Below, piece by piece: positions 1 to 64,000 of a stretch of DNA of 64,000 nucleotides. The first letter of the stretch is position 1. Each line of letters starts with the position of its first letter. The notes under the pieces are model-generated. The model did not search any database. It was not told the origin of the DNA and saw only the letters and a program-made list of their open reading frames with translations. Source of the DNA: Enterococcus mundtii (GTDB taxonomy: Bacteria > Bacillota > Bacilli > Lactobacillales > Enterococcaceae); contig NZ_CP025473.1 in NCBI RefSeq assembly GCF_003957375.1, positions 1,265,501 to 1,329,500 of the forward strand, in the 5' to 3' direction. The position numbers and the translations under genes were made by a program.

Positions 1-179
1 AGACCTTTTTAAAGAGGAGAGCATATGCTAATACAAGCAGGCTTTTTTTAGTATACATATATTCCGAAAAGTGAAAAATAAATATAAAAACCACTAAAAC
101 ATTTTAAAAAAATTCAAATAATCCTTTCTTGCTTCAATTCTTGTTTTTACGTATACTAATTTTAAAGAGAGGGATAATA

Positions 180-884
180 ATGTTGAATTTAGAAAACTAT
201 TTAAAAGCTGGTCAAACGATCGTTTCCAATCTTTTGCTGAAAAATTATCATCGTATCGGCCTACAAGCAGATGAATTTTTATTTATATTACAGTTGCATA
301 TGGCACAATCAGAAGGAGATTCATTCCCGGATCTGATGAATATTTCCCAGAATATGGGTGTCAAGCAAGAAAAAGTTTTTCAAATTTTGAATCGATTGGT
401 CAGTGGTCATTTCATAGCAATCGAAACTACACTTATTGATGGACGTAAAGCGGATCGCTATGATTTGACACCAACTTATGTGCATTTAGAAAGATTATTA
501 GAAAAAGACTCTCTAAAGCAAGAAGAAGAAGTCCAAGAAAAAACGACACGTTCAGTCTATCAATTATTTGAACAAGAGTTTGGACGTCCGTTATCCTCTA
601 TTGAATTTCAACGGATCGGACAGTGGTTGGAAGAGGACCATTATCATCCTGAGATTTTGAAACTAGCTTTACGGGAGGCTGTATTGAACCAAGCGTATAG
701 TTTCAATTATATCGACCGTATCTTATTATCTTGGGAACGGAAAAATTTAAAAACCAAACAGCAAGTAGAAGAAGATCAAAAACGCAGAAAGCAGCAACTG
801 CTTCAAAAAGAAATCGACCAGCCAGTCCAACAAGAAGAGTTGCCAAAAGTATCATTAAAGAATTGGCTGGAAGAATGGGAGTAA
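180..884 (+). CDS. dnaD: DnaD replication initiation/primosome protein
   Basis: DnaD helps remodel origin DNA and load the helicase with DnaB/DnaI in Firmicutes. The 234-residue product has the family layout: an N-terminal winged-helix half (about 1-100) and a C-terminal DnaD domain carrying the FNYIDRILLSWERKN motif, which matches the conserved YxxxIxxxW-type signature that binds DNA. The frame is open upstream to a TTG at 129, but the ATG at 180 is chosen because AGAGAGGG sits just before it and the N-terminus (MLNLENYLKAG) resembles family members. The stop is 1 nt before nth, the same pairing as in Bacillus, so the two are probably co-transcribed. Confidence 0.93.
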   Translation: MLNLENYLKAGQTIVSNLLLKNYHRIGLQADEFLFILQLHMAQSEGDSFPDLMNISQNMGVKQEKVFQILNRLVSGHFIAIETTLIDGRKADRYDLTPTYVHLERLLEKDSLKQEEEVQEKTTRSVYQLFEQEFGRPLSSIEFQRIGQWLEEDHYHPEILKLALREAVLNQAYSFNYIDRILLSWERKNLKTKQQVEEDQKRRKQQLLQKEIDQPVQQEELPKVSLKNWLEEWE

Positions 885-885
885 T

Positions 886-1551
886 ATGTTAGGTAAACAA
901 CGTACAATGGAAGCTTTTGAGAAAATGTATGAGATGTTTCCAGAAGCGCATGGAGAATTACAACATAAGAATCCTTATGAATTATTGATTGCAGTCATTT
1001 TAAGTGCACAAGCGACAGATGTTTCGGTCAATAAGGCAACACCTGCTCTATTTGAAGCTTTTCCAACTCCTGAGGCGTTAGCTAAAGCCCCACTAGAAGA
1101 GATCATTCCTAAAATAAAAACAATTGGATTGTATCGGAATAAAGCGAAAAACATTAAAGCATGCGCGCAACAGCTGATTGATCATTTTGGAGGACAGGTC
1201 CCTCAGACAAGAGAAGAGTTGGTCTCGTTACCTGGTGTGGGTAGAAAAACAGCAAATGTGGTGCTTGGGGATGCATTTGGGGTGCCAGCCATAGCAGTTG
1301 ATACTCACGTAGAACGTGTGACGAAACGACTAAGGATCTGTAAATTGGATGCGTCAGTACAAGAAGTTGAACAAACATTGATGAAAAAGGTGCCAGAAAG
1401 TTTATGGGTAAAAACGCATCATACATTGATTTTCTTTGGACGGTATCATTGTACTGCTAGAAGTCCCCGTTGTGAGGTATGTCCTTTACTGGATATGTGC
1501 CAGGATGGAAAAATGCGCATGAAAAATCCTACGAACAAACGTTTAAAATAA
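886..1551 (+). CDS. nth: Endonuclease III
   Basis: Base-excision repair DNA glycosylase/AP lyase acting on oxidised pyrimidines. The 221-aa length is typical. Visible are the helix-hairpin-helix LPGVGRKTANVVLG with the catalytic Lys, the catalytic Asp in AVDTHVERV, and a C-terminal [4Fe-4S] ligand set C-x6-C-x2-C-x5-C (CTARSPRCEVCPLLDMC). It starts immediately after dnaD and is followed by a strong hairpin terminator. In Bacillus the next genes of this cluster lead to ponA and recU. Here they resume only at about 33.4 kb, so nth marks the left edge of the accessory island. Confidence 0.97.
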   Translation: MLGKQRTMEAFEKMYEMFPEAHGELQHKNPYELLIAVILSAQATDVSVNKATPALFEAFPTPEALAKAPLEEIIPKIKTIGLYRNKAKNIKACAQQLIDHFGGQVPQTREELVSLPGVGRKTANVVLGDAFGVPAIAVDTHVERVTKRLRICKLDASVQEVEQTLMKKVPESLWVKTHHTLIFFGRYHCTARSPRCEVCPLLDMCQDGKMRMKNPTNKRLK

Positions 1552-1590
1552 GAAAGAAAAGATCAGAACAGAAGTGTTTAGCATCGATTA

Positions 1591-1648
1591 ATAAGGCACT
1601 CTTCACGAAAATTGTTTTTCAAATTTTTGTGGAAAGTGCCTTATTTTT
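1591..1648 (+). terminator. Rho-independent terminator after nth
   Basis: ATAAGGCACT (1591-1600) pairs with AGTGCCTTAT (1635-1644), a further weaker stem follows inside, and ATTTTT comes after. It closes the dnaD-nth unit. Confidence 0.75.
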
Positions 1649-2008
1649 AAAGTAGTTACTTTTATTCCTACCATTCATTCGGTTTTAGAATATGCCAGCG
1701 GACGAAAATCTCGCTCCTTTTTTTTAAAGAAAAAGGGATGGAGAAAGGTTACTTGAAAGAAAGAGGATAAATAATTATTTATAACATTACAAGCAAATTT
1801 GCCAAATAATACAAACAAGAATAAACAATGATACATTATTATAAAAATTAAACAAATTAGTTATTTTATTATAATCTTTATTGGGGATATACATATTAAA
1901 ATCAAGAAATTATAACATGTTTAATTTATTTATTTTATTTAAAGTATGTTATATTTTTGATTTTTAAAAAAATTTTCTGTTAAAATTTAATTATAGAGGA
2001 GGGACTAT
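1649..2008. other. AT-rich intergenic left edge of island
   Basis: About 360 bases with no supported gene. Very A+T-rich, with poly-A/T tracts. A weak promoter-like pair TTGATT and TTAAAA with 17-nt spacing lies shortly before the lipoprotein gene at 2009. No integrase attachment repeat was recognised. Confidence 0.4.
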
Positions 2009-2584
2009 ATGATTAAAAAAACATTACTTTTATCAACTTTAGTTTTAACAATGGCTGGATGCGCTACATCTGCCCAAGGAGAAGATACAACTAGTACAAC
2101 AAATGAGACAAAGAAGGAAACGCCGGTTATTACCCTTTCGGATGTAGAAGAAGCACAACAAAAATGGGCAGAGAATATAATTGCAATTGGTGAAGCTAGT
2201 TTGGAAAGTGACGAAAAAGCCGAAGAAAAAGCGCTTGAGACACTGGAAAATCTATATGCTTACGATGACGGTCAAGTGCTCTTCAAACCAACAAAAGCTG
2301 CGGAAGTACCATTTCGTGGAACAAAAGATGAAGCACTATCTTATTTTGTTGGTGGGGACATCGCAGAAGATAGTGGATTTGCTTTAGAGCCTTGGACAGA
2401 TATCCGCTTTGATAATCACGATACAATCTTGAACGGTGATACAGCGATTTCTTCAGGTGTATATTATTTTACTTCTGGGGAAACCAACGAAGAAGTCAAG
2501 GTAGAATACACCTTTGGGTATATTATAGATGAGGATGGCGACTTAAAAATTCAGTTACATCACTCAAGTGTGCCATTCGGATAA
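2009..2584 (+). CDS. Putative lipoprotein, SnoaL/NTF2-like
   Basis: A 191-aa protein with a clear lipoprotein signal (MIKKTLLLSTLVLTMAGC, lipobox TMAGC, lipidated Cys18), then a Thr/Ser/Glu-rich linker (19-45). The remaining ~145 aa alternate a helical segment (VEEAQQKWAENIIAI...) and beta strands ending DLKIQLHHSSVPFG. This layout, with ALETLENLYAYDDGQVLFKP followed by EALSYF, resembles SnoaL/NTF2-like domain proteins; the fold is an inference. RBS GAGGAGGG precedes the ATG. It stands alone, without operon partners. Expected on the outer face of the membrane; substrate unknown. Confidence 0.75.
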   Translation: MIKKTLLLSTLVLTMAGCATSAQGEDTTSTTNETKKETPVITLSDVEEAQQKWAENIIAIGEASLESDEKAEEKALETLENLYAYDDGQVLFKPTKAAEVPFRGTKDEALSYFVGGDIAEDSGFALEPWTDIRFDNHDTILNGDTAISSGVYYFTSGETNEEVKVEYTFGYIIDEDGDLKIQLHHSSVPFG

Positions 2585-3124
2585 GAAAAGATGTATGGCT
2601 AAATCAACAAAATGACTGACTATCCTGCTTGATCTTTTAAAACTTCCATCATGTAAGATTGATACATAATGTAGGATAGTCAAACGAATCATCGAAATAA
2701 ATTATAGGCACTAAATGAAATGATTTTAAGCAATATTTGTAAAGCAATTGGAGGATCAAACGAGACAACTCGTTGGTTCTTCAGTTTTTTTGCTAGGTAT
2801 CGCATGCAAATAAATCAATAAATTTCTCTTAAATTTATTGGAATAAAATAAATTCAAGACTATAATTATTGGAATTTTAAGCAGAAATATTTTAATATTA
2901 AATTGTACTTGTTTTTTTATAATAGTTATTTTAGATTATCGCTTAAAAGTGAACGAAGGTTTACGCCGTTCTCATGTCAAATAATTACTATAAATCAACA
3001 AGTATCTTTAGTTTTCTGAATAGTAAGAATATTTTTGCTATTTAAAAATGACAGGGGAAGATTGAGGTGATGTTATACTATTTGAATTTTTACATTTCAA
3101 CTATAGATTGAGGAGAAAATAAAT
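2585..3124. other. Gene-less interval with hairpins
   Basis: 540 bases without a supported ORF. It holds a 10-bp inverted repeat (TGACTATCCT at 2617-2626, AGGATAGTCA at 2673-2682) and a terminator-like hairpin near 2749-2791. The rest is AT-rich. It is the probable regulatory region of the Mga-like gene that follows. Confidence 0.4.
2749..2791 (+). terminator. Terminator-like hairpin
   Basis: GGAGGATCAAACGAG pairs imperfectly with CTCGTTGGTTCTTC around an ACAA loop and is followed by AGTTTTTTT. It could end lipoprotein transcription. Confidence 0.55.
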
Positions 3125-3948
3125 ATGCTGCCAGATAAATTAATATTATTATTCATTACAAAAACACAATTTCAACAAATGAAGGTATTAAAAGAAATGA
3201 AATATGGAGCAGTCTCAATAAAAAAGCTGGAAGATGAAATGGATCTAACAAAAAGACAAGCAAGGAAGATACTTCAAAATTTGATGAGAGAATATGATGA
3301 AAGTGGATTCTCAAAACACACACACACCTCTTTGATTCTAGATAAAGATGAATTGCGCTGTATGCCACAACTAACCGATACGGAATATCTCGAATTGATC
3401 AATATTTTTCAAGAAAGATATTTTGCAGAGTCAAATTTGTATCAGACATTGTTATATGTGTTGGAAAAAAGGAAATTCAGTGTTTCAGATATCGCAAAAT
3501 ATCTAATCTATAGTGAGTCACATGTATACAAACTTTTAGGAAAGTTGAAAGAATTGTTTCAAATACTAAAAATTGATCTTCGTTTGATGAAGATCAATGA
3601 AACATTGATTGAGTTAACAGGTAGTGAATCTACTATACGTATGTTGCATTATCTGGGAATTGCTGTCATTTCAAAAGGAAACTATTGGTTGTTCAAAACG
3701 ATTACGCAAGAAGAAGTGATCAACTTACGTTTATCCATCAACTTTGATCATTACCAAAATTTATCTCCGCTAGGGAAAAAGCGTATCAACTATTTATTAG
3801 CGGTCAGTTTGATATCATTGAAAAACGGGTACCAAATCCAGGATCTATCCTCAGAACTCGTGGAGCTGGGAGAAACAGTCTATAAGGAGGAGATGGATGC
3901 GTGTTTAGAAAAGCTGACTGTCAAAAAGATGATAGATGGAACAAATGC

Positions 3949-3972
3949 ACGAAATGAATGTATTCATTTCGC
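3949..3972. repeat. Left 24-bp target-site duplication
   Basis: Identical to 5509-5532. The duplicated sequence is nearly all palindrome: CGAAATGAAT, a GT centre, then ATTCATTTCG. One more C on the left (3973) also matches 5533, so the duplication could be read as 25 bp. Confidence 0.85.
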
Positions 3973-5508
3973 CAGACTGTAGACAAAGTCCATTTTATGG
4001 ATGATGTCTACAGTCTTTTCTTTTATAATAGATTTATGAAAACGAATGCAAGGAGTGATAGCTATGATGTCTAAAAACAATACGAATGGTAGAAATCAAT
4101 TTGCGATGCTTACGATTGATGATCTAGTTCCTCAAGATCATCTCGTTCGAAAGATTGATGCCGCGCTTGATTTTGAATTTATTTATCCAATCGTCGAAGC
4201 CACTTACTCCGATTTAGGTCGCCCAAGTATCGATCCAGTGATTCTGATCAAATTGGTGTTTATTCAGTATTTATTCGGTATCCGTTCCATGCGACAAACC
4301 ATTAAGGAAGTCGATACCAATGTCGCTTACCGCTGGTTTTTAGGCTACTCCTTCGAGGAGAAAATCCCCCATTTCTCAACTTTTGGAAAGAATTATGTTC
4401 GCCGATTTAGAGAAACGACGGTGTTTGAGGATATTTTTGCCTACATTTTAGAACAAGCAGTTAAAGCAGGTTTTGTAACAGAGGATAATTTGTATCTGGA
4501 TTCTACCCACATCAAAGCTAACGCCAATAAACATAAGTTTACGAAAGAAATGACCCATGATGAAGCGAAAGCCTATCAGGATGAATTAGAAGATGAGATC
4601 AATCGTCAACGAATAGAGGCTGGAAAACGCCCTTTTACTTTGGACTTAGAAAAGGAAGTGAAGCTGAAAGAAAGAAAAATAAGTAAAGCTGATCCGGAAA
4701 GCGGCTACTACGTCAAAGGCGAACGAGAAAAACAATTTGCTTATTCTGCCCATACTTCATGCGACGACAATGGATTTATTCTTAGCACAATCATCACTCC
4801 TGGAAATATTCATGACAGTCAAGTCGCCTTTCAGCTCGTCAAACAATCGAAGAGACTTTTTCCTGAAATCAATTGTGTTGTCGCTGATGCTGGGTATAAG
4901 ACACCTAAGTTTGTTCACTTTTTGACTCATTTAAACCTTCGACCTTGTTTGCCTTATTCAAGGCCCAAAGGGAAAAAGGGGCTATTATCAAAAAATGAGT
5001 TTCTCTATGACGAGTATTTTGATTGTTATATTTGTCCGCAAGATCAAATGCTCGCTTTTTCAACGGTTACTCGAGAAGGGTACCGAGAATACAAATCCAA
5101 TCCAAAAGAATGTGTGAACTGTCCTCTGCTAAACCAATGTACCAAAAGTAAAAATCATCAACGAGTCATCACGAGACATGTTTGGGGAGATCTGATGGAT
5201 GAAGTGGAACATCTTCGCCTAACAGATCTGAATAAATCAATTTACAAAAAACGGAAACAAACGATTGAACGAATATTTGCGGATGCAAAAGAAAAGCATG
5301 GGATGCGTTGGACCAAGTATCGAGGCTTGGAAAAAGTCGCGACGCATACGATGCTAGTGTTTGCTGCAATGAATTTAAAGAAATTAGCCACCTGGCTATG
5401 GAAAGGCAAGGAGCCTTTATTTTTTTGTTCAAAAATTCGAAACGAAGTAGATAAAAAGCTGTTCCAAGCTCGAGTTACGAGTTTGGAACAGCTTTTGTCT
5501 ACAGTCTG
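3973..5508 (+). mobile_element. IS1182-family insertion sequence
   Basis: A 1536-bp element with perfect 15-bp terminal inverted repeats (CAGACTGTAGACAAA at 3973-3987 and TTTGTCTACAGTCTG at 5494-5508) enclosing one transposase gene. It is flanked by a 24-bp duplication of a palindrome, which fits the known habit of IS1182-family elements of entering palindromic targets with variable-length duplications. The left end also folds as a terminator-like hairpin: AGACTGTAGAC (3974-3984) with GTCTACAGTCT (4005-4015), then TTTTCTTTT. The right end holds a second hairpin: AAAAGCTGTTCCAA near 5454 with TTGGAACAGCTTTT near 5482. Both could insulate the element from read-through. Intact ends and ORF suggest a functional, recent insertion. 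Confidence 0.9.
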
Positions 5509-5509
5509 A
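4064..5509 (+). CDS. IS1182-family transposase
   Basis: A DDE transposase of 481 aa that moves the surrounding IS. The N-terminal DUF772-type region (LGRPSIDPVILIKLVFIQYL...IRSMRQTIKEV) is followed by a DDE core: Asp near 145 in LYLDSTHIKANANKHK, Asp near 274 in VVADAGYKTPKF, and Glu near 401 in TIERIFADAKEKHGMR...GLEKV. A C-rich zinc-like stretch (CYICPQDQM...CVNCPLLNQC) lies between the last two. The ATG at 4064 is chosen over the in-frame start 18 nt upstream because AAGGAG precedes it. The stop TGA uses the last two bases of the IS (5507-5508) and the first base of the target duplication (5509), so its end depends on where the element lands. Confidence 0.93.
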   Translation: MMSKNNTNGRNQFAMLTIDDLVPQDHLVRKIDAALDFEFIYPIVEATYSDLGRPSIDPVILIKLVFIQYLFGIRSMRQTIKEVDTNVAYRWFLGYSFEEKIPHFSTFGKNYVRRFRETTVFEDIFAYILEQAVKAGFVTEDNLYLDSTHIKANANKHKFTKEMTHDEAKAYQDELEDEINRQRIEAGKRPFTLDLEKEVKLKERKISKADPESGYYVKGEREKQFAYSAHTSCDDNGFILSTIITPGNIHDSQVAFQLVKQSKRLFPEINCVVADAGYKTPKFVHFLTHLNLRPCLPYSRPKGKKGLLSKNEFLYDEYFDCYICPQDQMLAFSTVTREGYREYKSNPKECVNCPLLNQCTKSKNHQRVITRHVWGDLMDEVEHLRLTDLNKSIYKKRKQTIERIFADAKEKHGMRWTKYRGLEKVATHTMLVFAAMNLKKLATWLWKGKEPLFFCSKIRNEVDKKLFQARVTSLEQLLSTV

Positions 5510-5532
5510 CGAAATGAATGTATTCATTTCGC
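5509..5532. repeat. Right 24-bp target-site duplication
   Basis: Second copy of 3949-3972. Its first base, A5509, completes the transposase stop codon. The right element boundary at 5508 is exact, because the base before the target differs on the two sides (C3948 versus G5508). Confidence 0.85.
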
Positions 5533-6439
5533 CTTTTTATCCAACTATTTTGCACAAGATTTAAATAAGAAAGAAGAAAAAGAAGAACTAGGAAGAAAGC
5601 TAGGGGGGCTAAAGAAGAATTCAATCGTTACCAAATGTAAAAAATTACTCACGTGCATGATTGATTACTTTCATATACCAGAAACAATTTTTTACCAACT
5701 ACTCTATTATTTGACAAACAAATTAGTCACTATCCACCATTTGGAATTATATAAATTTATGCCTATATACCATGATGCACTACCAACAAATCGTTATGGT
5801 TCCTATATAGAGCGTTGCATTGATAAAAACTTAAAATCTTACCAAAATGAACCTTCTTACAATCACATCAAAAATAGTTTTGTGCAAGTCATTTTAGGAA
5901 GCTTAGCCTCCAACAGTCTTAAATCTGAACATAAAGTTTATGTGGAATTTTTTAACCTTCCAGAATCTAAAAATATAGTCGAAAATGTTATTACTCATTA
6001 CTACAATAATAAACGAATAAAAATCGTAGAATCGTATGATCATGCTGATATCGTTATTTCGGACACTCATGGATACGAGGATAAAGATCTATTTTATTTT
6101 AAGCATATTTCAGATAAGGATTCATGGACAAGGCTAGGATCGTATTTTAATAAAATTATCGTAAATACGTACAAATTTTGATACCGATTGACTAAATAAC
6201 ATAATCAGATACGATAAATCGCAGTTATTCGCCAAATCTGTTTATCATCTCTTGGTTTAAATGAACAATAACTGAATAATAGTTATGTTTTTCACAATAT
6301 ATAAATACTTATATATAAATATTTTCGTTTTTTTATATGTGTTTTTGTGAATGTTTGATCAATGTTAGTATGCTGTTTTTAAATAAGTTATTATGTTATA
6401 AAAATAATGTAACAAAAAATATTGGAAGGAAGGTATGAT

Positions 6440-7792
6440 ATGAAAAAAAGATTATTGGGTAGTGTTGTTTTGGTTTTAAGTCTAGGAGGAATAATTTTTG
6501 GTGCGACAAAAGATGTTTCTGCACATGGGTATGTAAGGGAACCAATTAGTCGAGGATACCAAGGGTCATTAGATGCTCGCACCAACTGGACTGCAGCATT
6601 TCAGAAATATGGGGCAGTGATCAATGAGCCACAATCTTTAGAAGCATTGAAAGGCTTCCCAGCAGCGGGGCCAGCGGATGGACGAATTGCTTCTGCAAAT
6701 GGTGCATTAGGTTTTCAGTTAGATCAACAAACAGCAACTTTATGGACAAAGCAAGATATCAGTACTGGTCCTAATAATTTCACTTGGCATTTTACGGCAA
6801 ATCACCGAACCGCGAAATATCATTACTACATCACGAAAAATGGTTGGGATCAAAACAAACCACTTGCGAGAGAAGATCTAGAGTTATTATCGGAAATCGA
6901 TGGTGGCGGACAATCTTCTGCGAATATTAGCGCAACGCACACAGTCAATATTCCAGAAGACCGAATGGGGTATCACGTTATTTTAGCAATTTGGGATATT
7001 AGTGATACTGCGAATGCTTTTTACAATGTGATTGATGCGAATATCAAGAGTAGTGGTGCAATACCAGTCGTACCAAATAAACCAACGAATGTTAGAGCAG
7101 TGAATACGACAAAACAGTCAGTCTCACTTTCTTGGGATGCACAAGCAACTGTTGAAAAATACAATGTGTATCGTGATGGTCAACTGATTACTACAACTTC
7201 TGCGAACAACTATCAAGATAGTCAATTAACAGCGAATACCACGTATAAGTATGAAATCGAAGCAGTATCGTTTGCCGGACAAGTATCTGAAAAAAGTGAT
7301 GCGCTTCAGGTAACAACGTTAGCAGATAACGAAGTAGAAGTGCCAACAAGACCAGGCAACTTACATTCAATGGGGGAAACAGTGAACTCAATCTCATTGA
7401 TGTGGAATCCTTCGAGCCACTCTGCAGGAATCAAAACATATGAAATCTATAGAGATGGCCAATTAGTTGGTCAAACTGGGAATACAACTTATTTAGATTC
7501 TGGGTTGAATGCTGGGACTCAGTATACGTATACGATCAAAGCAGTGAGCAATGATTCTATTCGATCAGAGGCAAGCAATCGCTTAGTGATTTCAACAAAA
7601 ACAAATGAAATTGCACCACCAAATGAACATCGTCAATTTGAGTTAGGAAGTTTGTTTAATCCTGTGAGATATACTAAGGATGAAATTATTTTTCATGAGG
7701 GAAAACTTTATACGACACTAGTTACTCATGATAATCATGGGGACCCATCTTGGGCGCCAGATAGTGCCGCTAGTTTATTTAGAATTAAATAA
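6440..7792 (+). CDS. AA10 lytic polysaccharide monooxygenase, FnIII-FnIII-CBM5/12
   Basis: A secreted copper enzyme of the chitin-binding protein/GbpA type that oxidatively cleaves crystalline chitin or cellulose. Signal peptide 1-28 is cleaved before His29 (SA|HGYVREP), giving the N-terminal histidine brace. The second copper His is His122 in FTANHRTAKYHYYIT. The AA10 domain spans about 29-195, followed by two fibronectin type III modules (about 205-295 and 300-390) and a CBM5/12-like module (about 400-450, ending DPSWAPDSAASLFRIK). The ATG at 6440 follows GGAAGGAAGG and is preferred to the in-frame TTG at 6422. It lies between the broken and intact Mga-like regulators, so one of them may control it (inference). 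Could also act as a mucin/chitin adhesin. Confidence 0.93.
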   Translation: MKKRLLGSVVLVLSLGGIIFGATKDVSAHGYVREPISRGYQGSLDARTNWTAAFQKYGAVINEPQSLEALKGFPAAGPADGRIASANGALGFQLDQQTATLWTKQDISTGPNNFTWHFTANHRTAKYHYYITKNGWDQNKPLAREDLELLSEIDGGGQSSANISATHTVNIPEDRMGYHVILAIWDISDTANAFYNVIDANIKSSGAIPVVPNKPTNVRAVNTTKQSVSLSWDAQATVEKYNVYRDGQLITTTSANNYQDSQLTANTTYKYEIEAVSFAGQVSEKSDALQVTTLADNEVEVPTRPGNLHSMGETVNSISLMWNPSSHSAGIKTYEIYRDGQLVGQTGNTTYLDSGLNAGTQYTYTIKAVSNDSIRSEASNRLVISTKTNEIAPPNEHRQFELGSLFNPVRYTKDEIIFHEGKLYTTLVTHDNHGDPSWAPDSAASLFRIK

Positions 7793-8116
7793 CTTTTAAA
7801 AGTCTTTTAGTCTTTTGAATTAATTTAGGATTCCAATAGAATAACTTTTTTATAGAAAGCTTAAAATCTCAGAGGGCCATTTATTGTAAATAAATAAAAA
7901 TAGTGGGATATTGTTATTAATGACGCCTTAAAGAGGCTATACAATTTGTATAGTCTCTTTTTTATTGTTATCTCTCAAATCTAAAACCTATAAAAAAACT
8001 TTAAAAAAACTTCGTCTTCTAAAGAAATTTTTTTCTCTAAGTCGGGAAATTCAATACCTCGAAATAAAAAAACAGATTGTTTATAGTGAAGTTGTTATGT
8101 GAAAGGGGGAAGGTAA
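7793..8116. other. Intergenic with terminator
   Basis: 324 bases between the LPMO gene and the next regulator. It contains the LPMO terminator (7929-7964) and an AT-rich stretch that presumably carries the promoter of the regulator at 8117. No gene is seen. Confidence 0.45.
7929..7964 (+). terminator. Rho-independent terminator after LPMO
   Basis: AAAGAGGCTATACAA pairs with TTGTATAGTCTCTTT and is followed by further T residues. Confidence 0.75.
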
Positions 8117-9577
8117 GTGGAAGAGATTCTTGAACGATTAATATCGAATGATTACAAAAAACGTGTCGTATTTATCTTGAATACTTTAGAAAGAAGAAAA
8201 AATGTGACCGTTCAATATCTTGCAAAAAGTCTCAAAGTAACTAGAAGAACGATTACCAATGATTTAAAAACGATTCAAGATGAATTTTCCGACACAATTG
8301 AAATATTGACTTCCTATAAAGGGGTCAGCATGTTTGTATTGAACCATTTTAAATTATTCGAGAAAAAAAAATCTTATTACATGAATGAAGACTTAGTAAA
8401 AGTGACAACAAGTATCCTTACAGGTGAACTGAAGCAGGTGATCGATTGGAGCTGGGAATTACACTACTGTGAGAAAACAGTGATCCAAAAAATGCGAAAG
8501 CTAAAGAAAATCTGCCATCAATATGGTTTGAATTTAAAACTTTCACCGGTTGAATTTATAGGGAAAGAGATCAGAATCAGAAAACTGTTTATTGATCTTT
8601 ACATTAAATCAGCTTATCTAGAGATCGAAGATTATTGCCCCTATAAAAATGAAATGGAAGAAATAACCAAAATTGTTTTGGCATTATGTTCGGATGTTTC
8701 CCAATCAATCACAAAGAAAATACTTGCTTTAACTTTTATCCGGTTTGGAAAAGACAAATTATATATCCAGTCGCGATTGTTAGATTGGTTTAGAAACAAT
8801 CCCTTAACGAATCAATTATTCGTTGAATTTATTCAATTAGATTGTTTCAAGACCTACTCTAAAGAAGTCATTTTTGAAGAGTGTTGTTTTATAGCTTGTA
8901 TGATCCATTTACATGAATGTTATTACACAGAGATAGAAAAACACAATAAAGGATTTGCAGAATACTTTGGTTTTTCCGAGACAGTCAAACATTTGGTTTT
9001 AGATCTCAAGAGTGTTCTCGGGAACCGGATCCAAGTTGATAATGAGCAACTGTATTCAATTGTCAATTGCTTTTTATTTCAAGAGAAAATCAAACAGGAA
9101 CTTGAAATTGATTTTTCATATAACGATGAAGAATCGGCGATGTTGATTGATTCAATCAACCGGCGACTATATAAAGAAATGAATACAGTCATCAAAAAAA
9201 ATAAAGCGATCCAAAAGAATTTCCTTCAAAAAAGATGTGCTTCGTCATTTACTTCTGACTTATTACTTTTCTTATATACGAACAAGGCATGTGAAGTTTT
9301 AAGTACAGTTGTTGTTGCATTGAAACGAGGATTTTTAACGGATTTTGCTTTAAATGAAATTATTGAAAGATATCTACACACTAGAGCAAGCATCATGTAC
9401 CAGGAACAATTGGAAACCATTGAAAATCCACTTGATGTAGATATATTAGTGACAAATATACTACCATTTCCGTATCAAGTTGGTGATAAAACCAAAATGT
9501 TTTATCTACCAGAAAAAGCAGATATTGACCGAACGATGGATATCGTTTCAGACTTGCTCGTTACGGATTTTAGATAA
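8117..9577 (+). CDS. Mga-like transcriptional regulator
   Basis: A 486-aa DNA-binding regulator. The N-terminal HTH is around VQYLAKSLKVTRRTITNDLKTIQ (34-56), followed by a second HTH-like region and a long, helix-rich C-terminal part as in Mga/AtxA/PRD-type virulence regulators. The start is GTG at 8117, preceded by GGGGGAAGG. It ends 35 bp before the first T4SS-like gene, with no obvious terminator between, so it may lead that operon and control it or the adjacent adhesins (inference). It has the same size class as the regulator disrupted at 3125-6181, so the region originally held two related regulators. Confidence 0.85.
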   Translation: MEEILERLISNDYKKRVVFILNTLERRKNVTVQYLAKSLKVTRRTITNDLKTIQDEFSDTIEILTSYKGVSMFVLNHFKLFEKKKSYYMNEDLVKVTTSILTGELKQVIDWSWELHYCEKTVIQKMRKLKKICHQYGLNLKLSPVEFIGKEIRIRKLFIDLYIKSAYLEIEDYCPYKNEMEEITKIVLALCSDVSQSITKKILALTFIRFGKDKLYIQSRLLDWFRNNPLTNQLFVEFIQLDCFKTYSKEVIFEECCFIACMIHLHECYYTEIEKHNKGFAEYFGFSETVKHLVLDLKSVLGNRIQVDNEQLYSIVNCFLFQEKIKQELEIDFSYNDEESAMLIDSINRRLYKEMNTVIKKNKAIQKNFLQKRCASSFTSDLLLFLYTNKACEVLSTVVVALKRGFLTDFALNEIIERYLHTRASIMYQEQLETIENPLDVDILVTNILPFPYQVGDKTKMFYLPEKADIDRTMDIVSDLLVTDFR

Positions 9578-9612
9578 TAACAAAGATAACTTATGTCGTT
9601 TAGGAGGACAAG

Positions 9613-9939
9613 TTGAAAAACTCAAAGACTTGGTATTATAAATTACTTTTACTATTTTTATTTCTTGTATTCGCGTATACGGCAAATCGGACCATCCTAA
9701 TTTACGAGAATTTCCGACAACAGACAGAAGATATCGCACAAGTCTTGGTTCGCACAATCGACCAGTTTGGACTAGAAGTTAGTCGCTTTGAGTTTGATTT
9801 TAGCTATAGTATAGCAAGTATCATTGGTACATTGACAATCGTGGGGGGCTTGCTCTTGGTATCTTGTATCATTCAGGTATGCCGAAACATACCGAGTTTG
9901 AATATGGAAGTGCCAGATGGGGCAACAAAAAAGACATAA
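9613..9939 (+). CDS. VirD4 N-terminal membrane part (frame-split)
   Basis: The TTG start at 9613 has a perfect AGGAGG upstream. The encoded 108 aa contain two membrane segments (about 8-25 and 64-84) with a short external loop, the normal N-terminus of a VirD4/TraG coupling protein. The second segment runs into the G6 tract at 9843-9848. A -1 shift there (G GGG GGC in the zero frame) continues as LALGILYHSG... into the conserved EYGSARWGNKKDI of the next ORF, giving a canonical ~579-aa VirD4. Without a shift, translation ends at 9939 in a non-conserved tail. Just before that stop is another classic slippery heptamer, A AAA AAG (9927-9933). It is best read as one gene with 9864-11351, broken or recoded. 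Confidence 0.7.
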   Translation: MKNSKTWYYKLLLLFLFLVFAYTANRTILIYENFRQQTEDIAQVLVRTIDQFGLEVSRFEFDFSYSIASIIGTLTIVGGLLLVSCIIQVCRNIPSLNMEVPDGATKKT

Positions 9940-11351
9940 AGCCAATGATGGATAAAAAAAAAGACAACAATATCATTCTCACAAAAAGTGAATCGCTATC
10001 TATGTCTGGTCGTATGAAGATCACTAAATCTAATAACTTTAATCGGAATAAGAATGTCATCGTAGTAGGAGGAGCTGGATCAGGGAAAACAAGATTTTAT
10101 GTGAAACCAAATTTGATGCAACTGCATTCCTCTTATGTCGTCAGTGATTCTAAAGGACTATTGTTAAGCGAGACAGCAACAATGTTTAAAGAAGCAGGTT
10201 ATGAAATCAAGGTTTTTGACTTGATCACGCGGGAAAATACAGACTACTATAATCCTTTTACTTACATCCGTACCGAAGACGATATTTTAAAAGTCGTCAA
10301 CAACTTGATCAAAAATACTTCAGATCCTGAAAAAAAGGGTGGCGATGATTTTTGGGAAAAAGCTGAAACTGCCTTATTGATGGCTACATTCAGTTATCTT
10401 TTGCAAGAAGTTGATGAAGAAGATCAAACATTGACGAACGTCGTTGAAATGGTCCGCTTAGCAAACTGTCCAGAGGATGTGCCAGATTATGTTTCCCCAC
10501 TAGATGTGATTTTCAATGAACTTGAAGAAAAAGATCCTGCCAACTTTGCAGTGGCGCAATACAAAATTTTCAAATTAGCGGGGGATCGCACCGCAAAAAG
10601 TATTTTAGTCAGCTTAGGTGTGCGATTATCACCTTTTGATATTCCGAATATCAAAAAAATCGTGAGTAAAGATACTTTAGCATTAGACACCGTTGGGGAC
10701 AAGAAAACCATTATCTATATTTTATTGTCAGATACAGATACAAGTTTCAATTTCTTAGCAAGTATGTTGTACCAACAATTATTCGATAGCTTAGTTTACA
10801 AAGCAGACAATGTCTACAAAGGTCGTCTACCACATCATGTGCGATGTGTCTTAGATGAATTTGCCAATATAGGACAGATTCCAGACTTTGAAAAAGTGAT
10901 TTCAGTGATTCGAAGTCGTGAGATATCGGTCAATGTGATCTTACAAAACATTAGTCAGCTTAAAAATTTGTACAAAGATACTTGGGAAACAATCATCGGG
11001 ACCAGTGACGTTTTTCTTTATTTAGGTGGGATGGAGTTAAGCACGCATGAGTATATCTCCAAATTACTAGGAAAGAAAACGATCCAGCACAAGAACATTA
11101 GTATCACCAAAGGTAGTAATGGGAACTACAGTGAAAATTATCAAAAAATGGGTCGGAATTTATTGGATGTAGATGAAGTGGCGAATCTTAGTGGAACAAA
11201 AGCGATTTTGAAGATCCGTGGAATAGTTCCGTTTATCTCAGAAAAATATGATATTACGAAACATAAAAATTATAAAAAACTCGGAGATGTGACTCCAGAG
11301 AATTGGTACGAAAGAAATCAATCACCAAAAAATGAAGAGGAGAATAAATAG
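9864..11351 (+). CDS. virD4: VirD4/TraG-type coupling ATPase, cytosolic part
   Basis: AAA+/RecA-type coupling protein that brings substrates to a type IV secretion channel at the membrane. It opens with the family hallmark EYGSARWGNKKDI, then Walker A GGAGSGKT (about residue 150-160 of the joined protein) and Walker B VRCVLDEFANIG (about 411), plus the conserved ILQNISQLKNLY and TSDVFLYLGG segments. The nominal start is a TTG without a good RBS, inside the upstream ORF and 76 nt overlapped. This argues that the membrane anchor is encoded by 9613-9939 and that the gene is split by a frameshift at the 9843-9848 G run. No relaxase gene accompanies it. The VirB2-like gene starts 2 nt after the stop. 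Confidence 0.9.
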   Translation: MYHSGMPKHTEFEYGSARWGNKKDIKPMMDKKKDNNIILTKSESLSMSGRMKITKSNNFNRNKNVIVVGGAGSGKTRFYVKPNLMQLHSSYVVSDSKGLLLSETATMFKEAGYEIKVFDLITRENTDYYNPFTYIRTEDDILKVVNNLIKNTSDPEKKGGDDFWEKAETALLMATFSYLLQEVDEEDQTLTNVVEMVRLANCPEDVPDYVSPLDVIFNELEEKDPANFAVAQYKIFKLAGDRTAKSILVSLGVRLSPFDIPNIKKIVSKDTLALDTVGDKKTIIYILLSDTDTSFNFLASMLYQQLFDSLVYKADNVYKGRLPHHVRCVLDEFANIGQIPDFEKVISVIRSREISVNVILQNISQLKNLYKDTWETIIGTSDVFLYLGGMELSTHEYISKLLGKKTIQHKNISITKGSNGNYSENYQKMGRNLLDVDEVANLSGTKAILKIRGIVPFISEKYDITKHKNYKKLGDVTPENWYERNQSPKNEEENK

Positions 11352-11353
11352 AA

Positions 11354-11590
11354 ATGAACAATAACCAACAATTATTACAGGATGTATTTAACTTGATTTC
11401 AAGATTTACGATGGTTGGCGGAGGATTATGGATTATTTGGGGAACTGTCATCCTAGCTGGTGCATTAAAAGATAAAAATGGTCCACAGTTACAACAAGGG
11501 ATTTGGCAAGTGGTCGGCGGTGCCTTGATTTTAGTAGCCGCAGTTTGGTTTGTAACTGCATTTGATGTTGGTTCACTTTTAAGTAGATAA
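11354..11590 (+). CDS. VirB2-like (Maff2-type) small membrane protein
   Basis: A 78-aa hydrophobic protein with two membrane helices: FTMVGGGLWIIWGTVILAGAL and a second at WQVVGGALILVAAVWFVTAF. They are separated by a charged loop (KDKNGPQLQQG). The size, topology and slot between virD4 and virB6 match the Maff2/VirB2-like proteins of Firmicute conjugative elements, thought to be pilin-like or channel components. This assignment rests on context and topology, not on a diagnostic motif. It starts 2 nt after virD4, so translation is probably coupled. Confidence 0.65.
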   Translation: MNNNQQLLQDVFNLISRFTMVGGGLWIIWGTVILAGALKDKNGPQLQQGIWQVVGGALILVAAVWFVTAFDVGSLLSR

Positions 11591-11618
11591 AAAATTTTAA
11601 TAGAAAGAAGGTGAATCA

Positions 11619-12443
11619 GTGCGCGCAGCGATAATGATGCTATTCACCCAGATGATGGGGTACTTGAATGGTGAAAATATTGCAAATACCTTAAGTTTGG
11701 GATTACAAGAATATATGGCTTCTGCCTATAGAGTAGCAGGAGAGATCCAACAAACGATAATAGCTCCAGTAGCTTTTTCCATACTAGCGGTATTTATCTT
11801 ATTTGAGTTTCAAAAAATTTCTTTAAAAGTGGAGAATGCTGGTGGTGCTCCTACTTTGGGATTTGAAATGATCATGAAATCCTTTGTGAAATTTATTATT
11901 TGCTATATTGTCATCTTAAGAATTCAAGTGATCCTTGATGCTATTGTCGCATTAGGATCGATGTTAGCTGGACAAATACTGGCATACAATAGAACCGATC
12001 TTTTAGACTCTTATTACAATGTTGTGGATTCAGTCGTACAAAGCCTTTCGTGGTGGGAAGTAATGGTTGTATTAATGATCTTTGTGGTTCTATTCCTTGT
12101 TTCTTTAGTTGTAGGGGTTTTTATCCATGTTATCGTATACCTGAGGTTTTTTGAGTTATATATCTTTAGTGCGATTGCTCCTATTTCAATGGCGGCATTA
12201 CCTAATCAAGAATTTTCAACTATGGCAAAAGGATTTTTCAAGAATTTTGCCGCTTCCTCACTGCATGCTGTAATGATTGCATTAGTGTTGACCATTTATC
12301 CTTTGATTTTCGTGAATTTTTTGGATAGTCATAGAAGAGGTATGTGGTCGTTGATTTTTGGTTTGACGATTTACATGATTGCTTTGATTTTTGCAATCAA
12401 CAAAACGAAAGGATGGGCGAAGATGATTGTATCTGCCTCATAG
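11619..12443 (+). CDS. VirB6-like polytopic membrane protein
   Basis: A 274-aa integral membrane protein with about six hydrophobic segments, including IAPVAFSILAVFILFEF, FIICYIVILRIQVIL, VMVVLMIFVVLFLVSLVVGVF and an Ala/Ser-rich YIFSAIAPISMAALP. The latter resembles the conserved central region of VirB6/TrbL-type channel proteins of Gram-positive T4SSs. The GTG start at 11619 is preceded by GAAAGAAGG. It sits in the expected order VirB2-like, VirB6, PrgI, VirB4. It probably forms part of the inner translocation channel. Confidence 0.75.
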   Translation: MRAAIMMLFTQMMGYLNGENIANTLSLGLQEYMASAYRVAGEIQQTIIAPVAFSILAVFILFEFQKISLKVENAGGAPTLGFEMIMKSFVKFIICYIVILRIQVILDAIVALGSMLAGQILAYNRTDLLDSYYNVVDSVVQSLSWWEVMVVLMIFVVLFLVSLVVGVFIHVIVYLRFFELYIFSAIAPISMAALPNQEFSTMAKGFFKNFAASSLHAVMIALVLTIYPLIFVNFLDSHRRGMWSLIFGLTIYMIALIFAINKTKGWAKMIVSAS

Positions 12444-12458
12444 AAAGGAGTAAAAGTG

Positions 12459-12809
12459 ATGGCAATTGAAGTAAAAGTCCATAAAGATGTACGCGAATAT
12501 AAAGAGCGGATCGTAGCCGGCATGAGCGTACGTCAATTAGGCTTTCTGTCTGTCGCAGGTTTGACTAATATCGTGATCAGTTTTGTGTTTGTTCGTTTTT
12601 TTGGCTATTCCATGGACGTAATCAGTTGGTTGATGATTCTCGTTTCAATGCCAATCGTCGCTTTTGGGTGGCTAAAAAAAGAGGGACTGCCTTTTGAACG
12701 CTATTTGAAATACTTTTTTATTTACCATTTTGATCAAGGAGTAGTTGTTTATGAAGAATCTGATACGTCCCAATTTCATGAAAGTGAACTTCAGACAAAA
12801 CAAGAATAA
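12459..12809 (+). CDS. prgI: PrgI family (VirB3-like) protein
   Basis: A 116-aa protein with the PrgI layout. A soluble N-terminus (MAIEVKVHKDVREYKERIVAG, compare the typical start of PrgI proteins) precedes two membrane helices, LGFLSVAGLTNIVISFVFV and VISWLMILVSMPIVAFGW, and a conserved KKEGLPFERYLKYFF. VirB3/PrgI proteins anchor the VirB4 ATPase to the channel. The ATG at 12459 has AAAGGAG at good spacing. The gene overlaps virB4 by 59 nt, and virB4 has its own RBS inside it, which implies translational coupling. Confidence 0.88.
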   Translation: MAIEVKVHKDVREYKERIVAGMSVRQLGFLSVAGLTNIVISFVFVRFFGYSMDVISWLMILVSMPIVAFGWLKKEGLPFERYLKYFFIYHFDQGVVVYEESDTSQFHESELQTKQE

Positions 12810-15060
12810 GAAAAATATGCAAGAAGAAAAAAAATCTTTTTTACTTTTTGAAGAAATCTATGATAACGGCATTTGTCTAATTTCTGAGAATGAATACTCA
12901 ATAACGATTAATATTGACGATATAAGTTATCAGCTTTGTTCCGAGGAACAACGTATGCAGAATTTCATTAAATATTGTGAGTTTTTAAATTCTTTAGAAG
13001 CTTCTATCGATTACAAAGTCACACTGGTAAAAAAGAAAAAAACAGTCGAAGAATTGAATCATGTGCTTTTTAAAGAAAAAAATGAACAATATGATGATAG
13101 ATACCGTCAAGAAATGAATGACTATCTAAAAGCGAAAATCAACGAAAAGAAGAATGCGTTTGAAAAGAAAATTTTTATTACCTTTACTCAAAAACATGAG
13201 AATCAGGAATTTGCTGAAAGAGAGTTGCTCTTAATTGCCGATCAAATGGATTTATTCGCTCGAAAAATTGGTTCTAGCATCCATATTTTAAAAGGGGAAG
13301 AACGCAAAGAATTGATCGGTCAAATCCTAAATAATGAGAATCATACATTACTACCGAAACAAGTCGATCTCAAATTAGATAAACACCTGATCAGAATCGA
13401 TAACAAACTAAATCAGACCCTCTATCTGAATGGTTATCCTGCCGAACTATCAGATGAATGCTTGACAGGACTTATGGAGATCGATGAGGAAATCACTCTT
13501 ACAGTGAGTTGTAAACCGATACCGATGGCAAGTAGTTTCGATTTAGTAAAGACTAAAATGGCTTATATGGATCAGCAGAAAGTGGATGAGCAGCGTAAAG
13601 CCTTAAACAGTGGGTACGATTATGACATGCTACCATATGATCTAACTTATTCTCTGGATGAAGCAAAAGAGCTTTTAGATTCATTACAAAGTAAAAGCCA
13701 GAAACTATTTGAAGTAACTGTGTTGATCAATTTCTACGCAGAGAATCAGGATAAATTAAATAAAATCGCCAGTAAAATCAAATCGGTAGGACGAAGATTT
13801 GGCTGCACGATCATTGAACTTGCTTATTTACAGAAGCTTGCTTTAAATACGAGTTTACCAATTGGAAAAAATCATGTTCCATTGAATCGATTATTAGCCA
13901 CATCGGCGGTTGCTGCATTGATGCCATTCTCAATTTCTGAAATGCTCCATGAGAACGGAAATTATTATGGAATCAATTCAGTGACAAAAAATCTAACGAT
14001 TCTTGATCGAAAGAAACTAATGGCACCGAATGGATTTGTCTTGGGGACACCAGGATCAGGTAAGAGTTTCTCTGTCAAACGAGAAATCGTTAATGTTTTA
14101 CTTAGGAACGACAAAGACGAAGTGATCGTCATTGATCCTGAATCGGAATATCAGCATATTTGTTCAGAATTTGATGGCCAAATGGTTCGATTGGCTGGTA
14201 ATTCAAACACCTGCATCAATCCAATGGATATTAATAGTAACTATGGCGATGATGCAGACCCAATCGCTTTAAAAACCCAATTTTTGATTTCACTTTGTGA
14301 GCTGATCACTGGAGGTATTTTAGGATTATCTTCCCAACAAAAAACAATCATCGACCGAGTATGCCGAAAAATTTACCAAGAACAGACGCAGTTACCGACA
14401 TTAAAAGAGTTTTATATGGCGCTAAATGCACAGCCAGAAGAAGAAGCAAAGCAATTGGCGATTGAATTAGAACTTTACACAGAAGGTAGTTTAGCACTAT
14501 TTTCTAAAAAAACAAATGTGGATCTGAATAAACGTTTGATTATTTTTGACATCAAAGATTTAGGAAAACAACTCAAGCCGTTTGGAATGTTAGTTGTGTT
14601 AGATCAAATTTGGAACCGAATCACGTTGAATCGAGAATCAGGAATTCGTACATGGTTATATATTGATGAATTACAGTTACTCTTTACAAATGAATACTCA
14701 GAAAATTATTTCTTTGAATTGTGGAGTAGGGCAAGAAAGTGGGGCGCTATACCGACGGGGATCACCCAAAATGTAGAGACGTTATTGCTTTCGGATCTAG
14801 CTAGAAGAATGCTTTCAAATAGTGATTTCGTTGTCATGTTCAATCAAGCAAAATCTGACCGCTCAGAGTTGACTCGTTTATTCGATATATCGGAAGAGCA
14901 GGAAAAGTATGTGTTGAATGGAAGTGAAGGTACTGGATTGATGGTGTTTGGGGACACGATCATCCCATTTGAAGACCGACTTCCTAAAGAAACAAATCTC
15001 TATCAAATTATGACAACTAAACCTGGTGAAGAGGTAAAGACAAAGCAAGATTATGAATGA
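12751..15060 (+). CDS. virB4: VirB4-type T4SS ATPase
   Basis: The motor ATPase of the secretion machine, 769 aa from the ATG at 12751 (AAGGAG 9 nt upstream). The N-terminal TraC/VirB4-type domain is followed by the ATPase core with Walker A GTPGSGKS near residue 431, the conserved VIDPESEYQHICSEFDGQM, Walker B TWLYIDELQLLF near 633, and the WSRARKWGAIPTGITQN segment typical of the family. Length is normal. It overlaps the next gene by 8 nt. Together with VirD4, VirB6 and PrgI it establishes that this operon encodes a T4SS-like machine. Confidence 0.95.
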   Translation: MKNLIRPNFMKVNFRQNKNKKNMQEEKKSFLLFEEIYDNGICLISENEYSITINIDDISYQLCSEEQRMQNFIKYCEFLNSLEASIDYKVTLVKKKKTVEELNHVLFKEKNEQYDDRYRQEMNDYLKAKINEKKNAFEKKIFITFTQKHENQEFAERELLLIADQMDLFARKIGSSIHILKGEERKELIGQILNNENHTLLPKQVDLKLDKHLIRIDNKLNQTLYLNGYPAELSDECLTGLMEIDEEITLTVSCKPIPMASSFDLVKTKMAYMDQQKVDEQRKALNSGYDYDMLPYDLTYSLDEAKELLDSLQSKSQKLFEVTVLINFYAENQDKLNKIASKIKSVGRRFGCTIIELAYLQKLALNTSLPIGKNHVPLNRLLATSAVAALMPFSISEMLHENGNYYGINSVTKNLTILDRKKLMAPNGFVLGTPGSGKSFSVKREIVNVLLRNDKDEVIVIDPESEYQHICSEFDGQMVRLAGNSNTCINPMDINSNYGDDADPIALKTQFLISLCELITGGILGLSSQQKTIIDRVCRKIYQEQTQLPTLKEFYMALNAQPEEEAKQLAIELELYTEGSLALFSKKTNVDLNKRLIIFDIKDLGKQLKPFGMLVVLDQIWNRITLNRESGIRTWLYIDELQLLFTNEYSENYFFELWSRARKWGAIPTGITQNVETLLLSDLARRMLSNSDFVVMFNQAKSDRSELTRLFDISEEQEKYVLNGSEGTGLMVFGDTIIPFEDRLPKETNLYQIMTTKPGEEVKTKQDYE

Positions 15061-18000
15061 AACATACGAGGGGAATAAACAAGAAAACAACAAGCAGCAA
15101 GATTTGTTATCGATCAAATTGAACCGTGTCAGTACGAAAGAGCAAAAAAAGAAAGCATTGAAGAAGCGACTCCGATTAAAAAAACGTCAACAACAATTAG
15201 CAAGAAAAAAAAGAGACAACTTACAGCTGAAAAACAGAAATATCGTTGATTTCAAACAACATATGGTGAATAGCCAGTCAAGAAAAGATCCATTAAGTAA
15301 AGGCGTAACAAGCAAAAAAACGAACGACAGTGGTTTTAAAAAGCGCCATCTTATGACAAATAAAAAAAAGTTAAACAAAATAAATAGAAATAAAAAACAT
15401 AGTACCACTAGAGAAAAGGCCTATTTCATAAAGAATAAACATCGCTCACCTAAAGAAATCGATCATGCGCTTTTAGGAATAAAAAAAAGAAAAAGTTCAA
15501 CTCATAATAGTAGGACGAATCAGCGAATTCAGCTCTCCTCTGAAAAAATCAACAAGCAAAAGCTAGGCTCAAAAAAGTTCTACCATAAGAAATCAGAAAG
15601 TCTAGATAAAAATGCTCTCGATCTAGCTGGAATCAAGAACACACTTACTGCAAATAAGCAGTCTAGCGCAAAGAAGCTTGAAGATAAACTATTCGGTATC
15701 AAAGACAAACTTGAACGTAAACATCAAGTGTTGAGTAACTCCAATAAAATCAAACGATTAAAAAAGCAAACCAAAATTCCATCGAAAAAGAAATTCAAAC
15801 CCAAACTGAAAAAAAATCTGGCACAAGCAGCAATAGATACAGTGGGCAGGAACAAAGAAGGCGAATTAAATATTCTTGGGGTTCTTTTAGTCTTATTGAT
15901 TATTCTCAAACTGATCCTTATGTTATTGTCCGTCAAAGTGATGATGATTTTGGCGGTCGTGATCGTCGTAATCGTCGTAATTATCGCTATCTTTAATTTT
16001 ATCGCTAGTATATTTACGATAAAAACAGAAGATATGGCATTAGCAGAGGCATATGAACATGTCACATTTTTGGATGCCAAGATGAATAAAGAAGTACAAA
16101 AGGTTTTTGAAGATTTTTCAGAAAATTCTGAAATTGAAGAAGTTTATTTCGTTGTAAATGGTGTGGCACGACCAGATAATAATTTTTTGTATAGTTCTGA
16201 TGCAGATACTTATCTTTATTATTTAAATGCAAAATACGAAAACTATGATATCCAACAACGAATTTCAGCAGACAGTAATCTTTTTGGTGCAACGAGAGTC
16301 CGTGGAGAAGTAGAAGGAATCCATAGATATACCTTTAGTTACACGACAGAAATCGAAACAAGAGAAGTTCCGATCATTTATCCAGAAGAAGATGATGGAA
16401 CTGAGGAAGCACCAGAAGAATCAGAAGAAGATGATGGAACTGAGGAAGCGCCAGAAGAATCAGAAGAAGATAGTGGAACTGATGAAGCACCAGAAGAATC
16501 AGAAGAAGATAGTGGAACTGATGAAGCACCAGAAGGATCAGAAGAAGATAGTGGAACTGATGAAGCACCAGAAGAATCAGAAGAAGATAGTGGAACTGAT
16601 GAAGCACCAGAAGAATCAGAAGAAGATAGTGGAACTGAGGAAGCGCCAGAAGAGTCAGAAGAAGATGATGGAACTGATGAAGCACCAGAAGAATTAGAAG
16701 ATAGTGGGACCGAGGAAACATTAGAAGAAGACGATGATACCTCGCAAGAAACAAACGATTTAGAAGAAGAGATTGAAGAATCAGAGAATGAAGAGGAAAG
16801 CTCATCACATGAGGCGCAAACAAATAGAAACCCAAGTGACGAACAACCAGATCCACCTATCGAAGAAGATCGGCCAACTCATCGAACGATCAAAGTGGCA
16901 TTGATCAATATTGAGATCAAAACAATCAGCCAATTTATTGATGAAAATTCAGATACGCTTTCAGAAGAAGAAAAAGATAAGTTTGGTCCGATCCAGGAAT
17001 TAGATCGGTTTGAAAATAAAGTATTTTTACAAAGTCCTTTTGGTATGAATCAAGAGGCCATCGTTGTTGAAAAATATGGCTATCGTGGATTAAATGACAG
17101 AAATAAACAGAATTACATTGAATTACTAGCTGAAGCTGGTAAACCTGTTTACGGCATCGACAATTCTGGTTCAGGAAGAGTTCATGCCGTTGGGAATAGT
17201 TCTGTCACTATTAATACTTCTTTAAATAAAAGAGTTGTTTTATCTCCGTTAAAAAATATCAAAGTGAGAAACAGAGATTGGGTCAATGCTGAGACACTGA
17301 TAGGAGAAACAACGGGGAATTTGAAAGTTGAAGTCATTGAACGGCGAACACTCAGGCCAAATAGACACATTTACCCGTCTGCTTATATTTTTGATTTGAT
17401 ATATCAATATCCCTCTGAGATAGAAGGATTTATACATGATTCTTCAAGATCGATCTCGGGAAGTCTAAAAAATCCCGGACAAATGATTTTACAATGGGAA
17501 CATCTTGTCCGAGAAGCCTGTGAAAAGTATGGGATTCCAGAATATGTCAATATGATCTTAGCAATCATTCAAGTAGAGTCTGGTGGGGATGCAGAAAGAT
17601 TTCCTGATATTATGCAAGCTAGTGAATCACAAGGTTTAGCTCCTAATACAATTGAGGATCCAGAACTATCAATTGATCGAGGAACGCACTATTTTTCCCA
17701 ATTATTAGGTAAAGCGAAAACCTTACATCTTGATGATCGTGCGGCTCTTCAAGCCTATAACTACGGAGAAGACTTTTTAAATTGGTTAGCAACTACCAAT
17801 AAACAATATAGCTTTCTACATGCAGAGCTATATGCAAGAAAAAAAAGCAACAGACAGATCGTTCGTTATACTCATCCCGTAGCTGTAGCCCATGGATTTT
17901 CTTGGCGATATGCTTACGGAAATATGTTCTATGTACCTATTGTTACCAATTATCTCTGGCTCGAAAACTCAAGATTTCTTGAGACTGCGATCAATGAGAT

Positions 18001-18391
18001 TGGTACTTTTCATGGTGATAAGTATTGGAGATGGTATGGTTTTGAAGGGAGAGTTGAATGGTGTGCGATCTTCGTAAGTTGGGTAGCAGATCAAGTCGGG
18101 TACCTTAATCAAGAAAAAATAATAAAATCAGCAAATTGTTTAGAGATGATCAACTGGTTAACGGAAAAAGGAAACTATAGGAAAACTTCAGAGAGTTACC
18201 ACCCACAACCAGGTGATTTGATTTTCTTTGACTGGAATGGAGGTGGTACAGGGAAAGATCATGTGGGAATCGTGGAATTTACAGATGGAAATATCATCCA
18301 AACCGTCGAGGGCAATACTTCCAATAAAGTAGCCAGAAGAACCTATTTCCTCAATGATCCGAGCATTTCGGGGTACGGTATTCTTCAATAA
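15053..18391 (+). CDS. VirB1-like bifunctional peptidoglycan hydrolase (lysozyme + CHAP)
   Basis: A 1112-aa wall-opening enzyme for the T4SS channel. Residues 1-275 are an extremely Lys/Arg-rich, presumably cytoplasmic region with recurring LxGIK motifs (LLGIKKRK, LAGIKNTL, LFGIKDKL). A long membrane segment follows (about 276-322), then an extracellular stretch including eight acidic 13-aa repeats (about 445-548). A lysozyme-like/SLT domain (about 815-920) has catalytic Glu in IIQVESGG, and a CHAP-type domain (about 965-1112) has Cys in EWCAIFVSWVA and His in KDHVGIVEF. The Tn916 Orf14/CwlT-type enzymes have the same pair of domains but lack the big basic and acidic regions. ATG at 15053 overlaps virB4. 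The CHAP domain could be called NlpC/P60-like. Confidence 0.88.
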   Translation: MNETYEGNKQENNKQQDLLSIKLNRVSTKEQKKKALKKRLRLKKRQQQLARKKRDNLQLKNRNIVDFKQHMVNSQSRKDPLSKGVTSKKTNDSGFKKRHLMTNKKKLNKINRNKKHSTTREKAYFIKNKHRSPKEIDHALLGIKKRKSSTHNSRTNQRIQLSSEKINKQKLGSKKFYHKKSESLDKNALDLAGIKNTLTANKQSSAKKLEDKLFGIKDKLERKHQVLSNSNKIKRLKKQTKIPSKKKFKPKLKKNLAQAAIDTVGRNKEGELNILGVLLVLLIILKLILMLLSVKVMMILAVVIVVIVVIIAIFNFIASIFTIKTEDMALAEAYEHVTFLDAKMNKEVQKVFEDFSENSEIEEVYFVVNGVARPDNNFLYSSDADTYLYYLNAKYENYDIQQRISADSNLFGATRVRGEVEGIHRYTFSYTTEIETREVPIIYPEEDDGTEEAPEESEEDDGTEEAPEESEEDSGTDEAPEESEEDSGTDEAPEGSEEDSGTDEAPEESEEDSGTDEAPEESEEDSGTEEAPEESEEDDGTDEAPEELEDSGTEETLEEDDDTSQETNDLEEEIEESENEEESSSHEAQTNRNPSDEQPDPPIEEDRPTHRTIKVALINIEIKTISQFIDENSDTLSEEEKDKFGPIQELDRFENKVFLQSPFGMNQEAIVVEKYGYRGLNDRNKQNYIELLAEAGKPVYGIDNSGSGRVHAVGNSSVTINTSLNKRVVLSPLKNIKVRNRDWVNAETLIGETTGNLKVEVIERRTLRPNRHIYPSAYIFDLIYQYPSEIEGFIHDSSRSISGSLKNPGQMILQWEHLVREACEKYGIPEYVNMILAIIQVESGGDAERFPDIMQASESQGLAPNTIEDPELSIDRGTHYFSQLLGKAKTLHLDDRAALQAYNYGEDFLNWLATTNKQYSFLHAELYARKKSNRQIVRYTHPVAVAHGFSWRYAYGNMFYVPIVTNYLWLENSRFLETAINEIGTFHGDKYWRWYGFEGRVEWCAIFVSWVADQVGYLNQEKIIKSANCLEMINWLTEKGNYRKTSESYHPQPGDLIFFDWNGGGTGKDHVGIVEFTDGNIIQTVEGNTSNKVARRTYFLNDPSISGYGILQ
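16385..16696 (+). repeat. Eight tandem 39-bp acidic repeats
   Basis: Eight in-frame units of 13 aa with consensus EED(D/S)GT(E/D)EAPEES, inside the extracellular part of the hydrolase. Units differ by a few bases only, so copy number probably varies between strains. Confidence 0.93.
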
Positions 18392-18410
18392 AAAAAGAAA
18401 AGGGCGAACA

Positions 18411-19340
18411 ATGAAACGATTAAAAAATATAGTTGAGTCAAAAGAAGGAAAAAGAATCGTGATAATAGCTAGTGTCATTTTCATCACAATGTTCAGTTTT
18501 ATTTTCTACTCGATCTTTTTTCACCATGGAACAAATGGAAATTCAAAAACTACAGCGAGTAGTGAGCGTTTATCTTTTAGTGAACAAAGAGACGAAGAAC
18601 TAAATCTAGTAGAAAGAAACGAGGCTTTAGTTTATCGAGGAATTTGGTATTCTGATCGAGCAGATGGCATGGTTCTGGAATTAAAAAATGACGGAACTTA
18701 TCAAAGTACCAGTTGGCTCACAACGGGGCAGTATCGCTTAGTAGATACAAAACTTGTTCTAACGGACAAAGAGAAAGAGGAAGTTTCTTTTGAGCTGATG
18801 ACTAGGTTAGGAGAAACGATCTTCTTTTACGAAGACAATGAAGGTGACACTACCTATTTTTATCCAAGTGTTGAATTGTTGGAGAAGGCGAAAGAAATGA
18901 TTGATTCTGGCGAAGATGAAGCGAATGAGAGGATCAATCAAAAATGGAATGACGTTTTACTTCAAGGTAGTTGGACGAATACGACGATGAATAGTCATGT
19001 ATTGATTGATTTTACAGAAAATACATTTGTCCAACGAAAAGTGGAGGATGGAAAAGAAACAAGTCGAACTTTTCACTATCGCATTATTTCTGAAGATGTT
19101 TCTGAGACATTATGCGTGTTAGAACTGTCAGTCACCGATGAAAATTCAGCAGTTAAAAAATTCGAGATCACATTAGAAGAAACACAATTTGGTTATCGCA
19201 TGAATTCTCTCCCAGGAATGTTTTTATGGGTAAATGATTACGAAAAACCACATCAAGCTGTGAGATTAACTCAAACAGGTGTATTTAGAGAAGAAAATAC
19301 ATCTTTAGAACAGTTGCTTGAACATCGCTTGAATGGTTAA
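18411..19340 (+). CDS. Bitopic membrane protein with two GxW modules
   Basis: No named family recognised. The 309-aa product from ATG 18411 has one N-terminal membrane helix (about 16-36) and an outside domain of ~270 aa. The outside part contains two similar beta-rich modules. One begins RGIWYSDRADGMVLELKNDG and the other QGSWTNTTMNSHVLIDFTEN, each with a GxW opening followed by strands, as in lipocalin-like/DUF-type small barrels. It lies directly after the hydrolase in the slot where VirB8-like proteins occur in some Gram-positive systems, so it may be a VirB8 functional counterpart, but no sequence evidence proves that. The in-frame upstream ATG at 18354 is rejected because it lies inside the previous gene. 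Confidence 0.7.
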   Translation: MKRLKNIVESKEGKRIVIIASVIFITMFSFIFYSIFFHHGTNGNSKTTASSERLSFSEQRDEELNLVERNEALVYRGIWYSDRADGMVLELKNDGTYQSTSWLTTGQYRLVDTKLVLTDKEKEEVSFELMTRLGETIFFYEDNEGDTTYFYPSVELLEKAKEMIDSGEDEANERINQKWNDVLLQGSWTNTTMNSHVLIDFTENTFVQRKVEDGKETSRTFHYRIISEDVSETLCVLELSVTDENSAVKKFEITLEETQFGYRMNSLPGMFLWVNDYEKPHQAVRLTQTGVFREENTSLEQLLEHRLNG

Positions 19341-19379
19341 TCGACTCTGAAAAAATTCTTCATTGAATGGAGGAGACCG

Positions 19380-22300
19380 ATGTTTTATAAAAAATTTGAA
19401 GACTACCTTAAAGAATATCTAAACAAAGATATTTCAATAAAATCAGTAAAACCTTATGAAGAAAAAGTATTCAATGAGTTTCAAGCAAAAGCAATATTGG
19501 ATAGCAATCCTGAAACTTTGAGAGAAGAATTCCACTTCGTTTTAGATTTGATTTCTTCACGAAAAGAAGTGAATGAAGAAAAGACAAATGATTTAAAACA
19601 ATCATTTGACAGAATGATCCGAGGCATTGATCCATCAGACTATAATGCGCTGAGATTCTCCATATATAAATCGCGGATGATGGTCTTAAAAGAAAATATA
19701 CGTGAGCGAGAAACAAGTTCAAAAGAAGTGCCACCTACTTTTACGTCGAACACATCATTACAAGCATCTGATGAATTAGTAAGTCCTAAATTAGTGGCGG
19801 AACAGGAAAAAAGATTTGCAGAACAAGCAACACTCAATAAGAGAGGCAACGGAAAGCAAGAAGCTTTATCCAATGAGCAGATAAAAGAGAATGTCGCGAC
19901 GTACGTAAATTCTGTTCACACGACGAATCAATATACAAAAAAAGAACACCATCAAAGACCTAAAGTGAGTGATTTAAAACAACGGTTTGAAAAAGAAACT
20001 TCTTATAATATAGAACCCCATTCAGCTGAAGTACCATCAGGGACAGTCAACCGATTGCGCCAATACTATGAAGGTCTGAATCATTCAATAAATGATCATT
20101 CATCATTAGAAAGTCGAGAGTCGTCTAGATGGAGAACCTCGCAAACGAATGATTCACCGAATGTTCAAAATAGGCAAAATCAACCGACAGATCGACAGAA
20201 CCAAAGAAATGAAGGAACATCATCCTATCAAAAAGCTCCTCCATTAAAAGGTACTAGCGAATTGGTGCGTAGAGGAAACGAACGCACAGTCTATACGAAT
20301 GAATCATCACCCACAAACAAAGCAGAGCCGGATCAAACCGGCATGACAAACGAAGAATTTCAAAGACGACGAGGCCGGTTTGGCAATATGGCTGGACCCA
20401 GTAACCAACAACCAGTTATCGAGAGAACGAACCAAAGAGAAACAGATAATTATCAGACAGCTACTTATCAAAATCCACTTAGGCAGCAACGAAGTAGTGA
20501 GCTAGTACATGAAGGTCAAACTAGTAGGATAGATAACAATGACTCATTAAGGACAAACAATGCAGAACTGAGTCAAACAAGTAAGGCGAACGAAGAAATT
20601 CAAAGATATCGAGACCAGTTTGGCAATGTGGCTGGACCCAGTAACCAACAACCAGTTATCGAGAGAACGAACCAAAGAGGAACAGATAATTATCAGACAG
20701 CTACTTATCAAAATCCACCTAGGAAGCAACGAAGTAGTGAGCTAGTACATGAAGGTCAAACTAGTAGGATAGATAACAATGACTCATTAAGGACAAACAA
20801 TGCAGAACTGAATCAAACTGGTAGGGGAGACGAAGAATCTCAAAACCTTATTGCTCGATTCGACAACCTTACTAGTACAAGTAATGAACCATCGTTTTCC
20901 AAGAAAAAAAGTCATGGAGAGAGTGAACATCAAGGAACTTCTTATCAAAGAGCTACCCCCATGCATGGCAGTAGTGAAATCGTACGTAAAGGAAACGAAC
21001 GCGCAGTTTATACGAATGAATCATCATCTGCAAATAAAACAAAATCGAATCAAACCGGCTTAACGAACGAAGAATTCCAAAATCGTCGCGCTCAATTTGA
21101 AAATCCTAGTGTCAAAAGTGATAACCGCCTTGCTCCAGAATCCACGGGTCGAGTGAGAGCAGCGACAGAGCGGTTCGAAAAAGCGAATGAGCTTTCTAAC
21201 GCCCGCCCAGCTCCAGAATCCACGGGTCGAGTGAGAGCAGTGAGAGATCAGTTTGAAAATCCGAACGCCTTTAGCAATGAACGATCAATTCCAGAACCCA
21301 CGGGTCGAGTGAAAGCAGTGAGAGATCAGTTTGAAAAAGCGAATGAGTTTTCTAACGCCCGCCCAGCTCCAGAATCCACGGGACAAGTGAGAGCAGCGAG
21401 AGATCAGTTTGAAAATCCGAACGCCTTTAGCAATGAGCGCCCAGTTCCAGAACCCACGGGACAAGTGAGAGCAGTGAGAGATCAGTTTGAAAAAGCGAAT
21501 GAGTTTTCTAACGCCCGCCCAGCTCCAGAATCCACGGGTCGAGTGAGAGCAGTGAGAGATCAGTTTGAAAATCCGAACGCCTTTAGCAATGAACGATCAA
21601 TTCCAGAACCCACGGGTCGAGTGAAAGCAGTGAGAGATCAGTTTGAAAAAGCGAATGAGTTTTCTAACGCCCGCCCAGCTCCAGAATCCACGGGACAAGT
21701 GAGAGCAGCGAGAGATCAGTTTGAAAATCCGAATGATCATCCTAATGAGCGCCCAGTTCCAGAACCCACGGGTCGAGTGAAAGCAGTGAGAGATCAGTTT
21801 GAAAAAGCGAATGAGTTTTCTAACGACCGCCCAGCTCCAGAATCCACGGGTCGAGTGAAAGCAATGAGAGATCAGTTTGAAAAAGCGAATGAGTTTTCTA
21901 ACGCCCGCCCAGTTCCAGAATCAACGGGTCGAGTTGAAGCGATGCGAAGACAGTACGAGTCCAGAACTGGGAGAGAAACTGAAGATAGTGTCTCTAATGA
22001 AACATTACAGCAACAAACCGGCTTGGCTAACGAGACATTTCGCCAACGCCGGGGCCAATTTGAAAATCCTGCTGTAAAAAGTAGTGATGGACAAAAATCA
22101 GAAGAAAGTGTTACATCCGATCAACTAGATCTTAGAAAAGAACCAAGCAACCAATCTACTGCTCTCTCTGCTGATCAAACAGGTATTGTTGCTGGTAACA
22201 CGAAAAAAATCCGTGAATTGTTAGCTGATAAACTCAAATTTAATCCAATAGAGAAAGAACCACCTGAAACAAATACTCAAACAGATAGTTCCCACGCACC

Positions 22301-23816
22301 AGTAGAGGAATCTTCCTCAGACACTCAAAATAGCCAAATGAGAAATCAGATGAGTGAAGGTGGGGAACCGAAATCAACGAAACTGGATGAAGCGAGTATA
22401 GCCACTCGAGGAATGGATAAAAAACAGTCGGAAAACACAACTGATCCTTTAGATAAACTTGGAATAGACGCTAGTAGTAGTACTTTTGGTTTAAATGAGA
22501 ATGCTTCAGAGAAAACGGATAAAGCTACAGAAACTGATTTTATGGATGACGATATAGAATTGCCAGAGTCAGGACCGCATACACAAAAAAAGAAAATCCA
22601 CACAAAAAAAAGCCGAGCTATCCAAATCGGAAGGTTTTTCTTGAACTTACTACCACTAGCATCTTGGCCATTGATCAGTATGTGGGTGACTGCCATTTTA
22701 GGTATCGTCCCAGCTTACCTTGCGATGTATGGACTTCCACTAACTCTGTTGGTTTACGGTACGATTTTGGCTGCTGCTTATGGACCAAAATTGATCAATT
22801 ATATACGAAAACTTCGTTCTAGAATACAAACCTATCGTCAGACAGAACGAAATCGACAGAGAAACTTAGAAGATCGAGTAATTGATCCAAAAGAAAAATC
22901 GATTCAAAGGGAAACTACCGTTCATGAGAAAGATACAACAAAAACAAAACAACAAAATCATTCATCAGAAAAATTCAGTCCTGAAGATCCGGAAAAAGAT
23001 AAATCTGTAAAGGGCTATTTTAAAAGAAATTGGAAATCTTTTGCGATCATCATTGGTGTGGGTATAGCTATAGCAGGAATTGGTATCGCACTGACACCAG
23101 TTGTTGCGCCATTCATTTTCACAGCAGCCACAGCTCCTGCTTTATTTAAAGTAACTTCAGTTATTGCAATGGGACTTGCTGTCTCCTTTGGTGTAACTGC
23201 TTTGAGTAAAGGACTTCATGCGCTACAAAGAAAGTATTATAAAAAAGAAGACCCAACATTAGAAACGCCGACGCAAAAAGAGACAATCGAAAAAAACTCT
23301 TTAGAAGTAGACAGGAATTTTGATAAATCTAATGAAAAAGTGGATAAGGATGATCGGATATCTGCTCATGATAGTTCTTCAATAAAAAATGCTGGATCAA
23401 AAGAAGATGGAATGAAAGTGGCTAACGCCGAAATGAAGTCAACGGATAAAAGTCCGTATGCATGGGTCTATGGTCAAGAGACAGAAAATAAAACCCAAAA
23501 TGAATCGAATCGTTCAAGTCGGTCGAATTCTTTCAATACCCATGAAACAGTTCATGTGAAAGCGGATATTCATGAGCCACCATCACAGTCAGCTCGTGAA
23601 AACCGCGCGACCAATCAATTAAGTGAAGCTACAAGACATCGAGTGGATAATATGAAATCTGAAAGTAATCCACAGATTGCTGAACAGAATAAAGGAAACA
23701 ATCGTCAGCCAGCCGTCAAAGAGGCATTTGATTCAATCAAACAAAAAGCAATTTCGAAGAGTAATAATGTCAGTGGCAAACCCCTGCTGAAAGGTCAGAT
23801 ATCTTTTGAAAAATGA
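19380..23816 (+). CDS. Giant repeat-rich membrane protein (1478 aa)
   Basis: Not recognised. Residues 1-120 are a helical N-domain (MFYKKFEDYLKEYLNKD...). Residues ~120-950 are hydrophilic, Asn/Gln/Arg/Glu-rich and built of repeats: a duplicated ~67-aa block and ten 26-aa units (PExTGxVxAxRDQFExxNxxSN). A short motif TGxxNEEFQxRRxxFEN recurs between them. Two hydrophobic hairpins follow (about 1086-1135 and 1218-1278), then a charged tail ending in AISKSNNVSGKPLLKGQISFEK. GGAGGAGA precedes the ATG. There is no signal peptide, so the repeat region is probably cytoplasmic unless exported by the machine. A related C-terminal AISKSN motif occurs in the protein at 26641-27201. It may be a scaffold or a secreted effector. 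Confidence 0.75.
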   Translation: MFYKKFEDYLKEYLNKDISIKSVKPYEEKVFNEFQAKAILDSNPETLREEFHFVLDLISSRKEVNEEKTNDLKQSFDRMIRGIDPSDYNALRFSIYKSRMMVLKENIRERETSSKEVPPTFTSNTSLQASDELVSPKLVAEQEKRFAEQATLNKRGNGKQEALSNEQIKENVATYVNSVHTTNQYTKKEHHQRPKVSDLKQRFEKETSYNIEPHSAEVPSGTVNRLRQYYEGLNHSINDHSSLESRESSRWRTSQTNDSPNVQNRQNQPTDRQNQRNEGTSSYQKAPPLKGTSELVRRGNERTVYTNESSPTNKAEPDQTGMTNEEFQRRRGRFGNMAGPSNQQPVIERTNQRETDNYQTATYQNPLRQQRSSELVHEGQTSRIDNNDSLRTNNAELSQTSKANEEIQRYRDQFGNVAGPSNQQPVIERTNQRGTDNYQTATYQNPPRKQRSSELVHEGQTSRIDNNDSLRTNNAELNQTGRGDEESQNLIARFDNLTSTSNEPSFSKKKSHGESEHQGTSYQRATPMHGSSEIVRKGNERAVYTNESSSANKTKSNQTGLTNEEFQNRRAQFENPSVKSDNRLAPESTGRVRAATERFEKANELSNARPAPESTGRVRAVRDQFENPNAFSNERSIPEPTGRVKAVRDQFEKANEFSNARPAPESTGQVRAARDQFENPNAFSNERPVPEPTGQVRAVRDQFEKANEFSNARPAPESTGRVRAVRDQFENPNAFSNERSIPEPTGRVKAVRDQFEKANEFSNARPAPESTGQVRAARDQFENPNDHPNERPVPEPTGRVKAVRDQFEKANEFSNDRPAPESTGRVKAMRDQFEKANEFSNARPVPESTGRVEAMRRQYESRTGRETEDSVSNETLQQQTGLANETFRQRRGQFENPAVKSSDGQKSEESVTSDQLDLRKEPSNQSTALSADQTGIVAGNTKKIRELLADKLKFNPIEKEPPETNTQTDSSHAPVEESSSDTQNSQMRNQMSEGGEPKSTKLDEASIATRGMDKKQSENTTDPLDKLGIDASSSTFGLNENASEKTDKATETDFMDDDIELPESGPHTQKKKIHTKKSRAIQIGRFFLNLLPLASWPLISMWVTAILGIVPAYLAMYGLPLTLLVYGTILAAAYGPKLINYIRKLRSRIQTYRQTERNRQRNLEDRVIDPKEKSIQRETTVHEKDTTKTKQQNHSSEKFSPEDPEKDKSVKGYFKRNWKSFAIIIGVGIAIAGIGIALTPVVAPFIFTAATAPALFKVTSVIAMGLAVSFGVTALSKGLHALQRKYYKKEDPTLETPTQKETIEKNSLEVDRNFDKSNEKVDKDDRISAHDSSSIKNAGSKEDGMKVANAEMKSTDKSPYAWVYGQETENKTQNESNRSSRSNSFNTHETVHVKADIHEPPSQSARENRATNQLSEATRHRVDNMKSESNPQIAEQNKGNNRQPAVKEAFDSIKQKAISKSNNVSGKPLLKGQISFEK
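20380..20819 (+). repeat. Direct duplication, 240-bp period
   Basis: About 200 bp beginning near 20380 (GGACCCAGTAACCAACAACC region) recurs near 20620 with only a few differences. It encodes duplicated blocks with AGPSNQQPVIERTNQR and SELVHEGQTSRIDNNDSLR. Confidence 0.85.
21135..21960 (+). repeat. Ten 78-bp coding repeats plus a partial unit
   Basis: In-frame 26-aa units starting at each PESTG/PEPTG. Two unit types alternate (QFEKANEFSNARPA and QFENPNAFSNERxx). Units 2-5 (21213-21524) are repeated almost exactly as units 6-9 (21525-21836), so a 312-bp block was duplicated on top of the 78-bp amplification. Confidence 0.92.
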
Positions 23817-23836
23817 AGAATACGGAGAGAGATTCA

Positions 23837-24514
23837 ATGAATAAAATCAAATTAATGAGCATATTTAGTGTCATCATGTTGCTCCTGCATTTTCCAGTTA
23901 ATGTTTATGCACTTAATATTAGTCTCGATGAGATCCATGAAGGAAAGAGCTTACGTGAGTGGTTGCATGACGAAGGAGAAAAAGCAATTTCTCAACAAAT
24001 CACTACTACTCCACAAGCAAATAATTCTTTAGGTGTGGAGCCAGGAGAGAGCGTCACTTTTTCAGTTAATATCCCAACCTATGCCATGGTGACAGACCAT
24101 AATGGCTGGATTCCAGCTATTACAGGAGGCAAGCACGGGAATACTCCTGTGCCCAATATCTTTTATACTCAAATGCATTATGGAAATGCACCTAATCTGT
24201 CCGGTAGTTACAGAATAGGTGATGTAACTGCCGCAAATCTTCCTTCTGGAATGAGTATTAGCAGGGTAGTTGGCCCAACTACGGGAAATTTTACAAGAGT
24301 TGATGTGACAATCACAAGGAATCAGGTGAGTACTATAAATGGTCATGATAGCTCGATCAATCTTAACTTGAGTACGCTTTATTTAGATACATGGGCGATT
24401 GACCCAACAACTGCTGCTCTTTTTGGTCATGAGCCAATCAATGCAGGGGGATTACGCTTACTAATCTTAATCTTGGAACATTGTCGCTGCGAACAAAAAA
24501 TTCAATCAGAGTGA
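23837..24514 (+). CDS. MucBP adhesin, N-terminal part (frame-split)
   Basis: Start ATG 23837 follows GGAGAG. A signal peptide (MNKIKLMSIFSVIMLLLHFPVNVYA) leads into a secreted N-domain with IPTYAMVTDHNGWIPAITGG and beta-rich LNLSTLYLDTWAI segments. At the G5 run 24446-24450 the frame is lost. The present ORF ends 24514 with an unrelated tail, while the -1 frame reads GITLTNLNLGTLSLRTKNS and continues seamlessly into the next ORF. One extra G gives a 924-aa protein. So 23837-26610 is one adhesin gene, disrupted by a 1-base deletion, a sequencing undercall or phase variation. Confidence 0.72.
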   Translation: MNKIKLMSIFSVIMLLLHFPVNVYALNISLDEIHEGKSLREWLHDEGEKAISQQITTTPQANNSLGVEPGESVTFSVNIPTYAMVTDHNGWIPAITGGKHGNTPVPNIFYTQMHYGNAPNLSGSYRIGDVTAANLPSGMSISRVVGPTTGNFTRVDVTITRNQVSTINGHDSSINLNLSTLYLDTWAIDPTTAALFGHEPINAGGLRLLILILEHCRCEQKIQSE

Positions 24515-26610
24515 GATATATCGATGAGGCAGGGAATGAACTCCGAGATTCACTGGTAGAACAAATGGAAGTTGGTCAAAACTATGCGTATACACCTCCA
24601 GTCATTCCGGGATATACCTTCAGCAGATTATCATCTGGAAGCGCAAGTGCTTCCGGTCAGATGGCAGCTGGTCCGGAAAGACTTATTGAATTTGTCTATA
24701 CAAAGAATCCTACAATAGGCGGAGCAATCACAGTGAACCATGAATTTATCGGTGCTCCGACCATGAACAGCAGTGAGCGATTCACAAACGTAGGAAATGT
24801 GGGTGATCGCTTTGAGTTGACCCCTAGAACAGAGGACGGCTGGCGAGTAAAAGGTGAATTGCCACAAGTGACCGTGACAGAACAAGCCCAAACGGTCACG
24901 ATCCAATATGAGCGACAAACTGGCGGAGCAATCACAGTGAACCATGAATTTATCGGTGCTCCGACCATGAACAGCAGTGAGCGATTCACAAACGTAGGAA
25001 ATGTGGGCGATCGCTTTGAGTTGACCCCTAGAACAGAGGACGGCTGGCAAGTAAAAGGTGAATTGCCACAAGTGACCGTGACAGAACAAGCCCAAACGGT
25101 CACGATCCAATATGAGCGACAAACTGGCGGAGCGATCACAGTGAACCACGAATTTATCGGTGCTCCGACCATGAACAGCAGTGAGCGATTCACAAACGTA
25201 GGAAATGTGGGCGATCGCTTTGAATTGACCCCTAGAACAGAGGACGGCTGGCAAGTAAAAGGTGAATTGCCACAAGTGACCGTGACAGAACAAGCCCAAA
25301 CGGTCACGATCCAATATGAGCGACAAACTGGCGGAGCGATCACAGTGAACCACGAATTTATCGGTGCTCCGACCATGAACAGCAGTGAGCGATTCACAAA
25401 CGTAGGAAATGTGGGCGATCGCTTTGAGTTGACCCCTAGAACAGAGGACGGCTGGCAAGTAAAAGGTGAATTGCCACAAGTGACCGTGACGGAAGAAGCA
25501 CAAACGGTCACGATCCAATATGAACGACAAACTGGCGGAGCAATCACCGTGAACCATGAATTTATCGGTGCTTCGACTATGAATAGTAGTGAGCGATTCA
25601 CAAACGTAGGAAATGTGGGCGATCGCTTTGAGTTGACCCCTAGAACAGAGGCTGGCTGGCAAATAAAAGGTGAATTGCCGCAAGTGACCGTGACAGAACA
25701 AGAACAAACAGTCACGATCCAATATGAACGACAAACTAGCGGAGCGATCACCGTGAACCATGAATTTATCGGTGCTCCGACCATGAACAGCAGTGAGCGA
25801 TTCACAAACGTAGGAAATGTGGGCGATCGCTTTGAATTGACCCCTAGAACAGAGGACGGCTGGCAAGTAAAAGGTGAATTGCCACAAGTGACCGTGACAG
25901 AACAAGCCCAAACGGTCACGATCCAATATGAACGACAAACTAGCGGAGCGATCACCGTGAATCACGAATATATTGATGAGCCGTCATTGAATATGAGTGA
26001 AATTTTTACAGATGTAGGAAATGTGGGCGAGCAATTCGAGTTAATACCAAAACTACTTGCAGGCTGGCAAATAAAAGGTGAATTGCCACAAGTGACAGTA
26101 ACGGAACAAGCACAAACGGTCACGATCCAATACGAGCGTAAAATTGGCGGTCAAGTAGTCGTTAACCACATTTTTGAGGAAACGTCTGAAAAAAATCGAA
26201 TGGACATTCTACTTGGACGTTGGGGAGAAGCTTTTAAGGCAGAGCCAATGCAAATAGCTGGTTGGGAAGTGAAAGAAACCATCGGTCAACCTACAGGTGT
26301 ATTTACAGACGAGGAGCAAGAGATAAATTTCATCTATGTTAGAAGTGAGGAGCAGCCGATACCAGAGGAAGACAAACCTAATGATAATAAGGATAAGCAC
26401 CCTGAAACAAAACCGGTAGACCAAGGATCGAATAAAACACCACCAACTAAAAAGAATAATGGAGTTACAATCAGAAGAAAAGAAGAGAAGCGTTCGCTAC
26501 CAAAATTGAATAGTCAAGCAGGAATTTCCTTAACTGTAGGAGGGACGTCAATCGTTGCATTTGTCTTTTGGAAACAACTAAAAAAGCGAACTAAATGTAA
26601 AAACAAATGA
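24481..26610 (+). CDS. MucBP-repeat surface adhesin, main part
   Basis: It encodes a MucBP-type module (VRYIDEAGNELRDSLVEQ, ending EFVYTKN) and six nearly identical 68-aa repeats (GGAITVNHEFIGAPTMNSS...VTIQYERQ) plus two diverged ones. MucBP domains bind mucin or glycoproteins. The C-terminus has a polar linker, then LPKLN, a hydrophobic stretch (ISLTVGGTSIVAFVFW) and a basic tail, the layout of a sortase-anchored protein but with LPKLN instead of LPxTG. The nominal TTG start at 24481 has no RBS; the true N-terminus lies in the frame at 23837. It sits inside the T4SS-like operon, which suggests the machine and adhesin act at the same surface. Confidence 0.88.
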   Translation: MSLRTKNSIRVRYIDEAGNELRDSLVEQMEVGQNYAYTPPVIPGYTFSRLSSGSASASGQMAAGPERLIEFVYTKNPTIGGAITVNHEFIGAPTMNSSERFTNVGNVGDRFELTPRTEDGWRVKGELPQVTVTEQAQTVTIQYERQTGGAITVNHEFIGAPTMNSSERFTNVGNVGDRFELTPRTEDGWQVKGELPQVTVTEQAQTVTIQYERQTGGAITVNHEFIGAPTMNSSERFTNVGNVGDRFELTPRTEDGWQVKGELPQVTVTEQAQTVTIQYERQTGGAITVNHEFIGAPTMNSSERFTNVGNVGDRFELTPRTEDGWQVKGELPQVTVTEEAQTVTIQYERQTGGAITVNHEFIGASTMNSSERFTNVGNVGDRFELTPRTEAGWQIKGELPQVTVTEQEQTVTIQYERQTSGAITVNHEFIGAPTMNSSERFTNVGNVGDRFELTPRTEDGWQVKGELPQVTVTEQAQTVTIQYERQTSGAITVNHEYIDEPSLNMSEIFTDVGNVGEQFELIPKLLAGWQIKGELPQVTVTEQAQTVTIQYERKIGGQVVVNHIFEETSEKNRMDILLGRWGEAFKAEPMQIAGWEVKETIGQPTGVFTDEEQEINFIYVRSEEQPIPEEDKPNDNKDKHPETKPVDQGSNKTPPTKKNNGVTIRRKEEKRSLPKLNSQAGISLTVGGTSIVAFVFWKQLKKRTKCKNK
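24718..26145 (+). repeat. Seven 204-bp MucBP tandem repeats
   Basis: Units start at 24718, 24922, 25126, 25330, 25534, 25738 and 25942. The first six are almost base-identical, the seventh has diverged (HEYIDEPSLNMSEIF), and a distant eighth module follows at 26146. Near identity implies recent amplification or gene conversion and makes the region prone to assembly collapse. Confidence 0.95.
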
Positions 26611-26640
26611 TACCAATCATTGACTTAAAGGAGGAGTTTA

Positions 26641-27201
26641 ATGATCACCAATGAACAGCCTGATCCAGAGGTAAAAACGTTGCAAAAAACATCGTTGAGA
26701 ACACCTAAATATGGTTTTATGGGACTAAAATATTTAGGAAGATTTGTCGTCAAGGTGACGAAGATGATCAAAAATAGAATCACAAAAAAGAAAGAAAAAG
26801 AACAATCACCTTTAGAAGCATCTGCTAATACGACGAAGGCAGCTAAAAAACAACCTGTCAAAGCGGAAGCTGCGAAAGAAAAAGCGCCTGTTGTAAAAAA
26901 TATCGCAACAAAAACCAATCGGAATCTTTTTCAGTTTTTATATAAATTAGGAGCGAACTTCATGAAGTTTGATCTATTAAAGAGTATAAAAACACTCGGA
27001 ATCGGAGCGACATCTTCACAACGAAGGATTAAATCAGCCGAAGTCAAGTCAGAAAAAGTGGTAAAACAACAATCCGTTGCTAAAGTCAAAAAATTAAGTT
27101 TTGCTACAGTAAAAAAAGAGGCGATCAGTAAAAGTAATAAAATCAATCAATTATCAAAAAATAATCAGTTAACAAGAAGACCATCATTGCAAAGATCATA
27201 A
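26641..27201 (+). CDS. Very basic hypothetical protein, AISKSN tail
   Basis: A 186-aa protein unlike any family I recognise. Highly Lys-rich, no signal peptide. It has a weak amphipathic stretch (NLFQFLYKLGANFMKFDLLKSIKTLGIG, about 98-125) between two Lys/Ala-rich arms. The C-terminus SFATVKKEAISKSNKINQ... parallels SIKQKAISKSNNVSG at the end of the 1478-aa protein. Strong AAGGAGGAG RBS, 27 bp after the adhesin gene, so clearly in the operon. Possible roles are T4SS substrate, nucleic-acid binder or membrane-peripheral assembly factor; none is proven. Confidence 0.65.
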   Translation: MITNEQPDPEVKTLQKTSLRTPKYGFMGLKYLGRFVVKVTKMIKNRITKKKEKEQSPLEASANTTKAAKKQPVKAEAAKEKAPVVKNIATKTNRNLFQFLYKLGANFMKFDLLKSIKTLGIGATSSQRRIKSAEVKSEKVVKQQSVAKVKKLSFATVKKEAISKSNKINQLSKNNQLTRRPSLQRS

Positions 27202-27247
27202 GGAATTTTCATGATCAATTTGAGCCATCCTGATTGGAGGAGAAACA

Positions 27248-27418
27248 ATGGAACATGAGCGTATGAGTAATGAGCAACGAAGAATAGGCCGTGAAACTAA
27301 GCGAATCCAAGCAATGAAAAGGATAGAAGAAAACAAGAGAGAGCAAGAACGCGTTTATTTAGAGAATGTTCGATCGTCAGAAGCATTCAAACGTGCGTTA
27401 CAAAAAAATAAAAAATAA
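27248..27418 (+). CDS. Small charged helical protein (56 aa)
   Basis: ATG 27248 has a perfect GGAGGAG eight bases upstream. It encodes 56 mostly Arg/Glu/Lys residues (MEHERMSNEQRRIGRETKRI...) ending EAFKRALQKNKK. No family recognised. Predicted to be one long amphipathic helix. The excellent RBS and its place between two operon genes support it as real. Confidence 0.6.
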   Translation: MEHERMSNEQRRIGRETKRIQAMKRIEENKREQERVYLENVRSSEAFKRALQKNKK

Positions 27419-27493
27419 CAAATAAGTCATTTGGTTCATGGATAATAGCGTGAAGACAGATCAAGGATTTCTTTAAGAAAGTGGGAATGATAA

Positions 27494-28684
27494 ATGGATG
27501 AACAACTCGTAAAATTAAATCAAAGAATTGAACGTATAAAAGATATCAATGATCCTGAATATGATCACTTAGTAGCAGAGAGAAATAAGTTGCGACAACA
27601 AATTGCTGCACGGAATGAAAAGAAGTCCACCGTTCAATCTAGTAACTCGAGAGCTATTGAAGTAAAATCAGATCCTGAAAAAATTCAGCAGTTAACGGAA
27701 AAAATCTCAACAATACAAGTGAAAATAGACCGCATCAAAGATATGAGTGATCCTCGCTATGAACAATATAAAGCGGAGAAAGCACAGTTGATTCAAGAAA
27801 GAGAATCAGAAAGACTTAAATCAGGTCAGGGTAGTAAATCGACAAAAAGAATAGACATATCAAGCCAAATGAAAGGGTCGGCACCAATTGTTCAAGCAGA
27901 TTTAAAACAAGCCAAAAAAATGATTCATCATGAACTTGATGATCATTTTGAAAAATTATCCGTTTTTTTTGATCAATATAAATTTCAGTATGATTCATCA
28001 AATGATGAGAAAAATATTAATGAATTAGGTGATAAAATCATAATGCATAAAAAAAGATATGACTTGAAGATGGATGCTAGTTTCAAGGATGCGGGTTTCT
28101 ATGGCAGGTTTAAACAACATCAAACACAAAGTGAATTAGCACTTGGTAATTTCATTGAAAACTGGAAAGAAGATCAAGGTTACTACCGAGATACTCATTC
28201 CGTTTTTGAAAAAATCCATGAATTAAAAGAAACAATCCTAAAAAATCATAACTTAGAAAAATACAATATGAAAGTCAACACGAAACAAAATGAATTAGCC
28301 GAATTACAAAGTAAAAAACAACGAATCAATTTTTTTAGTAAGTATATTTTTAACCGACAAAAATATCGTCAGTTAAAAAGTCAAATTAATGAATTGAAAA
28401 ATGATTTAGACATCGTACAAAAAGCTCGATTACTAGCTATGAAAGGCGATTATTCAAAAGCAGAGACTTTATTCAATGTGAGTGAGCGTACGGGAACTTC
28501 TCATGAAGTGAAGCAACGAAGACTGACACAAAAAACATTAACACCTTCCTTAGCGACAAATATTGCCGGTCCCAGTAAGCTACACGACAAAATGGAAGCA
28601 AGCGTAAGCAAATCAGCAGAAATCATGCAACGCAAGAGTTCAGAGAAATTGCGTAGTTCTTCCCCTAAAGAGCAACGCGCATAA
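27494..28684 (+). CDS. Coiled-coil hypothetical protein, last gene of T4SS-like run
   Basis: A 396-aa hydrophilic protein without signal or membrane segments. An internal duplication is visible: RIKDINDPEYDHLVAERNKL (about 18-37) and RIKDMSDPRYEQYKAEKAQL (about 83-102). Long Lys/Glu helices follow (about 240-330, coiled-coil-like). The tail EASVSKSAEIMQRKSSEKLR is basic and loosely resembles the AISKSN tails of two operon neighbours. RBS GTGGGA is weak. It may be a cytoplasmic scaffold, chaperone or substrate of the secretion machine (inference). A palindromic hairpin follows the stop. Confidence 0.7.
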   Translation: MDEQLVKLNQRIERIKDINDPEYDHLVAERNKLRQQIAARNEKKSTVQSSNSRAIEVKSDPEKIQQLTEKISTIQVKIDRIKDMSDPRYEQYKAEKAQLIQERESERLKSGQGSKSTKRIDISSQMKGSAPIVQADLKQAKKMIHHELDDHFEKLSVFFDQYKFQYDSSNDEKNINELGDKIIMHKKRYDLKMDASFKDAGFYGRFKQHQTQSELALGNFIENWKEDQGYYRDTHSVFEKIHELKETILKNHNLEKYNMKVNTKQNELAELQSKKQRINFFSKYIFNRQKYRQLKSQINELKNDLDIVQKARLLAMKGDYSKAETLFNVSERTGTSHEVKQRRLTQKTLTPSLATNIAGPSKLHDKMEASVSKSAEIMQRKSSEKLRSSSPKEQRA

Positions 28685-28693
28685 AAAAAGTAC

Positions 28694-28724
28694 CTCTAAT
28701 CGATAAAATTTTTATCGATTAGAG
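28694..28724 (+). terminator. Perfect palindromic hairpin at operon end
   Basis: CTCTAATCGATAAA and TTTATCGATTAGAG form a 14-bp perfect stem with a 3-nt loop, 10 bases after the stop. No T tract follows, so termination would be inefficient, or the hairpin may stabilise the mRNA 3' end. Confidence 0.45.
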
Positions 28725-28831
28725 ATATCAATGATTAATTGTCTGATGAATAGTCACGTTGTTAATTTATAAGAACTCTAACAAAGAAAGAATATTCGCT
28801 TGTTGAAACAGCTAAAAGTTAAGGAGTACCA

Positions 28832-31792
28832 ATGAAAAGCAAAAAAAATAGTAAAAAAATAATCATCTTAATGACCGTATTAGTGATTCTTTTGACCCAT
28901 CTACCTTTTCATTTTGCCTATGGATCAGAAACTAGTGAATCTGCACCCGAAAGCCAAAATGATCCAAGTTTAGGACTAGAGAGAAATGCAACAATCACAT
29001 TTGAAACAAGTCCTTCAGAAGGTGGTAGACCTAGTTTTGCCCCTCATATAAATCCGCCATGGGGAAGTTTATTATACACTATCAGTGCAAATCCGAACCA
29101 AGGGTTTCGTTTTGTTCGATGGGAGCTAATCAACGGATTGAATGCTTCGATAAGCAATCTAAATGAAGAAACAACAATTCTTAGTATCTCTACTGGTGGC
29201 CCTATAGGACCACCAGTGCATGAGACGATAACGATACGAGCAATCTATGAGAGGGTTTATAATTTAACTTTCCAATCTTCTCCAATTGCTGGAGGAAATC
29301 CAAGAGCGGATCAAACAATACTGGCACAAGGTGAAACGACCACGATCCATGCCAACGTTTCGAATGGATATCGCTTTGTTCAATGGGAACTTGTTTCTGG
29401 AAACACGACTATCGCAAACCGAACGAGTCAAAGTACATCCATTACGATGGGGGCAGGAGATTCGTCAATTCGAGCAGTCTATGAACAAATCACTCATAGT
29501 GTGAGTGTTCAGGCCAATCCAACGATTGGTGGCAATCCTACGGCTTCAGCTTCATCCGCCGCCCAAGGAGCAACCATCAATTTGAATGCGAATCCAGCTG
29601 TCGGATATCGGTTTGTCAATTGGCAGTTTCTAACCCAAAACGGAGCGACGATTACAAACAGTAATCTTGCGAATACTAATTTGCGAATGGGAACGGGATC
29701 TGTGATTGTTCAAGCCAATTTTGAACGCTTGCAACAAGGCAGTGTCATCGTACGATATGTGGATGAAGTGGGAAACGAGTTGGCTCAAAGTGATATTTTA
29801 ACGGGCTTTAGCGGAGAATCCTATCGCACAGAAGCAAAAGCAATTGAAGGCTGGGAATTGCTTGCAATCCCAGTAAATGCAACAGGTTTTTTCACGAATG
29901 TTGAGCAAATAGTCACCTATACTTATCGGAAGAACCAGCAGTTATGGGGAACTGTCCCTTGGGAATACGACGAGGCAACGAAAACGATCCATTTGTATGG
30001 TGGAATCGCTGGATCGGTCCCAGAAGCGCCATGGAAAAGCACTTTCGAAGTTGAAACGATCATTGTCACCAACGAGGTATTTTTACCGGAAAATAGCGCC
30101 TCTCTTTTTAACGGGGCAAGACAGTTAGAAAGTATTGAAGGTGTAGGGAATTTTAATACATCTAAGGTAACGAATATGGATGAGATGTTTGCACGTACTT
30201 CGGCGCTAAAAGAGCTAGATATTAGTCAATGGGATGTGTCTAATGTAACTAGCATGAGTCACACATTTGCTTGGATGAGCAATTTAAGAAAGTTAGATGT
30301 CAGTCAATGGGATGTCTCCAATGTGACAACGTTGAGCCATGCATTTGCGTGGACATCCAATCTTATTGATATAGATGTTAGTCAATGGAATGTTGGGAAA
30401 GTGATCGATATGGGGAATTTATTTATGTCTTCCTCTTCGCTAGCTGAATTAGATTTGAGCAATTGGGACACAAGAGATAAAGATATTAGGGGCATGTTCC
30501 ATCTTGCATCAAGACTTTCATCCCTTAAATTAGGAGAAGAATCAGTTATCGGAAATACCAGCTTACGAACTATCGTACCTACAGCGGAGTATACAGGACG
30601 ATGGGTGCTTGAAGAAAGTTTGGATAGTTCAGTTCGAACCATCGCGTTTGAGAATTCAAACGAATTTATGGCAAATTATGACGGAAGTCATCCAGGAACT
30701 TATGTATGGGAGCGTTCTCGTCCGGAAGAATTAGTGGCTGCATTAGAGCCATTAAGTGACCAATCGATAGCAATCACTGGCTGGATGACAGAAGTAACGG
30801 ATAATCGAACGATCACTTACCAAAATACAGCGGGACAAACAGTCACTGTAACCAAAGAATCACCGAGGATCAAGTGGGGAGATTACCAAGATGCAGATCA
30901 ACGGATTCGACAGTTTGAGATACCCTTAACAGAAAATGAGCGTTTAGCAACAGATACAGAGGTAACGCTCACTGTTGCTAAACCATCCGTCGAAACAACT
31001 GGTGATTTGACGATTGAAAAAAAGGTAATCAAAGGTCTCGACTACACTGCAAATCACTTCACATTAGAGCGTAAGAAGTTAGAGGCATTAACCAGTGAAG
31101 CAGAACTCCATGAATTGATTCTGAAGGAAAGTCAGGCAACAGCACACGATGTTTTGACACAGGACGACCGCAGTCAGGAAATTAAAATCGTGGCTACAGA
31201 TTTAACTAAGGATGATGTGGACGATGGCACGTATTTCGCCACATTTCAAGTAGGGAACAAAGCCTATCAATTTACAATAGGCATTGATGTTAATTCGAAG
31301 ATCCATCATCTAAAAGTTTCCATACCGACGAAAATGGTGTTCGAATCCCTCTACCAAGGCGAGGAAACTAATCGTGAATTTGTTAGTCCAGATTACGAGA
31401 TCCGTAATCATTCAGATCTTTCTGTTGATACGTATGTAAATCAGTTCATTATTGAAGATGATGCAGGGGTCATCTTGTTAAGAGAGGATGAGAATCCTTT
31501 AGATCACGCGCCATTGCAAGAAGGACAACCGAAAAACTTCTCTGATATCAAACAACCACTATTGGAATTACAGTTGATGTCTAATGAAACCAAAATTTCT
31601 TTATATGGACGAAGAAGTGAACAACGCTTGGCACAAGTTGCACCATACTCAAGTGTCCCTTTCCATTTGACCGGTCGATTTTATGGGCCCTATCCTAAGT
31701 GGATCGCGGAAAGTGACAATGAACAAGGGGGCTATTATCAAGATTCATTCGTTCCTACCTATCGTATGATTTTACGATTTGTTCCCAGATAG
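28832..31792 (+). CDS. BspA/InlB-repeat/MucBP giant surface protein
   Basis: A 986-aa secreted protein. Signal peptide about 1-31. Three InlB B-type divergent repeats (about 52-130, 147-215, 222-295; each has GYRFVxWxL/GFRFVRWEL) are followed by a MucBP-like module (303-365, VIVRYVDEVGNELAQ) and a BspA/DUF285 leucine-rich block (about 444-540, e.g. KVTNMDEMF, DISQWDVSNVTSMSHTFAW). A long C-terminal region contains SPDYEIRNHSDLSV, echoed in the small secreted protein at 32396. No sortase motif or classical WxL is seen, so wall attachment must be non-covalent or through partners. AAGGAG RBS. It opens the second surface cluster. Confidence 0.88.
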   Translation: MKSKKNSKKIIILMTVLVILLTHLPFHFAYGSETSESAPESQNDPSLGLERNATITFETSPSEGGRPSFAPHINPPWGSLLYTISANPNQGFRFVRWELINGLNASISNLNEETTILSISTGGPIGPPVHETITIRAIYERVYNLTFQSSPIAGGNPRADQTILAQGETTTIHANVSNGYRFVQWELVSGNTTIANRTSQSTSITMGAGDSSIRAVYEQITHSVSVQANPTIGGNPTASASSAAQGATINLNANPAVGYRFVNWQFLTQNGATITNSNLANTNLRMGTGSVIVQANFERLQQGSVIVRYVDEVGNELAQSDILTGFSGESYRTEAKAIEGWELLAIPVNATGFFTNVEQIVTYTYRKNQQLWGTVPWEYDEATKTIHLYGGIAGSVPEAPWKSTFEVETIIVTNEVFLPENSASLFNGARQLESIEGVGNFNTSKVTNMDEMFARTSALKELDISQWDVSNVTSMSHTFAWMSNLRKLDVSQWDVSNVTTLSHAFAWTSNLIDIDVSQWNVGKVIDMGNLFMSSSSLAELDLSNWDTRDKDIRGMFHLASRLSSLKLGEESVIGNTSLRTIVPTAEYTGRWVLEESLDSSVRTIAFENSNEFMANYDGSHPGTYVWERSRPEELVAALEPLSDQSIAITGWMTEVTDNRTITYQNTAGQTVTVTKESPRIKWGDYQDADQRIRQFEIPLTENERLATDTEVTLTVAKPSVETTGDLTIEKKVIKGLDYTANHFTLERKKLEALTSEAELHELILKESQATAHDVLTQDDRSQEIKIVATDLTKDDVDDGTYFATFQVGNKAYQFTIGIDVNSKIHHLKVSIPTKMVFESLYQGEETNREFVSPDYEIRNHSDLSVDTYVNQFIIEDDAGVILLREDENPLDHAPLQEGQPKNFSDIKQPLLELQLMSNETKISLYGRRSEQRLAQVAPYSSVPFHLTGRFYGPYPKWIAESDNEQGGYYQDSFVPTYRMILRFVPR

Positions 31793-31846
31793 CGGGCATA
31801 GATGTACGAGATAAAAGAATGATAATGACTAGGAGACGTTCAACCA

Positions 31847-32371
31847 ATGAGTGAAACAAAACGAAGGAATCAACAAAAGAAACGACGGAAGAACGGCGTC
31901 TTATTATTGTTTGTTTTTTTAATGGTGATGACTGTTGCTAGTTGGTATTGGTTTAGTCAAAAAGAACCCACTCCAGTTATCAGCGCGGATTTGTTACCTG
32001 AAATCAGTGATGCAAGTGATCAACGGTTTTCTGAGCGTGCGCAAGAACTAGCAGATGCAAATTATTTCACCTTGCAGATCAACCCAGAAGCAGTTTTCGA
32101 AAATGGCAGAAGTCGTGGATCGATCGAAATCGTCAATCCTGGCACGAATATTTATCCGATTGCGGTCGATATCACGATCAATGATACGAAAGAAGTGATT
32201 TATTCTTCTGGCGCGATTTATCCCAATCAATTGATTGAAGCGGTGTATTTGAAGCGACCTTTAGAAAAAGGAGAATATCCTGCAACAGCGACAGTCAATA
32301 TCTATGATCCAGAAACCAAAGAAAAACAAGGCGTAACCGAAGCAGAAATTAGCATATTGATAAAAGATTAA
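31847..32371 (+). CDS. Bitopic surface protein with Ig-like domain
   Basis: A 174-aa protein. A short, very basic cytoplasmic N-terminus (MSETKRRNQQKKRRKNG) and one membrane helix (about 18-38) precede a ~120-aa outside domain of beta strands (FTLQINPEAVFENGRSRGSI, IEIVNPGTNIYPIAVDITIN), which looks immunoglobulin-like. Family not recognised. It lies between the giant surface protein and the small secreted protein with short gaps, so it probably serves as a membrane-side partner of this surface complex. Confidence 0.7.
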   Translation: MSETKRRNQQKKRRKNGVLLLFVFLMVMTVASWYWFSQKEPTPVISADLLPEISDASDQRFSERAQELADANYFTLQINPEAVFENGRSRGSIEIVNPGTNIYPIAVDITINDTKEVIYSSGAIYPNQLIEAVYLKRPLEKGEYPATATVNIYDPETKEKQGVTEAEISILIKD

Positions 32372-32395
32372 TCCAATTTAAGTGAGGCTACCTAA

Positions 32396-32959
32396 ATGAA
32401 AAAAGCAACAAAATTAGTATTAAGTATTCTAACAATTACAGGAGTATGTATTAGTGGAATTACCGCTTTTGCTAGTCCAGTCCAAACCATCGATGGGCGA
32501 GAAGGCGCAACTTCTGGAGATATCACTATAAAGGGGATCATCGGTGAATTTGATAATACAAAGCCTGGTCCAAATCCAGAAAATCTCGATCAATGGATCA
32601 ATGTGACCCTACCGACGACAGCTATTTTCCGGACAACAGAAGAATCTGAGCATAAAAAGATTACTTCTCCGGCTTATCATGTGACGAACCATTCTGCGCT
32701 AAGTGTGCGAGCTTCCGTCTCAAATGTGATAGAAGTCAAAGAAATGAGCGAAGTGGATCGACTAATGATCAATACGATCGAATTATTTAAAGACGGAGTT
32801 TCGACAGTTGCAACTACGCCTTTATTCACCTTATCTGGTAATGAGGGGAATCATACAGTTGGTAACTTCCGATTTAGTGGGGATGCGACACCGAGAAATG
32901 CTTCCGTAGAAAGTAATCCGAGTTTTAAACTAGTATTAAATTTTGCAGTAGAGGAATAA
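32396..32959 (+). CDS. Small secreted protein related to the giant's C-terminus
   Basis: A 187-aa exported protein, signal peptide about 1-26 (ends TAFAS). The mature part shares a pattern with 28832-31792: LPTTAIFRT...SPAYHVTNHSALSV versus IPTKMVFES...SPDYEIRNHSDLSV, so both carry the same beta-domain. It resembles the small secreted partners in enterococcal WxL-type surface loci, but the WxL signature itself is absent. Possibly the structural subunit of a surface layer or fibre (inference). Confidence 0.7.
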   Translation: MKKATKLVLSILTITGVCISGITAFASPVQTIDGREGATSGDITIKGIIGEFDNTKPGPNPENLDQWINVTLPTTAIFRTTEESEHKKITSPAYHVTNHSALSVRASVSNVIEVKEMSEVDRLMINTIELFKDGVSTVATTPLFTLSGNEGNHTVGNFRFSGDATPRNASVESNPSFKLVLNFAVEE

Positions 32960-32964
32960 AGCAA

Positions 32965-33369
32965 ATGGAAAATCTACTATCAGATAGTAAGATGAGAAAG
33001 TCTAGAAGTAAAAAATGGCAAGTTTTATCGGTACTACACATACTTCTTATTATCAGCTTATCCTTTTCAACCTTAGTTAAGGCAGAAGAGGTGCAATCCA
33101 CTCACAATATCAGAGTATCTGGTACGATTGGATCGACTGTTGAAGAAACAAAAGAAACAAATAAGCATCAGACACTAGTCGCTGATCTTTCTGCAATCAC
33201 TCAAAAAAATCTACAGGAAACTGGAACAGTAGTAAATCAACGAATCGTTTTCTTAGGCTATTTGTTGATTGGTATTTCTGGGGGAGTAGTTTTGTTTTGT
33301 AGGAAAAAAAATATCCTATTGAATACTTTAAATGATCGATCTAGTAGAGCAATGATCATTGAAAAATAA
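32965..33369 (+). CDS. Small wall protein with LQETG sortase-like tail
   Basis: A 134-aa protein. An N-terminal signal/membrane segment (WQVLSVLHILLIISLSFSTLVKAEE) is followed by a ~55-aa outside segment (HNIRVSGTIGSTVEETKE...). Then comes LQETG, a hydrophobic stretch (IVFLGYLLIGISGGVVLFC) and RKK, the cell-wall sorting layout with Gln in place of Pro. An unusual 18-residue tail follows the basic stop-transfer. The start could also be the ATG at 32992. LPxTG mini-proteins of this size accompany secreted proteins in enterococcal surface loci, fitting its place at the end of this cluster. Confidence 0.65.
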   Translation: MENLLSDSKMRKSRSKKWQVLSVLHILLIISLSFSTLVKAEEVQSTHNIRVSGTIGSTVEETKETNKHQTLVADLSAITQKNLQETGTVVNQRIVFLGYLLIGISGGVVLFCRKKNILLNTLNDRSSRAMIIEK

Positions 33370-33385
33370 CAGAAAACGAGTAAAC

Positions 33386-33416
33386 AAAAAAGCCATCCGC
33401 AGAGGATGGCTTTTTT
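33386..33416. terminator. Bidirectional terminator
   Basis: AAAAAAGCCATCC and GGATGGCTTTTTT form a perfect stem with a 5-nt loop between two convergent genes. It serves the surface cluster (+) and pbp1A (-), and marks the right edge of the island. Confidence 0.88.
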
Positions 33417-33423
33417 CTATTGG

Positions 33424-35814
33424 TCAGTCACTACTGTTTCTTGACGAAGCTCGAGTAGAAGGTGCAGTTCGTGTTCCACTGTCACCGCCAGCAGCATTTG
33501 TATCTTCAGAACTTGGTGGCGTAGCAGAGGATTCAGGTGGTGCTTCCTCGCTAGAAGAGGCTGGTGGTTCTGTAGAAGGCACGCTACTTGGTTCAGTTGG
33601 TTCACTACTTGGTGGTATCGACTGTTCAGAGCTACTAGGTTCAGTCGTTGAGCTTGTAGAAGTCTCAGGAACAGTTTCGCTAGTTGAAGAGTCTGGAACA
33701 GGAGTTACAGGAACGACCGCAGATGAAGAAGGAATCGTCGTTGACGGCACCGTAGCGTTTGAATTGCCAGATGATGATGCATTTCTAAAGAATAATTCAC
33801 CACCAGAACGGTACAGCCCGCTAGGCATCGTCCAATCCGTATTTGTCACATTTGCGGAGACAAATTTCATCAATTCGCGATAAACATCTGAAGCTACGTC
33901 TGTTCCAGTGGAAGTGATCGGAGTCATTTTATCATTGTATCCCGTCCACACAGAAATTGCATAATTCGGTGTGTAACCAGCAAATAAAATATCTGGATAA
34001 ACGCCCGTTGAGGTACCTAACTTAGCATATTCCTCGTCCGTATAATTAGATGTTCCTGTTTTACCTGCTTGAATCAACCCTGGGATTGCGGCATTCGTAC
34101 CAGTTCCGCGAGTAATCGTATCTTTCAAGATGTCAGTAACCATATACGCTGTTTCTTCAGACATCGCTCTTGTTCCTTCTGGTTCAAACGTTTCTTCAGT
34201 GCCATCTTGGAAAACGATCCGATTAACGTATTGTGGTTTATAGTAAGTGCCACCGTTTGCTAAGGCAGCGTATGCTGCGGCCATTTTTTCAGAAGAAGCA
34301 CCGTATTTTGTACCATCTTGTTGTTCAGTATTACTTGAAATCGCATTTGACTGATGGATCGTGCTATATTCGATTCCTAAGCTACTCAAGAATTCAGCAA
34401 CTTTATCTGCGCCAACTTCATTGAATAGCTTGACTGCCGGGACGTTTCTTGAAAGGTATAACGCTTGGCGCAAGGTGATCATTCCCATGTAACGGTTGTC
34501 CCAGTTCGTAACAGGAATAGAAGTTCCTTCATAATTGTAGGGTGCATCGGCGATCAATTTGCCAGTAGAATAGTTCAATTCTTCAAATGCTGGCGCGTAG
34601 TCAGTGATCGGTTTCATAGTTGAACCAAAGTCACGAGAGGTATTAACAGCTAAGTTATTACCTAAAGCGACATCATCCGGAATGTTTCTTCCACCAATCT
34701 GCGCTGTGACTTGTCCAGTATTGACATCGATCAATGTAGTGGCTACTTGCATTTGATCATCTGGATATGCAACGTATTGATCTGTATTCACTACATCATA
34801 TAAGTGTTTTTGGGCATTCAAATCTAAGTTCGTATAAATATCTAAGCCATCGGTATAGACATTCTTGTCTGTTTTAGCATGGACTTCATTGATGACCTCT
34901 TTGACATAATTGTCGACGATCCGTGTATTAGTGTCTTCTTGAGTTAATTCTTGCAAGCCATCCGTGATCGGTGTATTGATCGCTGTATCGTACTCTGTTT
35001 GAGAAATTTTTTCATTTTGGAGCATCGTGTACAAGACAGTGTCACGACGTTTTTTTGCTTGCTCTGGAAACTGGTAAGGATCATAAGCTGACGGTGCTTG
35101 AGGCATTCCTGCTAAAAGCGCGGTTTGCGGTAAATTCAATTCGCTTAATGTTTTTCCAAAGTAAGATTGAGCCGCTGTTTCCATGCCATAAAGACCGTTA
35201 GACATATAGACTTTGTTGACATAGTAGGTCAATATCTCTTGTTTTGATTTCGTTTGTTCCAGTCTGACAGCCATCCAGGCTTCTTGGGCCTTACGTCTGA
35301 TTGTTTGGTCTTCGGTACTAGTGGAGAAGAAAGAGAGCTTGATCAGCTGCTGAGTCAACGTACTACCACCTTGTAAGCCGCCAGATGTGAAGTTGGATAA
35401 TGCGGCACCGATGATCCGAACAGGGTCGACACCGATATGTTTGTAAAATCTTCGGTCTTCGACTGACACGATGGCATCTTCAAGTGTCTTTGGCAGTTCG
35501 TTGGCAGAAATTTTTTCTCTTTTTTCTGCTCCTAGATCCTCAAATAACTCGCCATCTTTCGTATAAAGTTTTGACGAAACTGTTGCATCCAGTTTTTCGT
35601 CTGTCAAAGCAGGAGCATCTTTGGCATAAAACCAAAAAAGTCCGACCCCTGCGAGAAAAGCGATACAGATCAAGGAAAGACCAATTAAAAGAATACGTGT
35701 GATCAATCCTTTTCGATCTTTTCCAGTGCCTTTTTTCGTTGATTGTTTTCCTCTTTTCTTTGGAGAAGAAGAGGAGGTGCTTCTTTTAGAAGATCTTGTT
35801 TGGTTAGTTGGCAT
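33424..35814 (-). CDS. pbp1A: Class A penicillin-binding protein 1A
   Basis: Bifunctional murein synthase, 796 aa. A basic Ser/Lys cytoplasmic tail and a TM helix (about 38-63) lead into a GT51 glycosyltransferase with VEDRRFYKHIGVD (catalytic Glu) and GGSTLTQQLIKL. The transpeptidase has STMKP (active Ser), SSNT-region SxN and KTGTSNY. A ~100-aa Ser/Pro/Thr/Glu-rich disordered extracellular tail ends it. The start ATG at 35814 is preferred because AAGGAG lies 9 nt upstream. It overlaps the recU stop by 11 nt, the conserved recU-ponA arrangement of Firmicutes. It marks the right border of the inserted region. Confidence 0.96.
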   Translation of the reverse strand: MPTNQTRSSKRSTSSSSPKKRGKQSTKKGTGKDRKGLITRILLIGLSLICIAFLAGVGLFWFYAKDAPALTDEKLDATVSSKLYTKDGELFEDLGAEKREKISANELPKTLEDAIVSVEDRRFYKHIGVDPVRIIGAALSNFTSGGLQGGSTLTQQLIKLSFFSTSTEDQTIRRKAQEAWMAVRLEQTKSKQEILTYYVNKVYMSNGLYGMETAAQSYFGKTLSELNLPQTALLAGMPQAPSAYDPYQFPEQAKKRRDTVLYTMLQNEKISQTEYDTAINTPITDGLQELTQEDTNTRIVDNYVKEVINEVHAKTDKNVYTDGLDIYTNLDLNAQKHLYDVVNTDQYVAYPDDQMQVATTLIDVNTGQVTAQIGGRNIPDDVALGNNLAVNTSRDFGSTMKPITDYAPAFEELNYSTGKLIADAPYNYEGTSIPVTNWDNRYMGMITLRQALYLSRNVPAVKLFNEVGADKVAEFLSSLGIEYSTIHQSNAISSNTEQQDGTKYGASSEKMAAAYAALANGGTYYKPQYVNRIVFQDGTEETFEPEGTRAMSEETAYMVTDILKDTITRGTGTNAAIPGLIQAGKTGTSNYTDEEYAKLGTSTGVYPDILFAGYTPNYAISVWTGYNDKMTPITSTGTDVASDVYRELMKFVSANVTNTDWTMPSGLYRSGGELFFRNASSSGNSNATVPSTTIPSSSAVVPVTPVPDSSTSETVPETSTSSTTEPSSSEQSIPPSSEPTEPSSVPSTEPPASSSEEAPPESSATPPSSEDTNAAGGDSGTRTAPSTRASSRNSSD

Positions 35815-36445
35815 TCTTTGGTTCTCCTTCATTAGATTCTAAGTACTGGTCGATTGCTTGCAAGTATGGAACACGAGGGGCAAAACCACTTGGAATCTCG
35901 ATTCCTAATTCTTCGATCAATGAAAGCGGCAAGGATTTTCTTCCTTGTGTCTGTTGTTCGTTCCAATAGTGGATTAAATGTGTACTATCTAAATAAAAAC
36001 AACGCTGTAAGGCAGAAAACCATAAAAGTACAAAACAGATTCCTCCTTGTTTTTGACAAGCTTCCATATGTGAGATTTGATGGGGATGAAAATTTTTAAA
36101 TGGAAATGAAGTTTTGTTTTTTGTCTCTTTTGCTTCAAAATCCAAATAGAAACCTCGATAGACACCGTTATAATCAGTTGTAGAAGCTTGTGTAAAATAA
36201 GCTTCTTTAATGACAGCGGCACTACGTCGAGGGTAGTCAACTTTTACGATTTGAACCGGTGTTGGCTTTTTATGGATAACAGCCATTTGATGGGCCAGAT
36301 AATACTCGTTGCTTTCATTGATGGCTTCTTCAAATCGCATCCCGCGATTGCCAAACTCCGTATTTGGGTTCCTTTTTACTTGTTTTTTTTCTTTGGACGA
36401 GGCATCCTTGATATAAGGACGGCCATTTGGATAGCGTAAAACCAT
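35804..36445 (-). CDS. recU: Holliday junction resolvase RecU
   Basis: A 213-aa endonuclease that resolves four-way junctions in recombination and chromosome segregation. Diagnostic RecU features are NRGMRFEEAINESN near the N-terminus, YRGFYLDFEAKETKNKTSFP with the acidic/Lys catalytic residues, and FHPHQISHM. It begins at an ATG (MVLRYPNGRPYI) and overlaps pbp1A in the classical operon. Divergent from ypsA, with a short shared promoter region (36446-36509). Confidence 0.95.
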   Translation of the reverse strand: MVLRYPNGRPYIKDASSKEKKQVKRNPNTEFGNRGMRFEEAINESNEYYLAHQMAVIHKKPTPVQIVKVDYPRRSAAVIKEAYFTQASTTDYNGVYRGFYLDFEAKETKNKTSFPFKNFHPHQISHMEACQKQGGICFVLLWFSALQRCFYLDSTHLIHYWNEQQTQGRKSLPLSLIEELGIEIPSGFAPRVPYLQAIDQYLESNEGEPKNAN

Positions 36446-36509
36446 GATCGAATCACTCTCCTAGGCCACATTATAGCAAAAAAGCACAGAGAAAGAAAAG
36501 GAAACTGGA

Positions 36510-37049
36510 ATGGATACAATAAAAGTAATGTATATCTCTGGTTATCGCAGTTTTGAATTAGGCATATTCAAAGATAATGACCCTAAAATGACAGTTATTA
36601 AAAAAGTTTTAAAAAATGAATTGACCCAATTGGTGGAAGAAGGATTGGAATGGGTGATCATCAGCGGTAACTTAGGCGTCGAATTATGGGCAGGTGGAGT
36701 CGTCGCTGAAATGAAGGCGGATTATCCAGAATTGAAGCTTGGGATCATTTATCCGTTTGCAGAGTTTGGCAATGGTTGGAATGAGAACAATCAGGAAAAG
36801 AAAAGGCTGGTAGAACAGCTTTCTGACTATCGTGAGTCGGTGAGTCACCAACCCTATCAATCACCAAGTCAACTAAGGAATCATACCCAATTTATTCTAC
36901 AACATACAGACGGGACACTATTGATTTATGATCCAGAATATCCTGCAAAAATAGACTATTTTTTTAAGGATGCACAAAAATACCAAGGGAGTCATCCTTA
37001 TGAGATTCGAACCGTCAGCATGGATGATTTGCAAAATTTTAGTGAATAA
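36510..37049 (+). CDS. ypsA: YpsA/DUF1273 family SLOG protein
   Basis: A 179-aa cytoplasmic protein of the SLOG superfamily. It begins IKVMYISGYRSFELGIF, has the Gly-rich WVIISGNLGVELWAGGVVAEM characteristic of the nucleotide-binding fold, and ends with a helical tail. YpsA affects cell division in Bacillus and lies beside gpsB, as here. The ligand is not known. Start ATG 36510 follows AAGGAAA. The following gpsB is 89 bp downstream. Confidence 0.9.
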   Translation: MDTIKVMYISGYRSFELGIFKDNDPKMTVIKKVLKNELTQLVEEGLEWVIISGNLGVELWAGGVVAEMKADYPELKLGIIYPFAEFGNGWNENNQEKKRLVEQLSDYRESVSHQPYQSPSQLRNHTQFILQHTDGTLLIYDPEYPAKIDYFFKDAQKYQGSHPYEIRTVSMDDLQNFSE

Positions 37050-37138
37050 AATAATATAGTGTTTGATTTATCAAGTCTTTTCCGATACAATAAAAAAGTA
37101 GAAACGTTAATACGTAAATGAGAACTAGAGGTGTAAAT

Positions 37139-37552
37139 ATGGCGAATTTGATTTATAGTCCTAAAGACATTTTACAACAAGAATTCAAAACAAAAATGCG
37201 CGGATATGATCCGATCGAAGTTGACGAATTCTTAGACAATATTATCAAAGATTATGAGAATTACAGCAAACAACTCCTTGCTTTACAAGAAGAAAACGAT
37301 AAATTAAGTGCAAAAGTCGCTCAATTATCGAAAAACCAAGGAGCAGCTCCAAGTCGTGCACAACAAACAGAAACTCCGAAAAGTGCGGCAGTAACGAATT
37401 TTGATATTTTAAAACGTCTATCAAATCTTGAACGTGAAGTATTTGGTAAAAAATTAGATGCACAAGCAGGAAATGTACCACCAGTAACGCCTAATCCAAA
37501 CAACTATACAACAACAAATGAACATGACAACGAAGCAACACGTCAGTTTTAA
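37139..37552 (+). CDS. gpsB: Cell-cycle protein GpsB
   Basis: A 137-aa DivIVA-like adaptor that links peptidoglycan synthases (such as PBP1A) to the divisome. The N-terminal lipid-binding/coiled-coil domain is YSPKDILQQEFKTKMRGYDP then EVDEFLDNIIKDYENY. A Gln/Pro/Thr linker follows, and the C-terminal trimerisation motif FDILKRLSNLEREVFG. ATG 37139 with AGAGGTG upstream is chosen over the in-frame ATG at 37118. RNase P RNA follows directly, as in other Firmicutes. Confidence 0.95.
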   Translation: MANLIYSPKDILQQEFKTKMRGYDPIEVDEFLDNIIKDYENYSKQLLALQEENDKLSAKVAQLSKNQGAAPSRAQQTETPKSAAVTNFDILKRLSNLEREVFGKKLDAQAGNVPPVTPNPNNYTTTNEHDNEATRQF

Positions 37553-37565
37553 GCAATGAATCGAT

Positions 37566-37949
37566 TTGTGGTTTTCGGGTAATCGCGGTCTGGCTTTGAC
37601 CAGACTGAGGAAAGTCCATGCTCGCACAGGCTGTGATGCCTGTAGTGTTCGTGCTTAGCGAAAAAATAAGCTAAGGTACTCTTTTAGAGTAACGGCAGGA
37701 AAACAAGCTAAGGTTTCGGCTATGCTTCAGTATCCTTGAAAGTGCCACAGTGACGAAGCGAACGAGGAAACTTGTTCGGTGGAACGCGGTAAACCCCTCG
37801 AGCGAGCAACCCAAACAACGGTAGGGGCGCTTTTTGTCGGGGAATCAGAACGAGACAAAAGGGCAGTTGATCTGCAGATAGATGGTTACCGCTTTGTTTT
37901 TTCTCCCTGGAAAAACAAAGTACAGAACATGGCTTATAGAAAACCACAT
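37566..37949 (+). ncRNA. rnpB: RNase P RNA, type B
   Basis: The catalytic RNA for tRNA 5' maturation. Hallmarks: TTCGGGTAATCGC near the 5' end, GAGGAAAGTCCATGCTCGCAC (P4/CR-I) near 37609, GTAACGGCAGGAAAACAAG near 37688, and the 3' GAACATGGCTTATAGAAAACC. The 5' GTGGTTTTC (37568-37576) pairs with GAAAACCAC (37939-37947) to form P1. About 380 nt, located after gpsB as in Bacillus. Exact ends are uncertain by several bases. Confidence 0.93.
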
Positions 37950-38011
37950 CTTCAGGGAATAAATCGATAGGCGAATAACAGCCTACAAAATCAGTACTAA
38001 CAATAGCTTTT

Positions 38012-38054
38012 TCCTACATCCGATCTTTTCACATAGAAAAGATCGGATGTAGGA
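38012..38054. repeat. 19-bp perfect inverted repeat
   Basis: TCCTACATCCGATCTTTTC (38012-38030) pairs exactly with GAAAAGATCGGATGTAGGA (38036-38054) around a 5-nt loop. There is no T tract on the 3' side in either direction, so it is not a simple terminator. It may help end rnpB transcription or be a small repeat element. Confidence 0.6.
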
Positions 38055-38065
38055 GATTTAGAAGA

Positions 38066-38176
38066 GGGTGTGACGGAAGCGCACAGCTCCAAGAATGAAG
38101 CAGCAACATACGAAAATAGCTTGTCGTATTTTTGGGTGTTGTTGCTTATTTTCTAAGGGCTGCTTCTGCCACACCA
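38066..38176. repeat. Imperfect long stem-loop (possible REP/MITE-like element)
   Basis: Outer arms GGTGTGACGGAAGC and GCTTCTGCCACACC pair with two mismatches/wobbles. Inner arms AGCAGCAACATACGAAAA and TCGTATTTTT..TGTTGTTGCT also pair. A nested cruciform of about 110 bp, non-coding, just upstream of the methyltransferase gene. Confidence 0.45.
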
Positions 38177-38237
38177 TTTGTTTGATTATAGAGGACGAAG
38201 GTCATCATACCTCTTTTTGATTGATAAGGAGAATACA

Positions 38238-39407
38238 ATGGATAAAAATAGAGAATTCAATTTAATAGCCACAGCGGCCAGCGGGCTAGAAGCATTAGTA
38301 GGAAAAGAACTGAGAGATCTTGGCATCGAGTGTCAAGTCGAAAATGGTCGTGCGCGTTTCAAAGGAACGATGGAAACGATTGCTACAACCAATCTATGGT
38401 TGCGTACAGCAGATCGTATCAAGATCGTCGTGGGTGAATTTGATGCTCGTACGTTTGATGAATTATTCGAGCAAGTCAAAGCGTTGCCATGGGAAGATTA
38501 TCTTCCTTTAGATGCGTCATTCCCTGTAGCTGGAAAATCGATCAAATCGACGCTTTATAGTACACCAGACTGTCAAGCCATCACTAAGAAAGCAATTGTT
38601 GAAAGACTACGTACGTACTACCATCGTCCGTCTACTGTGCCGTTGACAGAAACCGGTGCACATTTCCAACTAGAAGTTGCTTTATTGAAAGATCATGTGT
38701 TAGTGACCCTTGATACGACTGGTCCAAGTCTGTTCAAACGCGGTTATCGTTTGGAAAAAGGTGGTGCCCCATTAAAAGAAAATATGGCAGCAGCTTTAGT
38801 GATGTTGACGAACTGGCGAAAAGATCGTCCGTTTTATGATCCGGTTTGTGGTTCAGGAACACTCTGTATCGAAGCTGCATTGATCGGTCATAATATCGCC
38901 CCTGGTTTCAATCGTGAATTTGTGTGTGAGACGTGGGACTGGTTCGATCCGGCAATCATGGAAAAAGTTCGTGCAGCGGCGGAAGAACAGGCAGATTATG
39001 ATATCGAATTAGATATCACTGGGTCTGATATCAATGGTCAATTGATCGGTATCGCCAGAGCTAATGCGGAAGAGATCGGTTTAGGAGATTCCATCACTTT
39101 CCAACAACGGGCAGTGAAGGACTTCAAAACGGAAAAAGAATACGGCGTCATCGTTGCTAATCCCCCTTACGGTGAACGCTTAGGTGAAGAAGAGTCTGTT
39201 CGTCGTCTCTACAAAGAAATGGGTGAGGTCTTCCGACCATTGAAAACGTGGAGTAAGTACATCTTGACAAGTGATTTGGCATTTGAAGAATTTTACGGAC
39301 AAAAAGCAACAAAAAAACGTAAATTATACAATGGTGCATTGCGCACAGATCTGTTCCAATATTGGGGAACTCGGCCACCAAGAAAAGAACGGACTGAAAA
39401 TGAATAA
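38238..39407 (+). CDS. THUMP-domain class I SAM-dependent RNA methyltransferase
   Basis: Probable 23S rRNA guanine-N2 methyltransferase (RlmL/YpsC type), 389 aa. An N-terminal ferredoxin-like/THUMP RNA-binding region (about 1-165) begins EFNLIATAASGLEALVGKEL. The Rossmann methyltransferase has the SAM motif FYDPVCGSGTLCIEAAL, the acidic GSDINGQLIGIARANAEEIG and the catalytic NPPYGERLG. ATG 38238 with AAGGAG is chosen over the in-frame start at 38178. In Bacillus ypsC also follows gpsB and rnpB. Confidence 0.92.
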   Translation: MDKNREFNLIATAASGLEALVGKELRDLGIECQVENGRARFKGTMETIATTNLWLRTADRIKIVVGEFDARTFDELFEQVKALPWEDYLPLDASFPVAGKSIKSTLYSTPDCQAITKKAIVERLRTYYHRPSTVPLTETGAHFQLEVALLKDHVLVTLDTTGPSLFKRGYRLEKGGAPLKENMAAALVMLTNWRKDRPFYDPVCGSGTLCIEAALIGHNIAPGFNREFVCETWDWFDPAIMEKVRAAAEEQADYDIELDITGSDINGQLIGIARANAEEIGLGDSITFQQRAVKDFKTEKEYGVIVANPPYGERLGEEESVRRLYKEMGEVFRPLKTWSKYILTSDLAFEEFYGQKATKKRKLYNGALRTDLFQYWGTRPPRKERTENE

Positions 39408-39488
39408 CTAGGATATAAGTATAGACACCTAAAAACCATGGTTGGGACTTTAAGACCTTTGGCCCTATGATTTTTGGAGGAATTGAAA

Positions 39489-39956
39489 ATGAATGAACAA
39501 GCAAAAAAATATTGGAAAGAATTTTGGCAAGGCGAAGTCCCTCCAACAAATGTTACTGCAGAGCAGTGGGGGTGGGAAGGGACACCGATGGCAGATGAAT
39601 TGGCGGATTTGATTTTAAAGGGGATCAAAACGGCGTCATGTTCATCATACGATGAATGCCTGTATTACGATGCAGACCCTTTATCTAAAATCGGAAGTTA
39701 TACCATTGTTTTAAATAGTAAAGACGAACCTGTAGGCATCATAAAATATACAGATATGACGATAATGCCAATGAATGAAGTAACAGAAGAAATTGCCTGT
39801 GCTGAGGGTGAGGGTGATTTGAGCCATGATTACTGGTATAAAGTTCATAAAAAATTTTTTAGGGAGTTACTGCCCCAAATTGGAAAAGAATTTTATGAAG
39901 AGATCCCCCTTGCTGTTGAACGGTTTGAATTAATCAACGCAAAGGAAATGTCGTAA
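39489..39956 (+). CDS. ASCH domain protein
   Basis: A 155-aa cytoplasmic protein with an ASCH (PUA-like) fold. WGWEGTPMADELADLILKGIKTAS and DPLSKIGSYTIVLNSKDEPVGIIKYTDM form the typical beta-barrel. The acidic AEGEGDLSHDYWYKVHKKFF is seen in many ASCH proteins, some of which are RNA-binding or pyrimidine-nucleoside amidohydrolases. The precise activity is not assignable. GGAGG precedes ATG 39489. Confidence 0.87.
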   Translation: MNEQAKKYWKEFWQGEVPPTNVTAEQWGWEGTPMADELADLILKGIKTASCSSYDECLYYDADPLSKIGSYTIVLNSKDEPVGIIKYTDMTIMPMNEVTEEIACAEGEGDLSHDYWYKVHKKFFRELLPQIGKEFYEEIPLAVERFELINAKEMS

Positions 39957-40016
39957 AAGTAAGTGAGCTATAACTATTGGATAAATGATAACTAGGATAA
40001 GTTGGAGGATTTTTGG

Positions 40017-41519
40017 ATGAATGAAAAGGAATTTTTGAAAGAAGTCAAAGAAATCGATTTAATGGGTCAAGCGTTAACAGTATTGGACTGGGATATCCAA
40101 ACAGGCATGCCAGAAAAATCAAGTGAAGAACGCAGTGAAGTCAACAGTTATTTATATGGGCTATATTTCTCAAAAAAAGTCGGATCGAAAATCGCAGAAG
40201 CAATCGAATACTTCTCTGCGCACCCTGACGAGTTGTCTGATCTTGGAAAAACCGTTTTTGAGAAAGTCAAAGAAGACTATGAATTAGAGCATAAAGTACC
40301 GGAAGAATTGATGATTGCTTTAACTTCTGCGACTTCTAAAGCCCACACGAAATGGCAAGAATCGCGTGAATCAAAACAATTTGCTGATTTTGAATCCGCG
40401 TTATCTGAAAACATCAAGATCACAAAACAGTTGATTCCATATTGGCGTAAAGAGGAGAAAACAGACTATGATGTGCTGTTGAACCAATACGAACCAGGAA
40501 TGACCGTAGAGATCTTAGACCAAGTATTTGACCAAGTCAAAGAAGGGATTATGTCCATCCGTCAAGACTTAGTCGAAAAAGGAACAGCACCTGAGACGGA
40601 TTTTCTTTCACGTAAAATGACGAAGGAACAACAAAAACGTTTTGTAGTCGGTGTGATCAAACAGTTAGGGTATGATTTTTCTAGAGGGCGCTTAGATGAC
40701 ACGATCCATCCATTTATGATCGGGATCAATCGTAATGATGTCCGCATCACGACACGTTGGAATGAAGAGGACTTCAAAATGGCAACGTTTGGAGTGATCC
40801 ATGAAGCCGGACACGGAATGTATGAACAAAATATTGATGAAAAATATACGTATACACCAGTAGGCGAAGGCACATCAATGGGTATTCATGAGTCGCAATC
40901 ACTTTTCAATGAAATCATTGTCGGCAGCAACCGCAGTTTCTGGGAAAAGCAGTACCCATTCTTCCAAGAGTGTGCTGAAGGAACCTTTGATGATATTTCT
41001 TTTGATGATTTCTATCGTTCGTTACAGTATACAAAAGCAAGCTTGATTCGGATCGAAGCAGACAGTTTGACGTATCCATTACACATCATTATACGTTATG
41101 AGATCGAAAAAATGATTTTCAATGAAGGGTTAGAAGTTGAGAAATTACCAGAAGTATGGAACCAAAAATATGAAGAGTACTTAGGTATCCGTCCAACAAA
41201 CGATTTAGAAGGGATCTTGCAAGATGTCCATTGGTCAGGTGCAAGTTTTGGTTACTTCCCATCTTATGCGTTAGGATTCATGTATGCTGCACAATTATTA
41301 CATGCAATGAAAAAAGATATCGCTGTTGATGAGATTTTGGCTTCTGATGATTACTCACCGATCAAAGAGTGGATGACAGAAAAAATCCATCAGTACGGCG
41401 CATCAAGAAAACCAAATCAATTGATTCAAGAGGCGACAGGAGAAGCATTGAATCCGCAGTACTTGATCGATTTTATGCGAAAACTTTACTTTAGCGTTTA
41501 TGGTGTTGAAGAAGTCTAA
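40017..41519 (+). CDS. M32 family metallocarboxypeptidase
   Basis: A zinc-dependent carboxypeptidase of the Taq type, 500 aa, trimming C-terminal residues from peptides in the cytoplasm. The zinc motif HEAGH is in FGVIHEAGHGMYEQN and the third ligand Glu is in GIHESQSLFNE. MGQALTVLDWDIQTGMP at the N-terminus and DVHWSGASFGYFPSYALG toward the end are family signatures. ATG 40017 follows GGAGG; the in-frame TTG at 40002 is less likely. Confidence 0.94.
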   Translation: MNEKEFLKEVKEIDLMGQALTVLDWDIQTGMPEKSSEERSEVNSYLYGLYFSKKVGSKIAEAIEYFSAHPDELSDLGKTVFEKVKEDYELEHKVPEELMIALTSATSKAHTKWQESRESKQFADFESALSENIKITKQLIPYWRKEEKTDYDVLLNQYEPGMTVEILDQVFDQVKEGIMSIRQDLVEKGTAPETDFLSRKMTKEQQKRFVVGVIKQLGYDFSRGRLDDTIHPFMIGINRNDVRITTRWNEEDFKMATFGVIHEAGHGMYEQNIDEKYTYTPVGEGTSMGIHESQSLFNEIIVGSNRSFWEKQYPFFQECAEGTFDDISFDDFYRSLQYTKASLIRIEADSLTYPLHIIIRYEIEKMIFNEGLEVEKLPEVWNQKYEEYLGIRPTNDLEGILQDVHWSGASFGYFPSYALGFMYAAQLLHAMKKDIAVDEILASDDYSPIKEWMTEKIHQYGASRKPNQLIQEATGEALNPQYLIDFMRKLYFSVYGVEEV

Positions 41520-41549
41520 AAAATTCTCAAATAGAAGGTGAAAGCGGCA

Positions 41550-42224
41550 GTGTATAAATTAAATGAAATTGCTAACTACAGCATGGCACAATTGGCTTTG
41601 GATCGTTCAGGACATGGTGTGGACCATACGAATCGAGTAGTCGAACTTTCCCGACAAGTCCTTGAGACACTACCGCAAGCCAATCCTTTTATCACGCTGG
41701 CAGCGGCATATCTACACGATACGATCGATGATAAAGTGGTCGAAGATGAAGAGCAAGCGAAAGAAAGACTCAGAGTCTTTTTGGCAAACATCGGAGTTGC
41801 AGAATCAGAGATTCATCAAATCTTTCATATCATCGAAAATATGTCTTTTTCAAAAAGTTGGTCTGATAACGTCGAATTGTCCTTAGAAGGCAAGATCGTA
41901 CAGGATGCAGATCGCTTAGAGGCGTTAGGTGCGATGGGTATCTTACGTACGGCATATTATGGAGGACATAAGGGGCATCCGATTTTTGACCCAGCCATCC
42001 AACCAATCAATTATACGAACAAACAAGATTATCGTAAAGGCTCGACAGTCATCAATCATTTTTATGAAAAATTGTTGTTATTGCCAGATCAAATGAATAC
42101 GGGTTATGCGAAACAAGAAGCAAAACGACGTGAAGCGTTCATGCGTGAATTTCTAGAGGAGTTCTACAAAGAATGGTTTGTCGGCGATGATTCACTTGAT
42201 TCACAAATCTGGCGTAACCGATAA
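41550..42224 (+). CDS. HD domain phosphohydrolase
   Basis: A 224-aa cytoplasmic metal-dependent phosphohydrolase. HGVDHTNRV supplies the first His, YLHDTIDD the HD pair and QDADRLEALGAMG the last Asp of the HD motif. YedJ-like proteins share this order. Substrate unknown, probably a nucleotide. GTG 41550 is taken because AGAAGG lies 9-14 nt before it; the in-frame GTG at 41538 overlaps that RBS. Confidence 0.88.
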   Translation: MYKLNEIANYSMAQLALDRSGHGVDHTNRVVELSRQVLETLPQANPFITLAAAYLHDTIDDKVVEDEEQAKERLRVFLANIGVAESEIHQIFHIIENMSFSKSWSDNVELSLEGKIVQDADRLEALGAMGILRTAYYGGHKGHPIFDPAIQPINYTNKQDYRKGSTVINHFYEKLLLLPDQMNTGYAKQEAKRREAFMREFLEEFYKEWFVGDDSLDSQIWRNR

Positions 42225-42314
42225 TTAAATAGATACGTCTGAGCCATTCGTCCTCTCGCGTCATCTAAAACCAAATAAACGGCGAGAACATAAGGAAGTT
42301 CTTCGTAAAAAAAA

Positions 42315-42367
42315 GCGTCATCCACAAAAAGTTGAAAAACAATTTTCGTGGATGACGCCTTTTTTTT
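42315..42367. terminator. Bidirectional terminator
   Basis: GCGTCATCCAC (42315-42325) pairs with GTGGATGACGC (42348-42358). A-rich on the left and eight or more T on the right, between convergent genes. Confidence 0.85.
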
Positions 42368-42400
42368 GAGGTTAAACACTTCTGTCTCAATCTCGTCTTT

Positions 42401-42742
42401 CTATTTGTTTTTTCGAATTTGCTTGATCCTTAACAATGCTCGGAAGATATTCAGCAAAAATAATAAAGTAGCAATTCCAATCGGTACCCAGATCAAATAG
42501 ACAGAATAGCCAAGTTCTGCAGAAAGTTCTGCACTTGAAGTATGTGAAAGCTCAGAGACTGCTTGTTGCCATGTCTGTAAGTTGAAAACAAGCATAAAGC
42601 CTGCGATGATCAATAGAATAAATCCTAAGTAATGGATCGATGTCCGTTTGCGAATCAATGCAAAGACTAAATAGAGAATAAGTAAAAATGCTGGAACACC
42701 AAATACAAAATAAATATTAAGCAAAATGAATCGCCTCCTCAT
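42401..42742 (-). CDS. Small membrane protein, three TM helices
   Basis: About 107-113 aa with three hydrophobic stretches: FVFGVPAFLLILYLVFALI, LGFILLIIAGFMLVF and VYLIWVPIGIATLLFLLNIF. The C-terminal tail is basic. No family recognised. The annotated ATG (42742) encodes MRRRF, but AGGAGG within those codons precedes an in-frame TTG at 42724 by 9 nt, so the real start may be that TTG. It is convergent with the HD gene and divergent from the VanZ-RDD gene. Confidence 0.7.
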   Translation of the reverse strand: MRRRFILLNIYFVFGVPAFLLILYLVFALIRKRTSIHYLGFILLIIAGFMLVFNLQTWQQAVSELSHTSSAELSAELGYSVYLIWVPIGIATLLFLLNIFRALLRIKQIRKNK

Positions 42743-42851
42743 AATAATCATACTTCAATTGATAGGAATTTAAAAATAATTTAGTCATTACTTGCATTCT
42801 CTTCACCAATATTGCTAAGATAACTGTATTCAAAGGAGGTCTGTTTGTTTT

Positions 42852-43997
42852 ATGGCAAGTTATATCGAGCCGATTCGTTTTGCGTTGATTGTCTTTCCTT
42901 TTCTCGCATTGGCGATTTCTGCTATCTTTTTTATTTATGAATACCGAAAGTATGGAACGTTTCTCCTAACTAGAGCGGTCATTTTATATTCATTTGTCTT
43001 TTATCTATTATGTGCTTACTTTTTAGTGATTTTACCTTTACCTACTAAGGAAGCTGTCGCGCAAATGACAGGTCCAAAAATGGAATTACACTTATTTGCG
43101 TCTTGGGAGAACTTCAGAGCGAATACAGTCCTCGTGTTGTCCGATCCGAGTACCTATTTATCTGCGATGCGACAAAGTGTTTTTTTAGAGCCATTATTCA
43201 ATCTCTTTTTACTCTTACCTTTTGGCATCTATTTAAGGTATTATTTCCGACTATCCTTCGTCAAAACGGTCATTGCAAGTTTCTGTCTCTCCCTATTTTT
43301 TGAGTTGACACAATTAACCGGTCTTTACTTTATCTATCCACGTCCGTATCGATTATTCGATGTCAATGATTTACTGACCAATACATTTGGCGGAATGCTT
43401 GGCTATCTTGTGACGCCAATCTTTACGTTTATGTTGCCAACAAGAGCGAGAATGGATGAAGTATCTTATGAAAAAGGCAAGACGGTCTCTTTGACACGCC
43501 GTCTGGTTGCCTATTTGATCGATTGGTTTTTCTTATCTATTTGTACGTCGATCATCGGAGTGGTTGCCGGATTGTCGATTGGAAGTAACGAGTTCACCTC
43601 CTATAGTTGGTGGTTGTTCGTGCAAGTCTTTCTATATTTCATGCTTCTTCCTTTCTTCACAAATGGTAGAACACTTGGAAAAAAAATTGTCCGTATCAGG
43701 CTTGTGGAAGATGGGAGAGAACGAATCAGATTTCGTGCATTGTTCATTCGATATGCGTATTTCTATTTCTTATTTTATGGGCTAGGCTGGTTGAGCCAAT
43801 TAGTTGGTCCAGTCATCAATCAAGCGACAGGTGTCACACAGATGAGTGCAGTATTCATTTTCTTATGTACCTTGGTTGCACAGTTCATCTTCGGTCTGAA
43901 TCTATTCTTATCTTTTATCCGCAAAAAGAGAGTTTTATTCTATGAAAAAGCGAGTCATACTTACACGATCAGTACGATCAAAGATAGAAAAGCCTGA
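42852..43997 (+). CDS. VanZ-RDD fusion membrane protein
   Basis: A 381-aa polytopic protein. The N-terminal half is VanZ-like: four or five helices, with EPLFNLFLLLPFGIYLRYY, FFELTQLTGLYFIYPRPYRLFDVNDLLTNTFGG typical of the family. The C-terminal half is an RDD domain (RRLVAYLIDWFF, FTNGRTLGKKIVRIRLV). VanZ proteins are linked to low-level teicoplanin/lipoglycopeptide resistance, and RDD proteins may transport ions or small molecules. The combined role is unknown. AAAGGAGGT lies about 10 nt before the ATG. Confidence 0.88.
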   Translation: MASYIEPIRFALIVFPFLALAISAIFFIYEYRKYGTFLLTRAVILYSFVFYLLCAYFLVILPLPTKEAVAQMTGPKMELHLFASWENFRANTVLVLSDPSTYLSAMRQSVFLEPLFNLFLLLPFGIYLRYYFRLSFVKTVIASFCLSLFFELTQLTGLYFIYPRPYRLFDVNDLLTNTFGGMLGYLVTPIFTFMLPTRARMDEVSYEKGKTVSLTRRLVAYLIDWFFLSICTSIIGVVAGLSIGSNEFTSYSWWLFVQVFLYFMLLPFFTNGRTLGKKIVRIRLVEDGRERIRFRALFIRYAYFYFLFYGLGWLSQLVGPVINQATGVTQMSAVFIFLCTLVAQFIFGLNLFLSFIRKKRVLFYEKASHTYTISTIKDRKA

Positions 43998-44072
43998 CCT
44001 TTTCAAGCAAAGTAAGCAAATTTATGGTATAATTCCAAAGTCGTGAAAAATACAAAGAGAAGAGGTGTCGAA

Positions 44073-45422
44073 ATGAGTCATTTTAAACAATTCAATTTTC
44101 ATCCGTTTATCAACGAAGCGTTAGCAGAAAAAGGGTTCCAACAACCAACAGAAGTGCAAGAACGATTGATTCCTTTGATTTTAAAAGGGAAAAATATCAT
44201 CGGACAATCACAAACTGGTTCAGGAAAAACGCATACGTTTCTTTTGCCTCTATTTCAAAAAATCAATGCCAGTAAAGAAGAAGTCCAAGTGGTGATTACA
44301 GCACCAAGTCGTGAACTGGCGACACAGATCTATGATGCGGCTGTTCAAATTGCTAAGTTTTCCGATCCGGAGATTCGCGTATCGAATTTTGTCGGCGGAA
44401 CAGACAAACAACGTCAATTAAATCGCTTGAATCACCAACAACCACAGATCGTTGTCGGTACACCAGGACGTATCCTTGACATGATGAATGAGCAAGCTTT
44501 AAAGATCCATACAGCCTTTGCTTTCATCGTGGATGAAGCAGATATGACCTTAGATATGGGATTCTTGAATGAAGTTGATCAAATCGCTAGCCGCTTGCCA
44601 GAAAAATTACAATTTTTAGTTTTCTCAGCAACGATTCCAGAAAAACTACGCCCATTCTTGCGTAAATATATGGAAAATCCAATCATCGAAGAAATCAAAC
44701 CAAAAGCAGTGATCTCAGAAGATATCGAGAATTGGTTAGTTTCAACAAAAGGAAAGGATAAGAATCAAACGATCTATCAGTTATTGACGATCGGGCATCC
44801 TTATTTAGCAATCGTCTTTGCAAATACGAAACAACATGTAGACGAAATCGCTGATTACTTGAAAAACCAAGGCTTGAAAGTAGCGAAGATCCATGGAGAT
44901 ATCACTCCTCGTGAACGTAAGCGTGTGATGCGTCAAGTGCAAAACTTAGAGTATCAATATGTAGTTGCGACAGACTTAGCTGCTCGTGGTATCGATATCG
45001 AAGGCGTTTCTCATGTCATCAATGCGGAGGTTCCAGAAGATCTAGATTTCTTTATCCACCGTGTCGGTCGTACTGGTAGAAACGGCTTAAAAGGAACCGC
45101 GATCACTTTATATGCACCAAGTGATGAGCCATTGATCGAAGGCATCGAAAAAATCGGTGTTGTCTTTGAGCCAATGGAAATCAAAAATGGTGAAATCGTT
45201 AAAACCTATGATCGTAACCGTCGGACAAAACGTGAAAAATCAAAAGACAGCCTTGACCCAACACTGATTGGTTTAGTCAAAAAGAAAAAGAAAAAAATCA
45301 AACCTGGTTACAAGAAAAAAATCGACTGGGCAATTGCGGAGAAAAATAAAAAAGACCGCAAGATCGAAAGACGTCAACAAACGCGTACAGCCAGAAAAAA
45401 TAAAAAGAATTCCAACCAATAA
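44073..45422 (+). CDS. cshB: DEAD-box RNA helicase CshB
   Basis: ATP-dependent RNA helicase for cold adaptation and ribosome/RNA turnover, 449 aa. The Q motif region is FQQPTEVQ, motif I SQTGSGKTH, motif II VDEAD, motif III FSATIP, motif V DLAARGIDI and motif VI HRVGRTGR. A Lys/Arg-rich tail (KKKKKKIKPGYKKK...) ends it. A TATAAT lies near 44029. ATG 44073 is preferred to the in-frame GTG at 44043 on the AGAAGAGG RBS and family N-terminus. Confidence 0.94.
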   Translation: MSHFKQFNFHPFINEALAEKGFQQPTEVQERLIPLILKGKNIIGQSQTGSGKTHTFLLPLFQKINASKEEVQVVITAPSRELATQIYDAAVQIAKFSDPEIRVSNFVGGTDKQRQLNRLNHQQPQIVVGTPGRILDMMNEQALKIHTAFAFIVDEADMTLDMGFLNEVDQIASRLPEKLQFLVFSATIPEKLRPFLRKYMENPIIEEIKPKAVISEDIENWLVSTKGKDKNQTIYQLLTIGHPYLAIVFANTKQHVDEIADYLKNQGLKVAKIHGDITPRERKRVMRQVQNLEYQYVVATDLAARGIDIEGVSHVINAEVPEDLDFFIHRVGRTGRNGLKGTAITLYAPSDEPLIEGIEKIGVVFEPMEIKNGEIVKTYDRNRRTKREKSKDSLDPTLIGLVKKKKKKIKPGYKKKIDWAIAEKNKKDRKIERRQQTRTARKNKKNSNQ

Positions 45423-45458
45423 GAGCAGTCATGAGCGAATCACGCTGCACTTGACTTT

Positions 45459-45513
45459 CAGCCCCAAAAACCTAAATAGTAAATCTATTTTTGGTTTTGG
45501 GGCTGATTTTTTT
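45459..45513. terminator. Terminator after cshB
   Basis: TCAGCCCCAAAAACC pairs with GGTTTTGGGGCTGA. Inner pairing AAATAG/CTATTT, then TTTTTTTT. It can serve both convergent genes. Confidence 0.83.
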
Positions 45514-45530
45514 TGATTACACATTTGATA

Positions 45531-45959
45531 TTAGGAGAGCTTTTTTCGCATTTGTTGACAAAGAATGCCGTCTTCGATTAGTGGGTCTGAAAAACTCTGA
45601 TAGCCCTGCTTTTCGTAGAAAGGAACGGCGGGAATTTCTGCAATCAAATAGATTTCTTTGAATGCCTCATTTATTGCTCGCTTTTCTGCTAATTGAAGCA
45701 TTTCTCTGCCAATCCCACGGTTGCGCCAATTATTTGCGACACAAAAACGATCAAATTGGATTTGTTCTTCGCTTTGTTTTTGATAACGCAAGGTAGCAAT
45801 TGGCTGTTCGTCATGGATCATGACAAAGTTCGGGTAATAGGCATCTTTACCGTCGAATTCTAAATGAGCAGGTATTTCTTGCTCTAACACGAATACGTCA
45901 TAACGTAAAACGTAACTGCTGGCTTTTATCCATTCTTCGGTTCCAAAATACGTTTCCAT
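45531..45959 (-). CDS. GNAT family N-acetyltransferase
   Basis: A 142-aa acetyl-CoA-dependent acyltransferase. Motif A RFCVANNWRNRGIGREMLQLAE shows the R/Q-x-x-G-x-G/A pyrophosphate loop as RNRGIG. VFVLEQEIPAHLEFDGKD at the N-terminus and VPFYEKQGYQSF near the end are typical of the ElaA-like subgroup. Acceptor unknown. The gene faces the alaS leader, from which it is divergent. Confidence 0.85.
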   Translation of the reverse strand: METYFGTEEWIKASSYVLRYDVFVLEQEIPAHLEFDGKDAYYPNFVMIHDEQPIATLRYQKQSEEQIQFDRFCVANNWRNRGIGREMLQLAEKRAINEAFKEIYLIAEIPAVPFYEKQGYQSFSDPLIEDGILCQQMRKKLS

Positions 45960-46040
45960 TGTTTTGCCTCCTATTGAGTTCTTTCCTGATTATAGCAAGG
46001 AAAACGTAGACCGCAAACAATAAAAAATCAAAAAGTAGGA

Positions 46041-46069
46041 TTGACAGCCTCGCTAAGAATACGTATACT
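46041..46069 (+). promoter_or_regulatory. Promoter of alaS leader
   Basis: TTGACA (46041-46046), a 17-nt spacer and TATACT (46064-46069), a near-consensus housekeeping promoter. Confidence 0.85.
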
Positions 46070-46076
46070 GATAAAG

Positions 46077-46300
46077 TACAAAAAGGACATAGTTTGTTTT
46101 AGACTGACTCACAGAAAATTCTTTCTCGGCTGAAAAAAGAATAGTCACTGTTCAACCTGCTCCCTTTTTTCAATTTGATAGAAATATCAACGCGACTCAG
46201 CGTTAACGAGTTTAAGAGGTAATGAGTAAACATCATTGCAATCAAGGTGGTACCGCGAGTTTTCGTCCTTGGCTGTAATGGTGTTTTTTGTCGTTTATTA
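46077..46300 (+). promoter_or_regulatory. T-box riboswitch upstream of alaS
   Basis: A leader of about 220 nt with the T-box core AAGGTGGTACCGCG (46244-46257) and terminator arms CATTGCAATCAAGG and CCTTGGCTGTAATG followed by a T tract. It senses uncharged tRNA-Ala, with which the UGG-containing T box pairs through the acceptor end, and then allows read-through into alaS. The specifier codon was not resolved by eye. Confidence 0.92.
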
Positions 46301-46321
46301 TTTAGAAAGAAGGTAAAATAA

Positions 46322-48964
46322 ATGAAAAAATTAAGCAGTGCAGAAGTACGTCAAATGTTTTTAGACTTTTTCCAAGAAAAAGGACATACGATCGAACCGA
46401 GTGCTTCACTAGTACCTGTCAATGATCCAACCTTATTATGGATCAACTCAGGAGTGGCGACACTAAAAAAATATTTTGATGGATCTGTTGTACCAGATAA
46501 TCCAAGAATCACGAATGCGCAAAAATCCATTCGGACGAATGACATCGAAAATGTTGGGAAAACAGCTCGTCATCATACGATGTTTGAAATGTTAGGGAAC
46601 TTCTCGATCGGCGATTATTTCAAAGAAGAGGCAATCCACTGGGCATGGGAATTTTTAACAAGTCCAAAATGGATGGCGTTTGATCCTGAAAAATTATATG
46701 TTACTGTTTATCCAAAAGATACAGAAGCAAAACGTATCTGGCACGAAGAAGTTGGCTTATCTCTTGATCATATCGTGGATGTAGAAGATAACTTTTGGGA
46801 TATCGGTGCTGGACCATGTGGGCCAGATACAGAGATTTTTTATGATCGTGGCGAAGCCTATAATGACTTGGAAGAAGATGATCCTGAAAACTATCCTGGT
46901 GGCGAAAATGAACGTTATCTTGAAATCTGGAACTTAGTATTCTCAGAGTTCAACCACAAACCAGATAATACATTTGAACCTCTTCCACATAAAAACATTG
47001 ATACGGGCATGGGTTTAGAACGAATGGTCTCCATCGTTCAAGACGCACCAACTAACTTTGAAACAGATTTGTTTTTACCAATTATCCATGCGGTTGAGAA
47101 ATTAAGTAACCAAGTGAAATACGGCGAGAACGCCTTGACAGATATTTCATATAAAGTAATCGCTGACCATATCCGTGCATTATCTTTTGCGATCGGTGAC
47201 GGGGCTTTGCCTTCAAATGAAGGACGTGGCTATGTGTTACGTCGTTTGTTGCGTCGAGCAGTCATGCATGGGAAAAAACTAGGGATCGAGCAAGCTTTCT
47301 TATATCGTTTAGTACCTGTTGTTGGTGAAATCATGGAGAGCTATTATCCTGAAGTGTTGGATCAAAAAGAATTCATTGAAAAAGTCGTTCGTACGGAAGA
47401 AGAACGTTTCAATGAAACGATCAACGAAGGTCTTGAGATCTTGAACCAAGTAATCAAAGAGGTAAAACAAGCAAACGGAACAACGCTTGCCGGGAAAGAT
47501 ATCTTTAAACTTTACGATACGTATGGATTCCCAGTCGAATTGACAGAAGAAGTGGCGGAAGATGAAGGATTGAATGTCGATCACGCAGGTTTTGAAACAG
47601 AAATGCAGGCGCAACGGGATCGCGCGCGTGCGGCTCGTAATACTGAAACATCTATGGGTGTTCAATCTGCTTTGTTGACAGACATCAAAGTAAATAGCAC
47701 ATTCATCGGTTATGACCATATGGAATCTGATAGTGAATTACTGGTGATCGTCCAAGACGAAACAATCGTCAGTGAACTATCGGATGGGGAAGCTCAATTG
47801 ATCTTTGATCAAACACCATTTTATGCTGAAATGGGTGGACAAGTAGCCGACCAAGGTTGGATCATTGATGCCTCTGGTGAAACAGTAGCAAATGTGGCTG
47901 ATGTTCGTAAAGCACCAAATGGACAATTCTTGCATAAAGTAGAAGTCCTTTCTGAGATCAAAGAAGGAAACACTTACCATTTATTGATTGATGAACCAAG
48001 ACGTAACCGAATCATCAAAAACCATACGGCTACTCACTTATTGCACAAAGCATTAAAAGAAGTATTAGGTGATCATGCCAACCAAGCAGGTTCATTGGTT
48101 GCACCAGGTCATTTGCGTTTTGATTTTACACATTTCGGTCAAATCACAAGTGAAGAATTGGCGAAAATGGAACAAATCGTAAACGAAAAAATCTGGGAAG
48201 CCATTCCTGTTGAAACGATCGAAACAGACATCGATACAGCGAAAAATATGGGCGCAATGGCATTGTTTGGTGAAAAATATGGCAACGAAGTCCGCGTGGT
48301 CAATATCGGCGGTTGGTCGATCGAATTATGTGGTGGTACGCATGTTGGTAATACCGAAAACATCGGAATCTTTAAAATTGTTTCTGAATCAGGGATTGGT
48401 GCAGGGGTTCGTCGGATCGAAGCAGTGACAAGTAAAGAAGCTTATGAATTGTTGGAAAGCGAAGAACAACAACTAAAAGAAGTTGCGGCAATCGTGAAAT
48501 CACCACAATTGAAAGAAGTCGTAGCTAAAGCAGAACTGTTGCAACAACAATTAAGAGAATTACAAAAAGAAAATGAACAATTGGCAAGTAAGTTAGCCAA
48601 TCAACAAGCAGGGGATATTTTCAAAAATCCAGAGACGATCAATGGTAAAACGATCATCACTGCACAAGTTAAAGTAAAAGACATGAATCAATTACGTCAA
48701 TTAGCCGATCAATGGAAACAAAAAGCAGTTTCAGATATTCTTGTCTTGGCAAACGAACAAGAAGGTAAAGTCAGCTTGTTAGCAGCAATGACGCCTGAAG
48801 CAAATGAAGCAGGCTTGAAAGCCGGCGAGTTGATCAAAGTAATCGCACCTAAAGTCGGCGGCGGTGGCGGTGGTCGTCCAGATATGGCGCAAGCAGGTGG
48901 AAAAAACCCAGCTGGTATCTCAGACGCATTGACAGAAGCAAAAACATGGTTAGAAAATAAATAA
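46322..48964 (+). CDS. alaS: Alanyl-tRNA synthetase
   Basis: Class II aminoacyl-tRNA synthetase, 880 aa, full length. The N-terminal catalytic core ([38 protein letters not shown]) is followed by the tRNA-recognition region, an editing domain with [11 protein letters not shown] and [12 protein letters not shown] zinc residues, and the C-Ala domain ending [16 protein letters not shown]. Regulated by the T-box just upstream. AGAAAGAAGG precedes the ATG. Confidence 0.97.
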
Positions 48965-48995
48965 AAGCAAATGTAAGTTTTTACTACAAAGAAAT

Positions 48996-49040
48996 GGCAA
49001 GCGAGTTTGGGATGATTTCCCAAGCTCGTTGCTTTATTTT
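48996..49040 (+). terminator. Terminator after alaS
   Basis: GCAAGCGAGTTTGGGA pairs with TCCCAAGCTCGTTGC, followed by TTTATTTT. Confidence 0.8.
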
Positions 49041-49131
49041 CATTGACTCAACGGTTGTTGCTATATACACATTTATTGACAAATCATCAAAACGCTATAG
49101 GATTAGAGTAAAGTAAACAGGGGGAGATTCA

Positions 49132-49728
49132 ATGAATAGCAAAAATAAAACATTTCGGTTAGTACTTCGTGCCATTTTGTTAGCCATCATTATCGTTCAA
49201 TCAATGATTCCGTGGTTAGGCTTTATCCCATTAGGTTTTATTAGCTTGACGATCATCCATATCACAGTGATCGTAGCGGCCGTGGTATTAGGACCGAAAG
49301 ATGGCATGTTGATCGGCCTGTTCTGGGGAATTGCGACGATCATCCGAGCCTACGCGATGCCAACTACACCTTTTGATACATTGGTTTTCACCAATCCAAT
49401 CATCTCAGTTGTACCCAGAGTTTTAGTGGGACTAGTAGCTGGCCTAGTATTTCACTGGTTGTATAAGCGTTCTACTACGATCGTCGTACCGACTGTTGTA
49501 GCTGGAATTCTAGGCTCTTTAGTCAATACGATCCTTGTATTAGGATTTATGGGCTTATTTTATACAAATGCCACAGCTCAAGCTTATGGTGTCGATGCTT
49601 CGGTCTTGTTCAAGACACTTGCTGGAATTGCAGCAATTAATGGGATTCCAGAAGCTATCGGCGCTGGGATCATCACACCGTTACTCGCCAAAGCATTATT
49701 TGCAGCAACACCTTTAAAACCTGAATGA
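49132..49728 (+). CDS. ECF transporter S component
   Basis: A 198-aa integral membrane substrate-binding subunit of an energy-coupling-factor vitamin transporter. Five or six helices are visible. The N-terminal VLRAILLAIIIVQSMIPWLGFIP and the central LGPKDGMLIGLFWGIATIIRA are typical of S components, and the family is close to the pantothenate/riboflavin-type (PF07155-like) group. Substrate not certain. The ATPase/T subunits are not nearby, which is usual for group II ECF systems. GGGGGAG RBS. Confidence 0.85.
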   Translation: MNSKNKTFRLVLRAILLAIIIVQSMIPWLGFIPLGFISLTIIHITVIVAAVVLGPKDGMLIGLFWGIATIIRAYAMPTTPFDTLVFTNPIISVVPRVLVGLVAGLVFHWLYKRSTTIVVPTVVAGILGSLVNTILVLGFMGLFYTNATAQAYGVDASVLFKTLAGIAAINGIPEAIGAGIITPLLAKALFAATPLKPE

Positions 49729-49766
49729 TATAAGACTAGCAATCATAGATAAAAGGAGTCACAAAT

Positions 49767-50906
49767 TTGACAAAGAAACAAGAAATACTAACAGCAAAAG
49801 AACGAACAAAAAAAGCATTGATGGCAGGAGTATGGGGAATGTTAACTAATGTGATCCTATTCGTTGCGAAATTAATGATCGGACTACTCTCTGGAAGTGT
49901 GTCGATCATGGCGGATGCCATCAACAGTTTGTCGGATACCGCTTCTTCTGTTTTGACTTTGATTGGCTTTAAAATCGCAGCAAAACCAGCAGATCCGGAG
50001 CATCCATATGGACACGAACGTTTTGAATATATCAGTGGACTATTCGTATCTCTCATCATCACATATGTCGGATTCCAGTTCTTACATTCCTCAATTGAAA
50101 AAATCATCGATCCGAAAAATATCGCTCTATCACCGATTATCTTTTTAGTTTTAGTCTTTTCGATTGCCTTAAAAATTATTCAGGGGCGTATGTACAAGAG
50201 AACTGCAAAAATGATCGATTCGGAAACCTTACATGCCACTGCCAAAGACAGTTATAATGATGTATATACGACCTTTGCTGTTTTACTCTCAGCTTCTGTC
50301 GAGTGGCTGACAGGCTGGCGCGTAGATGGCTATATTGGCTTTTTATTAGCACTTTATATCTTGTACAGCGGTGTAATGATGTTAAGAGAATTCGTATACG
50401 AATTATTAGGAAGCCGTCCCACTGTCGAACAGATCCAGGCGATGGAGGAGCAGCTAAATGGCTATACAAAAATCCTCGGCTATCATGACTTATTAGTGCA
50501 TAATTACGGACCAAATCAACGATTTGCTTCAGTTCACGTGGAAGTCGATGATCGGCTAGATTTGAATGAAGCGCACAAAATCATGGACATTATCGAAAAG
50601 GATTTTAAACGATCATTAGGTGTAGAATTAGTCTGTCATCTAGATCCTGTACCAGTCAATAATGAGAATTATCAAGTAATTCTCAATGAGTTGAAAAAAA
50701 TCATCAATGAGACAGCAGAAGGCTTGAAAATCCATGATTTCCGCATGATCCATAAAGGACAGATCCTACAATTTGATGTCGTTGTCCCTGAAGGTACGCG
50801 TTTGTCTGACGAGGAGTTAGAACGAATGATGCGTATCCAAATAGAAAAGAGAGTCGGGCAGTATCAATTAGATATCACCTTTGATCATAATTATTTACTT
50901 TTCTAA
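49767..50906 (+). CDS. Cation diffusion facilitator transporter
   Basis: A 379-aa CDF-family metal/proton antiporter exporting divalent cations such as Zn, Mn or Co. Six helices. Metal-site motifs are SIMADAINSLSDTASS and HATAKDSYNDVYTTF. HPYGHERFEYISG follows helix II, and the C-terminal cytoplasmic regulatory domain carries RFASVHVEVDDRLDLNEAHKI. The TTG start at 49767 has AAGGAG at good spacing. It has an additional ~100-aa C-terminal extension (LKIHDFRMIHKGQILQFDVV), as in some Firmicute members. Confidence 0.92.
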   Translation: MTKKQEILTAKERTKKALMAGVWGMLTNVILFVAKLMIGLLSGSVSIMADAINSLSDTASSVLTLIGFKIAAKPADPEHPYGHERFEYISGLFVSLIITYVGFQFLHSSIEKIIDPKNIALSPIIFLVLVFSIALKIIQGRMYKRTAKMIDSETLHATAKDSYNDVYTTFAVLLSASVEWLTGWRVDGYIGFLLALYILYSGVMMLREFVYELLGSRPTVEQIQAMEEQLNGYTKILGYHDLLVHNYGPNQRFASVHVEVDDRLDLNEAHKIMDIIEKDFKRSLGVELVCHLDPVPVNNENYQVILNELKKIINETAEGLKIHDFRMIHKGQILQFDVVVPEGTRLSDEELERMMRIQIEKRVGQYQLDITFDHNYLLF

Positions 50907-50983
50907 ATTGTTGACAAAAAATAATACGCGATGTTTAAATATCTATACGACCTATCTGTCGCGATGAGATTTTGACTAAACTT

Positions 50984-51035
50984 AAAATAAGCAAAAAACC
51001 TGAAATCTTAGATAATCGGGTTTTTTGCTTATTTT
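50984..51035. terminator. Terminator hairpin
   Basis: AAAATAAGCAAAAAACC (50984-51000) is exactly complementary to GGTTTTTTGCTTATTTT (51019-51035). Active in both directions. Confidence 0.82.
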
Positions 51036-51837
51036 AAAACAAATCTTTTAGCCTTTCATTTTGGTTATTAGAAATACTATAATGGATGACAGTAGACTTT
51101 TACGTTATATTGTTCTGAAAGACGTATGTGTTTTCTAGGACAAAATAGGATAACTAAAACAGACAATGGCTGCTTCTTCGTTGTACCTACAAATGTTTGA
51201 CTGAACCTAGATGAAAGTTTTCGCGGATTTGTTCGTCACGCTAAATCGAATTTTGATGGTGAAAGAATCAGAAGAGGCAACTTCTCGTCGGATTTAGACA
51301 CGGACAAATAGTACATCCGAGGGATAATAAAAGGAAGTGAAAAATTTGGCAGAAAACTAAAAACGAATCCTCTTTTGGAACAGACTTCAATGATAGCTTT
51401 TATATCTTATCATGACCCATAAAGACAGCGTTGATAAAATAAACAGAATGATCGATACATATGTGGATAGTCAGACTTTTTCAGAAAATACCTTGGAGAT
51501 TATGAGGTCATGTTAGCTGAATTCGGCGTATGTTAATAGTTGACCAAAATAAAGCAGTCAAAAATTTTGTCGGAATCTAGCTATCAGGACTTATTTATTC
51601 TAATCGATAACTGGAAACAATAAACATTTATTTTGCCCTTACAATCTTTGAGTTAGTCCAAATAACAGCGACATAAAATTCTGAATATTTAGCAGATGTT
51701 TGAAAGAATCGTGTCTCAACATTTGTTGATCTATTATTATGATTATGTTCTTTTATAGACCGAGACAAAAGGTGAAGTTGACCGTATAAAGTGCTTGCAA
51801 ATCAAGATACGATTGCTAATTGCTTTGTTCCAATATT
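51036..51837. other. Gene-less interval, probable decayed sequence
   Basis: About 800 bases with no gene that can be supported. A 34-codon ORF (51412-51516, MTHKDSVDKINRMIDTYVDS...) looks protein-like but has no start signal, and stops surround it, so it may be the relic of a degraded gene. No RNA gene or IS end was recognised. Confidence 0.4.
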
Positions 51838-52233
51838 TTATAAAAATTTTTGTAAAGCTTGTCTAGCTAGATTATCAGCGCCTTTATTTTTACTTTCAGG
51901 TACCCACTGAAGGATCAACATTGAAAAATCTTTTAATAGACTTTGTATTTTTTCTAAATAGGGTAAAAAATCTTTGTTGCTCGTATGATTTTTATCGATG
52001 GTTGATACAAGTACTTTACTATCGGAATAGCAGAGAATGATTTCTTCTGCCTTCTGTCTATTCTTTAGAATTTCTAAAGTTTTTAAAAAGACTTCAAACT
52101 CGGCTTGATGGTTTGAACCAAAGGACAACGGGATAGACAACTGTTCTTGTTGTTGATCAGCGACTATTAATATTCCTCCACCACTAGGTCCAGGGTTGCC
52201 TTTTGTTGATGCGTCAATGTATACTTTTAACAT
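51838..52233 (-). CDS. RNase HI-like protein
   Basis: A 131-aa RNase H-fold protein. YIDASTKGNPGPSGGG gives the first Asp, FGSNHQAEFEVFLKTLE the Glu, CYSDSKVLVSTI the second Asp and SKNKGADNLARQAL the last Asp, so the catalytic set appears complete. It belongs to the short RNase HI/reverse-transcriptase-like family of Lactobacillales, expected to cleave RNA in RNA-DNA hybrids. The start at MLKVYIDAS is preferred over an in-frame TTG upstream. Divergent from the EbsA-like gene. Confidence 0.85.
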   Translation of the reverse strand: MLKVYIDASTKGNPGPSGGGILIVADQQQEQLSIPLSFGSNHQAEFEVFLKTLEILKNRQKAEEIILCYSDSKVLVSTIDKNHTSNKDFLPYLEKIQSLLKDFSMLILQWVPESKNKGADNLARQALQKFL

Positions 52234-52308
52234 AAGGAAAAACACGCCCTTCAAAAATTGTCGGTTTGACTTATTATACCACTACAGATAAAGACACGAG
52301 GTTGAAGA

Positions 52309-52746
52309 ATGAAAAAAAATATTCGCTGGCAGCCCGAAACGGCACAGTCGATCATTTATTGGTCATCAACATTTATTTTATTATTTTTGAGTTTGGTTTT
52401 ATCGTTAGAAAATACAAGGCCTTATTGGAAAAGTAATATCTTAATGGGGATATTCTTTATTTTTCTTTTGCTAGGATTTCGACGCTCCCTTGTTTTAAAG
52501 AAAGAGGCAATAAAAATAAAATATGCTGCTTTTTGGAGAGATCGCGACATACCTATCAATGAAATCAAGGAAGTTCACGTACAAAAACGTAAAGTATCTT
52601 TATCTTTTGTAAAAGGCAAAGAGCCATTCGTGATTTTCGTCAATCAGAAGGCACAAGGAAAATTGCTTGATCACTTGAAACATCCATATAAAAAAACGAT
52701 CATCACTTCTTCGCTAATAGAGAATACGAACGATTTAGTTGAGTAA
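52309..52746 (+). CDS. EbsA-like membrane protein
   Basis: A 145-aa protein with two N-terminal helices (IIYWSSTFILLFLSLVLSL and ILMGIFFIFLLLGF) and a cytoplasmic beta-rich PH-like domain (KEAIKIKYAAFWRDRDIPINEIKEV). Size, topology and the WQPETAQSIIYWS start resemble enterococcal EbsA, described as a pore-forming/pheromone-response-related protein. The assignment is from memory of the family and moderately certain. Confidence 0.65.
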   Translation: MKKNIRWQPETAQSIIYWSSTFILLFLSLVLSLENTRPYWKSNILMGIFFIFLLLGFRRSLVLKKEAIKIKYAAFWRDRDIPINEIKEVHVQKRKVSLSFVKGKEPFVIFVNQKAQGKLLDHLKHPYKKTIITSSLIENTNDLVE

Positions 52747-52805
52747 AAAATAACGATAGAGACATTGGTAATTTTTTAACTGCACAGAGAGTCCTCTATA
52801 ATAAT

Positions 52806-52846
52806 AAACAAGCTATTCCGAAAAATATCGGAATAGCTTGTTTTGT
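52806..52846. terminator. Bidirectional terminator
   Basis: CAAGCTATTCCGA and TCGGAATAGCTTG form a perfect 13-bp stem flanked by A and T tracts, between the convergent ebsA-like and csp genes. Confidence 0.87.
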
Positions 52847-52855
52847 TTGATTGGA

Positions 52856-53068
52856 CTAAGCTTGATCATTGATCTTTTTGACATGGGCCGCCTGAACGCC
52901 TCGATTACCTTCAATGACGGTAAATTCTACCACTTGGTTTTCTTCAAGTGTTTTGAATCCTTCTTCTTCGATCGCAGTAAAATGTACGAAGATCTCTTCT
53001 GTTTCATCATAACTAATAAAGCCATATCCTTTTTTGTTATCGAACCATTTCACCATTCCTGTGGTCAA
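52856..53068 (-). CDS. Cold-shock protein (CspA family)
   Basis: A 70-aa OB-fold RNA chaperone. RNP1 KGYGFISYD and RNP2 IFVHFTAI are intact, and MVKWFDNKKGYGFI is the family opening. The C-terminus AAHVKKINDQA is slightly longer than CspA. I place the start at the TTG giving MTTGMVKWF, because AGAAAGG lies upstream and this matches the usual N-terminus. An in-frame ATG 30 nt earlier would add ten atypical residues. Confidence 0.9.
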   Translation of the reverse strand: MTTGMVKWFDNKKGYGFISYDETEEIFVHFTAIEEEGFKTLEENQVVEFTVIEGNRGVQAAHVKKINDQA

Positions 53069-53248
53069 AACACTCACGACCTTTCTATGTCTGATCATAG
53101 CCTATATTATAAAGAGAATTAATAGGTACGTCAAATAAATTAAAAGTCAGTTTTTTTTGTTTTTTTTTTTAAGGAAAACAGGTATAATGGATTTAACTTA
53201 ACAAAATATAATTATTTATATATATAGTTCGTGAAAAGAGGTGTTTTG

Positions 53249-54919
53249 ATGAAGAATGATTTAGAAATTTCACAAGAAACACAGCTAAAACCGATAGTTA
53301 GAGTTGCGGATAGCATTGGGATCAATGAGGATGATTTGGAATTATATGGAAAATACAAAGCAAAGATAAACTTTACCGGAATAAATGATTTTTCGGAAAA
53401 AGAGGATGGTCGCCTCATATTGGTAACTTCTATCAATCCAACACCAGCGGGTGAAGGAAAATCAACAGTTACAGTCGGATTAGGTGACGCTTTGAACCAA
53501 ATAGACAAAAAAGCAGTGATTGCATTGCGTGAGCCCTCATTAGGTCCGGTTATGGGAATCAAAGGCGGAGCCACAGGAGGTGGCTATGCGCAAGTATTAC
53601 CAATGGAAGATATCAATTTGCATTTTACTGGCGACATGCATGCGATCACTTCTGCAAACAATGCATTGTCAGCTCTATTAGATAATCATATCCATCAAGG
53701 AAATGAGCTGGGGATCGATCCTCGACGTGTCATTTGGAAACGTGTGGTGGATTTAAACGACCGAGCATTGCGAAATGTGATCGTTGGGCTGGGCGGACCG
53801 ATGCAAGGAGTACCAAGAGAAGATGGATTCGACATTACTGTGGCTAGTGAAATCATGGCAATTTTGTGTTTAGCTGCCGATTTAGATGATTTAAAAGCTC
53901 GATTAGCACGAATTGTGATTGGCTACACCTACGATCGCCGTCCTGTAACAGCGGGGGATTTAAAAGCAGAGGGTTCTCTTGCTTTGTTATTAAAAGATGC
54001 GATTAAACCGAACCTCGTACAAACGATCTATGGTACACCAGCATTTATCCATGGTGGACCATTTGCCAATATTGCCCATGGCTGTAATAGTGTATTAGCA
54101 ACTAAAACTGCTTTGAAAATTGCGGATTATGTAGTGACTGAAGCTGGTTTTGGTGCTGATTTAGGAGGAGAAAAATTCCTAGATATCAAAGTTCCTAATT
54201 TGCAGAAAGCGCCAGATGCGATTGTGATCGTAGCAACTGTACGTGCGTTAAAAATGCATGGGGGATTGGATAAGGCAGAATTACAAAACGAAAACCTTGA
54301 GGCGTTGCAGGCTGGGTATACGAACTTAAAACGGCATATTCGTAATATGAAAAGTTATCAGATTCCAGTGATCGTCGCAATCAATGAGTTTGTGACTGAT
54401 ACAGACGCTGAATTAGAATTACTGAAAGAATTGTGTGAAAAAGAAGGAGTCGTAGCAAAACGCGCAAGTGTTTGGGAAAATGGTGCGGAAGGTGGCGTGG
54501 ACTTAGCAAAGGCAGTCGTAGAATTGATCGATACAGAGCGAGCGGATTACGTTCCATTGTATCGATCCAGTGATCCAATCAAAACAAAAGTCAAGGCAGT
54601 CGTTCAAAAAATCTATGGTGGTAAAGAAGTCTCTTTTAGTAAAAAAGCAGAAAATCAAATCATTGAGTTTGAGAAAAATGGTTGGTCTGACTTACCGGTT
54701 TGTATGGCGAAAACCCAGTACTCTTTTTCTGATGATCCAACATTACTAGGTGCACCAGAGGATTTCACAATCACGATCCGTGAATTTGTGCCTAAGTTAG
54801 GTGCCGGATTTTTAGTCGCTTTGACAGGCGAAGTGATGACGATGCCTGGATTACCAAAAAAACCAGCCGCCTTGAATATGAATGTGACGAATCAAGGAGA
54901 AGTAATTGGTTTATTCTAA
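53249..54919 (+). CDS. fhs: Formate-tetrahydrofolate ligase
   Basis: ATP-dependent formyl-THF synthetase, 556 aa, feeding one-carbon units into purine and fMet synthesis. The nucleotide loop is [37 protein letters not shown] and [18 protein letters not shown] are conserved signatures, and [16 protein letters not shown] ends the protein. ATG 53249 has AGAGG upstream; the GTG at 53231 is in frame but unlikely. A TATAAT lies near 53184. Confidence 0.97.
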
Positions 54920-55044
54920 TCGTAAAATAAAAAATTTGAAGTAGTCTTAACTTGACCTTTTCAATATGAAAGTGCATAATCTAAAAAATAGAGCAACTAT
55001 TTTCTTGCTCTTTGACAATCAGGATTAATGCGTTGAAAAAAATC

Positions 55045-55086
55045 AAATCTGGATCAGAATGAACCTCATTCTGGTTCAGATTTTTT
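55045..55086 (+). terminator. Terminator-like hairpin
   Basis: AAATCTGGATCAGAATGA pairs with TCATTCTGGTTCAGATTT with a 3-bp internal mismatch, then TTT. It lies about 125 bases after fhs. Confidence 0.75.
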
Positions 55087-55839
55087 GTTATCTCACTTTA
55101 ATTAATTGATTTAATAGATTCTATTTTTTCATATGGACAAACAGTTTAAATCCTTAAGATAATCGCTTTATTGTCTTTACGTGGGCATTCTTCGCTTCTA
55201 TATTTTAATTAGAGTAAGGATAGATCATCTCATTGGTGATGCCTTCTACTGATTCATAAAAAAGAGCACACCTCTTTTTTGGAATGTTGAAACCCCAATC
55301 AATCAAGCATCATTACTTCAGTAAGAAATGGGTATTTATTTAGATGCTCGGAAACTGTTGTATGTTTCATATTCACGCGGAAATGATTGCACGTTTTTTT
55401 AGTAGAAAGCGCCAGTTCTTGTTCAGTTTTTCTGCATAGCACGTATAGGCAACTCACTGAAAGCTTGAATCTATATTTGACAATATGACATCAATCAATC
55501 ACTTCACTTGTATTTGGCAGAACACATTTTGCGGGCTGTAAGTAGTCGGGGTGAATGTCGGCGACTAAGAAGGATATTTCTTTCGATAATCTCAGTATAT
55601 TTTGTAATGATTTCCTTCTATTAGAGCTTGTTATGTTTTTTTATCTCTAAAATGAAAATGGGACTGAAGAATTAATTCTACTTATTCAGTTCAAAAATTT
55701 TAAAAGAAATAATGCTTTTCCTGTTTTTTTATTATTACTATTCTTCATTTTCTTTCTTTTGAAGCAATATATATTTTACATTTAGCAATATATAGTTTAC
55801 AATACAAGTGACAGTATAGAATGGAGGTTAGCCACCAAG
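55087..55839. other. Gene-less interval before XRE gene
   Basis: About 750 bases without a supportable gene or RNA. AT-rich and stop-dense in all frames. The last ~60 bases carry two copies of AGCAATATATA-like sequence (near 55764 and 55783) that may be promoter or operator for the XRE regulator. Confidence 0.4.
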
Positions 55840-56049
55840 TTGAAAAATATCCGAATGAAACTCGCGCGTTTAGAAAATGATTTAAGCCAAGAAGAATTGG
55901 CTCAACGTGTAGGCGTGACAAGGCAAACGATAGGATTGATTGAAGCAGGAAAGTATAATCCCACACTCAAGTTGTGTCAGGCCATCTGCCATGAATTAAA
56001 TCAAACATTAGATGATCTATTTTGGGAGGATAAAGATGAAAAAGAATAA
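55840..56049 (+). CDS. XRE-family HTH regulator
   Basis: A 69-aa single-domain Cro/CI-type DNA-binding protein: LSQEELAQRVGVTRQTIGLIEAGKYNPTLKL is the full helix-turn-helix, followed by the typical LNQTLDDLFWE end of small HTH_3 regulators. TTG start with GGAGG upstream. It overlaps the next membrane-protein gene by 14 nt, so the pair is co-expressed; such pairs often regulate themselves. Confidence 0.9.
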   Translation: MKNIRMKLARLENDLSQEELAQRVGVTRQTIGLIEAGKYNPTLKLCQAICHELNQTLDDLFWEDKDEKE

Positions 56050-56527
56050 ACTTAAAGATGAACGTATCGTACAGGTCAATAATCAAATACAAAGTGAAGC
56101 CTTTTTGTTATTATTGGTATTATTAGGGACTTCGATCTTTGTAAAAAGTTATTTGTTGGAGCAACCAGCTTCTGAAGTGTTTACTGAGTTATTGTTGCTA
56201 GGGGTAGCATTTATCTATTTATTGATCCGTGGCTCACTGATTGGTCACGAGCTTATCGATCAATCCAAACATGCAAAGAAATTGCGAGTGCTAGCAGTCA
56301 TTATTGGAAGTGTATTCGTTTCTGCAGTTACTGGGGTGAGAAATTATACCTTATATCATGATTTATACACTGGTTATTTCGATCCTCATTTTTTAGCGAT
56401 TTTAGGGATTACGTTTATATCTTCGGCTTTATTTATGTCAGCCTTAGTGTTCTTGGTTTCTTCTGTCAATCGATTTGGACAGAAAAGACTGGAAAGTAAA
56501 TTAGAGGATGAAAATGAGGGAAAATGA
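56036..56527 (+). CDS. DUF6773-like membrane protein
   Basis: A 163-aa protein with four membrane helices (AFLLLLVLLGTSIFVKSYL, LLLLGVAFIYLLIRGSL, LRVLAVIIGSVFVSAV, LAILGITFISSALFMSALVFLV) and charged ends (KDERIVQVNNQIQSEA at the N-terminus). This layout is common in membrane partners of small XRE regulators. Function unknown. ATG 56036 has GGGAGG; the longer frame from 56012 would start inside the XRE gene. Confidence 0.75.
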   Translation: MKKNKLKDERIVQVNNQIQSEAFLLLLVLLGTSIFVKSYLLEQPASEVFTELLLLGVAFIYLLIRGSLIGHELIDQSKHAKKLRVLAVIIGSVFVSAVTGVRNYTLYHDLYTGYFDPHFLAILGITFISSALFMSALVFLVSSVNRFGQKRLESKLEDENEGK

Positions 56528-56623
56528 CTGCTGAAAAAGATGGTACAAGGATCGATCCATTAGGGATAATAGAGATTCCGCTTGTGTTTTGATAGAGACT
56601 AACGCATAATAGGAGGAGCGAAA

Positions 56624-57007
56624 ATGGAAGTGAATGTTACTAGAGATACCGGATTTTACGGAATGGGTAGTCCAATCACATTACGGGTGGATGATTGGAA
56701 AATCAGTTTGGGGCAAAACCAATCTGTTACTCTAGATGTAGACGCCCCGTTTCAGATGCAAGTTACCTTTTTTTGGCTAAAAAGTCCAGTATATACGATA
56801 GCAGAACCAACTAAAAACTATCGGATCACGATAAATTTATTGCTATTGCAGTTATATCCCGTGCTTTTCTTGTTTACAGGGATCAGTGCTATTGCTATTC
56901 AAAGTATCCTTTATAGTTTACTGATCGTCGTCGTAATGATTGGTTTCTTTCTATTTATAAAAAATAAAGCATATGTCATCAAGGAGGCTAGTGATGAAGA
57001 ATTCTGA
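56624..57007 (+). CDS. Hypothetical membrane protein
   Basis: A 127-aa protein. The N-terminal ~70 aa are beta-rich and start MEVNVTRDTGFYGMGSPITL, with DDWKISLGQNQSVTLDV. Two hydrophobic helices follow (LLLLQLYPVLFLFTGISAI and ILYSLLIVVVMIGFFLFI). No family recognised. AGGAGGAG RBS. The 3' end overlaps the HEPN-CBS gene by 14 nt, whose RBS lies within it. Confidence 0.7.
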   Translation: MEVNVTRDTGFYGMGSPITLRVDDWKISLGQNQSVTLDVDAPFQMQVTFFWLKSPVYTIAEPTKNYRITINLLLLQLYPVLFLFTGISAIAIQSILYSLLIVVVMIGFFLFIKNKAYVIKEASDEEF

Positions 57008-57692
57008 TCTTTTTTTGAGTAGCTTTAATCGGATCGAAAAATGGCTGCAAGAAGAGATGGGGAACCCACGAAATATGGGGTTTACTGAACTCGTTCGTCG
57101 TTTAGCGCAAAAACAACACCAAAGTATCAAAAAATATGAGGATGACTTACTACAGTTGGCTCAATTACGTAATGCGATCGTGCATGATCGGATCGCCGTC
57201 GATTTTATTATCGCTGAACCTAATGAATGGGCGACGAAGCGTATCCAAAGAATCGAGCAAGAACTGATTCGTCCAGAAACAGTGTTACCGCGTTTCGCAA
57301 AGCATGTAACTGGGTTTGAATGGGACATCCCACTACCTAGTTTGTTAGAGACTGTTGCTCAAAAGCGTTATTCTCAGTTCCCGCTATATCACAAAGGGAC
57401 ATTTAAAGGATTAGTGACGTTGCGGATGTTAGGTTTTTGGTTGGCTAAAGAAAGTCATCATGGTGTGATCGATCTTCAAGGAAAAATAGCTGCCGATCTG
57501 ATCACTCAAGATGGTAAGTATACCAATTATCATTTTGTATCAGCTCAGACAACGATTGCTGAAGTAGAAAAAATGTTTGGTGAGCAGGGTACGCTTGAAG
57601 CTGTGTTGATCACCAAAAATGGTGACCCTAACGGAAATTTATTAGGGATCATCCGACCAAGAGATATTTATCATGAAGTAGAAAAGGAATGA
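56994..57692 (+). CDS. HEPN-like plus CBS-pair domain protein
   Basis: A 232-aa cytoplasmic protein. The N-terminal helical half contains QLRNAIVHDRI, the Rx4H pattern found in HEPN domains (RNxxxH). The C-terminal half is a pair of CBS motifs (QFPLYHKGTFKGLVTLRMLGFWL and TLEAVLITKNGDPNGNLLGIIRPRDIYHEV), which usually bind adenine nucleotides. Function unknown. ATG 56994 follows AAGGAGG; it lies 4 bp before lspA. A nucleotide-sensing RNA-related role is possible but unproven. Confidence 0.8.
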   Translation: MKNSDLFLSSFNRIEKWLQEEMGNPRNMGFTELVRRLAQKQHQSIKKYEDDLLQLAQLRNAIVHDRIAVDFIIAEPNEWATKRIQRIEQELIRPETVLPRFAKHVTGFEWDIPLPSLLETVAQKRYSQFPLYHKGTFKGLVTLRMLGFWLAKESHHGVIDLQGKIAADLITQDGKYTNYHFVSAQTTIAEVEKMFGEQGTLEAVLITKNGDPNGNLLGIIRPRDIYHEVEKE

Positions 57693-57696
57693 TTGT

Positions 57697-58161
57697 TTGT
57701 TAGCGATATATTGGATTATAAGTGCGTTGATCATCGGGTTAGATCAATGGGTAAAATGGTTGATCGTCAATAACTTTGCTTTAGGAGAAACGAAATCAGT
57801 GATTCCAGGGATCTTGTCCTTGAATCATATCCGTAATTTTGGAGCAGCTTGGAGTTTACTAGAAGGAAAAATGTGGTTTTTTACTGTCGTGACGATCATC
57901 GCAGTTGTAGTGATCTTGACGTTGATGATCAAAAATCGTAGCAACGGAAATCGTTGGTTCATGATCGGTCTGACATTGATTCTAGCTGGAGCACTCGGTA
58001 ACTTTATCGATCGTGTCCGTTTAGGTTATGTGATCGATATGTTCCAAACTGATTTTATGAATTTCCCGATTTTTAATGTGGCAGACATTTCTTTAGTGAT
58101 CGGTGTGATCTGCGTATTGATTTATATTATTTTAGATGAAAAGGAACAACGAAAAAAATGA
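57697..58161 (+). CDS. lspA: Lipoprotein signal peptidase
   Basis: A 154-aa membrane aspartic protease that cleaves prolipoprotein signal peptides. Four helices. The catalytic Asp residues are in GNFIDRVRLGYVIDM and FNVADISLVIG, with NFGAAWSLLEG, the conserved N-F-G-A-A/S motif. TTG start 4 bp after the previous stop. It overlaps rluD by 4 nt, the standard lspA-rluD arrangement. Confidence 0.96.
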   Translation: MLAIYWIISALIIGLDQWVKWLIVNNFALGETKSVIPGILSLNHIRNFGAAWSLLEGKMWFFTVVTIIAVVVILTLMIKNRSNGNRWFMIGLTLILAGALGNFIDRVRLGYVIDMFQTDFMNFPIFNVADISLVIGVICVLIYIILDEKEQRKK

Positions 58162-59069
58162 CACAATTAAAAGCAACTATCAAAGAAGAAAAAGGACGAA
58201 TCGATAAAGTTTTGACAGCATTATTTGCGGATCATAGTCGTTCACAAGTTCAACAATGGTTGAAAGATGGTGCCGTTTCCGTAAATGGTGAACCAGTAAA
58301 AGCGAATTACAAAGTAAAATCTGCTGATGCGATCATCGTGGAAGTACCAGAGCCTGAAGAACTTGAAATCGTAGCAGAAGACTTACCAATAGAAATCGTC
58401 TATGAAGATGACGACGTAGCGGTGGTCAATAAACCACAAGGCATGGTCGTTCATCCTTCTGCTGGCCATGCCCAAGGAACACTAGTCAATGCGTTGATGT
58501 ACCATATGAAAAATCTGTCATCGATCAATGGCGTGATCCGTCCTGGGATCGTTCATCGAATCGATAAAGACACTTCTGGATTATTGATGATCGCAAAAAA
58601 TGATCAAGCCCATGAAGCTTTGGCACAGCAATTGAAAGATAAAACTTCCCTAAGAAAATATATTGCTTTAGTCCATGGCGTTATTCCTCATGAAAAAGGG
58701 ACGATCAATGCACCTATCGGGCGCTCAAAAGTCGATCGAAAAATGCAAGCGATCCGTGAAGATGGAAAACCAGCTGTGACGCATTTTACTGTACTAGAAC
58801 GTTTTGAGAATTTTACTTTAGTAGAGTTACAATTAGAAACAGGGCGTACGCATCAAATCCGTGTGCATATGAAGTATATCGGTTATCCTTTAGCAGGTGA
58901 TCCCGTATATGGACCAAAGAAAACTCTCAAAGGTAATGGCCAATTTTTACATGCAAAATTATTAGGTTTCACTCATCCTCAAACGAATGAACGAATGACC
59001 TTTGAGGCACCATTGCCAGAAGTTTTTGAAAAAACTTTAGAGAAGTTGAGAAAAGATATTGCTTTTTAA
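58158..59069 (+). CDS. rluD: RluA/RluD-family pseudouridine synthase
   Basis: A 303-aa enzyme that makes pseudouridine in 23S rRNA. An N-terminal S4 RNA-binding domain (RIDKVLTALFADHSRSQVQQWL) is followed by the catalytic domain with HRIDKDTSGLLMIAK (catalytic Asp) and LVELQLETGRTHQIRVHMKYIGYPLAGDPVYG. Standard length. The exact target uridines cannot be read from sequence. The pyr promoter lies at its 3' end. Confidence 0.93.
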   Translation: MTQLKATIKEEKGRIDKVLTALFADHSRSQVQQWLKDGAVSVNGEPVKANYKVKSADAIIVEVPEPEELEIVAEDLPIEIVYEDDDVAVVNKPQGMVVHPSAGHAQGTLVNALMYHMKNLSSINGVIRPGIVHRIDKDTSGLLMIAKNDQAHEALAQQLKDKTSLRKYIALVHGVIPHEKGTINAPIGRSKVDRKMQAIREDGKPAVTHFTVLERFENFTLVELQLETGRTHQIRVHMKYIGYPLAGDPVYGPKKTLKGNGQFLHAKLLGFTHPQTNERMTFEAPLPEVFEKTLEKLRKDIAF

Positions 59070-59087
59070 AGTACTTAACGGTATAGT
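59059..59087 (+). promoter_or_regulatory. Probable pyr operon promoter
   Basis: TTGCTT (59059-59064), a 17-nt spacer and TATAGT (59082-59087), overlapping the rluD stop and just upstream of the PyrR attenuator. Confidence 0.65.
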
Positions 59088-59121
59088 AATAAACAATAAA
59101 AGAAAAACTTAATAGAAATCC

Positions 59122-59849
<728 letters not shown>

Positions 59850-59863
59850 AGGAGTAAGGCAAG

Positions 59864-61147
59864 ATGGCAGAAGAAAAAAAGTTCCACAACGATAGTGTGG
59901 TATTAGACATCCATGATCGACCAACCATTGGACACTGGGTGGGTTTAAGTTTACAGCATTTATTCACGATGTTCGGTGCAACTGTCTTAGTACCGATCTT
60001 AGTCGGAATCGATCCTGGGATTGCCTTGGTCAGTTCAGGATTAGGAACGATCGTTTACTTGATTACAACAAAAGGGAAGATCCCAGCATATCTAGGCAGT
60101 AGCTTTGCGTTTATCGCCGCTATGCAGATGTTGATGAAAACCGACGGCTTCCCGGCGATCGCACAAGGCGCGATGACAACGGCACTTGTTTATCTGATCG
60201 TTGCGTTGATCATCAAGAAAATCGGTTCCGCTTGGTTAGACAAAATCTTGCCACCGATCGTGGTTGGCCCAGTCATCATGGTCATCGGTTTAGGTTTAGC
60301 TGCCAACGCAGCAAATAATGCGATGTTCAATCAAGACCATTACGATTTCAAATATCTATCAGTTGCATTGATCACTTTAGGATTGACGATTTTCTTCAAT
60401 ATGTTCTTACGCGGGTTTCTAGGATTATTACCGATCTTGCTTGGCATCATCTCGGGTTACATCGTGGCTTTACTTTTCGGGATCGTTGACACCCAACCAA
60501 TCATCGACGCACCGTGGTTCGCGCTGCCTAACTTTGAGATTCCATTTGTGCAATATCAACCGAAGTTATATATAGGGGCAATCACTACGATGGCACCGAT
60601 CGCCTTTGTCACAATGACCGAACACATCGGCCATTTGATGGTCTTGAACAAATTGACCAAACGAAATTTCTTTGAAGATCCAGGCCTACACCGTACATTG
60701 ACAGGAGATGGATTGGCTCAATTAGTGGCAGCTTTTGTTGGTGGGCCTCCAGTGACAAGTTATGGTGAAAATATCGGAGTCTTGGCAATCACTCGTGTAC
60801 ACAGCGTATTCGTGATCGGAGGCGCAGCAGTCTTCGCAGTGATCCTTGGCTTCATTGGCAAACTAAGTGCTTTGATATTAAGTATTCCTGGCCCAGTTAT
60901 TTCAGGTATCAGTTTCATCCTATTCGGAGTGATTGCGGCAAGTGGGATGAAAATCTTAGTCGAAAACAAAATCGATTTTGATAAAAAGAAAAATCTATTG
61001 ATTGCTTCAGTCATCTTAGTCGTAGGTATCGGGGGATTAGTCCTAGAAGTAGGGACATTCACTTTATCTGCCATGGCACTAGCAACAGTTTTAGGAATCA
61101 TTTTGAATCTTATCTTACCAGAAACTTCACGCAGCGAAGAAAATTAA
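59864..61147 (+). CDS. pyrP: Uracil permease
   Basis: A 427-aa nucleobase:cation symporter of the NCS2/UraA family with about 14 helices. LQHLFTMFGATVLVPILVGID and the FVGGPPVTSYGENIGVLAIT region (substrate and pore helices, including the conserved Glu) identify it. It imports uracil for salvage. It lies 14 bp after pyrR and 12 bp before pyrB, all under the same attenuator. Confidence 0.95.
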   Translation: MAEEKKFHNDSVVLDIHDRPTIGHWVGLSLQHLFTMFGATVLVPILVGIDPGIALVSSGLGTIVYLITTKGKIPAYLGSSFAFIAAMQMLMKTDGFPAIAQGAMTTALVYLIVALIIKKIGSAWLDKILPPIVVGPVIMVIGLGLAANAANNAMFNQDHYDFKYLSVALITLGLTIFFNMFLRGFLGLLPILLGIISGYIVALLFGIVDTQPIIDAPWFALPNFEIPFVQYQPKLYIGAITTMAPIAFVTMTEHIGHLMVLNKLTKRNFFEDPGLHRTLTGDGLAQLVAAFVGGPPVTSYGENIGVLAITRVHSVFVIGGAAVFAVILGFIGKLSALILSIPGPVISGISFILFGVIAASGMKILVENKIDFDKKKNLLIASVILVVGIGGLVLEVGTFTLSAMALATVLGIILNLILPETSRSEEN

Positions 61148-61159
61148 GGAGGACATCGC

Positions 61160-62086
61160 ATGATCATCAAATCAGAACGCATCAGTTTAAAACACTTATT
61201 AACGGTAGAAGCATTAACAGACCAAGAAGTAATGGGATTGATCCGACGAGGACAAGAGTTCAAACAGGGCGCAACTTGGTCACCACAAAAATCCCAATAT
61301 TTTGCAACGAACTTGTTCTTTGAAAACAGTACACGAACCCATAAAAGTTTTGATGTAGCAGAAAAGAAACTTGGTCTTGAAGTGATCGAATTCGAAGCAA
61401 GTACAAGTTCAGTTACAAAAGGTGAAACATTATACGATACCGTTCTAACGATGTCTGCACTTGGGGTGGATGTAGCTGTTATCCGTCATGGAGATGAAAA
61501 CTACTATGACGAATTGATCCAAAGTAAAACGATCCAATGCTCGATCATCAATGGTGGTGACGGTAGTGGGCAACATCCAACGCAGTGTTTACTTGATTTG
61601 ATGACGATCTATGAAGAATTTGGCTATTTCGAAGGCTTGAAAGTGGCGATCGTCGGAGATATCACACATTCTCGTGTCGCAAAATCGAATATGCAGATGT
61701 TGAAACGTCTTGGCGCGCAGGTTTACTTCTCAGGTCCAAGAGAATGGTATGACGATGAATTTGAAGTTTACGGTCATTACTTACCACTAGATGACTTGCT
61801 AGATCAAGTCGATGTCATGATGATGTTACGGGTGCAACATGAACGCCACGATGGAAAAGAAAGTTTTTCAAAAGAAGGCTATCATCAAGAGTACGGCTTG
61901 ACAGTCGAACGCGCTAAAAAAATGCAAAAACACGCAATCATCATGCACCCGGCACCAGTCAATCGAGATGTCGAATTGGCGGATTCACTGGTTGAAGGGC
62001 TCCAGTCACGGATCATTCAACAAATGAGCAATGGTGTATTTGTCAGAATGGCGATCTTAGAAGCTGTATTAAGTGGAAAAGCATAA
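61160..62086 (+). CDS. pyrB: Aspartate carbamoyltransferase catalytic subunit
   Basis: It makes N-carbamoyl-aspartate in pyrimidine synthesis; 308 aa. The carbamoyl-phosphate loop is [52 protein letters not shown] and [12 protein letters not shown] are conserved active-site segments. No PyrI regulatory subunit is present, as in other Firmicutes. AAGGAGG RBS. Confidence 0.96.
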
Positions 62087-62106
62087 ACATAAGAGGAGGA
62101 AGGAAC

Positions 62107-63387
62107 ATGAAAACACTCATTAAAAACGGTCAAATCAATACAAAAAGAAATGAAACAACACCAGCAGAAATTTGGATCGAAGAAGGAAAGATCAAAGCAA
62201 TCGGTACAGGCTTTCCTGAGGCTGAATTTGATGAAGTGTTTGATGCACAAGGACAGTTGATCACACCTGGATTAGTGGATGTCCATGTCCATTTGAGAGA
62301 GCCAGGATTTACTTACAAGGAAACGATCGAAGCTGGCACGAAAGCAGCTGCTCGAGGCGGGTTCACCACTGTTTGTGCGATGCCAAATCTTGACCCAGTA
62401 CCTGATACAGCAGAAAAATTAAAACAAGTCTATGACATCATTAAACGTGATGCTGTCGTCAAAGTATTACAGTATGCACCGATCACTGAGAATCTTCGAA
62501 GTGAAGAACTAGTCGATCAAAAAGCATTGATCAATGAAGGCGCATTTGCTTTTACCAATGATGGTGTCGGCGTGCAAACAGCAGGTACGATGTACTTAGC
62601 GATGAAAGAAGCCGCAAAAAACAATAAAGCACTCGTTGCTCACACAGAAGATGAATCATTATTATTTGGCGGTGTGATGCACGCAGGAGAAAAAGCAGAA
62701 GAGCTAGGGTTGCCAGGTATTTTGAGTGTGACTGAGTCTTCTCAAATTGCTCGTGATCTCCTATTAGCGGAAGCAACAGGCGTTCACTATCATGTCTGCC
62801 ATGTTTCAACAAAAGAAAGCGTGCGAGTGATCCGCGATGCGAAAAAAGCCGGGATTCACGTGACCGCAGAGGTTTCACCACACCATCTGATCTTGATCGA
62901 TGAAGATATCCCAGAAGATTTTGGTTTTTGGAAAATGAATCCGCCGTTGAGAGGTATAGCAGATCGCGAGGCATTGATCGAAGGCTTGCTTGATGGCACG
63001 ATCGATTGTATTGCCACCGACCATGCCCCTCACGGATTAGAAGAAAAAAGTCAAAGTTTCTTGCAATCACCTTTCGGGATCGTTGGAAGTGAAACAGCCT
63101 TCCAACTCGTGTATACACATTTTGTTGAAACAGGAAAATTCACACTAGAGCAAGTGATTGACTGGATGGCAGTGAAACCAGCAGCCATTTTTGGCTTGAA
63201 AGCTGGCACATTGATGATCGGCGCACCAGCAGACTTGGCAGTTTACGATATTGCGCATGCTACAGTAATCGATAAAAAAGATTTCTTATCAAAAGGCGAG
63301 AACACACCTTTTGTCGGTTGGGAAATCAAAGGGGAAACATTGATGACATTTGTCAACGGAAAACTTGTTTGGCATAAGGGGGAATAA
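62107..63387 (+). CDS. pyrC: Dihydroorotase
   Basis: A zinc amidohydrolase, 426 aa, making dihydroorotate. The metal motif is [12 protein letters not shown]; carboxylated-Lys or related metal ligands follow in [17 protein letters not shown] and [13 protein letters not shown]. The catalytic Asp is in [14 protein letters not shown]. Type I dihydroorotase, as in Bacillus. It lies 20 bp after pyrB with AGAGGAGG and 4 bp before carA. Confidence 0.96.
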
Positions 63388-63391
63388 TTGG

Positions 63392-64000
63392 ATGGAACGG
63401 TTGCTAATTTTAGAAGATGGCACAGTATTTAAAGGGAAATCATTTGGCGCGACAGCCAATGTGTTTGGAGAAATCGTCTTTACGACAAGTATGACAGGAT
63501 ATCAAGAAACGATCACAGACCAAAGTTTTAATGGACAGATCATTACATTTACGTACCCAATGGTAGGGAATTATGGCGTGAACCGTGATGATTATGAATC
63601 GATTGCACCAACGTGTAAAGGTGTAGTGGTCAAAGAGCATGCACGTGTTGCGTCAAATTGGCGTAACCAAATGACATTAGACGAGTTCTTGAAACAAAAG
63701 GGAATCCCTGGTATCTCTGGCATCGATACACGGGCGTTGACACGAAAAATCCGTGAAGTTGGGACGATGAAAGCCAGTATCGTGGATGCAGGCGACACAT
63801 TTGAACATGCGTTTGACCAACTAAAAGCAACCGTCTTGGCAACGAACCAAGTCCAACAAGTTTCAACCAATAAACCTTATCCTAGCCCAGGAACAGGAAG
63901 AAATGTGGCAGTCATTGATTTTGGATTGAAACATAGCATCTTACGTGAATTGAGTAAGCGTGACTGTAATTTAACAGTCTTACCGTACAATACGGATGCG
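63392..64000 (+). CDS. carA: Carbamoyl-phosphate synthase small subunit (truncated by window end)
   Basis: The N-terminal 203 codons of the glutamine-hydrolysing subunit. [35 protein letters not shown] and the start of the GATase domain ([20 protein letters not shown]) are visible. The catalytic Cys lies beyond 64000. ATG 63392 overlaps an AAGGGGGAA RBS region just after pyrC, so it is the next gene in the pyr operon. Confidence 0.95.

What the first reader, a model, noticed from the sequence alone, without database searches (positions are those of the whole stretch)
9613..28684. Relaxase-less type IV secretion-like operon fused to adhesin and repeat-protein genes
Seen: contiguous genes for VirD4, a VirB2-like protein, VirB6-like, PrgI, VirB4 and a lysozyme+CHAP hydrolase, then a bitopic protein, a 1478-aa repeat membrane protein, a MucBP adhesin and three basic or coiled-coil proteins, in one direction with tiny gaps. 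Known: Firmicute conjugative systems pair these components with a relaxase and usually an integrase. Here both flanks are core genes inside the window and no such gene is seen. Inference: a domesticated T4SS that exports proteins or builds a surface structure, with the non-enzymatic downstream genes as substrates or scaffold.
Basis: partly seen in the sequence, partly recalled or inferred. Interest (0 to 1): 0.85.

Follow-up and report, generated by a model that had tools for sequence, protein, structure and literature searches.

The report
Relaxase-less conjugation machine kept in Enterococcus
An Enterococcus keeps in its chromosome a machine built like those that pass plasmids between cells, but without the DNA-handling parts; it looks repurposed to export the bacterium's own proteins, a use long suspected but hardly documented in Gram-positive bacteria.

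Summary
The T4SS gene run at 9613-28684 is real: VirD4 (CD1115 family), VirB2-like, VirB6, PrgI, VirB4 (CD1110 family), lysozyme+CHAP hydrolase, then a bitopic protein, large membrane protein, adhesin, basic and coiled-coil proteins, between nth and pbp1A of an E. mundtii relative. No relaxase or integrase was found in the island. It is not a one-off remnant. Two related genomes hold the same island with VirD4 and adhesin intact, and VirD4 and VirB4 show housekeeping-grade purifying selection. A sister system (56-58% VirB4) occurs in 9 of 15 genus genomes, mostly upstream of rpoB, and its VirB4 diverged in step with its chromosomal neighbours; no MOBP relaxase lies on those contigs. The nearest outgroups carry relaxases. 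The large and basic proteins recur in both systems, the versions searched hit none of 72,556 plasmids, and their tails share a weak C-terminal motif, with clear misses. Best reading: a domesticated protein-exporting T4SS, possibly off in this strain. Export itself is not shown.

The parts
886..1551 (+). nth (endonuclease III), left flank of the island
   Evidence: Pfam HhH-GPD 1.2e-28; dnaD-nth ... pbp1A-recU order in 12 of 12 other genus genomes examined
3125..3982 (+). Mga-like regulator, N-terminal piece (gene split by an IS)
   Evidence: Pfam Mga 2.7e-8; one 498-aa ORF in G004 and G008
4046..5509 (+). IS transposase (DDE_Tnp_1_6/DUF772) inserted in the regulator
   Evidence: Pfam 3.2e-30; absent from the G004 and G008 islands
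5657..6181 (+). Mga-like regulator, C-terminal piece
   Evidence: 98% identical to the matching part of the intact 498-aa regulator
8117..9577 (+). intact Mga-like regulator directly upstream of the T4SS genes
   Evidence: Pfam HTH_11 3.3e-8, Mga 4.2e-5; 99.6% identical in G004 and G008, dN/dS 0.02-0.03
9613..9939 (+). VirD4 coupling protein, membrane-anchor piece (frame broken here)
   Evidence: one ORF with the next part in G004 and G008; frame change in a homopolymeric tract
9864..11351 (+). VirD4 coupling ATPase body (CD1115 family)
   Evidence: NCBIfam NF045973 521 bits, cut-off 250; Pfam T4SS-DNA_transf 8.3e-67; dN/dS 0.007 and 0.029
11354..11590 (+). VirB2-like small membrane protein (name by position)
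   Evidence: no Pfam match above cut-off, no NCBIfam match; homologues at the same position in many Firmicute T4SS loci
11619..12443 (+). VirB6/TrbL-like channel protein
   Evidence: Pfam TrbL 2.3e-5, 24.7 bits against cut-off 25.9; position and homologues
12456..12809 (+). PrgI/VirB3
   Evidence: Pfam PrgI 8.5e-22
12745..15060 (+). VirB4 ATPase (CD1110 family); likely start ATG at 12751
   Evidence: NCBIfam NF045971 878 bits, cut-off 325; dN/dS 0.036-0.046
15053..18391 (+). VirB1-like hydrolase: basic N-terminus, hydrophobic segment (my reading), lysozyme-like and CHAP domains
   Evidence: Pfam Lysozyme_like 1.6e-45, CHAP 1.4e-11; PDB relative 4hpe (Tn916-like CTn1-Orf17) 8.4e-40
18354..19340 (+). 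bitopic protein with two beta-rich domains after one N-terminal helix (likely start 18411); probable machine part
   Evidence: in 3 of 3 A and 8 of 9 B copies and in Paenibacillus, Lacticaseibacillus and clostridial T4SS loci; AF2 mean pLDDT 73.8; no PDB fold match at E<=0.001
19380..23816 (+). large protein: variable repeats, two hydrophobic hairpins (my reading; no TM predictor run), basic tail with FDSIKQKAISKSN; candidate substrate
   Evidence: C-terminal family in 8 genomes with A/B loci, the G010 remnant and 2 weak matches, of 395 order genomes; tail motif; dN/dS 0.32-0.41
23813..24514 (+). surface adhesin, N-terminal piece with apparent signal peptide (frame broken here)
   Evidence: one ORF with the next part in G004 and G008
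24481..26610 (+). surface adhesin, MucBP repeats and C-terminal wall-anchor-like end (my reading)
   Evidence: Pfam MucBP 8.1e-63, 9 stretches
26641..27201 (+). basic 186-aa protein, tail FATVKKEAISKSN; candidate substrate
   Evidence: no family match; tail similar to that of 19380-23816, p=0.002; dN/dS 0.05-0.11
27248..27418 (+). 56-aa charged ORF with GGAGGAG upstream
   Evidence: 58 aa in G008; the simple search used did not find it in G004
27494..28684 (+). coiled-coil-like 396-aa protein; candidate substrate (weaker)
   Evidence: no Pfam or NCBIfam match, one weak PHROG match at 0.009; tail motif p=0.115, not significant; dN/dS 0.24-0.27
28691..28727 (.). 18-nt inverted repeat, terminator-like, after the last gene of the run
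28832..33369 (+). adjacent surface-protein cluster (DUF285/MucBP protein, 174-aa protein, WxL-like protein, small anchored protein); not shown to belong to the T4SS
   Evidence: Pfam DUF285, Flg_new_2, MucBP; conserved in G004 and G008; WxL and anchor names are my reading of the sequence
33424..35832 (-). pbp1A, right flank of the island
   Evidence: Pfam Transgly 6.7e-62

Best explanation
The gene run is a monoderm type IV secretion machine that lost the DNA-processing half of a conjugative system and was kept by the chromosome as a protein exporter. Inferred working: a Mga-like regulator switches the operon on; VirB4 with PrgI, VirB6 and the VirB2-like protein builds the membrane channel; the lysozyme+CHAP protein opens the wall; the two-domain bitopic protein lines the wall passage in place of a recognisable VirB8; VirD4 docks locally encoded proteins (the large two-hairpin protein, the basic protein, possibly the coiled-coil protein) by a basic C-terminal segment and feeds them to the channel; the adhesin brings cells together. 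Shown: gene content, no relaxase or integrase found in the island, conservation, constraint, phylogeny, a partial tail motif. Inferred: regulation, export, docking by the tail, cell-cell delivery. In this strain VirD4 and the adhesin are frame-broken, so the system is probably off, recently lost, or misassembled here, while intact copies exist in two relatives.
For: Components. No relaxase or integrase found in the island. Island at nth-pbp1A in 3 of 15 genus genomes; in the 12 others no T4SS match at that site, and 9 of them have at most about 0.75 kb there. dN/dS: VirD4 body 0.007 and 0.029, VirB4 0.036-0.046, against nth 0.025-0.055 and pbp1A 0.031-0.048. Sister system B in 9 of 15 genus genomes; its VirB4 divergence tracks flanking core proteins, Mantel rho 0.76, p=0.0008, 8 genomes; 0.79, p=0.003 with the two near-copies left out. 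A and B are sister clades whose nearest outgroups carry a MOBP relaxase within about 8-9 kb of virB4. A's large (C-terminal part), basic and coiled-coil proteins and B's large protein hit 0 of 72,556 plasmids, VirB4 relatives 296. Tail motif: 18 held-out tails Fisher 3.5e-6; 385 other tails 0.92; the four held-out tails of this genome alone 4e-4. Mean tail charge +6.6 over 23 tails against -0.8.
Against: No export was or could be tested. The motif core was aligned by hand from five related tails; orthologous tails are not independent; all three held-out large-protein tails (G013, G014, G001) miss (p 0.25-0.58), and leave-one-out fails for G011 (p=0.44); internal segments show slight inflation (Fisher 0.014); the simpler pairwise test is significant for the large/basic pair of system A (0.002) and barely for that of B in G005 (0.049), and combined without the near-copy gives 0.11. 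None of four relaxase tails of related systems matches. B's VirD4 does not track its neighbours significantly once near-copies are left out (rho 0.34, p=0.12). The basic protein evolves as slowly as the machine (dN/dS 0.05-0.11). No VirB8-like protein was recognised. In this genome VirD4, the adhesin and a regulator are broken; several B copies also show split, missing or interrupted genes (G001, G005, G006, G014). Basic tails would also suit membrane proteins that stay in the producing cell.
Confidence: 0.5

Rival explanations
1. A decaying conjugative element: relaxase and integrase were lost, and this copy is now losing VirD4, adhesin and regulator.
For: Two frameshifts and one IS insertion in this copy; the closest outgroup systems are conjugative-type loci with relaxases; in G010 the sister locus is reduced to the large protein, a truncated VirD4 and a coiled-coil protein; split, missing or interrupted genes in B of G001, G005, G006 and G014.
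Against: Intact orthologues at the same site in two genomes, with housekeeping-grade dN/dS; sister system without a MOBP relaxase on its contig in 9 of 15 genus genomes, its VirB4 diverging with its neighbours. Decay fits this copy and some B copies better than the system as a whole.
Confidence: 0.19
2. A helper machine for mobilising plasmids in trans: relaxases encoded elsewhere dock on this VirD4.
For: VirD4 of a conjugative family is kept under strong constraint; the genome carries a plasmid with a MOBP relaxase.
Against: That plasmid has its own VirB4; 7 of 9 A/B genomes have no MOBP relaxase over the cut-off, two of these seven (G004, G006) having matches below it, other relaxase families being untested there; it does not explain the co-conserved large and basic proteins.
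Confidence: 0.1
3. The large, basic and coiled-coil proteins are membrane or cytoplasmic platform parts of the machine, and the system assembles a surface structure instead of exporting these proteins.
For: Two hydrophobic hairpins flanked by basic stretches suit a resident membrane protein (my reading); a conserved short tail could be an assembly site; the basic protein evolves as slowly as the machine; adhesin and surface-protein genes adjoin.
Against: Faster evolution of the large and coiled-coil proteins (dN/dS 0.24-0.41) than of machine genes (0.00-0.17, leaving out the frame-broken VirD4 end piece, 0.37-0.39, and one very close pair of the bitopic protein, 0.43); no relative of them on the searched plasmids, many with the same kind of machine; a VirD4 coupling ATPase seems unneeded for a mere surface structure, and system C, beside surface-protein genes, has none (inference).
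Confidence: 0.2

Closest known systems
MOBless T4SS (Guglielmini et al. 2011, PMC3158045)
   Same: VirB4 with coupling protein, no relaxase nearby; the authors class such clusters as putative protein exporters (section 11 and passages read).
   Different: A bioinformatic class; the section I read names described protein exporters only in proteobacteria. Here inheritance at fixed sites, constraint and candidate substrates are added.
CD1110/CD1115-type conjugative plasmids and elements, e.g. E. faecium pDY28-optrA; the E. pallens locus L110
   Same: Order VirD4 - small protein - VirB6 - PrgI - VirB4, with a lysozyme hydrolase next in pDY28-optrA.
   Different: They carry a relaxase (pDY28-optrA also MobC, PcfB, ArdC-like and recombinase genes); the window system has none, and has the large, basic and coiled-coil proteins instead.
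pCF10 Prg/Pcf T4SS of E. faecalis
   Same: PrgI, a PrgK-like hydrolase plan, a surface adhesin beside the machine (pCF10 gene roles partly recalled; PrgK and PrgL details in passages of PMC12857230).
   Different: No relaxase, no accessory relaxosome gene and no recognisable PrgL/VirB8 here.
Streptococcus suis 89K T4SS
   Same: Gram-positive T4SS with reported protein secretion (PMC12857230 section 22).
   Different: 89K is reported as a transferable island (PMC3132442, title and start of abstract); no mobility gene other than an IS was found in the Enterococcus island.
Patescibacteria T4SS (PMC12102498, passages only)
   Same: Monoderm T4SS, mostly without relaxase, inferred to be co-opted.
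   Different: Another phylum, with VirB2-like pilins; whether accessory genes are shared was not looked at.

Membership tests
Conjugative element (ICE/plasmid, MPF_FATA) | VirB4 and VirD4/T4CP | tested here: met
   NF045971 878 bits, NF045973 521 bits; VirD4 frame broken in this genome
Conjugative element (ICE/plasmid, MPF_FATA) | Relaxase | tested here: not met
   No relaxase Pfam match in the island ORFs scanned or in four B and five C proteins of this genome; PF03432 only on the plasmid in this genome, and in the nine A/B genomes not on the A or B contigs; PF02486 without match in this genome. The PF01076 search cannot be read: its controls did not ring
Conjugative element (ICE/plasmid, MPF_FATA) | Integrase in the element | tested here: not met
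   Nearest tyrosine recombinase about 82 kb, nearest chromosomal serine recombinase over 900 kb from the island; an IS transposase is present
Conjugative element (ICE/plasmid, MPF_FATA) | oriT | not testable with these tools
   No general model; of three short stretches searched for inverted repeats, two gave one each, both terminator-like in place
MOBless T4SS (putative protein exporter) | VirB4, with or without T4CP, and no neighbouring relaxase | tested here: met
   definition from PMC3158045
MOBless T4SS (putative protein exporter) | Protein export | not testable with these tools
   needs a secretome or translocation assay
Gram-positive T4SS core | VirB8-like NTF2-fold subunit | tested here: inconclusive
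   No such Pfam match; the bitopic protein models as beta-rich domains with no fold match at E<=0.001
T4SS substrates with C-terminal signal | Shared C-terminal recognition motif among cargo | tested here: inconclusive
   Held-out tails Fisher 3.5e-6, 7 of 18 at p<0.05, but orthologues are not independent and all three held-out large-protein tails miss; pairwise test mostly not significant

The most novel reading that the evidence does not exclude
Enterococci of the hirae-durans-mundtii group turned a conjugation machine, once, into a vertically inherited and Mga-regulated contact-dependent injector whose cargo is a family of membrane-inserting proteins (a large two-hairpin protein plus small amphipathic basic proteins) carrying a common VirD4 docking tail, now present as two loci: a dedicated effector-delivery T4SS in Gram-positive bacteria.
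Probability: 0.2. Interest if true: 0.9.

Novelty: new variant of a known kind. Interest (0 to 1): 0.7.

Why it matters
A 2025 review calls it a long-standing question whether Gram-positive T4SSs have become dedicated effector translocators, with one reported case, a pathogenicity island (PMC12857230, section 22). Here are relaxase-less systems at conserved chromosomal sites in culturable enterococci, with strong constraint on VirD4 and named candidate cargo, so the question can be tested by gene deletion and secretome comparison.

Tried and rejected
VirB8 identity for the bitopic protein: no sequence or fold support. A tail signal shared with relaxases of related systems: none of 4 relaxase tails significant (two of the four have the same tail). 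Pairwise tail alignment as a general test: see the Against line. Structure of the large protein's C-terminal part: mean pLDDT 43, not used beyond noting a predicted helix at 404-422 over the motif. Fold search of the bitopic protein: no match at E<=0.001. Sequencing error as the cause of the frameshifts: not excluded. In loci B and C the families shared with G004 differ in length at starts, stretch edges, by small changes, or (F35) by copy number or splitting in G004, which argues against a generally error-rich assembly, but both breaks lie in homopolymeric tracts. Frameshift as a phase switch: possible, only three genomes, not claimed. System C as part of the same story: no VirD4 nearby, and its place in the tree is uncertain because of long branches, so it is kept apart.

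Dropped before counts: in the tail tests A_G008 was left out as a near-copy of A_G000, and A_G004, B_G004 and B_G008 were never entered; G001 was left out of the B Mantel test because its stretch lacks four of the six flank families; the control tails skip the six loci of G004 and G008 and include mechanical ORFs of 100 aa or more. L077 was not held and so not searched for relaxases. The plasmid searches filter low-complexity sequence, which weakens the negative for the basic protein, and B's basic protein was not searched.

Changed on re-check: confidence in the best explanation lowered from 0.55 to 0.50, the decay rival raised from 0.15 to 0.19 and the novel case lowered from 0.22 to 0.20, because all three held-out large-protein tails miss the motif, B's VirD4 does not track its neighbours once near-copies are dropped, and several B copies have broken genes.

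Full report
WHAT IS THERE. The window is C1:1265501-1329500 of a two-contig genome of 2.83 Mb. Named relatives come from matching contig lengths: G008 is Enterococcus mundtii CVM N55263, G001 E. ratti, G011 E. villorum, G006 E. durans, G013 and G005 Enterococcus species without a species name; G014 I take to be E. hirae ATCC 9790 from its chromosome length (recalled). The window's genome is a close relative of E. mundtii (flanking core proteins 3% different); its species name was not obtained. The gene run starts with VirD4 (CD1115 family) and holds a VirB2-like protein (by position), VirB6, PrgI, VirB4 (CD1110 family) and a lysozyme+CHAP hydrolase, followed by a bitopic protein, a 1478-aa repeat protein, a MucBP adhesin, a 186-aa basic protein, a 56-aa ORF and a 396-aa coiled-coil-like protein. 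A terminator-like inverted repeat, 28691-28727, follows it. The scan for promoters and terminators found no excess over shuffles.

BROKEN GENES IN THIS COPY. G004 and G008 have the same island with VirD4 as one 579-aa ORF, the adhesin as one 858- or 857-aa ORF and the first Mga-like regulator as one 498-aa ORF. In the window, VirD4 and the adhesin are each in two frames, both changes lying in homopolymeric tracts, and the regulator is split by an IS. The VirD4 body shows dN/dS 0.007 and 0.029 against the two relatives, so the break is recent or an assembly error. In loci B and C, the families shared with G004 differ in length only at starts, stretch edges, by small changes, or by copy number or splitting on the G004 side.

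NO DNA-PROCESSING GENES FOUND. Pfam scans of 27 ORFs from 129 to 36445 (23 of them inside the island) found no relaxase, relaxosome or recombinase match beyond the IS transposase. In the whole genome the MOBP model rings once, on the plasmid, which also has its own VirB4. Rep_trans gave no match. The Mob_Pre search cannot be read because its controls did not ring. Tyrosine recombinases lie about 82 kb or more from the island, chromosomal serine recombinases over 900 kb. Over the nine genomes with A or B loci, the MOBP model matches in 4 of 9, over its cut-off in 2 of 9, on contigs other than those of A and B; other relaxase families were not sought in those genomes. An oriT cannot be excluded.

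DISTRIBUTION. VirB4 relatives at E<=1e-20 are in 16 of 98 genomes searched. Within the genus (15 genomes, the window's own included), system A (96% identical VirB4) is in 3, system B (56-58%) in 9, system C (44-46%) in 8. A lies at nth-pbp1A in all 3; in 9 of the 12 others these genes are about 0.35-0.75 kb apart by BLAST ends, in three 1.3, 2.4 and 7.7 kb, none with T4SS matches at 1e-8; the 7.7-kb one holds PTS and glycosidase-like genes by my reading. In 8 of 9 B copies the stretch also holds rpoB (named by my reading) about 12-24 kb downstream of virB4; in G013 nearer flank genes are shared but rpoB is not within the stretch. VirB4 distances of B track those of six flanking core proteins (Mantel rho 0.76, p=0.0008; 8 genomes), VirD4 less (0.55, p=0.003), and the C VirB4 likewise (0.82, p=0.004). 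With near-copies left out (6 genomes): B VirB4 0.79, p=0.003; C VirB4 0.84, p=0.008; B VirD4 0.34, p=0.12. So inheritance with the chromosome is supported for VirB4, not independently for VirD4. Several B copies are not whole: the hydrolase ORF is split in G006 and G014, the large protein is broken and the bitopic protein missing in G001, and several kb lie between VirD4 and the VirB2-like gene in G005. In G010 the B site holds the large protein, a truncated VirD4 and a coiled-coil protein without the rest of the machine.

PHYLOGENY. In a 59-row VirB4 tree A and B are sister clades (SH-aLRT 100), near E. pallens / Enterococcus sp. 665A and Lacticaseibacillus systems that carry a MOBP relaxase within about 8-9 kb of virB4. 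This fits one relaxase loss before A and B parted; the quick tree method, the midpoint root and long branches make deeper joins unsure. MOBP relaxases were found in 18 of 32 genomes holding other related loci; one further locus was not searchable.

CONSTRAINT. Pairwise dN/dS among the three A copies: VirD4 body 0.007 and 0.029 (whole gene 0.010 between the intact copies; the frame-broken end piece 0.37-0.39), VirB4 0.036-0.046, VirB2-like 0.00-0.07, PrgI 0.00-0.06, VirB6 0.00-0.12, hydrolase 0.14-0.17, bitopic protein 0.15 (0.43 in one very close pair), basic protein 0.05-0.11, coiled-coil 0.24-0.27, large protein 0.32-0.41; nth 0.025-0.055, pbp1A 0.031-0.048.

CANDIDATE CARGO. The large protein of A and that of B share two hydrophobic hairpins and a basic tail. 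A profile of its C-terminal part matches in 11 of 395 order genomes: 8 with A/B loci, the G010 remnant, and two weak (G011, which has the protein, is not in that listing and was presumably not drawn). The basic proteins of A and B begin alike (DPE[VI] or similar and an amphipathic stretch; my reading). Against 72,556 plasmids, VirB4 hits 296 records, all under 60% identity, while A's large (C-terminal part), basic, coiled-coil and bitopic proteins and B's large protein (C-terminal part) hit none. The best-listed plasmid system, pDY28-optrA, shows the same machine order beside MobC, relaxase, ArdC-like and recombinase genes. A 13-column tail profile from five large-protein tails scores 18 held-out tails above shuffles (7 of 18 at p<0.05; Fisher 3.5e-6), not 385 other tails from the same loci (Fisher 0.92), and 119 internal segments only slightly (Fisher 0.014); tails beat internal segments (p=1.9e-6). 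In this genome the basic protein scores p=0.002 and the coiled-coil protein p=0.115; its four held-out tails together give 4e-4. Limits: hand-aligned core, related species counted separately, all three held-out large-protein tails (G013, G014, G001) and one of five leave-one-out cases (G011) fail.

LITERATURE. I read section 22 of PMC12857230, section 11 of PMC3158045, and passages of PMC12857230, PMC3158045, PMC12102498 and PMC3464263; of PMC3132442 I saw listing and abstract start only. Among the papers listed by eight searches (five of them list only 10 to 20 of more found) no title or abstract start concerns a relaxase-less chromosomal T4SS of E. mundtii, E. hirae or relatives; only open-licence papers are held, so this does not prove novelty.

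VERDICT. A real, conserved pair of T4SS loci without recognised DNA-processing genes, inherited with the chromosome as far as VirB4 shows; the window copy is partly broken. The working model of protein export by VirD4 docking of a basic tail is an inference with moderate support.

Noticed in passing
G000:C1:2241001-2281000 (L055, L056), VirB4 at 2264317-2266614: A third T4SS-like locus (C): VirB6, PrgI, VirB4 and a glucosaminidase/amidase hydrolase without VirD4 or MOBP relaxase, beside a SpaA-repeat surface protein and an Ig-like protein; in 8 of 15 genus genomes.
   Followed up: partly
L055/L056, oriented positions 19203-20216: A locus-C protein with one hydrophobic helix and TPR-like C-terminal part recalls EssB/YukC of type VII secretion (recalled; Pfam gives only weak TPR matches).
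   Followed up: no
window 9864-9939 and 24481-24514: Both frame breaks lie in short homopolymeric G tracts, which could also mean slippage switching.
   Followed up: partly
L156/L157 (G010): Remnant of system B: most machine genes are gone, the large protein and a coiled-coil protein remain beside a truncated VirD4.
   Followed up: partly
window 6422-7792: LPMO_10-type gene in the same island, intact in all three A copies, dN/dS 0.06-0.11.
   Followed up: no
L159 (NZ_MW207670.1): Plasmid pDY28-optrA is typed non-mobilizable by MOB-suite although MobC, relaxase, VirD4 and VirB4 genes are annotated.
   Followed up: no
L158 (G005, nth-pbp1A): The same nth-pbp1A site carries an unrelated sugar-uptake-like cluster in another species, so it may be an insertion hot spot.
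   Followed up: partly
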